The notes under the pieces were generated by a model. That model did no database searches. It was not told the origin of the DNA and saw only the letters and a program-made list of their open reading frames with translations. A stretch of DNA of 34,388 nt from IMG/VR virus record IMGVR_UViG_3300025118_005059, positions 1 through 34,388 of that record. One strand, given 5' to 3'. The stretch comes from a virus. Every line of letters starts with the position of its first letter. The stretch's first letter is position 1. Positions 1 to 34,388 of this stretch are shown here, piece after piece. The translations under genes were made by a program, and so were the position numbers.

Positions 1-1701
1 ATGTTGCTCAACTCGTTCTTTAATTATATTCAATATTAACTCTACTCCTTTTTCATCTAAAGAAGTATCTAGTAATTCATCAAATATTACCAAATTATAC
101 GCTATGTCTCCTTGTAGTCTCCTCATATCCATAAACGTAAACAGCATAGCGAGGTCTATACTTTTTCTTTCAGCACCAGAAAAGTTAAAATAAGAGCATT
201 CTTGATTTTTTTCATTTACTATCTCTTCTTCAAAGTATTCATTAAACCTACAAATACAGTTGGCATCCATTTTTTGTAAATAATAGAGCAATCGATTATT
301 TAGTACATCTAAAATCTTTTTTACTATAAAGGATTTAACACCTTCTTCTGATAAAATATATTTTACTATTTCTAATATTTCTAAATCTGAATATATATTA
401 TTTGACGATTCTTCTAATTCACTGACTTCTTTTATTTTTGTTTTTATTTTAAAATCTAAATCCTGTATCTCTACATTAGTTTCTTTTTTTTGTACTTCAC
501 ATAATTCTTTTTTATTTGCTTTAAGATCCTTTGTAAGAGCATTAATATATGTTATTGTTAGTTTATTATTATTGTGTACAGTTTTAATATTAGAAATATA
601 TTCATTAAGTTGGTCTTCTGCTAATAAATTGTTATTTTTTAAGTCTAAAATACTTTTTTGCTGTTGATTAATACTTTCAATATCTTGATCACAGTTATTA
701 ATATCTTTTTCAATTTTATTTTTTTCTTTTTTTATGTGAGTTCTATCATGATTAGTAATTTGATGTAAACATGTAGGGCAAACATTTTCATCAGTACCTA
801 TGCTAATAAGTTGTTTGTTATAGAACTTTATTTCTGTTTGATGTTGAGTGATTTTAGTAGAATTGGAATCTAATTGCTTTTGTATTTCATTTAATTTAAT
901 TTTAATCTGTTGTAATTTATTTTTACTTTTATCATATAGATCTTTATTTATATCTTTTATTTTTTGTTTATTTTTCTCTATATCCTTATTAATAATTTCG
1001 ACCCGCTCTTTAATTTTATTTTTTTGCTCGGCAATATTAGTTATAATTTTATTTTTTTGTTCTTCAAGAAGCTTATAGATATTACTTGCATGATCAAAAT
1101 CTTTTGTAATATGTTCGTATTTTTTTTGTACCTCGTTATATTCTGATCTAGCTCTTAACAGCATATCAGAGAAGATTTCTAAATTTAAAATACCTTCGAT
1201 AAACTTTCTTTTTTCTACTTTCTTTTGCGCCATAAATGGTAAAGTAGAATTAACAGACATTATTACGCAGTTCTGAAAGACTTCTGGAGAACTGTTAAGT
1301 ATTAATTTTATTTTTTTGTTTGTATTAGGAATAGTACTCTCAGTAACATCAATATCATCAACAAATAAATAACACTTTGTTGGTTTTAATTTACGTACTA
1401 TTCTATAGTTTTTAATTTTATTGTTTTCGTTTATTGAAAAATCTAAATCAACATATGTATTTTTTTTATTTATATAATTTACGATAAACTCTTTTGATAG
1501 TTCTCTTATTGTTTCTCCAAATATAGCAAAATGTATAGCATCAGCTATTGTAGACTTACCGACACCGTTTCTTCTATCTTCTTTATCTCTGTTTATACCG
1601 GTAATAATATTTAAACCGGTACGAAAATTAATTTCGATCGGTTTTTTCCCAATAGAAAGAAAATTACAAATTTTTACACATTTAAAATTTACGTATTTCA
1701 T
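1..1701 (-). CDS. 46: gp46-like recombination nuclease ATPase subunit (SbcC/Rad50 family), cut by left edge
   Basis: This is the ATPase and coiled-coil partner of gp47. In T4 the pair resects DNA ends for recombination-dependent replication and degrades host DNA. The frame is open from the ATG at 1701 to base 1, giving 567 visible codons with the stop outside the window; T4 gp46 is about 560 residues, so little is missing. Visible features are a Walker A loop ending in NGVGKST (about residues 45-51), a long Lys/Glu/Asn-rich coiled coil, a zinc hook CPTC at residues 308-311, a second coiled coil, an ABC-type signature SGAERKS near residue 505, and a Walker B LVIFDE near 540. The Walker A is slightly unusual because RRNG replaces the common GxNG. 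The ATG overlaps the gp47 stop as ATGA, so translation is probably coupled. Confidence 0.93.
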   Translation of the reverse strand, partial: MKYVNFKCVKICNFLSIGKKPIEINFRTGLNIITGINRDKEDRRNGVGKSTIADAIHFAIFGETIRELSKEFIVNYINKKNTYVDLDFSINENNKIKNYRIVRKLKPTKCYLFVDDIDVTESTIPNTNKKIKLILNSSPEVFQNCVIMSVNSTLPFMAQKKVEKRKFIEGILNLEIFSDMLLRARSEYNEVQKKYEHITKDFDHASNIYKLLEEQKNKIITNIAEQKNKIKERVEIINKDIEKNKQKIKDINKDLYDKSKNKLQQIKIKLNEIQKQLDSNSTKITQHQTEIKFYNKQLISIGTDENVCPTCLHQITNHDRTHIKKEKNKIEKDINNCDQDIESINQQQKSILDLKNNNLLAEDQLNEYISNIKTVHNNNKLTITYINALTKDLKANKKELCEVQKKETNVEIQDLDFKIKTKIKEVSELEESSNNIYSDLEILEIVKYILSEEGVKSFIVKKILDVLNNRLLYYLQKMDANCICRFNEYFEEEIVNEKNQECSYFNFSGAERKSIDLAMLFTFMDMRRLQGDIAYNLVIFDELLDTSLDEKGVELILNIIKERVEQH

Positions 1702-2741
1702 GTAAACTGATTATATAATTGTACTGTTTTCATTATTACCTTGTCTTTATTATCTATATCTAAAGAGTCAATGTATTCTATAATACATTGTTTTATATTT
1801 AAATCACCAAGTTCGTTTGTTAGTTCAATATTATCTCCTATGTTAAATTTATGTAAATAGTCTGTCGTTAGAGAGAATGGAGATTCAAAAGTTATAGATG
1901 CAATTATTTTATCAAGTAGATTTGTTTTAATATCCTTATCTATAACGATTTTTATAGCGAGATTCGACCATCCTTTATCTTTTGCTATGTCTTTTAGCTT
2001 TTGAAGTTCACTTAAATTAACCTTTACGTGTATTGGAGATACATTATTTTCGAAAAATTCATACTTTACATCTTTACCACTAAGATCCAATATATAATAT
2101 CCTTTTTGATCTCCGATATCGTGAAAATCCATTTGAAATGGATTACCTGCGTAAATTATTTCTCCGTTTGAATACTTTCGTCGTTGTCTTTTGTGAAAAT
2201 GACCGGAAAAAATAAGTTTAGACTTTAAGAGTAGATCACAAGATTCGAATCCAAACTCACAAATTTTAAAGCTATTAAAATTAAAGTTTTGAACTTCGAG
2301 ATGTCCTATTAATAGGTCACAGGCTGGTATTTTTTTAATAGGGGTTCCCCACGGACAAAAGCCAACCTTTTTATTACAAATTGTTTGTATGGTTGGTTTG
2401 TCGATAATTGTAATGTTTTTTCTGTTGTTTAATATTGATAATGAGTGTACAGTAGAATTATCTTTATAATAAGCATCGTGATTACCGGGAATCATGACTA
2501 TGTCAAAATCTTTAAATAAATCTAATACATCATTTGTAAAATGAAGAGATTTTACGTTTATTTCATCTCGATAGTGGAAAAAGTCTCCTCCAAAAATTAA
2601 TTCTGTAATTTTTTGTGATTTTAACTGGGCTGAAAACCACTTGGCCCATGAGAAAGTAACATCATGCCATTTTTCGCTATTTTGATGTAAGCCTATATGT
2701 AAATCAGAAAAGAATCCGATTCTCTTGCTATTTAAAGACAT
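1698..2741 (-). CDS. 47: gp47-like recombination nuclease subunit (SbcD/Mre11 family)
   Basis: This is the metallophosphoesterase nuclease partner of gp46, acting on DNA ends in phage recombination and replication. At 347 residues it is close to T4 gp47 (339). The Mre11-type metal-binding motifs are all present in order: FSDLHIG (D13, H15), GGDFFH (D53), PGNHD (N87, H88, D89), GHLE (H147) and SGHFHKR (H181, H183). The C-terminal half is the less conserved capping and partner-binding region. The start ATG at 2741 lies immediately after the stop of the gp55 gene, with no Shine-Dalgarno sequence. The stop overlaps the gp46 start by 4 nt. The order gp55-gp47-gp46 on one strand matches marine T4-like phages. 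Confidence 0.95.
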   Translation of the reverse strand: MSLNSKRIGFFSDLHIGLHQNSEKWHDVTFSWAKWFSAQLKSQKITELIFGGDFFHYRDEINVKSLHFTNDVLDLFKDFDIVMIPGNHDAYYKDNSTVHSLSILNNRKNITIIDKPTIQTICNKKVGFCPWGTPIKKIPACDLLIGHLEVQNFNFNSFKICEFGFESCDLLLKSKLIFSGHFHKRQRRKYSNGEIIYAGNPFQMDFHDIGDQKGYYILDLSGKDVKYEFFENNVSPIHVKVNLSELQKLKDIAKDKGWSNLAIKIVIDKDIKTNLLDKIIASITFESPFSLTTDYLHKFNIGDNIELTNELGDLNIKQCIIEYIDSLDIDNKDKVIMKTVQLYNQFT

Positions 2742-3188
2742 TTATATGTATAATTCTCGGTCGTAATCCTTGCTAGGAGCCTTATTAGTAGTATCCTCCT
2801 CATTTACTAATTCTCCATAAATTTGCTGTTGATAGTCACTAATTGTTTGTCGATATTTTTTTTCTTTTTTTATTCTATTAATAAATGCATGATAGGCGAT
2901 CGTCGTAAAATAAGAGAATGGATTTGAGGGGGAATCTATTCTAAATTTTTTATTTTTCACGGCTGCAACCATTTTTACTACTGCATCGCCAATCATTTCG
3001 TCTTTGTAGCTATAATTTATGAAGTTTGGAGAATAGCTTAATCCAACTGCAATTTTATAAACTGATTCAGCTAATTCATCTATTAAATCGTCAGACTCAT
3101 AATAATCTTTTAAGTATTGTAAAAATTCTTTTGGATTAACATAGTAAGCTTTTTTATTAGGTTTTTTCTTTTTTATTTTGGGCTTCAT
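2742..3188 (-). CDS. 55: gp55-like late-transcription sigma factor
   Basis: This is a small phage sigma factor that in T4 directs host RNA polymerase to late promoters (TATAAATA) with gp33 and the sliding clamp gp45. The 148-residue protein is shorter than T4 gp55 (185). Residues about 60-111 match the sigma region 2 core of gp55, including YKDEMIGDAV, SNPFSYFTTIAYHAF and a basic helix after it. The N-terminus is very lysine-rich (KPKIKKKKPNKK). The ATG at 3188 lies inside the end of uvsW (32-nt overlap), consistent with coupled translation. Neither gp33 nor gp45 is in the window. Confidence 0.88.
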   Translation of the reverse strand: MKPKIKKKKPNKKAYYVNPKEFLQYLKDYYESDDLIDELAESVYKIAVGLSYSPNFINYSYKDEMIGDAVVKMVAAVKNKKFRIDSPSNPFSYFTTIAYHAFINRIKKEKKYRQTISDYQQQIYGELVNEEDTTNKAPSKDYDRELYI

Positions 3189-4611
3189 GGTATTGCGTAA
3201 AATTATAATTTATATGTTCGCTGTCATATAACGATAAACGCTGCTCTATATGACGTTGGCCATAACGTAAATTATCAGCGATATCAAAGATTATAAGCTC
3301 TTTCTTATCAATATGCAACCGAAGGCCTCGGCCTATACTTTGTATTATTTTAATTTTTGCTTTACCGCCGTTAGCAAATATTATATAATGTAAATTTTTT
3401 ATATTAATACCTGTAGAAAATATTTTTGATATAGCGACAACTACTATGTTATTTTGTTCCTCCATTAGGGTTTGTATTTTTTTACGTTCATCTACATCTA
3501 CTTCCCCTCTAATAAAATATACTTGTTTACCTTTACAGGAATTGTGTAATATATTCATTAATATTTCACCATGCTCTATGTAATCAATTAATATTAATAC
3601 ATTGTTATCTAGTTTATTTGAAAGTTTTGCCAATAGATTATTTCTGAAACAATTTTTACGTATAAATTCATTTTCCTGTAAATAATAAGCGTTAGAATTA
3701 TTACCATGATATATTTCCGTTGAAGGTGTATCGTAATTTAATTCTAAAACATGAACCTTAGCTGGTACGACATATTTTTCTTTTCTTAATTCATGAGCTT
3801 TTTTTTCAAATAATTGAGGTCCTATTTTACCATATATGTTCCATTTATCTAATAGCTCGGATGGTAAGGTCCCGGTAAATCCAAATCGATGAGATGTATC
3901 TATTTTTTTAAGAATGTTATTTATTTTATTTCCTTTTCTTACTTTATGTACTTCATCTACAATAAGAAAGTCTATATGCTTTATCCATGATATATCTTGC
4001 TTTGAGCTTTGTAAAATACCTAAATTAGCAATAATAACATTGTTAGATAAATTTAATTTATTTTTTCCTGTATATATAGTAGTAGAAAAGGAAACATTGT
4101 ATTGTTTAAAATCAGACATAGTTTGATTAACTAATCCTAGATCTGGAACTATAACTAGTCCTTTAAAATTTTTACTATAATTTTTGTAATAAAATTCTAA
4201 TAACCCAGCCATTGTAAGAGTCTTGCCGCCGGCAGTCGCAAGGACTACTGTTCCTCTCCCTCTGTCAATGCATTTGTTAATTATATCTTGTTGATATTGT
4301 CTATACTCTAAACTTAAATTATAATCAATAATATTATCTTTACGTAATGTAGGTATTAGTGCGTTTTTTATTTCTTTTGAAAAATCAATTTTTATATCTT
4401 TCGTTTTACAGAATTTTGTAATTTCTATTAATAATCCAATATCAGTTTTTCCTTGTTGAGTAATTACGTACGTGCGTTGTGGTACAAACCTGCCAAATCT
4501 TCTTTGAAAGTGTGCAGCTTCGTTTTTTACACTAAAATGCTCTCTGATGATATCTAACTCAGGTCCCTCTAGTACTGCTTGAGAGTTTGAATTTAATGTT
4601 ATATTGATCAT
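3157..4611 (-). CDS. uvsW: UvsW-like DNA/RNA helicase
   Basis: This is a superfamily 2 helicase. T4 UvsW unwinds branched recombination intermediates and R-loops, switching replication from origin-dependent to recombination-dependent. The 484 residues compare with about 503 in T4. Motifs in order are RQYQ (104-107), Walker A ATAGGKT (125-131), VPDLGLVNQ (motif Ia), DEVHK (219-223), FTGTLP (245-250), FSTGINI (398-404) and the arginine-finger motif QSIGRGLR (424-431). The N-terminal ~90 residues match the small UvsW-specific domain in position. The gene starts inside the end of uvsY (4-nt ATGA overlap) and ends inside gp55. The adjacent uvsY-uvsW pair is also found in T4. Confidence 0.93.
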   Translation of the reverse strand: MINITLNSNSQAVLEGPELDIIREHFSVKNEAAHFQRRFGRFVPQRTYVITQQGKTDIGLLIEITKFCKTKDIKIDFSKEIKNALIPTLRKDNIIDYNLSLEYRQYQQDIINKCIDRGRGTVVLATAGGKTLTMAGLLEFYYKNYSKNFKGLVIVPDLGLVNQTMSDFKQYNVSFSTTIYTGKNKLNLSNNVIIANLGILQSSKQDISWIKHIDFLIVDEVHKVRKGNKINNILKKIDTSHRFGFTGTLPSELLDKWNIYGKIGPQLFEKKAHELRKEKYVVPAKVHVLELNYDTPSTEIYHGNNSNAYYLQENEFIRKNCFRNNLLAKLSNKLDNNVLILIDYIEHGEILMNILHNSCKGKQVYFIRGEVDVDERKKIQTLMEEQNNIVVVAISKIFSTGINIKNLHYIIFANGGKAKIKIIQSIGRGLRLHIDKKELIIFDIADNLRYGQRHIEQRLSLYDSEHINYNFTQYHEAQNKKEKT

Positions 4612-5012
4612 TGAGTCTCAAGCTTTATTAATTCTACTAGATTTTTTATATCATTCGTAGCGAAGCTTATGTTTTTATATATATTTTCTAAGAAACTGAT
4701 AATAAGTGTTTCATTGTCAATGTTTTGATCTATAGTTTTTATTTCTTTTTTGTTTTGTACTGCCTTTTCTGCTATAGATCTATTTACTCGAACAGGTTCT
4801 TTATCCTGATAAGCGGTTACATATTCATTAATAAGAGAAGAGCGTTTAAATTTAAACTTATTTAATTTAATTTTATGATTAATTAATCTTGCAGACCATT
4901 TATGCTTATTGGCGACTAATTGCTCTTGAGTGGAAGTTACTTCTAGTCTAGAAAGATTCGTATCTATCTTTGCTTCATCTAAATACTGATTGATAATATC
5001 ACCAATCTCCAT
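4608..5012 (-). CDS. uvsY: UvsY-like recombination mediator
   Basis: UvsY loads the UvsX recombinase on gp32-coated single-stranded DNA. The protein has 134 residues, against 137 for T4 UvsY. It is charged and mostly helical, with an N-terminal acidic segment, a HKWSARLINHKIKLNK stretch resembling the SKWLNKH region of T4 UvsY, and a C-terminal hydrophobic segment that in T4 drives hexamer formation. Similarity is modest, so the call rests on length, this motif and position just upstream of uvsW. It is the first gene of the minus-strand block. A TTGACT/TATAAT promoter lies directly upstream, with only 6 nt between the -10 box and the ATG. Confidence 0.78.
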   Translation of the reverse strand: MEIGDIINQYLDEAKIDTNLSRLEVTSTQEQLVANKHKWSARLINHKIKLNKFKFKRSSLINEYVTAYQDKEPVRVNRSIAEKAVQNKKEIKTIDQNIDNETLIISFLENIYKNISFATNDIKNLVELIKLETQ

Positions 5013-5018
5013 TTATTT

Positions 5019-5045
5019 ATTATAGTCTCTTATTTAGAAAGTCAA
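5019..5045 (-). promoter_or_regulatory. sigma70-like promoter of the uvsY-uvsW-55-47-46 block
   Basis: On the minus strand TTGACT (5040-5045) and TATAAT (5019-5024) are separated by 15 nt. The predicted start of transcription falls at or within a few bases of the uvsY ATG at 5012, so the message would be leaderless or nearly so. The divergent 2OG oxygenase gene starts 45 nt away. The AT-rich background makes a perfect -10 box weak evidence alone; the paired -35 box raises it. Confidence 0.5.
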
Positions 5046-5057
5046 CTAAATATATAT

Positions 5058-5897
5058 ATGAGTAATACTTTTGAGCACATGTTAAATAAAATTAACGAAG
5101 CTCAATTAATTCTAGATCCATGGCCGTATATATTTATCAAGGAGTACACACCGGCGATGTTTTATAAGAAACTGTGTAATGAAACCACTAGTATACATCT
5201 TCAATTAGACTATGATAATTATACTGGAAGAACGGAAGAAATTGGATGGCGACAAACAGAGGAAGTATCTAATACTTGGTACGATGTTTCCCCAGCGTCA
5301 CTTAATTATGGTGGTGCAGTGTTACAGGAGTATTGCGATATTGTTTCTAGTAAAGAGATACAGTCTGCTATTTCTCTTAAATTTGCTGATTTTCTGAAAA
5401 AATATGGTCATGTTAATTACGTTAATAAATCACAAGATATAGTTGGTGTTGTAACATCATATGATGTTATAACTACAGGATGGAAATATCCAATACATTC
5501 TGAGATAAGGAAGAAGCTTTTTACTCATTTGCATTATCTAGCAATTGAAGGTGATGATAAATCTATAGGAACACGTGTGTATCCTAATACAGGAAAAGGA
5601 AACTCATTAGATTATGATAAAGATTGCTTGATGACGTTACCTTATCTTCCTAATAGTGCATTAATATTTTGTCCGAGTAATGTGAATGAACATAGAACTA
5701 ATCATGCAGTATGTAATACATCTAAACAAACAAGATATAGAAGATCTCTTCACACATTCTATCACTGTGAGTTCCCAGCCCCGGCAATACATAAAGTAGA
5801 TAAATGGGCGTTAATACCTGAAGATAAAAATTTAGGTTATTATTATTCTAATGAGAAGGAATATATGTATAACCGCTCTCGTATAGACTTAATTTAA
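5058..5897 (+). CDS. 2OG-Fe(II) oxygenase-like protein
   Basis: This is probably a 2-oxoglutarate- and iron-dependent hydroxylase, a class common in marine T4-like phages; its substrate is unknown. The 279-residue protein has a plausible facial triad: H147-S-E149 in a [17 protein letters not shown] segment (typical of the family's first metal motif and following strand), then H216 in RTNHAV, and R226/R228/R229 as candidates for the 2-oxoglutarate carboxylate. Glu replaces the more common Asp in the HxD/E motif. The stretch NSALIFCPS before H216 fits the strand that precedes the distal histidine. It is transcribed away from uvsY and its 3' end overlaps convergent folE by 9 nt. Confidence 0.72.
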
Positions 5898-6527
5898 ATC
5901 TCTTACGAAATTATAGAATTCTTGTCTTGTAAGATCAGTTTTATCTAAGAAGGCCCCGGACATTCTAGCAGTTTTCATTGTACTATCATGCTTTACACCT
6001 CTTACACAAGCACACATATGATTAGCTTCTACTAATACTGCTACACCGTTATTTTCATCACATACTTTATCTATATGTGTATGAATTTGCATAGTTAGGT
6101 TTTCTTGTACCTGAGGTCTTCTCGCAAACCATTCAACAATTCTATTTAATTTACTTAAACCAATCACCTTACCATCTCTTCCAGGTATATAAGCTACATG
6201 CGCAACGCCAATAAACGGTAAATGATGATGCGAACAAAAGGAATGTACTGTAATATTACCTTGAAATACAATTCCATCGTATTTATCAATATTATCAAAT
6301 GCAGTAATTTTAGGTGGCTCTGTATAACATCCTTCCGCTAAGTCATTTACAAATGCTTTAGCTACTCTCTTAGGTGTATTTGAGCTATTAGGATCATTTC
6401 TCCAGTCAAACCCTAGAGCATCCATATATTTTTCATATGCCGCCGCTGCATTATTAATAATGCTCTCTTTTTCTTCAGGAGTCCGTGGTTGGTTTTGATT
6501 GGCATATTGAAGTAAATCCTCATTCAT
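5889..6527 (-). CDS. folE: GTP cyclohydrolase I (FolE)
   Basis: FolE converts GTP to 7,8-dihydroneopterin triphosphate, the first step of both folate and 7-deazaguanine synthesis. The 212-residue protein is near the usual bacterial length (222). The zinc site is intact: C98 and H101 in [10 protein letters not shown], and C172 in [12 protein letters not shown]. The family signature [17 protein letters not shown] (123-139) and the RGVKHDSTM segment are clear. A Cys at 174 replaces the common Met and is harmless by position. With the QueD-like and QueE-like genes 2.4-4 kb away on the other strand, the likely product path is GTP to 7-carboxy-7-deazaguanine. It has its own promoter, TTGATT-N16-TATACT, close to the ATG. 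Confidence 0.96.
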
Positions 6528-6534
6528 ATGAATC

Positions 6535-6562
6535 AGTATAATATAATTGAATTATAAATCAA
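6535..6562 (-). promoter_or_regulatory. sigma70-like promoter of folE
   Basis: On the minus strand TTGATT (6557-6562) and TATACT (6535-6540) are 16 nt apart. Only 7 nt separate the -10 box from the folE ATG at 6527, so transcription would begin at about the first codon. The same 51-bp divergent gap serves the plus-strand SGNH gene at 6579, which has TTGAAT at 6547-6552 and an AATAAT box at 6570-6575. Confidence 0.45.
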
Positions 6563-6578
6563 CTAATTAAATAATTAT

Positions 6579-7535
6579 ATGGATTACGTTATTTTAAATA
6601 ATGGTTGTTCTTTTTCTGCAGATTGGTCCTTACATCGTTACGGTTATGAGCGCCAGCCATTGCATCCGCGCCGCCAAGCTGATGCACCGGAGTCGCTGGG
6701 CGTTCACCCGAATGTGTACTACGCGCCCGGTGAGAAGAAGAAACTCTCCGATGCCCCTGGATCCGTGATCCGTTCGGATCAGTTTGGCTGGACTACATAT
6801 TGTAAATACTTACCTGGAAAAATATATAATATTGCGATGGGTGGTACAGGTATTGAGTCAGATAGATTAGCTAGTTTTATTAGTGATGTTGAAACCGGGC
6901 TCACGGACCGTAGGAACCTATATACATTTCAGGAGAATTTCGGTCCGACGGTACCGTCACCAAAGACCGGTGAGCCAAACTCAATACCTGCAGATCTTAA
7001 GGTAACACATTTTATTTATCAGCTACCATCATTATGTCGGCAAGTCATGCACACAACATTAAATTATGAAGATTTTATAAAGGCACCTATAGGCCTCCGG
7101 GAGGCGTGGGAGGAGTATAGAAAATCTTTATCAGAACCGTATGATCATGCGGAAGAAAAACGTAAATGGAAAGATAGAGAAGATTTATGGCGTAATATTG
7201 CAGCAGAATCATCTAATTTAGACAAATACGTAACAAAAGCATTAAATTCAATCCATGAAAGTGTAACCATGGTCCGGAAGAAATGGCCGGGTATAAAAAT
7301 TATACTATTAAAATATGTACATTCACATGAAAACAATACAGTAGCATATGTATTTAGTAAACTTTTTTATAAAAATGATATACGTAAGTACTGTGATGAC
7401 AATAATGTCGCATATATATATGAAAAAAACTTTCATACCCATTGGTTTGCTGAGAATGGGCTGGCGAATGATCGACGGCACCCTAACGAAGCAGGAGCAA
7501 GACTTATAGCCAGTAAAATTAAAGAATATTTATGA
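6579..7535 (+). CDS. SGNH-hydrolase-like protein with GC-rich insertions
   Basis: This is an SGNH/GDSL-type fold candidate, possibly an esterase acting on glycans; its substrate is unknown. Block I is NNGCSFSA (residues 7-14), with Ser in the nucleophile position. The C-terminal block is NDRRHPNEAG, giving a DxxH pair for Asp and His. The 318-residue protein is a longer paralog of the 238-residue product at 8145. Alignment by eye shows the same skeleton (ILNNGCS, YCKYLPGKIYNIA, THFIYQLPS, IILLKY, YIYEKNF, RHPNEAGARLIASKIKEYL) with two large extra blocks, about residues 17-68 and 109-140. Both blocks are GC-rich and contain palindromes, unlike the rest of the gene. There is no Shine-Dalgarno sequence; the ATG lies in the 16-nt string ATTAAATAATTATATG, repeated at 10985. 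Confidence 0.62.
   Translation: MDYVILNNGCSFSADWSLHRYGYERQPLHPRRQADAPESLGVHPNVYYAPGEKKKLSDAPGSVIRSDQFGWTTYCKYLPGKIYNIAMGGTGIESDRLASFISDVETGLTDRRNLYTFQENFGPTVPSPKTGEPNSIPADLKVTHFIYQLPSLCRQVMHTTLNYEDFIKAPIGLREAWEEYRKSLSEPYDHAEEKRKWKDREDLWRNIAAESSNLDKYVTKALNSIHESVTMVRKKWPGIKIILLKYVHSHENNTVAYVFSKLFYKNDIRKYCDDNNVAYIYEKNFHTHWFAENGLANDRRHPNEAGARLIASKIKEYL
6628..6786. other. GC-rich in-frame insertion inside the SGNH gene
   Basis: Bases 6661-6780 are about 62% G+C by hand count (74 of 120), in a window near 30%. The segment is absent from the paralog at 8145, whose reading goes directly from GCSHSAKT to TSYCDFLPG. It preserves the frame and adds about 50 residues rich in Pro, Arg, Gly and Ala. It ends with the perfect hairpin GATCCG-TT-CGGATC at 6767-6780. 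Origin unknown; it behaves like an inserted cassette or a local burst of GC-biased sequence. Confidence 0.6.
6947..6958. repeat. 12-bp perfect palindrome in second GC-rich block
   Basis: GACGGTACCGTC reads the same on both strands. It lies in the second GC-rich block of the SGNH gene (about 6893-6975), which is also missing from the paralog at 8145. CGGACCG at 6904-6910 and CGGTCCG at 6941-6947 form a wider inverted pair around it. Confidence 0.6.
7093..7105. repeat. GC-rich inverted repeat
   Basis: GCCTCC-G-GGAGGC is a perfect 6-bp inverted repeat with a 1-nt centre, inside the SGNH coding sequence. Its core resembles CCTCCGGAGG at 28123-28132 in an unrelated gene. Confidence 0.55.
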
Positions 7536-7651
7536 GAAAGATATGGTTTAAAATTAGAATTAGATGTGCGCAATTAAAGCAGTGGCTTTATTGTAAAATT
7601 AAAAGGATAAAAAACAAGCCGGATGATCCTAATATATATCCTTTTTGGTAG
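7532..7651 (+). CDS. small basic phage protein ending DPNIYPFW
   Basis: A 39-residue ORF starts at an ATG that overlaps the SGNH stop as ATGA. The product is Lys/Arg/Trp-rich at the N-terminus (MRKIWFKIRIRCAQLKQWL) and ends in PDDPNIYPFW. From memory, T4-like cyanophages carry many tiny proteins of this style: a basic amphipathic helix followed by a DPF(I/Y)-type tail. Function is unknown; membrane association is possible but not shown. Start overlap, composition and tail support a real gene. Confidence 0.6.
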   Translation: MRKIWFKIRIRCAQLKQWLYCKIKRIKNKPDDPNIYPFW

Positions 7652-7655
7652 TTGA

Positions 7656-7663
7656 TATAAATA
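7656..7663 (+). promoter_or_regulatory. T4-type late promoter box
   Basis: TATAAATA is an exact match to the T4 gp55-dependent late promoter box, and gp55 is encoded at 2742-3188. The box ends 5 nt before the ATG at 7669. T4 geometry would place the transcription start at about that ATG. An exact 8-mer is expected several times by chance in DNA this AT-rich, so position is the main support. Confidence 0.35.
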
Positions 7664-7668
7664 ATTTT

Positions 7669-7839
7669 ATGAAATCTGTTTTATTATGTGGAGGTAAAGC
7701 CTGTTGTCCAACTCTTACGTTAATTGAAGATAAAAAAATAGTTCAAATTACAGATGATACTGGTAATATTGTTAAAATGGATATATCTCAAGCTCGATTA
7801 ATCGATCAAGCTTTAAAGGATCTTGAGAAGGAGGAATAA
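7669..7839 (+). CDS. small conserved phage protein with CGGKACCP motif
   Basis: This 56-residue protein begins MKSVLLCGGKACCPTL. It has a Cys cluster (C7, C12, C13) followed by a short beta-rich segment (LIEDKKIVQITDDTGNIVKM) and a helix. Similar short proteins with an (L)CGG-x-x-CCP start occur in phage genomes, by my recollection, with unknown function; metal or redox binding by the three cysteines is possible. An earlier in-frame TTG at 7645 overlaps the upstream ORF and is less likely than this ATG. Confidence 0.6.
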   Translation: MKSVLLCGGKACCPTLTLIEDKKIVQITDDTGNIVKMDISQARLIDQALKDLEKEE

Positions 7840-7874
7840 TTATTTTTATTGATTTATTAGCGTGTATCGGTTTA

Positions 7875-8138
7875 ATGTTTATTCTTAAATACGGTACTAT
7901 TCTTAATTTTCCACGGAAACTCATTTCAAAAATATCTTTTATCAGAGAACTATTTAAGTGTAGTTTATGTTTAGGTTTTTGGACTGGTGTTATTGTGTAT
8001 TTTGCTAGTAATAATAAGTATATATTATTACCTTTCGCGAGCGCAGGTGTATGTTGGATAATAGATAATTTTAATAACGTTTTACAGTCTCTTGAAATTG
8101 TAATAGATGAGTTTTTAAGAGACCATAAAGACAAATGA
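7875..8138 (+). CDS. DUF1360-like small membrane protein
   Basis: The product has 87 residues with a CSLCLGFWTGVIVYF segment, typical of the phage DUF1360 family (C-x-x-C-x-G-F/Y-W), inside a hydrophobic helix, and a second hydrophobic stretch at YILLPFASAGVCWII. A role at the host membrane is inferred from this; function is unknown. The conventional start is the ATG at 7875, but the frame is open back to 7842, and the extra residues (IFIDLLACIGL before MFILKYGTIL) would complete a first membrane helix. An ATT at 7842 has AAGGAGG 7 nt upstream, although that string also encodes the end of the previous gene. Confidence 0.68.
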   Translation: MFILKYGTILNFPRKLISKISFIRELFKCSLCLGFWTGVIVYFASNNKYILLPFASAGVCWIIDNFNNVLQSLEIVIDEFLRDHKDK

Positions 8139-8144
8139 GAATAT

Positions 8145-8861
8145 ATGAACTGGAAAGAGAGAGAAGAGTTATGGCGGATAGAAAAAGGTAAATATTGTAT
8201 ATTAAATAATGGGTGCTCTCATTCAGCAAAAACTACATCTACTCGAACTTCTTATTGTGATTTTTTACCTGGAGATGTATATAATATTGCTACACCAAAT
8301 TCTGCGATTCAATGTGATACATTAAGAGATTTTTTACATGAAAATAATGATACAATGTTCACACATTACATATATCAAATACCATCTCCGGTTAAGCAGT
8401 TACAATATCTAGGATTAAACGACAATGAACTTTCTGAAACACCTATGGCCATAGTAGCTGATGTACAGAAGCATATTAATATAATTTGTAATCATTATCG
8501 CACTCAAGCAAAGTCTCGTGGCACTTGGGAGTCCCGGATCACAAATCCTATAACTAAAATTATACTTTTACGGTATGAAGAAACTAAATATCCTCTCGTT
8601 TATGAACTTGGCAAAAAAGATGATCCACTCGAGTATTGGTTTTATATTTGCGTTAGATTTTTTGTGTCAACTTTTTATAAAGACTTATTAGATTTAAGAC
8701 GTGGTTTCCATGGAACAAACTTTCATAATGTTAGATATATATATGAAAATGATTTTAATACGGAGCGGTTTAAAGCTAATGGGTGGGCTAATGATGAGTA
8801 CGGTCATCCCAATGAAATAGGCGCTAAAGTAATAGCTGATAAAATTAAGGAATATCTATAA
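8145..8861 (+). CDS. SGNH-hydrolase-like protein, short paralog
   Basis: The 238-residue paralog of the gene at 6579 keeps block I as NNGCSHSA and ends NDEYGHPNEIGAKVIADKIKEYL, nearly identical in style to the paralog's end. The DxxH pair of the longer copy is here D-E-Y-G-H, one residue longer, so the Asp-His geometry may differ (E-Y-G-H would restore the spacing with Glu). It lacks both GC-rich blocks of the longer copy, but has its own extra segment of about 45 residues after IILLRYEE, plus a small GC-rich patch at 8518-8540. The pair probably arose by duplication, with three small ORFs between. Confidence 0.6.
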   Translation: MNWKEREELWRIEKGKYCILNNGCSHSAKTTSTRTSYCDFLPGDVYNIATPNSAIQCDTLRDFLHENNDTMFTHYIYQIPSPVKQLQYLGLNDNELSETPMAIVADVQKHINIICNHYRTQAKSRGTWESRITNPITKIILLRYEETKYPLVYELGKKDDPLEYWFYICVRFFVSTFYKDLLDLRRGFHGTNFHNVRYIYENDFNTERFKANGWANDEYGHPNEIGAKVIADKIKEYL

Positions 8862-8876
8862 AGAGTAAAATATAAC

Positions 8877-8904
8877 TTGATAAAGAGAATTTTTAATATA
8901 TAAT
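8877..8904 (+). promoter_or_regulatory. sigma70-like promoter of queD
   Basis: TTGATA (8877-8882) and TATAAT (8899-8904) are 16 nt apart. Eight nt separate the -10 box from the ATG at 8913, so the transcript would start about two bases before the start codon. It lies in the 51-nt gap between the SGNH paralog and the QueD-like gene and is the best plus-strand promoter in the window. Confidence 0.55.
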
Positions 8905-8912
8905 AAGAATAT

Positions 8913-9401
8913 ATGAGTTTTACCAGTACAAAAATCCTAGAACTTGGTAGTTGTGCATTTAGACAACCTAATGCGAAATCTCATTGTAGGTTTTTGCACG
9001 GATACAGATTAACAGCTAAGTTTTGGTTTGGAGCTAATCAATTAGATGGAAATAATTGGGGTGTAGATTTTGGGAGCCTTAGTCCTTTAAAAAAGCTCCT
9101 TCGAGATCAATTTGATCACACAACGGTTATAGATAAAAATGATCCTTATATTGAGAGTTTTCAAGGTCTCAATGACGCTGATGTATTAGATTTGCGAGTA
9201 ACGGATGGAGTCGGTATTGAAAAATTTGCTCAATATTGCTTTAAAGTAGGTAACGACTTTATTAAAAAGGAATCTGAAGGTAGATGCTGGGTAGATAAAG
9301 TCGAAGTATTTGAACATGAAAACAATTCTGCTATTTATACTGAAAATATAACTACCACTATGAGATTTGCTGATCCTGAAACCGGATACCAAAATGGGTA
9401 A
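8913..9401 (+). CDS. queD: QueD-like 6-carboxytetrahydropterin synthase / PTPS-family protein
   Basis: This would convert dihydroneopterin triphosphate (the FolE product) to 6-carboxy-5,6,7,8-tetrahydropterin. The 162-residue protein shows SHCRFLHGYRL (C25 as catalytic Cys, H29 as a zinc ligand), FDHTTVI (H69) and VEVFEHENNSAIY (E134) in family order. Two of the three usual zinc histidines are not where expected: the N-terminal FSAAH-type motif reads GSCAFRQ, and the HGH motif is HGY (Y31). This form resembles phage PTPS-like proteins as I remember them. It may bind metal differently or have altered chemistry. It starts a plus-strand string with the GKGS ORF and queE. Confidence 0.8.
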   Translation: MSFTSTKILELGSCAFRQPNAKSHCRFLHGYRLTAKFWFGANQLDGNNWGVDFGSLSPLKKLLRDQFDHTTVIDKNDPYIESFQGLNDADVLDLRVTDGVGIEKFAQYCFKVGNDFIKKESEGRCWVDKVEVFEHENNSAIYTENITTTMRFADPETGYQNG

Positions 9402-9549
9402 AGGAAGTAAAAGAAGAAAAGGAGAGAGTACAAGGCGTATTGTATCCAATTGGGACGAAATCGATTGGGGATATATAAAGTTTACTAAAGACGAAGAAGC
9501 CGATAAAAAGAAAGATGATCGAAAAAGAATCAACGATAATGAAAGCTGA
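9394..9549 (+). CDS. small conserved phage protein, MGKGSKRR start
   Basis: A 51-residue hydrophilic protein starts MGKGSKRRKGESTRR, followed by NWDEIDWG and a Lys/Asp-rich tail. Short phage proteins with an MGKGSxRRP-type start and a downstream NWD motif are widespread; function is unknown, though the basic start suggests nucleic-acid binding. The ATG at 9394 overlaps the end of queD by 8 nt and the stop overlaps the start of queE. It sits between two deazaguanine genes, but there is no direct evidence it belongs to that pathway. Confidence 0.65.
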   Translation: MGKGSKRRKGESTRRIVSNWDEIDWGYIKFTKDEEADKKKDDRKRINDNES

Positions 9550-10285
9550 CGGGACTGAGACAATATACTTATCCGACGATAAGATATTTTATACAGTTGA
9601 AGGAGAGGGAGAGTTCATGGGCTACCCCTCTGTGTTTATGCGTCTTTCGATGTGTAATTTAACATGTCAGGGGTTCGCGACAGCAGACTCACCGCACGGT
9701 TGTGATAGTTATATTTCCTGGAGTGTAAAAAATAAGCTTACTCTTAAAGAAGTTTTCGACCTCTTTAAAAGTAGTGGATATAAAGATCATTTATACAACG
9801 GTGCTATATTAAAAATTACTGGAGGTGAGCCTCTAGTACAACAAAAGGCGCTATTAAAGTTTATAGAGTACATGGAGGTTGAATGGGGCTGGATTCCTCG
9901 GATAGATTTTGAAACTAACGCAACTATTCTACCAGATAAAGAATGGACAAGAGTCGGTGCCACTTTTACTACTTCCCCTAAAATGAGTAATAATGGAGAT
10001 CCAGTGGATAGGCGCTATAAGCGTAATGTTTTAGATTGGCACTCTATAAACGGATCTGGTTTTAAGTTTGTCATTGATAAGGAGTCAGATATAGACGAGG
10101 TTTTCGGTAAATATATTACACCGTTTGATATTCCTACAGGTAGAGTATGGTTAATGCCGTGTTGTGGTAGCAGAGAGGAGCATATAGAAAAGGCTCCCAT
10201 GGTTGCTGAACTGGCTAAGAGGTATAGGTTTAATTTTAGTCCTAGATTACATTTATTAATATGGGATATGGCCTTAAAAGTATAG
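9539..10285 (+). CDS. queE: QueE-like 7-carboxy-7-deazaguanine synthase (radical SAM)
   Basis: QueE rearranges 6-carboxytetrahydropterin to 7-carboxy-7-deazaguanine. Seen in the 248 residues: FYTVEGEGEFMGYPSVFMRL (QueE N-terminus), a cysteine set C39, C43 and C55 giving CX3CX11C instead of CX3CX2C, and TGGEPLVQQ (94-102) for SAM binding. QueE enzymes with expanded cluster loops are known, so this is probably functional. The ending PRLHLLIWDM matches the family C-terminus. An alternative ATG at 9515 would add 8 residues; 9539 was chosen because it overlaps the preceding gene less (11 nt). With FolE and the QueD-like protein it completes the route to CDG; QueC is not in this window. Confidence 0.87.
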   Translation: MKADGTETIYLSDDKIFYTVEGEGEFMGYPSVFMRLSMCNLTCQGFATADSPHGCDSYISWSVKNKLTLKEVFDLFKSSGYKDHLYNGAILKITGGEPLVQQKALLKFIEYMEVEWGWIPRIDFETNATILPDKEWTRVGATFTTSPKMSNNGDPVDRRYKRNVLDWHSINGSGFKFVIDKESDIDEVFGKYITPFDIPTGRVWLMPCCGSREEHIEKAPMVAELAKRYRFNFSPRLHLLIWDMALKV

Positions 10286-10305
10286 TTAAATAAATATTAA
10301 ATAAT

Positions 10306-10989
10306 ATGAGAATTGCAATTAGTGGGACTGGGTGTCAAGGTAAAACTACTCTTATAAGAGATTTTCTCGATCAATGGCCTTCTTATACTACATCAAAAAA
10401 AACTTATAGAGACGTTATTAAAGATAATAACCTTTCTCATTCATCAAAAACAAATAAAGACACACAATGGGATGTTCTTAATTTTATGATTGATGAACTA
10501 CAAAAAACTACGAAAGGAGATAAAGTTATTTTCGATAGATGTCCTTTAGATAATTTAGTTTATAGTATCTGGTCAAATGAAAAGAAAAATTCTAATATTA
10601 CAGAGAAATTTATTAAAAAGTGTATACCGTTAGTTAGAGAGAGCTTAAGATTTATTGATATTATATTTTTTACTCCTATTACTAAGGTAGCTCCCGTAGA
10701 AATAGAAGAAGACGATTTAAGGGATTCTGATTTAGATTTTATAGAAGAAGTTGATCATTTATTTAAAGCAGTTCATAGAGATCATCAGACTAATGCTAAG
10801 AGTAGTTTTTTTGTTGATGATGATAAGCCTGCTATGCTTGAAGTATTTGGAAATAGAAGAGAGCGTATAGAAATAATTAAATTATATCTTGATAAAGATG
10901 GTGATTTTATACAGCCTGGTAATATTCTTGATGAAGAAACATTACATGAAATGGAAAAGATGAAGAAAGCCTTTAATGTAAAAGATTAA
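10306..10989 (+). CDS. P-loop ATPase/kinase (AAA_28/NadR-like)
   Basis: A 227-residue protein begins with strand MRIAISG and Walker A GTGCQGKT (7-14), followed by VIFDRCPLDNLVY (74-86), the DR-containing motif seen in nucleoside- and nucleotide-kinase-like P-loop proteins. Such AAA_28 or NadR-like ATPases are common in T4-like marine phages. Substrate unknown; a nucleotide or nucleoside kinase role is possible. A long acidic insert (EIEEDDLRDSDLDF, about 131-144) precedes the C-terminal helices. It starts 20 nt after queE in AT-rich leader DNA without a Shine-Dalgarno sequence. Confidence 0.68.
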   Translation: MRIAISGTGCQGKTTLIRDFLDQWPSYTTSKKTYRDVIKDNNLSHSSKTNKDTQWDVLNFMIDELQKTTKGDKVIFDRCPLDNLVYSIWSNEKKNSNITEKFIKKCIPLVRESLRFIDIIFFTPITKVAPVEIEEDDLRDSDLDFIEEVDHLFKAVHRDHQTNAKSSFFVDDDKPAMLEVFGNRRERIEIIKLYLDKDGDFIQPGNILDEETLHEMEKMKKAFNVKD

Positions 10990-11000
10990 ATAATTATATG
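10985..11000 (+). repeat. 16-nt start-region repeat
   Basis: ATTAAATAATTATATG occurs here and at 6566-6581, each time ending in the ATG of a plus-strand gene. Related strings lie before the ATG of other non-overlapping genes (ATTAAATAATATG at 10306; on the minus strand TAAATAATTATACATG before 33314). It may be a shared promoter or translation-start element. Confidence 0.45.
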
Positions 11001-11189
11001 ACCGATTATGATAAATTATGTGAGAGATATATGACGAGACAAGTCCGGTCTTTTTATCCTCGTAAATTTGAACTCTCACGTGAGTTTATTGAAGCATTTA
11101 AATTAGAATATTCAAGATTATCTGAATCTGGTCAAAATAGAAGAACTCTCTTAGAGAGGATACGTAAAGCATTATCCTTTCACCTTTAA
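10998..11189 (+). CDS. small hypothetical protein, Arg/Tyr-rich
   Basis: I do not recognise this 63-residue protein. It is basic, with Arg/Tyr/Phe-rich MTRQVRSFYPRKFELSREF and a helical C-terminus ending SFHL. The ATG sits in ATTAAATAATTATATG, the same 16 nt that precedes the SGNH gene at 6579, which supports a genuine start. The 3' end overlaps convergent phoH by 18 nt. Confidence 0.5.
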   Translation: MTDYDKLCERYMTRQVRSFYPRKFELSREFIEAFKLEYSRLSESGQNRRTLLERIRKALSFHL

Positions 11190-11972
11190 TGTTTGTAATA
11201 CTCTAACAATATACTTAAGTATTTCAGATCTTACAATATCTAATTCATCAAACTTAAACGTATATATGCCATGATCGTAAGATTCTTTTTTATCAAAAGC
11301 ATTTATAATTGATTTAAAACCAGATTTAGTTCCTATATCACTCTGTTGAGTGTCACCAGTAACTATATATTTTGTACCTTCACCAAACCTTGTTAATATT
11401 GTAGTTAGCTCTACTTGTGTTAAATTTTGAGCCTCATCTACAATAACACATGCATTATTAAACGTTAATCCGCGGACATAATTAACAGGTACACATTTGA
11501 TATACTCTTCTGCTATTAAGCTAGATGCTATTGATTTATCGATAAATTCAGTTAATTTTTCAAATAAAGGAAAACACCATGGTAAAAATTTCTCATCTAC
11601 TTCCCCAGGTAAAGACCCCATACTCTTTGAAGCAGACTCTACAATACTTCTAATATAAACAATTTCTTGTATTTTGTGCGTACGTAATAACTGTAATGCT
11701 ATATATACTGAAAGATATGTTTTTGCTGACCCAGCTGGGCCGTCGACAACTGCCATTTTACAAGTATCTTTAAAGCAAGTTTCGAGAAACCTGTCATGTA
11801 CGGGAGTTATTTCGTATTTTTGTTTTACATCAAAATCTAAGAATCTATTTTCTTGTATGCTTTCTTCAATTTCGTTATTCTTTATTACTGTTTTTCTACT
11901 AACTCGACGTCCGCTAAGCGCAGTCTTCTTAGTTGAGTTAGAAACCGACGTAACACGTCCTTTTCTAGCCAT
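11172..11972 (-). CDS. phoH: PhoH-like P-loop ATPase
   Basis: PhoH-family ATPases are common in marine phages; their role is unsettled (RNA metabolism or phosphate stress are proposed). Visible motifs in the 266 residues are Walker A GPAGSAKT (78-85), VIVDEAQNLT (176-185, Walker B) and VTGDTQQSD (204-212). The first ~45 residues are a basic Ser/Thr/Arg/Lys extension before the ATPase domain. It is transcribed alone on the minus strand, divergent from the glycan cluster with a 47-bp gap. A TTGACA -35-like box is present upstream, but no convincing -10 box at the right spacing. Confidence 0.9.
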   Translation of the reverse strand: MARKGRVTSVSNSTKKTALSGRRVSRKTVIKNNEIEESIQENRFLDFDVKQKYEITPVHDRFLETCFKDTCKMAVVDGPAGSAKTYLSVYIALQLLRTHKIQEIVYIRSIVESASKSMGSLPGEVDEKFLPWCFPLFEKLTEFIDKSIASSLIAEEYIKCVPVNYVRGLTFNNACVIVDEAQNLTQVELTTILTRFGEGTKYIVTGDTQQSDIGTKSGFKSIINAFDKKESYDHGIYTFKFDELDIVRSEILKYIVRVLQTLKVKG

Positions 11973-12019
11973 ATCTTTAACTATTTAATGGATTTATGTC
12001 AATTATAAACTAAAATATT

Positions 12020-12877
12020 ATGGTGGATATATTGCTATCATGTTTGACGTTCAAGGAATATACAGGTTCCGAGATTTATTTTTATGAAATAGCCACCGCA
12101 CTACATAAAGCAGGTCATAATGTACATCTCTTCTCACCTATTCATGGGTCACCTCTCACTGATAAAATAGACAATGTATTTTTCGCAGATAGATATAGTG
12201 TAGATAACATGCAATACGATATAGTTATATTTTCACATGGAAATGTTATATGGGATTACATAAAAAATGTTAAGGCAAAAAAATTTATAAATGTTGTTCA
12301 TTCAGAAGTACTAGAATTAGAAGAACCACTTATTAATTCAAAAGTAGATTTATATGTAGGCATAAGACCATCAATTGTTGAGTTTATTAAAAGTAAAATA
12401 ACTCCTACACACCAGTTTCAACTGGACTTCTGTCAAGTTGAATTAATATATAATCCATTTGATTTCGATAGATTTAATTCTAAAAAATGTAAGAAGAATA
12501 ATAAAAAAGATAAAACAGTCCTCTTTCCAGGAAGCTTGGATTATTTGCGATATAAACCGTTAAGATATTTACTTGATCTCTCCGAAAAACAAAATTTTAA
12601 AGTTATACACGTTGGTAGAAACGACTATTCTATAGTACACCCTAATTTTATTACCTATGAGCCCGCTTGGAACGTGGAAAAATATTATAAAAAATGTGAT
12701 ATTGTATCAGGTATATTTTTAGGCCGAACTTCTATAGAGGGACTATTATGCGGTAAAAAGATATTACAATTTGATGTTGATAATAAAGGTAATATAAAAC
12801 AAGTATATTGGCATACTGAAGATAATTTACAAAAATTTAATAAACATACAATAGCAAAACAACTTCTTTGTGAATAA
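12020..12877 (+). CDS. GT4-like glycosyltransferase (GT-B fold)
   Basis: This is the first gene of the sugar cluster. The 285-residue protein has a GT-B layout: the N-terminal TGSEIYFYEIATALHKAGHNV (about 15-35) is typical of GT4 acceptor domains; YNPFD (144-148) precedes the linker; VLFPGSLDYLRYKPL starts the donor domain; GIFLGRTSIEGLLCGK (231-246) is a degenerate form of the EX7E nucleotide-sugar motif. It is shorter than usual GT4 enzymes (350-400). Donor and acceptor are unknown. A TATAAA box ends 10 nt before the ATG. The next gene overlaps by 8 nt. Confidence 0.78.
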   Translation: MVDILLSCLTFKEYTGSEIYFYEIATALHKAGHNVHLFSPIHGSPLTDKIDNVFFADRYSVDNMQYDIVIFSHGNVIWDYIKNVKAKKFINVVHSEVLELEEPLINSKVDLYVGIRPSIVEFIKSKITPTHQFQLDFCQVELIYNPFDFDRFNSKKCKKNNKKDKTVLFPGSLDYLRYKPLRYLLDLSEKQNFKVIHVGRNDYSIVHPNFITYEPAWNVEKYYKKCDIVSGIFLGRTSIEGLLCGKKILQFDVDNKGNIKQVYWHTEDNLQKFNKHTIAKQLLCE

Positions 12878-14630
12878 GAAAATACATATAGTTTTAAGTT
12901 ACAAAAATAGAAAGACTCAATTTCTTTATACATTAAAAAAATTAGATGAATTTAATTTTTTAGATAAGTCCACAAATAGATTAACAGTCATAGTTGTTGA
13001 TGACGGTAGTGATGATGATAATAGATTAGAGGATATTATAGATAATTATAATTTTAAAATAACTTTATTTAGAATAGAGCCTGAACAAAAAACTTGGGAA
13101 AATTATACTTGTGTACAATATAATATAGGATTTCGCTTAATTGACGGTAACGATGATGATCTTGTAATTTTACAAAACCCTGAATGTGTACATAAAGGTA
13201 ATATTTTAAAATATTCTTTAGATAATGTAACTCATAAAGATTATCTTGTATATAGCTGTATTAACTTATTTGAAAAGCAAACTCAAAGTATACTGACAAC
13301 AGATACTTGTCAGCTTGGCCCGGACCACGTCGGTCCTGAAGGATCGCGAGGTATTCTAGTAGGCGGTATTGACTGGTATGTTCATCCAAAGTGGAATCCT
13401 AGATATTTTCATTTTTGCAGTTGTATGACGTATAAAAATTTAAAAAAACTTAACGGTTTTGATATGAGATTTATATACGGTCATGCATTTGATGATGATG
13501 AACTTGCTTTAAGAATTGAGAGGTTAGGTTTAAATAGAAAAATTATTTTAGATCCGTATGTTTGTCATTTATATCATAAAAGGTACGATCCAACCCCAGA
13601 TGATGAAAAACGGTGGTCTAGTCTGTTTTATAATAGAGACTTATTTGAAGGTATAAAAAAATCAGATACTGAAACTTATGCAGTTAATAAAAATACTTTA
13701 TTTGGCCTACCTGACGACATTACTACTATATTTTCCCAAGATTGGGGGTTTGATAAGATTCCTAATCTTGAATTAGTTACAACAAAAATACCAAAAATTG
13801 CTAATTTTTATTGGGGTGGAGATAAGATGTCTTTTTTGCGCTATTTGACTCTTTTTTCTTTTGTGAAATATAATCCAGAATGGGAAGTTCGGTTATATGT
13901 ACCACGTAAACCTTCGAATAGTACAGGTAATGATGGTATTCATTCTTGGAAAGATCAAGTTGACGATAAAGATTACCTTAAACTCTTACCGAAGGAAGTA
14001 AAAATAATTAAAGCGGATTTTGCAAACAGCTTCATAGGAGATGACGCACCTGAAGCACATAGATCTGATCTGTTAGGGTGGCAAATATTATCTACCACAG
14101 GAGGTCTTTGGTGTGATATGGATATTTTATTTTGTAAACCAGTCATTCCAATTGATGGCTCTCAGGTATTTTATTCTCACGATACATTTATATGTTTTGA
14201 CGACAGAACTCAGTCAATACCTATAGGATTCTTTTTCTCTAGTCCAAAAAATCAAGCTTTTAAAACGGTATTACAGGCAAGTAAGAGACTTTATGATAAA
14301 AACGATTATCAATGTATAGGTACTAAAGCCATATCTTCTGTATTTGATAGTTTTGAAGACTGTAAGCGAAAATTCCCTGGCTTAAACATTGCAGCTATAA
14401 ATCACGACGTCGTGTATAGGTATGATTTTTTAAATTTAGATAAATTATATAAAGAAAATAATTTCTCTCACATACTTCATAGTCAGGAGAGTGTAGGAAT
14501 TCACTGGTACGGAGGACATCCACTAAGCCAGGAGTTTAATAATAAAATTAATATAGATAATTATGATAAATTAGAACTTAATACTATTACTGCAGCAATA
14601 AAATATTTGAATATAAAAGAAAATGAGTAA
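12870..14630 (+). CDS. two-domain glycosyltransferase: GT2-type plus GT32-type
   Basis: A 586-residue fusion. Residues 1-~260 are GT2-like: IVVDDGSDD (41-49), then NGFDMRFIYGHAFDDDELALRIE (195-217), as in galactosyl-transferase-like GT2 domains. Residues ~305-586 resemble the DXD sugar-binding GT32 family: KIANFYWGG, then AHRSDLLGWQILSTTGGLWCDMDILF with D416-M-D418 as the metal-binding DXD, and a C-terminal GIHWYGGHPLS. The protein could therefore add two consecutive sugars. It starts at GTG (12870), overlapping the previous stop by 8 nt. A GC-rich patch at 13312-13362 encodes QLGPDHVGPEGSRG between the GT2 motifs. Confidence 0.8.
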   Translation: MNKKIHIVLSYKNRKTQFLYTLKKLDEFNFLDKSTNRLTVIVVDDGSDDDNRLEDIIDNYNFKITLFRIEPEQKTWENYTCVQYNIGFRLIDGNDDDLVILQNPECVHKGNILKYSLDNVTHKDYLVYSCINLFEKQTQSILTTDTCQLGPDHVGPEGSRGILVGGIDWYVHPKWNPRYFHFCSCMTYKNLKKLNGFDMRFIYGHAFDDDELALRIERLGLNRKIILDPYVCHLYHKRYDPTPDDEKRWSSLFYNRDLFEGIKKSDTETYAVNKNTLFGLPDDITTIFSQDWGFDKIPNLELVTTKIPKIANFYWGGDKMSFLRYLTLFSFVKYNPEWEVRLYVPRKPSNSTGNDGIHSWKDQVDDKDYLKLLPKEVKIIKADFANSFIGDDAPEAHRSDLLGWQILSTTGGLWCDMDILFCKPVIPIDGSQVFYSHDTFICFDDRTQSIPIGFFFSSPKNQAFKTVLQASKRLYDKNDYQCIGTKAISSVFDSFEDCKRKFPGLNIAAINHDVVYRYDFLNLDKLYKENNFSHILHSQESVGIHWYGGHPLSQEFNNKINIDNYDKLELNTITAAIKYLNIKENE

Positions 14631-15693
14631 AAAAACTATTATAACGGTTACTGGTATCAGGCCAGATTTTATAAGAATGTCTGAAATATTTAGATGTTTA
14701 GATGAAGATAAAGATATTAATCATATCTTAATACATACCGGTCAACATTATGATAAATTATTATCAGATGTTTTTTTTGATGATCTAGATATAAGACAAC
14801 CGGATTATAATTTAGAAGTAGGTTCCTCCGATAAAAAGCATTATCATCAACAAGCTGAGCTCGGCCCAAAAATGATTGAAACTATAGAAAAAAATAACTT
14901 AAACCCGGATATAATATTATTCTTAGGTGATAGTAATTCTATTCTCGCATCAGTACCTCTTAAAAAAGAAGGTTATAAAATTGGTCATATCGAAGCCGCG
15001 ATGAGAAGTTATGATGAAAGGATGTTAGAAGAGATTAATCGTAAAGTTTGTGACCATGTCAGTGATATATTATTTGTATATCATGATAATTATAAGCAAA
15101 AAGCTTTAAGAGAAGGAATTCCTGAGAATAGAATACACGTAATAGGAAATACAATAGTTGAGCCGCTGCTTAAATTAGCAGAAAATACTCCTAAGAGTAA
15201 CAAGCATATTCTTCTTGATATTCACCGCCCGGAGAATTTTAAATATAGAGATAGAATGGAAAAAATATTAAACTATGCTAATTCTTGTATACGTGAATTT
15301 CAAATACCAGTTAAAATGCTTTTATTTAATAGAACAATAAAAGCAATTGAGGATTATAAGTTAAATTTAGGAGATATAGAATTAATACCGCTTATGGGAT
15401 ATAAGGATTTTATTAAGTTTCAACAAGAATGTAAATTTATAATAAGTGACAGCGGAACTGCACAAGAAGAGCCAGCTTTATTACATATTCCTGTAGTTGT
15501 ACCTAGAGATGTCACCGAGCGACCTGAATCGGTAGAAAATAATTGTAGCTTTATGTTATCGCTAGCGGCACAGGATCATTTAACTACTTCTTTTAAATGG
15601 CTTTCTTCAAAAAAACCGAATTCAATAGAGTGGCTAGGAGACGGTACTACTAGTCATCGTGTATTAACGGTACTAAAGACAGCTTTAAGATGA
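14623..15693 (+). CDS. UDP-N-acetylhexosamine 2-epimerase (WecB/CapG-like)
   Basis: It should interconvert C2 epimers of a UDP-N-acetylhexosamine. The 356 residues align with WecB-type enzymes: GIRPD (11-15), TGQHYD (39-44), GDSNS (102-106), HIEAAMRS (122-129), EEINRKVCDH (136-145), HRPEN (201-205) and SDSGTAQEE (275-283). Candidates for the WecB catalytic residues are D103, E124, E136/E137 and H201. GIRPDFIRMS replaces the usual GTRPEAIKM. A 4,6-dehydratase-like SDR and an RmlD-like reductase follow within 2 kb, so the CapG/WbjD role (last step to UDP-L-FucNAc) or WbvD role (UDP-L-RhaNAc to L-QuiNAc) is as likely as UDP-ManNAc formation. Confidence 0.9.
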   Translation: MSKKTIITVTGIRPDFIRMSEIFRCLDEDKDINHILIHTGQHYDKLLSDVFFDDLDIRQPDYNLEVGSSDKKHYHQQAELGPKMIETIEKNNLNPDIILFLGDSNSILASVPLKKEGYKIGHIEAAMRSYDERMLEEINRKVCDHVSDILFVYHDNYKQKALREGIPENRIHVIGNTIVEPLLKLAENTPKSNKHILLDIHRPENFKYRDRMEKILNYANSCIREFQIPVKMLLFNRTIKAIEDYKLNLGDIELIPLMGYKDFIKFQQECKFIISDSGTAQEEPALLHIPVVVPRDVTERPESVENNCSFMLSLAAQDHLTTSFKWLSSKKPNSIEWLGDGTTSHRVLTVLKTALR

Positions 15694-16451
15694 TAGATAT
15701 TAAAGTAATAGTCCCGGGGTATAATTGTGAACCCTGGATTCACAAAACAATTAATTCTATAAAAAACCAGACTTTTACAAATTTTAAATGTATAGTTATT
15801 GATGATACATCAACTGATAATACCTTTAAAGCAGCTGAGCAAACTATTAATAGTGATAATCGATTTAAACTTGTACGTAATACAGAGAATAATGGTGCAT
15901 TAAAAAATATTTATGACGGTATAAAAATAATTAGCGAGGACGATGAAGATGTTATTATTACAGTTGATGGAGATGACTGGGTTTATGATGAAAATGTTTT
16001 TGAAAAGGTTAGTGCTACTTATTTAGATAATAATTGTCTTATTACATATGGAAGCTTTATTGAATATCCTTCTAATATTACACACCCGTATTATCTAACA
16101 TCATATGATGAAAATGTAATTCAAAATAATTTATTTAGAGATACCGGCTGGAAGGCCTCTCATTTAAGAACATTTAAAGCAAAATTATGGAATAGTATTA
16201 AGTATGAAGATTTTATTGATCCAGAAACCGGTAAATTTTACGAAACGGCCTGGGATTTAGCTTTTATGATACCAATGTTAGAAATGGCAGGAGATAGAAG
16301 TAAGCATATAGATGATATACTTTATGTATATAATAAGGAAAATCCCGCAAGTGATATGTATATAAAAACACAATTGCAATTAAGCACTGCAGACAAGATT
16401 AGAAAAAAACCAAGATATATACTTCGTAGTTTTTTCGAGGAGGTAATATAA
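15690..16451 (+). CDS. GT2 family glycosyltransferase
   Basis: This is a GT-A inverting glycosyltransferase of 253 residues. The N-terminal fold is clear: IKVIVPGYN, then VIDDTSTDNT (36-45) and TVDGDDWVYDENV (91-103), carrying the nucleotide-binding and metal-binding aspartates. The C-terminal third (AWDLAFMIPMLEMAG) fits the acceptor side. No membrane segment is visible, so it works in the cytosol or peripherally. Donor unknown. The start overlaps the epimerase stop by 4 nt. The next gene follows after 9 nt with a TATAAT box in the gap. Confidence 0.88.
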   Translation: MIDIKVIVPGYNCEPWIHKTINSIKNQTFTNFKCIVIDDTSTDNTFKAAEQTINSDNRFKLVRNTENNGALKNIYDGIKIISEDDEDVIITVDGDDWVYDENVFEKVSATYLDNNCLITYGSFIEYPSNITHPYYLTSYDENVIQNNLFRDTGWKASHLRTFKAKLWNSIKYEDFIDPETGKFYETAWDLAFMIPMLEMAGDRSKHIDDILYVYNKENPASDMYIKTQLQLSTADKIRKKPRYILRSFFEEVI

Positions 16452-16460
16452 TATATTAAT

Positions 16461-17381
16461 ATGGAGAAGATATTTATAACAGGTGGCGCAGGGTACTTAG
16501 GTCGTCATTTAGTTGAACATTATTATAACGATAATGAAATTACAGTTTTTTCAAGAGATGAGGCAAAACACGTTTACTTAAAAAAGAAATTTCCTAAAAT
16601 AAATTGCATTATAGGAGATATTCGTAATTTTGATTTATTAAAAAGAGCATCTAAAGATCATACTATAGGTATTTTTCCAGCGTCAATAAAACATATTGAA
16701 TCCGTTGATCAAAACGTAGAAGAGGGTGTTAGTATTCTGGTGAATGGAGCTATTAATTCAAGGAGAATTTCTGAAGAAAATGAATTTAAAGCTGCTTGTT
16801 TTATTTCATCAGATAAATCACGGGCAGCTACTACGTTGTACGGTGCAATGAAATTTATAGCAGGAGAATCATTTATCGTTGACGCAGAACAGTCCAACGT
16901 TAAATTATCTACTGCTATCTATGGTAATGTTTTAAATTCGACTGGTAGCATCATTCCGTTAATATGGGATTCTATAAAAAATAAGTATTCATTAACTTTA
17001 TATTCCGAACAAATGACTCGGTATATGATTGATATACAACAAGCTGTTACGTTAGTAACGTTAGCACTTAAAACAACTGGACATAATGTAATACCAAATT
17101 TACAAGCATTTAGAGTAAAGGATTTATTTGAAATATATGCTGATAAATTTGGATTAAAATACACATTAGGTAAGCCACGTATATCAGAAAAGTTACATGA
17201 AATGATGTGCGGTAGCGAAGAGGTATCTCGAACTTATTATAATTCTGAGGAAGATACTTTTTATATGCATTATAAAGATATAGCTAAATCCCCAATAAAG
17301 AACGAAATGACGAGTGATAAAGTAACAGTATCAAAAGAAGATTTATTAAAATGTCTAGAAAATTATGATTATTTTAAATAA
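16461..17381 (+). CDS. UDP-GlcNAc 4,6-dehydratase-like SDR (CapE/WbjB/PseB type)
   Basis: This is an extended SDR that would make a UDP-4-keto-6-deoxyhexosamine. The 306 residues show the NAD-binding TGGAGYLG (7-14), GDIRNFDLL (52-60, typical of FlaA1/CapE proteins), ASIKHIES (74-81), SSDKS (116-120), YGAMK (127-131, the Y-x3-K catalytic pair), TAIYGNVLNSTGSIIPL and MTRYMIDIQQAV (substrate-side motif). This pattern separates it from GalE-type epimerases. With the reductase and cupin directly downstream and the 2-epimerase upstream it forms a module like capE-capF-capG (UDP-L-FucNAc) or wbvB-wbvR-wbvD. A TATAAT box (16447-16452) ends 8 nt before the ATG. Confidence 0.85.
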   Translation: MEKIFITGGAGYLGRHLVEHYYNDNEITVFSRDEAKHVYLKKKFPKINCIIGDIRNFDLLKRASKDHTIGIFPASIKHIESVDQNVEEGVSILVNGAINSRRISEENEFKAACFISSDKSRAATTLYGAMKFIAGESFIVDAEQSNVKLSTAIYGNVLNSTGSIIPLIWDSIKNKYSLTLYSEQMTRYMIDIQQAVTLVTLALKTTGHNVIPNLQAFRVKDLFEIYADKFGLKYTLGKPRISEKLHEMMCGSEEVSRTYYNSEEDTFYMHYKDIAKSPIKNEMTSDKVTVSKEDLLKCLENYDYFK

Positions 17382-17384
17382 ACT

Positions 17385-18230
17385 ATGAAAGTATATGTTT
17401 TAGGCTCTAATGGAATGTTAGGTAAATATGTTTCCACATATTTATCTAAACTATATTCAGTTATTAATATTACTCGAGATAAGCTGGATGTAGAATCCGC
17501 AACGGAAGATGAGATTAAGATTTTTTTTAAAAGGCGCTGGTGGGACGAACAAGAATTCCCAGGAATTAGTATTGAAAAGGGAGATGTTATTGTAAATTGT
17601 ATTGGTTTAATAAAACCTTTAATCGATAGTTCAAATACAGCAGCAGCTATTAAAATTAATTCTTTGTTTCCTTATATACTCTCTGAAATTGGTGAGCGCT
17701 ATTCCGCTAATGTTATACATATTACTACCGATTGTGTGTGGTCGGGTAAAGAAGGAAATTATAACGAAGATTCTCCTCATGATGCTCTTGATGTATATGG
17801 TAAAACAAAGTCATTAGGTGAACCTGGTAATTGTACAGTCATTCGAACTTCAATTATAGGAGAAGAAGTCGATAATAATCGATCTTTAGTAGAATGGATA
17901 AGATCTAGAAAAGACAAAGATGCAAATGGTTTTTTAAATCATATATGGAATGGTGTTACATGCTTAGAGCTTGCTAAATGTATAGGACAGATTATTATAC
18001 ACAATAGTTATTGGAAAGGTATTAGACATATTTTTTCCCCGACTAGTGTAACTAAAGCTATATTATTAAAATTAATTAACGACATTTATAATTTTAATAT
18101 TTCTATTAATAATATAGACGCGCCAGTTGCCTGCGATAGGAGTCTAAGTACTAAGTTTGATAGAGTAATTGATTATGATATATTAGAGCTAGAAGATCAA
18201 ATAAAGGAAATGAAAGATTTTAAATTATGA
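17385..18230 (+). CDS. RmlD/CapF-like NAD(P)H-dependent sugar reductase
   Basis: This is an SDR reductase for a nucleotide-linked 4-keto-6-deoxy sugar. The 281 residues contain GSNGMLG (7-13), VNCIGLIKP (70-78), HITTDCVWSG (112-121), YGKTK (138-142, Y-x3-K) and the late IWNGVTCLELAK stretch typical of RmlD-like reductases. In RmlD the keto sugar is reduced to dTDP-L-rhamnose; the neighbouring CapE-like and WecB-like genes point instead to a UDP-HexNAc substrate, as for WbjC/CapF or WbvR. The insertion RRWWDEQEFPGISIEKGD (50-67) is unusual in this family. It is followed by a separate cupin gene (4-nt ATGA overlap), whereas CapF carries its cupin as a fused domain. Confidence 0.82.
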   Translation: MKVYVLGSNGMLGKYVSTYLSKLYSVINITRDKLDVESATEDEIKIFFKRRWWDEQEFPGISIEKGDVIVNCIGLIKPLIDSSNTAAAIKINSLFPYILSEIGERYSANVIHITTDCVWSGKEGNYNEDSPHDALDVYGKTKSLGEPGNCTVIRTSIIGEEVDNNRSLVEWIRSRKDKDANGFLNHIWNGVTCLELAKCIGQIIIHNSYWKGIRHIFSPTSVTKAILLKLINDIYNFNISINNIDAPVACDRSLSTKFDRVIDYDILELEDQIKEMKDFKL

Positions 18231-18640
18231 AGGAAATATTTTCTAAAGTAGAAGAAGGTAAATTGTTACATCGTATAACTTGTAAAGATGATGTAACCCC
18301 GGGAAGAACTGATTTAGCTAGTGAAAAAGAATTTTTACAATGTGCTGCATTAAATTTACCATACGGTAAAACGTTCAGACCTCATAAACATCTTTATAAG
18401 GACGGTGAAGATAAAGCTATCGCTCAAGAGTCTTGGGTAATTATAAAAGGAAAAGCTAAAATTGTTATGTATGACTTAGATGATCAAGTTATCGCAGAGG
18501 AAACATTAAATGAAGGAGATATGTCTATGACATTTCACGGTGGTCATACATATGAAGTCTTAGAGGAGGGTACTATAGTATATGAATTTAAAACCGGACC
18601 TTATTATGGTCAAAAAATAGATAAGGTTTGGTTAGATTAA
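18227..18640 (+). CDS. cupin-fold protein, likely sugar-pathway
   Basis: A 137-residue single-domain cupin. Motif 1 supplies H53 and H55 (RPHKH), E68 and G75; motif 2 has H104 and H107 (TFHGGHTYEVL), so a metal site is plausible. It overlaps the RmlD-like reductase by 4 nt. In CapF a cupin domain with metal is fused C-terminal to the reductase domain; here the two are split. Alternatives are a 3,5-epimerase-like or 3,4-ketoisomerase-like sugar cupin (FdtA type) or a WbuC-like protein. Assignment to the sugar pathway is from context. Confidence 0.72.
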   Translation: MKEIFSKVEEGKLLHRITCKDDVTPGRTDLASEKEFLQCAALNLPYGKTFRPHKHLYKDGEDKAIAQESWVIIKGKAKIVMYDLDDQVIAEETLNEGDMSMTFHGGHTYEVLEEGTIVYEFKTGPYYGQKIDKVWLD

Positions 18641-18643
18641 TCA

Positions 18644-19258
18644 ATGGAGCAACAATTTCCAAAGGAGTGGGTTGATATTGTAAGTGAACGATATTTTAAA
18701 TATATTGCTGAGAATCGTCCTGTTAATTATAATTATTTTCGATCCCCTGGTGTATATGAACTTCGATATGAAAGAGATGGTTTCACTGAAAAAGAGATAG
18801 CGTATTATAATGAAATATTACATCCGCCTAATATTGCTATTTTAGAGCATATCGTTGATCACTATGAACAATATGAAGGTTTGCAGTTTTTAGACAATGG
18901 TTGCGGGTTCGGTGTGTTATCGGTTTTTTTAAAAAAAATAGGAATTAGTTGCTACAATTACGACACTTTAGATCAAATTGGATTTCTACCTACTTTTGAA
19001 CCAGTAATAACAGAGAATGTACCACTGGATGTTGATGTTATTGTATCTAGCGGTATGTATATTAATAATTTAGACTATCTTAAATTATCTGATTTAAAAT
19101 ATTTAATGATCGATAAAGATTGGAAAGCCCGGTCAACAACCTTCTCAGACACTGGGCATAAAATTACCTTTAAAAACATTGTACCTGATTTAATTAAAAA
19201 ATTTAATTTAAAACGACTTGAAAAAGTAAGAGATACAATTATAATTTATGGAAAATGA
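18644..19258 (+). CDS. class I SAM-dependent methyltransferase-like protein
   Basis: The 204-residue protein has the Rossmann nucleotide-binding motif QFLDNGCGFGVLSVFLKKIG (81-100), with D84 and G86xGxG, followed by SCYNYDTLD for the acidic loop. The later motif (DVIVSSGMYINNL) is weaker. The N-terminal 80 residues are mostly helical and aromatic. The likely role is O- or N-methylation of a sugar, inferred from its place inside the cluster. It begins 3 nt after the cupin and overlaps the next gene by 4 nt. Confidence 0.68.
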   Translation: MEQQFPKEWVDIVSERYFKYIAENRPVNYNYFRSPGVYELRYERDGFTEKEIAYYNEILHPPNIAILEHIVDHYEQYEGLQFLDNGCGFGVLSVFLKKIGISCYNYDTLDQIGFLPTFEPVITENVPLDVDVIVSSGMYINNLDYLKLSDLKYLMIDKDWKARSTTFSDTGHKITFKNIVPDLIKKFNLKRLEKVRDTIIIYGK

Positions 19259-19845
19259 ATTTTGATGTAGTTAAGCGGTTTGAAAATGAAGTGGCTGAGT
19301 TTTTTGGTGCACCATATGGAGTTTCTATAGACTGCTGTACACATGGACTTGAGTTATGTCTTAGACATACAAAGGCTACACTAATAACAGTCCCAAAACG
19401 TACGTATATATCAGTACCTTTTTTAGCTGATAAGCTTAATATACAGTTAAAATGGAAAGATGAGAAATGGAGTGATTTTTATTACTTAACTAATAATATT
19501 ATAGATGCAGCAGTGTTGTGGAAACGTAATAGTTATATTACTGGTACATATATGTGTATTAGTTTTCAATGGCAAAAGCATTTAAGCTTAGGGAGAGGTG
19601 GTATTATTTTAACAGATGATAAAGCAGCGTCTGAGCAACTTAAAAAAATGTCATATGATGGTAGAGTGCCTGATGTTCTGTGGCGAGAGCAAAATATTAG
19701 TACAATAGGATATCATTATTATATGACACCAGAAATTGCATTGAAAGGAGTAGATAGATTGGAGAACGCTATTAATACTACACCTAGGCAATGGGCAATA
19801 TCTGATTACCCGGATTTAACAGAAATGGATATTTTTAAAAAATGA
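19255..19845 (+). CDS. half-size DegT/DnrJ/EryC1-like aminotransferase
   Basis: Sugar aminotransferases of this family add an amino group to a keto sugar with PLP and have about 370-400 residues. This protein has only 196, but keeps the core: GAPYGVSIDCCTHGLEL (18-34, cofactor-phosphate region), NIIDAAVLWKR (81-91, with D84 as the pyridine-nitrogen Asp) and SFQWQKHLSLGRGGIILTDD (103-122) with K108 as the PLP lysine. The C-terminal domain is missing, and loops in the large domain are short. The stop is followed immediately by gmd (4-nt overlap), and no frameshifted remnant is visible, so this looks like a compact enzyme, not a broken gene. Confidence 0.75.
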   Translation: MNFDVVKRFENEVAEFFGAPYGVSIDCCTHGLELCLRHTKATLITVPKRTYISVPFLADKLNIQLKWKDEKWSDFYYLTNNIIDAAVLWKRNSYITGTYMCISFQWQKHLSLGRGGIILTDDKAASEQLKKMSYDGRVPDVLWREQNISTIGYHYYMTPEIALKGVDRLENAINTTPRQWAISDYPDLTEMDIFKK

Positions 19846-20825
19846 AAAAGAAAGCATTTATAACAGGAATTAACGGACAGGATGGTAGTTATCTTGCAGA
19901 ATACTTACTTGAAAATGATTATAAAGTATATGGTATAGTGAGAAGGAATTCAGTCCCAGAGCATCAAGAATCTAGAGTTGATGATTTATATAAAAATGGA
20001 TTAATTGATACTGAATATGGCGATTTGCTTGATGTATGTTCATTAGAAAGAGTTATTAAATCGGTTCAACCAGATGAAATTTATAATCTTGGAGCCCAGA
20101 GTCATGTAAGAATTAGTTTTGATGTTCCTCAATTTACAGTTAGTACAAATGCGTTAGGGGTTTTAAATTTATTAGAAGTATATAGACAGAATTGCCCTAC
20201 CGCTAAATTTTATCAAGCTAGTTCATCTGAAATGTTCGGTACAAGTGTTGATGAAGATAATTTTCAAAGAGAGACTACTCCTATGAACCCAACCAGCCCG
20301 TATGGTTGTGCTAAAGTATTCGGTTATAACATAGTGCGTAATTATCGTAGAGGGTATAAATTGTTTGCTACCAATGGTATTTTGTTTAACCATGAGTCAC
20401 CTCGTCGTGGATCCAATTTTGTAACGAATAAAGTAGTAAAGGCTGCTGTTAGAATCAAAGCCGGGTTACAAGAAGAATTAGAATTAGGTAATATGGATTC
20501 ATATAGAGATTGGGGTCATTCTAAAGATTATGTAAGGGCAATGCACATGATACTACAGCACTCTGAGCCGGATGATTTCGTAATATCTACAGGTAAGACA
20601 CATTCTATTAGAGAGTTATGTGAATATGTGTTTAGTAATCTTGATCTCGATTATAAAAAACATGTAAAACAAAATCTTAAATTTATGCGACCTGAAGAAT
20701 TAAAATATTTGCGTGGTGACTCCTCCAAAGCGCGGTCAGTATTAAAATGGGAGCCAGAATATACGTTTGAGACGTTATTAGATGATATGATCCAGCATTG
20801 GAAATCTATATACAATGTGGACTAA
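19842..20825 (+). CDS. gmd: GDP-mannose 4,6-dehydratase-like SDR
   Basis: Gmd converts GDP-mannose to GDP-4-keto-6-deoxymannose, precursor of GDP-L-fucose and related sugars. The 327 residues carry TGINGQDGSYLAEYLL (8-23), NLGAQSHVRISFDVP (82-96), ASSSEMFG (126-133), SPYGCAKV (152-159, Y154 and K158), NHESPRRG (183-190) and YRDWGHSKDY, all diagnostic of the family. It is a little short of usual lengths (345-370). No clear GDP-fucose synthase (Fcl) is present. Because a heptose-kinase-like domain is encoded downstream, GDP-heptose (as for Campylobacter and Yersinia DmhA) is an alternative substrate. Confidence 0.92.
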   Translation: MKKKAFITGINGQDGSYLAEYLLENDYKVYGIVRRNSVPEHQESRVDDLYKNGLIDTEYGDLLDVCSLERVIKSVQPDEIYNLGAQSHVRISFDVPQFTVSTNALGVLNLLEVYRQNCPTAKFYQASSSEMFGTSVDEDNFQRETTPMNPTSPYGCAKVFGYNIVRNYRRGYKLFATNGILFNHESPRRGSNFVTNKVVKAAVRIKAGLQEELELGNMDSYRDWGHSKDYVRAMHMILQHSEPDDFVISTGKTHSIRELCEYVFSNLDLDYKKHVKQNLKFMRPEELKYLRGDSSKARSVLKWEPEYTFETLLDDMIQHWKSIYNVD

Positions 20826-21676
20826 TGAACAACGATGTTGTAAGTATAAATTTTTTCTGTAAGCATGTAAGTAAGTGTAAATATGTAAATGATCATTGGC
20901 CACAACCAAGTATTAATTATATTAACCCCCCAGTATTAGAGTGGGAAGGGGTTAGTGTTTTTTCTGATGAGCAATGTTTTACAGATCTACCTATTAAAGT
21001 AAAAAGTAAATATAAAGTAGCATGGGCGCTGGAGAGCCCGGTTGTTAGGCCACAAATATATAATAATCGTATGGAATTAATTGATATATTTGATAAAATT
21101 TATATTTGTAATCCTGAATATTATAGAAATCATCCAAAAATTGAGAAACTGGAATTTGGTGCGTGTTTTATTTGGGAATCTCATTGTCGTGTTTACCCTA
21201 AAAATAAATTATTATCAATAGTTGCTTCAAAAAAGAAATACGCATCCGGTCACAAACTTAGACATGAAATTATAAATGATAAATTACACCCTGAATTAGA
21301 ATTATGGGGGTCAGGGTATAGACCATATGATGAAGAGCCCGATAGTACTGTATTACCCTTTAAAGATTATATGTATACAATTGCTATTGAGAATTGTGTA
21401 TATCCTGGTTATTTTACAGATAAAATAATTGACTGTTTTGCGACTGGTTGTATTCCGATATACCAGGGATGCCCTTTAATGGATCAACGATTTGATAAAA
21501 GAGGATTTTATACATTTAACACTATTTCTGAATTAAAAGACATATTAGATAAAATCAGCCCGGAAGATTATTATAGTAAATTGGAGTACGTAAAAGAAAA
21601 TTATAAATCATTTAAGAAATATGCTTCTCCTGATTTAAATTTAGTTAATGTATTAAAAAAAGACGGTTTCCTATGA
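20825..21676 (+). CDS. GT10-like (fucosyltransferase-type) glycosyltransferase
   Basis: The 283-residue protein has the C-terminal GT10 signature YTIAIENCVYPGYFTDKI...CIPIYQG (184-214), like alpha-1,3-fucosyltransferases where a GDP-sugar is bound. K200 and E189 sit at donor-binding positions of the family. The N-terminus is the variable acceptor side. The start is the ATG at 20825, overlapping the gmd stop (TAATG); an upstream in-frame ATG at 20798 lies inside gmd and is less likely. Placement directly after gmd supports a GDP-deoxyhexose donor. A second GT10 gene is at 24269. Confidence 0.78.
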   Translation: MNNDVVSINFFCKHVSKCKYVNDHWPQPSINYINPPVLEWEGVSVFSDEQCFTDLPIKVKSKYKVAWALESPVVRPQIYNNRMELIDIFDKIYICNPEYYRNHPKIEKLEFGACFIWESHCRVYPKNKLLSIVASKKKYASGHKLRHEIINDKLHPELELWGSGYRPYDEEPDSTVLPFKDYMYTIAIENCVYPGYFTDKIIDCFATGCIPIYQGCPLMDQRFDKRGFYTFNTISELKDILDKISPEDYYSKLEYVKENYKSFKKYASPDLNLVNVLKKDGFL

Positions 21677-22809
21677 GAAAAAAAGTTTTAGCGGCAGGCT
21701 TCTTTGATTTATTTCATAGTGGTCATGTTAGATATCTTGAAAGTTGTTCGAAATACGGAGATGTATATGTTTCTATAGGTACAGACGAAAATAGTATTTT
21801 TATTAAAAATAAAAAACCTATTTATATAGAAGATGAAAGGTTGTATTTAGTAAAGAGCTGTAAGTTTGTTAAAGAAGCAAAGCTTAGTCATAATAGTATA
21901 GGTAAATGTTCGTTTAAGAGTTATTTAGAAGAATTAAAACCAGATTATTTTGTAATTAATGAAGATAGTCATACTATAGAGAAGGAAAATCTATGTCGAC
22001 ATTATAATGTTGAATATATAATTTTAAAAAGAGAGCCTAGAGATGGATTACCCGGTAGGTCTAGTACATTAATCAGAAATATAGATCGTATACCGTTAAG
22101 ATTAGATCTCGTCGGCTTTTATGATCAGTTATTTTTCAATTCTGTAGTTCCAGGGTCTGCTATATTAGCTAATATACAACCATTTCATGTAGAGGATAGA
22201 AGCGGTATGTCATCTTCTACAAGAAAAGTAATACATAAATTTTTTGGAAGTAATTTACCAGTTATTGATAAACTAGATTTAGCAAGAGGTATATTTGCAA
22301 TTGAGAACCCGCCAGGATCACAATATATTTCAGGAGTTGTTGATCAGCTCGGTATATGTTTACCGGGTATAAATAGATTATTTTTTGACAATGATCATTG
22401 GCCATATAAAATAGAATCTATTATTGATATAGACGTCATTCGCTGGCTTCAATCGCATGTCTTTTTAAAGAAAACTAAACCAAGACCTAAGAATTACGAA
22501 GTAATTACAGGTGTAGAAAATTTTAATAAAAAACTTATACAAACTCAAGCTACTTTAGGAGATATAATATGGAGTAGTATACAAAATAAAGATTTAAGTT
22601 CCTTAGGTATTGGAATTAATTCTGTTCATGAAAATCAGAAGTCGATTATACCTGGGTATGAAAGTAAATATATTAGAGATATTATAATGGATACTTTAAA
22701 ACATCACATCGGATGTAAAATTATGGGTGCTGGTGGTTATGGTTATGTGATGGTAGTAACAGATAGTCCTACTCCAGATTTAATTCCTGTTATTTTAAAT
22801 GAAAAATAA
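21673..22809 (+). CDS. fused HxGH nucleotidyltransferase and GHMP-type sugar kinase
   Basis: A 378-residue two-domain protein. Residues 1-~135 form a TagD/HldE-C type nucleotidyltransferase: AAGFFDLFHSGHVRYLE (7-23, with HSGH 15-18), GTDENS, and GLPGRSSTLIR (125-135) at the C-terminal substrate motif. Residues ~139-378 look like a GHMP kinase close to HddA: RIPLRLDLVGFYD (139-151), DRSGMSSSTR (175-184, the GLSSS loop), SGVVDQLGICLPGINRLFF (220-238) and MGAGGYGYVMV (351-361, motif 3). One polypeptide could phosphorylate a sugar at C1 and activate it with a nucleotide, like HldE or FKP but from other domain families. Substrate is inferred only (heptose or deoxyhexose). Confidence 0.78.
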   Translation: MRKKVLAAGFFDLFHSGHVRYLESCSKYGDVYVSIGTDENSIFIKNKKPIYIEDERLYLVKSCKFVKEAKLSHNSIGKCSFKSYLEELKPDYFVINEDSHTIEKENLCRHYNVEYIILKREPRDGLPGRSSTLIRNIDRIPLRLDLVGFYDQLFFNSVVPGSAILANIQPFHVEDRSGMSSSTRKVIHKFFGSNLPVIDKLDLARGIFAIENPPGSQYISGVVDQLGICLPGINRLFFDNDHWPYKIESIIDIDVIRWLQSHVFLKKTKPRPKNYEVITGVENFNKKLIQTQATLGDIIWSSIQNKDLSSLGIGINSVHENQKSIIPGYESKYIRDIIMDTLKHHIGCKIMGAGGYGYVMVVTDSPTPDLIPVILNEK

Positions 22810-22812
22810 TAT

Positions 22813-23508
22813 ATGAAAATTTGTGCGACAATACCAATTAAAAGTAACTCTACTAGAGTAAAGGATAAAAATTTTAAGCTGTTAGGTGATAAACCTCTTT
22901 ATCAATATATTATAGATCACTGTATAGAGGCAGAATGTTTTGATGAGGTTTATGTTGACACTGATAGTGATGATATAAAATCATATTGTTTTGAAAAAAA
23001 GGCACAATGGATTCAACGACAACCAGAGCTTACGTTAGATACTGCAAATGGTAACGACGTATTTCATTATGATATAAAACACTTAGAAGATCATGTAGAT
23101 AAATATGATTATTATTTTCAATTATATGCAACCGCGCCATTCCTCAAACCAGAAACTATTAGAGAATGTGTAAATAAGTTAACTTTCTCATCCAAGTATG
23201 ATTGTGTTTTAACTGCTACAGAGGAATACGGTTGGCACTGGTTTCAGAACCAACCAGTTAACTATCAACCTAATATTCTTCCTAGATCACAAGATGCACC
23301 GCCGGTAATTAAAGAAACAACAGGGTTATACGGTATATCTAAAAGGGCCTATGATAGGTTTAGATGTAGGGTAGGTGCTACCCCATACTTCTATATAATA
23401 AAGGACAGAATGGAGTGTATTGATTTAGATACATACGATGATTTTGCTATTGCTGAGCGATATGTTAATCAATTAAAACCTAATGCATATATTTATGATG
23501 ATGAATGA
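22813..23508 (+). CDS. CMP-sugar synthetase-like cytidylyltransferase (NeuA/KdsB type)
   Basis: This enzyme would activate an acidic sugar as its CMP derivative. The 231 residues show the N-terminal loop IPIKSNSTRVKDKNFKLLG (7-25) of CTP_transf_3 proteins, FDEVYVDTDSD (43-53), QLYATAPFLKPETI with the conserved TAPF, KETTGLYGISK, and a C-terminal IDLDTYDDFAIAE (the metal-binding aspartate pair). No NeuB-like synthase is in the window, so the sugar must be host-supplied, encoded elsewhere, or not a nonulosonate. It starts 3 nt after the fused kinase and overlaps the next gene by 4 nt. Confidence 0.85.
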   Translation: MKICATIPIKSNSTRVKDKNFKLLGDKPLYQYIIDHCIEAECFDEVYVDTDSDDIKSYCFEKKAQWIQRQPELTLDTANGNDVFHYDIKHLEDHVDKYDYYFQLYATAPFLKPETIRECVNKLTFSSKYDCVLTATEEYGWHWFQNQPVNYQPNILPRSQDAPPVIKETTGLYGISKRAYDRFRCRVGATPYFYIIKDRMECIDLDTYDDFAIAERYVNQLKPNAYIYDDE

Positions 23509-24272
23509 GAGAAGTATTTCAAAAAACGTTCGATAAAATATATTGTATAAATTTAGACGTAAGACCTGATAGATGGGAATTTTGTCAAAAAGAATTTGAA
23601 CGATATAATATATTAGATCTTGTAGAAAGGCTACCAGCTTTTCATCTTCCGGATGTTCCTGAAGCTGGATGCACTACAAGTCATATGCAGTGTATTAGAA
23701 ATGCAAAAAAACATAATTATAAAAATGTATTTATTTTTGAGGATGATTTTGAGTTCTTAACCAAGGCTTGGAATGGAAAGCAGTTTATTGATTCAGATCC
23801 TACAATTTATATAAACAGAGCTCTTAAGCAATTAGAGAATATTAGTTGGGATATATTGATGTTTTCTTATAATATAAGATTACATGCAGATTTTATAAAC
23901 TATAAAGACATAAGCGATAATGTTTTTCAAAGTACTATGCAACTTATAGCGGCTGGGTATGCTGTTAACAGTAGTGTGTATGATTTTATATTAGATAACG
24001 ACCCTTCATATAGAATATGCTATGATCAATTAATTGCTAATTGCATGTCTTATAGATTTAAAGTTTTTAACATAAGACCAATGGTGATAGGACAAAGAGA
24101 AAATGTTTACAGTGATTTACGCGGAGAGGAACGGCGCCAAAAGTGGGTAGAAAAAATGCTTCAAAAGTTTCCTGATAGGAGTTTAGGGTCTGGTGGACAA
24201 TCGATTCGATTGGATAATATAATTATGAATGATGACGAACTTTGCCGGCGGTGGCATCTAGATCGAAAATGA
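23505..24272 (+). CDS. GT25 glycosyltransferase, copy 1
   Basis: This is an LPS-type GT25 transferase of 255 residues. Family motifs are FDKIYCINLDVRPDRW (9-24), GCTTSHMQCIRNA (55-67) and VFIFEDDFEF (75-84, acidic EDD motif). The second half (VFQSTMQLIAAGYAVN, then FNIRPMVIGQRENVYSDLRG) aligns well with the 255-residue copy at 26061 (FQSTLQLTTHAYAIR, FINLFPMVIGQREDVRSDIQ), so the two are close paralogs. The donor is unknown; known GT25 enzymes use UDP-Gal, UDP-Glc and others. Confidence 0.86.
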   Translation: MREVFQKTFDKIYCINLDVRPDRWEFCQKEFERYNILDLVERLPAFHLPDVPEAGCTTSHMQCIRNAKKHNYKNVFIFEDDFEFLTKAWNGKQFIDSDPTIYINRALKQLENISWDILMFSYNIRLHADFINYKDISDNVFQSTMQLIAAGYAVNSSVYDFILDNDPSYRICYDQLIANCMSYRFKVFNIRPMVIGQRENVYSDLRGEERRQKWVEKMLQKFPDRSLGSGGQSIRLDNIIMNDDELCRRWHLDRK

Positions 24273-25126
24273 AAAAAATAATCTTTTTAAATAACTGGAA
24301 TTCTGACGCAACCGGAATCCGGTATCTCGGACAAACAAAGGATAAATCCGGTGAATGGGGTGATATAAAAGTAGTAACTGATTTAAAAGAAGCAGATTAT
24401 TATATAATCATGGATGGTTTAAGCAGTGATTTAGATTTAGATTGGAGTAAGGTTATCTATTTTCAAAGAGAGCCTGAAGTAATAAAACCTCCTTATTTAA
24501 ACCATAATTTCCCAGATGAAATTCTCTTTAATGGGACATATAAAAATTTTTATAATGTTGTAACTTGGTGGTTACATTCGAAGAGTTTTAACGAATTAGT
24601 AGATTTACCTTATCCAACTAAAAGTAAAAAAATAAGTACTATAACTAGTGGTAAGCAATATAACCTCGAGCACAGAAATAGATTAAATTTTCTAAACAAA
24701 TTTATAGAAAAATATCCAAGTATCGATGTTTATGGTCGTGGAACTAAAAATTATCTTCATAATAAAGATTGTTATAAAGGTGCTATAAAGGGACATAAGA
24801 AATTTTGTAAATTTAAAGGTATAATAGATTATGAATATTCTGTAGCTATGGAGAATACTTTAGAAAAGAATTCTTGGACAGAAAAAGCATGTGATGTATT
24901 TTTAAGTTGGGCGATTCCTATCTATTCTGGTGCTTCAAATTTTGGAGAATATTTTCCAGAGGACTCTTTTCTTCAAATAGATACAATTAATCCTGATATA
25001 GATTTTATTATTGATTTTATATCTCAACCTCCTAATAAAAAACAGATAGAGGCTCTTAGAGAAGCTAGGAATTTAATTTTATACAAATATAATATATGGG
25101 CTGTTATAGATAATATTCTTAAATAA
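24269..25126 (+). CDS. GT10-like glycosyltransferase, second copy
   Basis: The 285-residue protein has a clear GT10 C-terminal donor region: KFKGIIDYEYSVAMENT (181-197), WTEKACDVF and WAIPIYSGASNF (214-225). SVAMEN with TEK is the canonical FucT motif, so this copy is nearer the family norm than the one at 20825. The first ~115 residues are acceptor-side and unlike the other copy. The ATG overlaps the previous stop as ATGA; an in-frame TTG at 24242 is less likely. A 13-nt inverted repeat (ACCGGA-A-TCCGGT, 24311-24323) lies in codons 15-19. Confidence 0.82.
   Translation: MKKIIFLNNWNSDATGIRYLGQTKDKSGEWGDIKVVTDLKEADYYIIMDGLSSDLDLDWSKVIYFQREPEVIKPPYLNHNFPDEILFNGTYKNFYNVVTWWLHSKSFNELVDLPYPTKSKKISTITSGKQYNLEHRNRLNFLNKFIEKYPSIDVYGRGTKNYLHNKDCYKGAIKGHKKFCKFKGIIDYEYSVAMENTLEKNSWTEKACDVFLSWAIPIYSGASNFGEYFPEDSFLQIDTINPDIDFIIDFISQPPNKKQIEALREARNLILYKYNIWAVIDNILK
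24311..24323. repeat. GC-rich 13-nt inverted repeat
   Basis: ACCGGA and TCCGGT flank a single A near the 5' end of the GT10 gene. It is one of several short GC-rich palindromes scattered in AT-rich coding DNA (see 6767-6780, 6947-6958, 7093-7105 and 28123-28132). Confidence 0.5.
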
Positions 25127-25162
25127 TGGTTTCCAGAAAATATGTAGTAAATATTATTAACG

Positions 25163-26089
25163 ATGACGTTTAGAGAATATGTAAAGAATAATTTTGAAAG
25201 AATATATTATATAAATTTAGATTCTCGAAAGGATCGTCGTGATCGGTGCATAGAAATATTTAAACAATATGATGTATACGACATTGTTGAGAGAATTCCT
25301 GGTAAGGTTTTTACTGAAAAGGAAATACGAGAAGATTTTGTAAAATTTACTGGTCATGTAAATCATATAAACCCAGATAAGTATGACTATACACCAAAAA
25401 CTTTAGGTCGGTGGGGCTGTACGACAGGTCATTTACGTGCCTTACAACATGCAAAAGATAATAATATAGAAAATATACTTATATTCGAAGATGATCTAGA
25501 AATATACAACGGAAAAGACGACACAGTACAGGATTATGGAGAAATATTAGAAAACGCAAATAAAACTTTACAAAATATTAAGTGGGATTTGCATTATTTA
25601 GGGTATTATCCTTGCCCGGCGCGCGGACTATGGTCTAATCCCAAAGCATTAGGGCCTAACATTTTCACAGCATCGTATCTACAAGCTACTCATGCCGTCG
25701 CATATAATAAAAGAGCATATAGTAAGATTTTAGAGGATTTATTACCTAGTAAAAATAGTTTTAAATGGAGAGAACTACTCGGTACAATAGATGAATATCT
25801 TGGTTTCATATTTCAGAATTATCCGGATTATACAACTACTGCTATAGCGCCTATATTAGTATATCAGCGTGCCGATTGGAGTGATATTCAATGTGAGTCA
25901 AAAGATTACACTCCAGCATATTTAAAGAATAGTATTTTAATGCTTAGAGATAGAGTTCCAGATGACTTTATTCGCTTTCCAATAAGACCAGGTAAAAAAA
26001 CAAATGCATTTTGCAAAATGAATAAAAAATGTGAATGGGATAGAATTTCTAAAGAAGAATATGAGAGATTTGCTGCAAACAACTTTTGA
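25163..26089 (+). CDS. GT25 glycosyltransferase, copy 2 (longer)
   Basis: The 308-residue GT25 enzyme carries FERIYYINLDSRKDRR (11-26), a longer variable loop, GRWGCTTGHLRALQHA (82-97) and ILIFEDDLEIY (105-115). It is more distant from copies 1 and 3 than they are from each other. The C-terminus is Cys/Lys-rich (KTNAFCKMNKKCEWDR). It follows a 36-nt gap after the GT10 gene, one of the few breaks in the string, without a recognisable promoter. Its end overlaps copy 3 by 29 nt. Confidence 0.86.
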   Translation: MTFREYVKNNFERIYYINLDSRKDRRDRCIEIFKQYDVYDIVERIPGKVFTEKEIREDFVKFTGHVNHINPDKYDYTPKTLGRWGCTTGHLRALQHAKDNNIENILIFEDDLEIYNGKDDTVQDYGEILENANKTLQNIKWDLHYLGYYPCPARGLWSNPKALGPNIFTASYLQATHAVAYNKRAYSKILEDLLPSKNSFKWRELLGTIDEYLGFIFQNYPDYTTTAIAPILVYQRADWSDIQCESKDYTPAYLKNSILMLRDRVPDDFIRFPIRPGKKTNAFCKMNKKCEWDRISKEEYERFAANNF

Positions 26090-26828
26090 GAAAATATATT
26101 GTATAAATTTGGATTCCAGACCTGATAAATGGGCAGTAGTTCAAAAAGAATTTGAAAAATGGGATATATTAGATATTGTAGAGCGTTTTCCAGCAATAGC
26201 TGTATATAATTCTGCTGGATTGACAACTGCATCTGGTTGTGCGCAATCTCATTTGCAAATCATCCGAGATGCAAAAAAAGATAAATTAGATAATGTATTA
26301 ATATTAGAAGATGATGTAGAATTTATAGACTTTTGTATAGACTACAAAAACAAAAAACCAAAACAAATTATTCAAAGCGATCCGCGAGAAATTTTAGCGT
26401 TAGGTCTACCAGAAGTAAAGAAAATTGAATGGGATTTTCTTTATCTAGGTTATAATGTAAAATTACCTCAATTTTGCAATAAAAAAATACTTTCTGATCA
26501 TTTATTTCAGAGTACATTACAGCTTACAACTCATGCGTATGCTATACGTAATACAGCGTATGATCATGTGCTTGACGATTGGGATAATTTAGCGACCAAA
26601 ACCGGTTTAAAATTCTCAGACCGGAGAGTCAGTATTGATGCTTATTATGCTTTTTATTTAAGTCATAAAATTAATTTCATTAATTTATTTCCTATGGTAA
26701 TTGGTCAGAGAGAGGATGTAAGAAGCGATATTCAACATTCTCATATACCGAAACCGCGTACGAGTTCGTATAAAGGGTTCGCTTGGGTAAAACAAAATGC
26801 TACCCAAAATTGGATGGAATATAAATGA
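26061..26828 (+). CDS. GT25 glycosyltransferase, copy 3
   Basis: The 255-residue paralog of copy 1 has TFEKIYCINLDSRPDKW (8-24), GCAQSHLQIIRDAKK and ILEDDVEFID (81-90). The ATG at 26061 was chosen because the product then begins MRDLLQTTFEKIYCINLD, in register with MREVFQKTFDKIYCINLD of copy 1, and has the identical length; a GTG at 26031 would extend it upstream. GCTTSH of copy 1 is GCAQSH here. It overlaps copy 2 by 29 nt and the next gene by 4 nt. Confidence 0.87.
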   Translation: MRDLLQTTFEKIYCINLDSRPDKWAVVQKEFEKWDILDIVERFPAIAVYNSAGLTTASGCAQSHLQIIRDAKKDKLDNVLILEDDVEFIDFCIDYKNKKPKQIIQSDPREILALGLPEVKKIEWDFLYLGYNVKLPQFCNKKILSDHLFQSTLQLTTHAYAIRNTAYDHVLDDWDNLATKTGLKFSDRRVSIDAYYAFYLSHKINFINLFPMVIGQREDVRSDIQHSHIPKPRTSSYKGFAWVKQNATQNWMEYK

Positions 26829-27985
26829 GAATAGGTATATTATTTTACGGTCAGCCACGTTTTTTCGGTCTTACAAAAAAGTATATTAAGCAGGAGTTTG
26901 ACTTCCCTGGCCATGAAACTGATTATTTTGCTCACTTCTGGGAACAAGTCGGTTATACACCGAGTGGAGAAGAACATGACACGAATGTTCCCGATGTAAG
27001 AAAGATACTCAGTAGAGAGTTTGACGCTAAATCATATAAAATACAGAATTATGATAAACTAGATGAAATAATAGAAGCTTATAAAGTTATTTTTCAACAA
27101 GTAAAGGAAGAAACTAATAATAATGTTGCAGTACCTGATGACGATATAGAATTAAGATATAAATTTGGTCAACACTATAGTCTATCTAAGTGTTATGAGT
27201 ATTTAGAAGAATATGAACAAAAGAATAATTTTAAATATGATATAATTATAAAGGCGAGAACTGATATAGTGTATTCATTACCGTCGTTATATCCTGACGA
27301 AGAAGAATATAGGTTATTTAAAATTCATGCTTATTTAAATATTAATAAAGATGTACCTACTATACATTGTAATGGTATAAGAATTACTACTTTAGAGGTA
27401 CCAGATGATAATTCACCTCTTATATGGGAACAACAAGGTATATACAGTTATTATAATCAAGAAGTATCGTTTCAATATGAACATTCTGTAAAAATGCCAT
27501 TTACATATAATTATAATAGAAGATTGGCGATAAATGATTGGTGTTTAATCGCTAATAGGGAAGCAGCATCTCTTATGTATAATGGTTGGTTTACTACGTA
27601 TCTTAATGCTCTAGGTAATGATATACGTATGTGTAATTGCTTGCGTTTAAAAAATGAGCCTGTTATTCCGGTACGAGGTATTGAAGAGGATGAATTAAAA
27701 CATAGACATAAATTGAAATTTATTTCTCAATCAGAGCATAGTATGCAAGGATATCTAGCTTATGTAAATAATATAAATGCGGTTAAGTTGAAACATAGAA
27801 GAGATTATAGATTATTAAAACAGGATGAAATAAAACAAGAGGTGTCTGTTGATGGTAAGTTTTGGGCAGTCAATGACGCTGAAATGGTTGATGGAATAAC
27901 TAAAGTATTTAACTTACGAAATCCTTCATTTTATGATCTTAGAAAAACAGAAAGATATAAGAAATTTTTAGATATTAAAACATGA
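26825..27985 (+). CDS. YGQPR-type putative glycosyltransferase, copy 1
   Basis: I cannot assign this 386-residue protein to a named GT family. It begins MRIGILFYGQPRFF, has DYFAHFW (33-39), a QHYSLSKCYEYL helix and KYDIIIKARTDIVY (137-150), where RTD after a beta strand looks like a nucleotide-sugar or metal site of a GT-A-like fold. The genes at 27982 and 30329 share the same order of motifs. Later segments (LAINDWCLIANREAASLMYNGWF) look like acceptor-side helices. Transferase activity is inferred from neighbours and motif layout. It overlaps the GT25 gene by 4 nt. Confidence 0.62.
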   Translation: MRIGILFYGQPRFFGLTKKYIKQEFDFPGHETDYFAHFWEQVGYTPSGEEHDTNVPDVRKILSREFDAKSYKIQNYDKLDEIIEAYKVIFQQVKEETNNNVAVPDDDIELRYKFGQHYSLSKCYEYLEEYEQKNNFKYDIIIKARTDIVYSLPSLYPDEEEYRLFKIHAYLNINKDVPTIHCNGIRITTLEVPDDNSPLIWEQQGIYSYYNQEVSFQYEHSVKMPFTYNYNRRLAINDWCLIANREAASLMYNGWFTTYLNALGNDIRMCNCLRLKNEPVIPVRGIEEDELKHRHKLKFISQSEHSMQGYLAYVNNINAVKLKHRRDYRLLKQDEIKQEVSVDGKFWAVNDAEMVDGITKVFNLRNPSFYDLRKTERYKKFLDIKT

Positions 27986-29058
27986 AAAAGATACGCGTTG
28001 CTTTATGTATATCGGGTGAAATGAGAAGATGGCCTAATTGCCATAATTCAGTAATGAATCTATCTACTCCGTATAGTATTAAATTTTTGAACAGGCATAA
28101 TAATGCCCCGCCCAATGAGCCGCCTCCGGAGGAAATAGATTATGAGCTACATACATTTATACACACTTGGGATCAAATTACATATTCAAAAAAACAGACA
28201 ACGTGGGAGCTTAATCTAAGAAAAGATAAATTAGATCATAAAGAAATGATCGATAAGATAAAACCTAAAGCTATTCAAATAGAAAGTAAAGACGCATTAG
28301 ATGTATATATAGAGTTATTTAAAAAAAATAAAGACTTTAGAGAATGTGAAGATATTGAAAAGAAAATTAAATTTACAAATTATACTTGCTTATCTCAATT
28401 TTATAGTATGAGGAAATGTCATGATTTACGTCGAAAATATCAAGAAGAACATAATGTAGAATATGACATTGTTATTAGAACGAGGTCTGACATATTAATT
28501 AAAGAATATAAGAAACAGTCCGTATTTCATGTTTTACATAAATTAGCTGTTTTTGATGATAACAAAAAAAAGCATGTATGTACTGGTAAAACACCCCTTC
28601 TATATTGTCCTTGGATTTATGGAGATCACAGATTACATACAATAATGGAATATGCATTAATGTTAGGCCGCCCGGCGACATTCGATAAAATTTTTAAGGG
28701 CTTCCCAGAAAAATTACCAAAAACAGCTGGGTTCGGTAATACGTCTCATGGTGTACTTTATGATCACATACATAATGACCATACATATATAAGAGCTCCT
28801 ATCCCATTGCATTATTCCTTAGATCATCATCCTGTTGAAATGGTAGAGGATCCTTGTAATCAAGATATTGTCACAGGTCTTCCAATTGAGGAGGGAGCAA
28901 AAGCTCCTAAGCTTGAAGTTGTTGCTGAGGGAGACGAAACTGACATATCTATAGGAGAGGAGAATGCTATTAAAGATAAAAATGATATTAGCGAAAAGGA
29001 TATACCTACTCCTAAGAAAGGGGTAGCAGTTAAAGGTATGACCGATGGAGGTTCTTAA
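27982..29058 (+). CDS. YGQPR-type putative glycosyltransferase, copy 2, with acidic tail
   Basis: The 358-residue relative of the preceding gene reads VALCISGEMRRW (6-17) where the others have [18 protein letters not shown] (55-64), QFYSMRKCHDLRRKY (139-153) and EYDIVIRTRSDI (160-171). An extra GC-rich insert, NNAPPNEPPPEEID (40-53), is absent from the other copies. The last ~70 residues are a low-complexity acidic Glu/Asp/Ile/Lys tail, probably disordered. It is the last plus-strand gene of the string and overlaps the convergent methyltransferase gene by 4 nt. Confidence 0.58.
   Translation: MKKIRVALCISGEMRRWPNCHNSVMNLSTPYSIKFLNRHNNAPPNEPPPEEIDYELHTFIHTWDQITYSKKQTTWELNLRKDKLDHKEMIDKIKPKAIQIESKDALDVYIELFKKNKDFRECEDIEKKIKFTNYTCLSQFYSMRKCHDLRRKYQEEHNVEYDIVIRTRSDILIKEYKKQSVFHVLHKLAVFDDNKKKHVCTGKTPLLYCPWIYGDHRLHTIMEYALMLGRPATFDKIFKGFPEKLPKTAGFGNTSHGVLYDHIHNDHTYIRAPIPLHYSLDHHPVEMVEDPCNQDIVTGLPIEEGAKAPKLEVVAEGDETDISIGEENAIKDKNDISEKDIPTPKKGVAVKGMTDGGS
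28123..28132. repeat. 10-bp perfect palindrome CCTCCGGAGG
   Basis: It lies in the Pro/Glu-rich insert of the YGQPR-type gene, inside a GC-rich patch of about 28 nt (28106-28133). It resembles the inverted repeat at 7093-7105. Confidence 0.5.
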
Positions 29059-29627
29059 GAGAGAATAACTAAAATACCACCATTTACTATTGATACGTTA
29101 TCACTAACTCTATTAAATACTTTTTTTATCCAAAAATGTTTTTTATGCTCTTGAATTAAATGTAGTTCACCTACTTTAACTCCTGGTCGGATTTCATGAT
29201 ATCTTCTCGCGTGACTTGGACCACCATTAGTTGTATGAAACATGCATTTACGAGTTACTCTGACCATTTCATCTATAGTTCTGTCTAAAAAATCAGGATG
29301 TATATGTTCTAAAAAATCAAATGAAGTTGTTAAATCTACAGATTTATCTTCTAGCGGTATATCATGACTACACCCTTTTAAAAAATTAATATTTTTGTTT
29401 AAAAAATCTGACTTAGGGTCAATAGATATATCTAAACCATGTACTTCGTTACATAATCCCTCTATTGCCCAATTACAAAATTGCCCTTGACCTGTACCAA
29501 CATCTAATACAGAATTAATATTTAATAATTTTAAAAAAGGTATATGCTTCCTACCATGAAAACTACCACCATATCCCTGAGTGTTTAAGTAATCATATGT
29601 TTCTTTAATTTGCTCTAAGTTCTTCAT
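29055..29627 (-). CDS. class I SAM-dependent methyltransferase
   Basis: The 190-residue protein has motif I SVLDVGTGQGQF (39-50), EVHGLDIS (61-68, motif II acidic residue), and DLTTSFDFLEH followed by DEMVRVTRK, typical of Methyltransf_11. The C-terminal HTTNGGPSHARRYHEIRPG region is less usual. The substrate is unknown; sugar or lipid methylation is suggested by neighbours. The ATG at 29627 gives MKNLEQIKETYDYLN; an upstream ATG at 29654 would overlap the preceding gene by 50 nt. It is the last gene of the minus-strand arm. Confidence 0.82.
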   Translation of the reverse strand: MKNLEQIKETYDYLNTQGYGGSFHGRKHIPFLKLLNINSVLDVGTGQGQFCNWAIEGLCNEVHGLDISIDPKSDFLNKNINFLKGCSHDIPLEDKSVDLTTSFDFLEHIHPDFLDRTIDEMVRVTRKCMFHTTNGGPSHARRYHEIRPGVKVGELHLIQEHKKHFWIKKVFNRVSDNVSIVNGGILVILS

Positions 29628-30327
29628 GGATATATTCTTTTTTAACATTATCACACCCTATATGTATTAACGGAAAATTAATATATGTAGTAGGGACAAG
29701 TTCGTTGTTTATGATATATGTCATGGCTGTTTCTTCTCTTATAAAATGATCGTCCTTTTGCCATAAAGTATATATTTTATCGTATGCAAATACATCAGTT
29801 AAATTTGCTTTAAAATCTTTACATATAAAAATCAACCCAGCAGCAAATCTACCAGGTATTTCTCTATTTAAATACTTTTCAGGTATAACTACTGGATCGG
29901 CTGTTTTTATTTCCTCTTGACGCATATACATATAAAACGCTTTATTATAATCTTCAAATTTAAACCTATCCTTATGTCTTACAATAACATCACAATCAAA
30001 ATATAACATTTTATCATAGTCACTTTTATAGAATTCATGAATGAGATAAAATTTTGTATTCCATGCCTTTAATCTTTGTAATTCCGATGCATATTTTTCG
30101 TGTTTAATACATTTATATTTGTTTATTTCTTTATCATTATAAAATTGCTTAATAGATATAAACATATCTTCTATTTTATCAGGAATTTTGGTTATTAACT
30201 TGAAATCAGCATTCTTATATTCAGCCCATTTTTTTAAATCCTCTATTACTGGGGTTAAGTTTTCTTGTATTATATCATCTTGTGGCAGATACGAACATAA
30301 ACAATAAACTATATTTCTCTTCTTCAC
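29605..30327 (-). CDS. GT8-like glycosyltransferase with DCD motif
   Basis: A 240-residue GT-A-type protein with KMLYFDCDVIVRHKD (106-120), where D111-C-D113 is the metal-binding DXD, and GRFAAGLIFICKDF downstream, as in GT8-like enzymes where the acceptor loop follows. A C-terminal LVPTTYINFPLIHIGC strand closes the fold. The chosen start is GTG at 30327 (MKKRNIVYCL), 1 nt after the upstream stop; an ATG at 30360 would overlap the upstream gene by 32 nt and add [11 protein letters not shown]. Donor unknown. Confidence 0.72.
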   Translation of the reverse strand: MKKRNIVYCLCSYLPQDDIIQENLTPVIEDLKKWAEYKNADFKLITKIPDKIEDMFISIKQFYNDKEINKYKCIKHEKYASELQRLKAWNTKFYLIHEFYKSDYDKMLYFDCDVIVRHKDRFKFEDYNKAFYMYMRQEEIKTADPVVIPEKYLNREIPGRFAAGLIFICKDFKANLTDVFAYDKIYTLWQKDDHFIREETAMTYIINNELVPTTYINFPLIHIGCDNVKKEYIHEELRAN

Positions 30328-30328
30328 G

Positions 30329-31660
30329 TTATTCGGCAACCTCCATAGCGCGCGATCCAATTATGTTTGAATATTGTTTCTTTAAACTTTTGTCAGTATC
30401 AGTTAGTACTCTAATATGGGGCCTATTTAATATAAATTCTTTTGTAAATTTATTAGCAATTTTCATTAATCTCTCTGGTATAACCATTGTCTCTAATGAG
30501 TCACATCCTAATTCCTCTGCATTTATACGATTTAATCCCAAGGTCTCTCCACAGATAATTTCTCCAGCGGCCCAGTTTATATCTATACCATCTTTTTTGA
30601 GAAATATTCTAGATTTATCAATCAAAGCTTTTATAGTTTCAAGATATTGATCTATAGATAATAACATATCTTCACCTGATCCTACCATATACCAATCCTT
30701 CATGTGTAAATATTGAGTTTTGGGATTATACATATGAGTGTCATTGGCTTTAAAGAGATTGTTTTCATAGTTAAAATTTTCATCAGCACCTGTATACTGA
30801 AAGACGCCTTCTTTTTTTGCATATATTTTATTTTCTACACATAACCAACTCTGGTAATTTTTTACATGTATAGGTTGATGATCCGGCTCTGCGTTGCACT
30901 GTTCCTTTTCAGTTCGCCCATCAGAGAATGTACGAGCCATGTCGTTTGTAAGATTAATTTCTTTAGCTACATCCTTTGCCCCTTCCCAAATTTGAAGATC
31001 TCCAAATTTACAGAAAATTCCTTTCCGTTTTTCATATAATTTGCTATAGAATAATTTTTTATCATATTCATAAAGTCTATTTTCTGTATACAAATCAGGA
31101 GTAATAAACAACAAATCAGTTCTAATTCTAAAAATATAGTCATAATCTTCTTCTATTAAATTTGCTCCTAGCTGTAATGATACAAATTGACCTAAATAGT
31201 ATCTTAAATTCTCTGGCCTAGTAATTTCAAAAATACTCTTTTCAAAGAACTTTGTATATTTATCTTCAGCTAAAAGAGGTATATCAGCAATAGAACTAAT
31301 ATGTTGCGGCTCAGAGTAAGTATGAATGTTTCCAGGCCCAGAAAATTTCGTTGTTCTATCATAATAGAGCTTTAATTTGTTTTTATTGGCTTCTACGATT
31401 TTATATATCTCTTCACAGGCCTGGGTTAAAGGCTCATAATTAGTAAAGGAATGTTTTTTTGGTTTATATGTAGAGACTATTTTTTCTTTATCCTCATCTG
31501 TTAAACTATATTCTGGATCGTCACTATTATATGCTATTTTATCCCAAAAATGAAAATAGTAATCTGTCGTACTATCTTTAAATGTAGTTTCCTGCATAAT
31601 ACTTTTCCAGCTTGATTCCCAGAACCGTGGTTGCCCGTATAATAATACTGCTAATTTCAT
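30329..31660 (-). CDS. YGQPR-type putative glycosyltransferase, copy 3
   Basis: This is the longest member (443 residues) of the family seen at 26825 and 27982. It begins [14 protein letters not shown], has [12 protein letters not shown] (33-44) and [13 protein letters not shown] (173-185), with a long helical insert between. The RTD position matches the other copies. The ATG at 31660 overlaps the upstream stop as ATGA; a TTG 18 nt further upstream is unlikely. It lies on the opposite strand from its relatives, so the duplication has spread across the convergent junction. Confidence 0.62.
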
Positions 31661-32262
31661 GTGTTTACTATATACCAAGACGTTGGGCTATTATGTCTCT
31701 TTAATTTCTTTTGATTACTTTCAACATCAATATGCACGACTAAATTTTCCGCCGCTACAAACTCATCTACAGCAAGTTGGACACCACGGTACTGTGGTGG
31801 AAATACCTTTAGGCGTGGATGGGATGGCGATGGATAGAGGAGATTCGCTAACCAAATGTCTTCATTTATACTGTAATCATGCCCACAAAACAACCCTCCT
31901 TTTCTCATTTTCGGCCACCATGCGTTAATATCCTCCTTTACTGCTTCATAAGAATGACCTGCATCAATAAAACAAAAATCTAAACTTTCATTTGATATTT
32001 CTTTCGCCGCCTCAATAGACGGTTTGTGTATAACCTTACATCTATCTTTGTATATTTTTAATCTCTTTCGCGTTTCATCCTGTTTTTCCGGGTACTTCCT
32101 CCAAGCATCTACTAAAAGTAGCATTTTACCATTCCATGTTTTTAGTATACGGTGAGCGTGTCTCCCCCTACTAACACCTATTTCAGCGCCAGTTCCGATT
32201 AAACCATTTTCATTTAAATATAGCGGTATTTGATCTCTACCGGTAATGTCTGTTATCTTCAT
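31657..32262 (-). CDS. class I SAM methyltransferase (Methyltransf_24-like)
   Basis: The 201-residue protein shows [16 protein letters not shown] (25-40, motif I), LLLVDAW (48-54), [17 protein letters not shown] (95-111) and GHDY (127-130), a pattern typical of Methyltransf_24 enzymes found in phage and bacterial glycan clusters. DAGHSYE usually contributes a catalytic or metal site. The start overlaps the upstream radical SAM stop by one base (TAATG) and the stop overlaps the next gene by 4 nt, so the three genes are coupled. The target is probably a sugar hydroxyl (inference). Confidence 0.86.
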
Positions 32263-33314
32263 TAATCAATTATAAAATCAGTCAAATTTCCCCAATCATG
32301 TTTATGATGATGATAGTCTGCATTTAATATCTCTAAAAACTCTTGGTGTTCCGGGTGTCTAGTGTCAAAAATATTATGCTCATTGAATTCTTTTTCGTTC
32401 ATGTGACCCCAATTGAATATTCTCGAAGTGTAAGACCCGAAATCATGTGCCTGTGCTATTTGTATAAATTCAGGTATACTTTTATAATTATTTCTCTGTA
32501 CACACATATCTAATCGTATACTTGTTAAACCTAAAGAACCGATAAAGTGAAGGTTCTTTTGTAAACGATCCCAATTTCCTCCAACTCTTACTTTATCATA
32601 ATGCTCTTTTATACCACCATCAAGACTAATAATAGCACTTACAGGAAGGCTATGTATAGTTTCTAACTGATTCCATCGTGCTTCGTCCCACAATACACCG
32701 TTTGTTTGAAAATTAATTGTAATTAGAGGGTTCTTCTTAGGGTCAATTTTTTTAAGTAGTTCAAAGAATGATGGTGAACCGAACGGATCACCTGATCCAG
32801 TTATATTAAGGTTTACTGAATGAGGTTTACTATGAATCATGCGAAGTAGTCGCTTATTGATCATTAGTGTTGTTTTATATTTCTCAGGATTACTTTTAAG
32901 AGTATATTGAATTAGGTTTTTTCTACAGCTAGGACATCTCAGATTACAAGACTTATCATAACACAAATTAATAGTTTCAGGAGGATCAGCTACCTCTAAT
33001 TCATATTCAAGAATAAATTTTAATTTATCCCCATGTTTACCATCCATTATATCTTGTCGTGTAGGTAATTGCTTATTTTGTATCATAGGACATTCCGTTT
33101 TATTACACATACAAAAACTTCCATCTAAGATACTTCTACGGAACGCTCTACTCTTCTTACTATTCCATTCTTCGTAGAAATCTAAAGTAGGAGTTAAGTC
33201 TCCTATTCTATTATGGTTAACCCATCGCGGGCAGCAATTATATAATCCCTTTTCTTGGATTTCTAAAAAAGTCCATGGGTGGTCACAAAACCTAGTTGCA
33301 AGATCATCCTTCAT
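32262..33314 (-). CDS. radical SAM protein with N-terminal SPASM-like cysteine domain
   Basis: The 350-residue protein has the [4Fe-4S] SAM motif SCNLRCPSC (122-130, CX3CX2C), a GSGDPFGSP loop in place of GGEP, and NFQTNGVLW. It is likely a radical SAM enzyme modifying a peptide or sugar. Unusually the cysteine-rich region comes first: C10, C27, C28, C68, C70 and C75, with the SPASM-like [18 protein letters not shown] between. SPASM domains normally follow the radical SAM barrel; the C-terminus here has no cysteines. It is the first gene of the minus-strand arm, 18 bp from the divergent start at 33333. Confidence 0.84.
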
Positions 33315-33332
33315 GTATAATTATTTACAATT

Positions 33333-33701
33333 ATGGATATTTATTTCAATGGAGTTGAGTATAAACCAACTGAGAAGGAAGTAGAAGAGATTACTTTTTT
33401 AGGTACTAAGACTTTGCAAGCGAAGGTAAAGCCTCAATTAACAATATTTTGGAATCCGTTAACGTGGGATTGGACTAAGCTAGGCGATAAGGAAGCTTAT
33501 GAAACAAAATATAAGCGCAAGACTCGTGCTGTGTATTTTAAGGATAAGGTCTTTCTTGTTGAAAACTCAAAATTTAAAAAGGGTATTGTAGATGATGAGT
33601 TTGTCGATACCGCCGAACTTCCAATTGGTATTGTTGTGTATTGGGAAGCTGATACTGAGCAATGGCAAATGTTAGGCTATAAAGAAAATCTTTTGAGATA
33701 A
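33333..33701 (+). CDS. hypothetical protein, Trp-rich beta protein
   Basis: I do not recognise this 122-residue protein. It is Lys/Glu/Trp-rich, probably mostly beta strands, with TIFWNPLTWDWTKLG (37-51), RAVYFKDKVFLVE and PIGIVVYWEADTEQW. No signal peptide or membrane segment is seen. Codon use (more CTT, AAG and GTT) and slightly higher GC differ mildly from the sugar genes. It stands between the radical SAM gene and a further glycosyltransferase. A TATAAT box (33316-33321) ends 11 nt before the ATG. Confidence 0.62.
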   Translation: MDIYFNGVEYKPTEKEVEEITFLGTKTLQAKVKPQLTIFWNPLTWDWTKLGDKEAYETKYKRKTRAVYFKDKVFLVENSKFKKGIVDDEFVDTAELPIGIVVYWEADTEQWQMLGYKENLLR

Positions 33702-33715
33702 TATAATATAATATT

Positions 33716-34388
33716 ATGCTTAAACGGTCGGCTTGTTTATATACATCTAACACTGGTGTAGGGTTAACATCCGATGTTTCATTAATTCGAGATTTATTGT
33801 ATGAGGATTATGAAATCGATATTGTATATCAAGAGTTTGGTTTAGATAATAATCAACCTGCGTTTGCAAATTATGATATTGGAATTTTTATACAAGATTT
33901 TGACATCCCGTGGATTGAGAGAAATAAAATAAATGTTTTAATTGCTAATGAAGAATGGATATCTCGTGAAAAATTCCCACAACTCAAACATTTTGATAAG
34001 ATCCTCACTAAATCTACTTTCGCTAAACATTTATTAGCCCCATACAATAATAATATCGTTACTACAGGTTTTTGTACAATAGATAAAAACCTACCTGATG
34101 TTAACCCAACAAAAACCTTCTTCCACGTTGGCGGTAAAAGCTATCAAAAGAACACTGAAGATGTATTAAAATGTTTTAAGCATAAAAAATTAGAGTTAAC
34201 TCTTTTACAGAGTCAAAGAACTGATCTCGAACCGACGTCAAATGTTAATTTTATACAAGAGTATATACCTGATGAGAAAATAAAATTACATTTTAATGAT
34301 CATAGTATACATTTATGTCCGAGTATTTGTGAAGGTTGGGGTCATTACTTATATGAAGGTATGTCAACAGGGGCGTTAATTTACGCTA
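33716..34388 (+). CDS. GT4-like glycosyltransferase, cut by right edge
   Basis: The ORF is open to the window end, giving 224 visible residues. The N-terminus (LKRSACLYTSNTGVGLTSDVSLIRDLL) and FFHVGGKSYQKNTEDVL fit the GT-B fold. HLCPSICEGWGHYLYEGMSTGALIYA near the visible end matches the GT4 donor motif PSxxEGxGxxxxEAMAxG, so the catalytic region is nearly reached and little beyond the C-terminal helices is missing. A TATAAT box (33702-33707) ends 8 nt before the ATG. It shows that the sugar region continues past this window. Confidence 0.8.
   Translation, partial: MLKRSACLYTSNTGVGLTSDVSLIRDLLYEDYEIDIVYQEFGLDNNQPAFANYDIGIFIQDFDIPWIERNKINVLIANEEWISREKFPQLKHFDKILTKSTFAKHLLAPYNNNIVTTGFCTIDKNLPDVNPTKTFFHVGGKSYQKNTEDVLKCFKHKKLELTLLQSQRTDLEPTSNVNFIQEYIPDEKIKLHFNDHSIHLCPSICEGWGHYLYEGMSTGALIYA

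Follow-up and report, generated by a model that had tools for sequence, protein, structure and literature searches.

The window analysed here is a complete virus record of 34,388 bases, the final ORF of which is truncated by the record end; it derives from a virus of marine bacteria with a 22-kb gene block devoted to building a complex sugar chain. Comparison with related islands reveals that this block is made up of a left and a right cassette, which assort independently around a constant CMP-sugar synthase gene. The most likely function of the block is remodelling of a host surface glycan; the complete proposal, i.e. a phage glycan-assembly locus that re-coats the host surface and in which either cassette can be exchanged beside a constant CMP-sugar synthase, is one that we regard as evenly balanced.

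Positions 12020-34387 contain 26 ORFs (Table 1; genes are referred to by their leftmost coordinate), comprising 13 glycosyltransferase-like proteins, 8 enzymes of sugar activation or modification, 3 methyltransferase-like proteins, a radical SAM protein and one protein without assigned function. These results bear out an earlier note on this DNA, which had described more than 20 consecutive glycan genes beside T4-type core genes, including about 13 glycosyltransferase-like proteins. The 13 include six that score above the Pfam cut-off (15690, 20798, 23505, 24242, 25163 and 26031), four with weaker, sub-cut-off Pfam matches (12020, 12870, 29605 and 33716) and three assigned by family (26825, 27982 and 30329), one modelled member of which shows a GT-A fold. 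Several of the 8 sugar enzymes (14623, 16461, 17385, 18227, 19255, 19842, 21673 and 22813) score under curated profile cut-offs. The T4-type core is represented in the window by gp46-, gp47-, gp55-, uvsW- and uvsY-like proteins (PHROGs) and PhoH (Pfam), and in the relative G1 by portal, major head, tail tube, tail sheath and DNA polymerase proteins.

Table 1. Features of the glycan island and its borders, with supporting matches.
Feature	Position	Strand	Evidence
phoH, left island border	11172..11972	-	PF02562 8e-49; 67-93% in compared islands where called; 81% in G3, G4 by tblastn
Intergenic early-type promoter for + operon, TGGATT/TTGATT-N16-TAAAAT	11973..12019	.	score 10 in window
GT4-like glycosyltransferase	12020..12877	+	PF13439 1.4e-5, sub-cut-off
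Two-part glycosyltransferase-like protein	12870..14630	+	PF02709 + PF05704, both weak
UDP-sugar 2-epimerase	14623..15693	+	PF02350 9e-67; WbpI-type and CapG among PDB matches
GT2 glycosyltransferase	15690..16451	+	PF00535 8e-26
UDP-GlcNAc 4,6-dehydratase (5-epimerase type)	16461..17381	+	PF02719 1e-38; best PDB match 4tqg
RmlD-like 4-reductase	17385..18230	+	PF04321 7e-15
WbuC-like cupin	18227..18640	+	TIGR04366 40.7 bits vs cut-off 42
Methyltransferase-like protein	18644..19258	+	NCBIfam match weak, 4e-4
Short DegT-type aminotransferase, 196 aa	19255..19845	+	PF01041 1e-14
GDP-mannose 4,6-dehydratase	19842..20825	+	PF16363 2e-115; TIGR01472 385 bits vs cut-off 415
GT10 glycosyltransferase	20798..21676	+	PF00852 2e-6
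Sugar nucleotidyltransferase + C-terminal GHMP-kinase-like part	21673..22809	+	PF01467 3e-11; C-terminus weakly fucokinase-like, 1e-4
CMP-sugar synthase	22813..23508	+	PF02348 6e-19; 75-84% identity to copies in 8 other whole-read islands
GT25 glycosyltransferase, start of right cassette	23505..24272	+	PF01755 1e-8
GT10 glycosyltransferase	24242..25126	+	PF00852 3e-9
GT25 glycosyltransferase	25163..26089	+	PF01755 5e-10
GT25 glycosyltransferase	26031..26828	+	PF01755 3e-7
GT-A-fold protein (predicted), head of large phage paralogue family	26825..27985	+	model pLDDT 87; best PDB matches are glycosyltransferases
GT-A family protein (26825 type)	27982..29058	+	row of family alignment A3
Methyltransferase	29055..29654	-	PF08241 2e-11
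GT8-like protein	29605..30360	-	PF01501 7e-4, sub-cut-off
GT-A family protein (26825 type), 3' end is right cassette limit	30329..31678	-	in 8/9 whole-read islands, missing in G3; breakpoints
Methyltransferase	31657..32262	-	PF13578 2e-17; no match in G1
Radical SAM protein, right border	32262..33314	-	PF04055 3e-8; 69-89% in compared islands of lineage
Conserved protein without assigned function, right border	33333..33701	+	Pfam: no match; 71-98% in compared islands, 38% in L192
GT1-like protein, truncated by record end	33716..34387	+	PF00534 1e-4, sub-cut-off

The island occupies a fixed locus, with phoH on one side and the radical SAM gene, together with 33333-33701, on the other, and gene content changes between these constant borders among the islands compared. 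The junction of phoH with the cluster recurs at 90-100% in contigs from five other samples, implying that the record is not a chimera of phage and bacterial DNA, a possibility that the earlier note had raised against itself. The radical SAM gene and 33333-33701, which that note had placed within the cluster, are conserved border genes outside the variable island.

The CMP-sugar synthase gene, in the product of which a CTP_transf_3 domain was found (Pfam; 9-row alignment), divides the island into its two cassettes and occurs in each of the nine islands that were read whole, that of the window included; the other eight were located without using the synthase as bait. In two pairs of islands the DNA of the left parts matches at 96-98.5% identity, yet no right-cassette gene is held in common: G7 and G8 share 11/11 left genes at 99% and 0/5 right genes, and G5 and L183 share 11/11 left genes at 99% and 0/8 right genes. 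DNA homology is lost within the synthase gene, in its 3' end, and restarts at the same (3') end of the 30329-type gene, the breakpoints thus corresponding to the 3' ends of 22813-23508 and 30329-31678. With respect to the left types, G9 joined another type by single linkage only via G12 (three left genes), and was treated as separate because direct sharing amounts to only 2/13. It might be argued that such assortment arises in assembly, at a conserved gene of co-occurring phages, given that every sequence is a metagenome contig, the G7 and G8 arrangements being represented by one contig each, and that the joint is itself a conserved gene. We consider this very unlikely, as one combination was observed in G4 and G5 (two samples) and the other in G3 and L183 (two further samples), and as the synthase gene is 93-100% identical (100-base windows) ahead of unlike neighbours in the three pairs inspected.

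The ω values of 0.04-0.43 for all 23 island genes compared reveal purifying selection on each of them, and hence that the island genes are in use. The large size and variability of the block might suggest ballast DNA for headful packaging, an explanation once considered for cyanophages (available text of PMC3037559); the finding of ω ≤0.43 in 23/23 genes contradicts it, and we give it almost no credence.

The left cassette contains all of the sugar-activation genes other than the CMP-sugar synthase, plus some transferases. A search of a genome collection with the dehydratase as query gave 61 loci, two of them at ≥60% and the remainder at ~30%; the bacterial loci of the closest dehydratases (60-64%) encode proteins with 5-11 predicted spans within 9 kb. 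A tree of 24 dehydratases neither supports nor contradicts a single viral clade. The short DegT-type protein (19255..19845) gave no matches in a sequence search of the PDB. For the synthase, PseF and KdsB-type models match under cut-off and NeuA structures match by sequence, and searching the genome collection with two short peptide patterns gave no relatives. As 11 of 12 records lack a NeuB-type synthase, the identity of the sugar that the constant enzyme loads is putative. Being constant, this enzyme offers biochemistry one defined target.

The right cassette is rich in one GT-A family. The model of 26825-27985, built from a 50-row family alignment, has a predicted GT-A glycosyltransferase fold, the best structural match being the protein galactosyltransferase ColGalT1 (Z 12.3, 224 residues, 4.1 Å); in Foldseek the TMq values are only 0.23-0.35, with two nucleotidyltransferases among the 50 rows listed. 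The same fold is probable for 27982 and 30329 through their family membership with 26825. A fold model of 30329-31660 (16 sequences) was unusable (pLDDT 41). The family gave no PDB matches by sequence, and Pfam analysis of 50 members gave DUF7796 in 13 and otherwise stray single matches.

Hydropathy analysis predicts no membrane spans in 24 island ORFs or in the 42 called ORFs of the window, consistent with the proposal in the earlier note that nearly all products are cytosolic. Neither the flippase profile PF01943 (0/3 records) nor the initiating transferase profile PF02397 (0/18 records) was matched; for Wzy and ABC exporters, sought by hydropathy only, no protein with at least three spans was found among 146, 162 and 271 ORFs of three longer relatives, and no polytopic exporter lies to the right of the island in a 122-kb relative, where a flippase or polymerase would have told against the note. 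Its reading that this is no normal capsule or O-antigen locus is thus upheld, as is its view that the many donors indicate a complex glycan. Its further step, from absent exporters to a glycan retained in the cytosol, is unsupported: the LPS clusters of the cyanophages S-SM2 (0/26 genes) and P-SSM2 (0/15 genes in one cluster) equally lack proteins with at least three spans, such that lack of a flippase is no sign of a virion or DNA target. To our knowledge, a phage needs no exporter of its own in order to extend lipid A-core or a unit that the host flips.

Lipooligosaccharide assembly typically employs GT10, GT25 and GT8 transferases along with CMP-sugar enzymes. In the mechanism that we propose, which would operate mainly early in infection, the left cassette would make and transfer rare sugars, with 16461, 17385 and 14623 producing a UDP-acetamido-dideoxy-L-hexose and 19842 a GDP-6-deoxyhexose; 22813 would load a host-made ulosonic acid onto CMP, and the right-cassette transferases would attach further residues. 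The acceptor would be a lipid-linked molecule on the inner side of the host membrane, either lipid A-core or an undecaprenyl oligosaccharide, and the glycan would be exported by the host's own flippase, re-coating the infected cell such that competing phages lose their receptor. Co-infecting phages may recombine homologously at the constant genes, exchanging one cassette per event. Surface remodelling against competing phages has been proposed for such clusters (available text of PMC7029224 and PMC7824862); the report, in the available part of PMC11898729, that SAR11 O-chain clusters lack fast arms-race turnover against phages counts against it.

The promoter of the main operon leans mildly, as judged from its sequence type, to early, host-directed use. 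An early-type promoter precedes the + operon in 6 of 8 island heads tested, with scores of 11 in G1, G6, G7, G8 and G9, 9 in G10 and 8 in G5, against a background in which 10 is reached by 86/2000 shuffles and 11 by 10/2000. The minus-strand arm (29055-33314) carries a motif of late type, which means that early expression is not the whole picture; because chance alone gives 6/7 in the late model in 469/2000 shuffles and 7/7 in 50/2000, only 7/7 rows carry weight, and both promoter classes are built on few genes. As a timing marker, TATAAATA alone proved too rare, and a two-model score was used instead.

This late-type motif is one of several observations consistent with cytosolic attachment of the glycan to virion proteins, for which there are parallels among giant viruses and in some mycobacteriophages (virion glycans, available text of PMC12619734), cassette swaps then varying the phage coat. 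The exclusively soluble enzymes, the resemblance of the main transferase family to ColGalT1 and the Megavirinae precedent also favour it, although the similar three-enzyme set that the Megavirinae use for virion fibrils implies that the sugars do not settle the acceptor. The early-type promoter on the main operon argues the other way, as does the lack of a collagen-like repeat (at least four Gly-X-Y, beyond 12 residues) among the listed G1 proteins of >250 aa outside 54-107 kb, and we regard virion glycosylation as possible but distinctly less probable than surface remodelling. Less probable again is another host target, either a protein (flagellin, pilin) or a polysaccharide exported by host machinery; matches to Pse/Neu-type synthases fit such a target, and host machinery would account for the missing exporters. 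Among the acceptors listed in the earlier note, a host lipid-linked precursor is retained, and DNA is given little weight. Glycosylated phage DNA exists, and these phages have preQ0 genes, for another DNA modification, but the thymidylate synthase/hydroxymethylase family PF00303 is missing from all six records searched, some of them partial, and the DNA glycans known to us need far fewer than 13 transferases; DNA glucosylation is thus unlikely, and hypermodification with glycans highly improbable.

Independent exchange of half the locus points to a way in which such viruses could vary a surface sugar again and again. It may be, and we propose this tentatively, that these phages switch glycan 'serotype' half by half, possibly on their own virion, with the synthase as the recombination joint between donor and transferase cassettes and without membrane machinery. 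If the surface reading is true, these marine phages possess loci for serotype conversion that can be exchanged; if that of the virion is true, there are phages with variable glycan coats. For the cyanophage LPS clusters doubt has been published as to whether they are working genes or stuffer DNA (available text of PMC3037559); here, selection indicates that the cluster genes are used, and from the border and joint genes it can be seen how content varies.

Bacterial O-antigen and capsule loci have fixed borders, a variable centre and rare-sugar operons, as does the island, which differs from them in lacking flippase and initiating transferase (by profiles) and polytopic proteins (by hydropathy). 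The LPS clusters of the T4-like cyanophages P-SSM2, S-SM2 and S-SSM7, likewise marine myoviruses (available text of PMC3037559), are similar in having contiguous soluble sugar and transferase genes (26 in S-SM2, 15 in one P-SSM2 cluster), including GT25, epimerases and nucleotidyltransferases; according to the same text they lie near phoH (one P-SSM2 cluster), as here, or hli03. The cyanophages differ in their sugar set and in their core, TerL of G1 reaching 36.3% at best among the 25 matches listed, and, unlike in cyanophages, psbA was absent from seven records, five of this lineage. Of four island genes searched, 26825-27985 alone matches a cyanophage (S-SM2, 27.5%, 44% of query), 16461 and 21673 match other phages, and 12870 matches none. 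The host recognition cluster of pelagimyophages is similarly a hypervariable glycosyltransferase island, proposed to alter the host O-chain, but also has tail fibre genes (available text of PMC7029224), none of which were found among the island proteins scanned with Pfam; CsgG was absent from seven records, five of this lineage. The mg534-mg536 clusters of Megavirinae and their kin are alike by type (4,6-dehydratase/5-epimerase, 4-reductase and 2-epimerase), and 4tqg is the structure of Megavirus Mg534, but these are eukaryotic giant viruses that place the sugars on virion fibrils (available text of PMC10117803). No two-cassette phage glycan locus was found in the literature, as judged by titles and abstract openings, and the constant synthase with its two-cassette layout was seen in this lineage, in a comparison made outside the cyanophage clusters. 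A soluble phage glycan cluster is thus of a known kind; what is new is its fixed locus, its constant CMP-sugar synthase joint and its independently assorting cassettes.

The island that follows phoH in the window holds 26 ORFs, 13 of them glycosyltransferase (GT)-like (six above and four below the Pfam cut-off, three in a family modelled as GT-A), together with eight for sugar activation or modification, three methyltransferase-like (one weakly), one radical SAM and one unknown, as classed by Pfam, NCBIfam and one structure model. Nineteen ORFs form one nearly gapless plus-strand run, five make up the minus-strand radical SAM arm and two more lie on the plus strand. With gp46-, gp47-, gp55-, uvsW- and uvsY-like genes and phoH on its left, the locus is, as the earlier note observed, a large glycan-gene cluster beside T4-type core genes. 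The chimera of phage and bacterial DNA that the note had considered is not the case; the phoH/cluster junction recurs in contigs of five other samples, three at 98-100% identity and two (relatives G1 and G2) at 90-93%.

Positions of features in the window and in relative contigs
Feature	Record	Position
folE; queE; queD-like	window	5889-6527; 8913-9401; 9515-10285
Weakly SGNH/GDSL-like proteins	window	6579-7535; 8145-8861
87-aa ORF	window	7875-8138
phoH (left border)	window	11172-11972
Island	window	12020-34387
Plus-strand run	window	12020-29058
Short DegT	window	19255-19845
CMP-sugar synthase	window	22813-23508
Right-part GT-A gene	window	26825-27985
Radical SAM arm (minus)	window	29055-33314
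30329-type gene	window	30329-31678
Radical SAM gene; neighbour (right border)	window	32262-33314; 33333-33701
queC	G001	67549-68253
Sugar genes outside island	G001	46262-47140; 57060-58058; 58716-59639; 108943-109605
Tandem array, 8 ORFs	G003 (in L126)	83117-89403
Tandem array, 10 ORFs	G010	31348-39564

Relatives retrieved through phoH or the radical SAM gene keep these borders and differ in what lies between them. Nine islands were read whole with both borders present (the window, G1 and G3-G9), none of the eight others having been retrieved through the CMP-sugar synthase gene, which is present in 9/9 and is 75-84% identical to the window's in those eight, depending on the method. The 30329-type GT-A gene occurs in eight of the nine, with 48-91% identity in the seven besides the window, and was not found in G3. 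Reciprocal matches to the window stretch, borders included, number 25/25 in G1, 14/22 in G8, 11/25 in G9, 10/23 in G7, 9/26 in both G5 and G6, and 5/26 in G3; G4, compared by cassette only, has no gene match to the window at 55% identity or above. The deeper relative L192, a biased choice in being retrieved through the synthase, retains phoH (54%), synthase (64%), radical SAM (34%) and 33333-type (38%) genes.

Cutting at the synthase defines a left cassette, which runs from phoH to the synthase and measures 9.0-11.8 kb, and a right cassette of 4.1-11.8 kb, which runs from the synthase to the 30329-type gene (in G3, to the radical SAM gene); these cassettes are the part of the results worth following. 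Sixteen loci, several incomplete, gave 120 pairs for comparison; genes were taken as shared at 55% identity and the left cassette as shared at 60% or more of its genes. Five pairs share the left cassette and no right gene (G3-G4, G3-G5, G4-L183, G5-L183 and G7-G8), as do three pairs with G12, where only three left genes are present; both cassettes are shared in window-G1, G3-L183 and G4-G5, and in G4-G12 and G5-G12, the left of G12 being partial. The reverse pattern is weaker: G3-G6 and G6-L183 have no left gene in common, and share 5/10 and 4/8 right genes, respectively. Aligned as DNA, G7 and G8 show 96-98.5% identity as far as the last bases of the synthase (with one extra gene in G8), no relation past that point, and 92.8% identity once the 3' end of the 30329-type gene is reached; G5 and L183 likewise show 98.2% in the left part and 96.3% from that 3' end on. 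Between the window and G1 the synthase has a dS of 0.83 versus an island median of 0.22, and its inner 100-base windows are 68-87% identical versus 88-98% in neighbouring windows, as expected if recombination often falls within this gene. All seven of the window's other sugar-activation genes lie left of the synthase, and the GT-A family of 26825 accounts for 30/82 right-part and 1/111 left-part genes, summed over nine islands with related islands each counted separately. If a right cassette can be swapped while the left stays, its transferases would be expected to work without the rare donors of the left cassette; common host donors or the constant CMP-sugar are their probable substrates.

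That the island might be ballast DNA is contradicted by the window-G1 comparison (Nei-Gojobori), in which omega is 0.04-0.43 in 23/23 island genes, radical SAM included (median 0.135; flanking genes 0.084, n=15). The window also has a DegT-type aminotransferase of only 196 residues, its C-terminal part missing, with an omega of 0.20, i.e. purifying selection; G7-G9 have relatives at 36-37%.

In this lineage, the operon heads of the DNA polymerase, folE and queD-like genes have a TTGATT-like box separated by 15-17 bases from a TATAAT-like box; a TAAATAA motif precedes the tail tube and baseplate wedge genes. The island's plus-strand head scores 10 on the first model in the window, 11 in G1 and G6-G9, 8 in G5 and 9 in G10 (86/2000 shuffles reach 10, 10/2000 reach 11); the radical SAM arm head is of TAAATAA type, 7/7 in the window and G1 and 6/7 in eight others (50/2000 shuffles reach 7/7, 469/2000 reach 6). 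Few heads make up the reference set, some of the heads fit both models and that of the major head gene fits neither well. Several heads of G001 and the window place the start codon 6-8 bases past a -10-like box, a spacing that would make leaderless transcripts common in these phages.

Left of the island, the folE, queE and queD-like genes (the last label being our own reading), joined by queC in G001, suggest a 7-deazaguanine DNA modification; their window-G1 dS of 1.0-1.6 is far above that of other flanks, and thus these too seem recombined. The tandem arrays in G003 and G010, which also lie left of the island, consist of ORFs resembling a weakly SGNH/GDSL-like protein of the window, where two such genes are present.

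As to sugars, 16461, 17385 and 14623 resemble the Megavirinae set mg534-mg536 in kind and order of size, with a database match for the dehydratase only (4tqg); PMC10117803 ties that set to L-RhaNAc and L-QuiNAc. UDP-L-FucNAc is another possible product, given CapE- and CapG-type matches and a WbuC-like cupin. 19842 belongs to the GDP-mannose 4,6-dehydratase family. The donor genes differ in other islands: G3 has a second cytidylyltransferase, an HpcH/HpaI aldolase and a HAD-nucleotidyltransferase fusion, and G6 has transketolase-like halves together with a full DegT; full DegT genes are also present in G7 and G8. NeuB is absent in 11/12 records, the one carrier being another large phage record, G022 (L195; 203,859 bases), with a 50% synthase homologue about 3 kb from NeuB; we infer that the constant synthase may charge a host-made ulosonic acid. 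Outside its island, G001 has further sugar genes, comprising two SDR proteins (RmlB and RmlD types), a sulfotransferase and one that we read as RmlA-like, its sole PHROG match being without function.

The earlier note's statement that exporter-type proteins are lacking held. A hydropathy scan (19-residue window, mean at least 1.6), which alone covered Wzy and ABC exporters, found spanning segments in 0/24 window island ORFs, a single span in four and three or more in none of 192 ORFs of eight islands, and no protein with three or more in the full sets of called ORFs (146, 162 and 271) of three long relatives. The scan is able to see such proteins, since in bacterial loci it detected proteins with 10 and 11 spans; PF01943 matched in 0/1 and 0/2 records and PF02397 in 0/18. 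Small proteins can escape the gene caller, as did the window's single-span 87-aa ORF, displaced by an antisense ORF. Beyond the right edge, where the note had foreseen a possible flippase or polymerase, G1 (122,091 bases) continues with a GT25, then a protein that no Pfam family matches, then a sulfotransferase; portal and major head genes come later, and none of the proteins there has three or more spans.

These phages stand far from the cyanophages with LPS clusters: in the 25 matches listed for G1 TerL, the highest identity is 36.3%. Megablast of the cluster against 50,697 phage records gave no match, and the dehydratase matched in four of them, one over at least 80% of its length. The same dehydratase occurs at 72-73% in G013 and G014 (L017, L027), within their own gene run; these form a separate T4-related lineage (TerL 30-31%, capsid 26%, 41-42% GC). 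The most likely acceptor is a host lipid-linked glycan, with the virion second and DNA last. In cyanophages, large LPS gene clusters have been placed close to hli03 and, for P-SSM2, close to phoH as well; the source leaves undecided whether they function or are stuffer DNA (PMC3037559). The annotations of S-SM2 and parts of P-SSM2 list 26 and 15 genes, similar in kind to those of the window island, with one predicted span in 2/26 S-SM2 genes and three in none of either set. Because these clusters are equally soluble and without polytopic proteins, surface and virion glycans cannot be told apart by a missing flippase; the note's interpretation thus stands in part, except that this absence does not point away from a surface glycan. 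Soluble glycan clusters of T4-like marine phages are therefore a known kind of locus, and what is new here is the fixed locus with its cassette layout.
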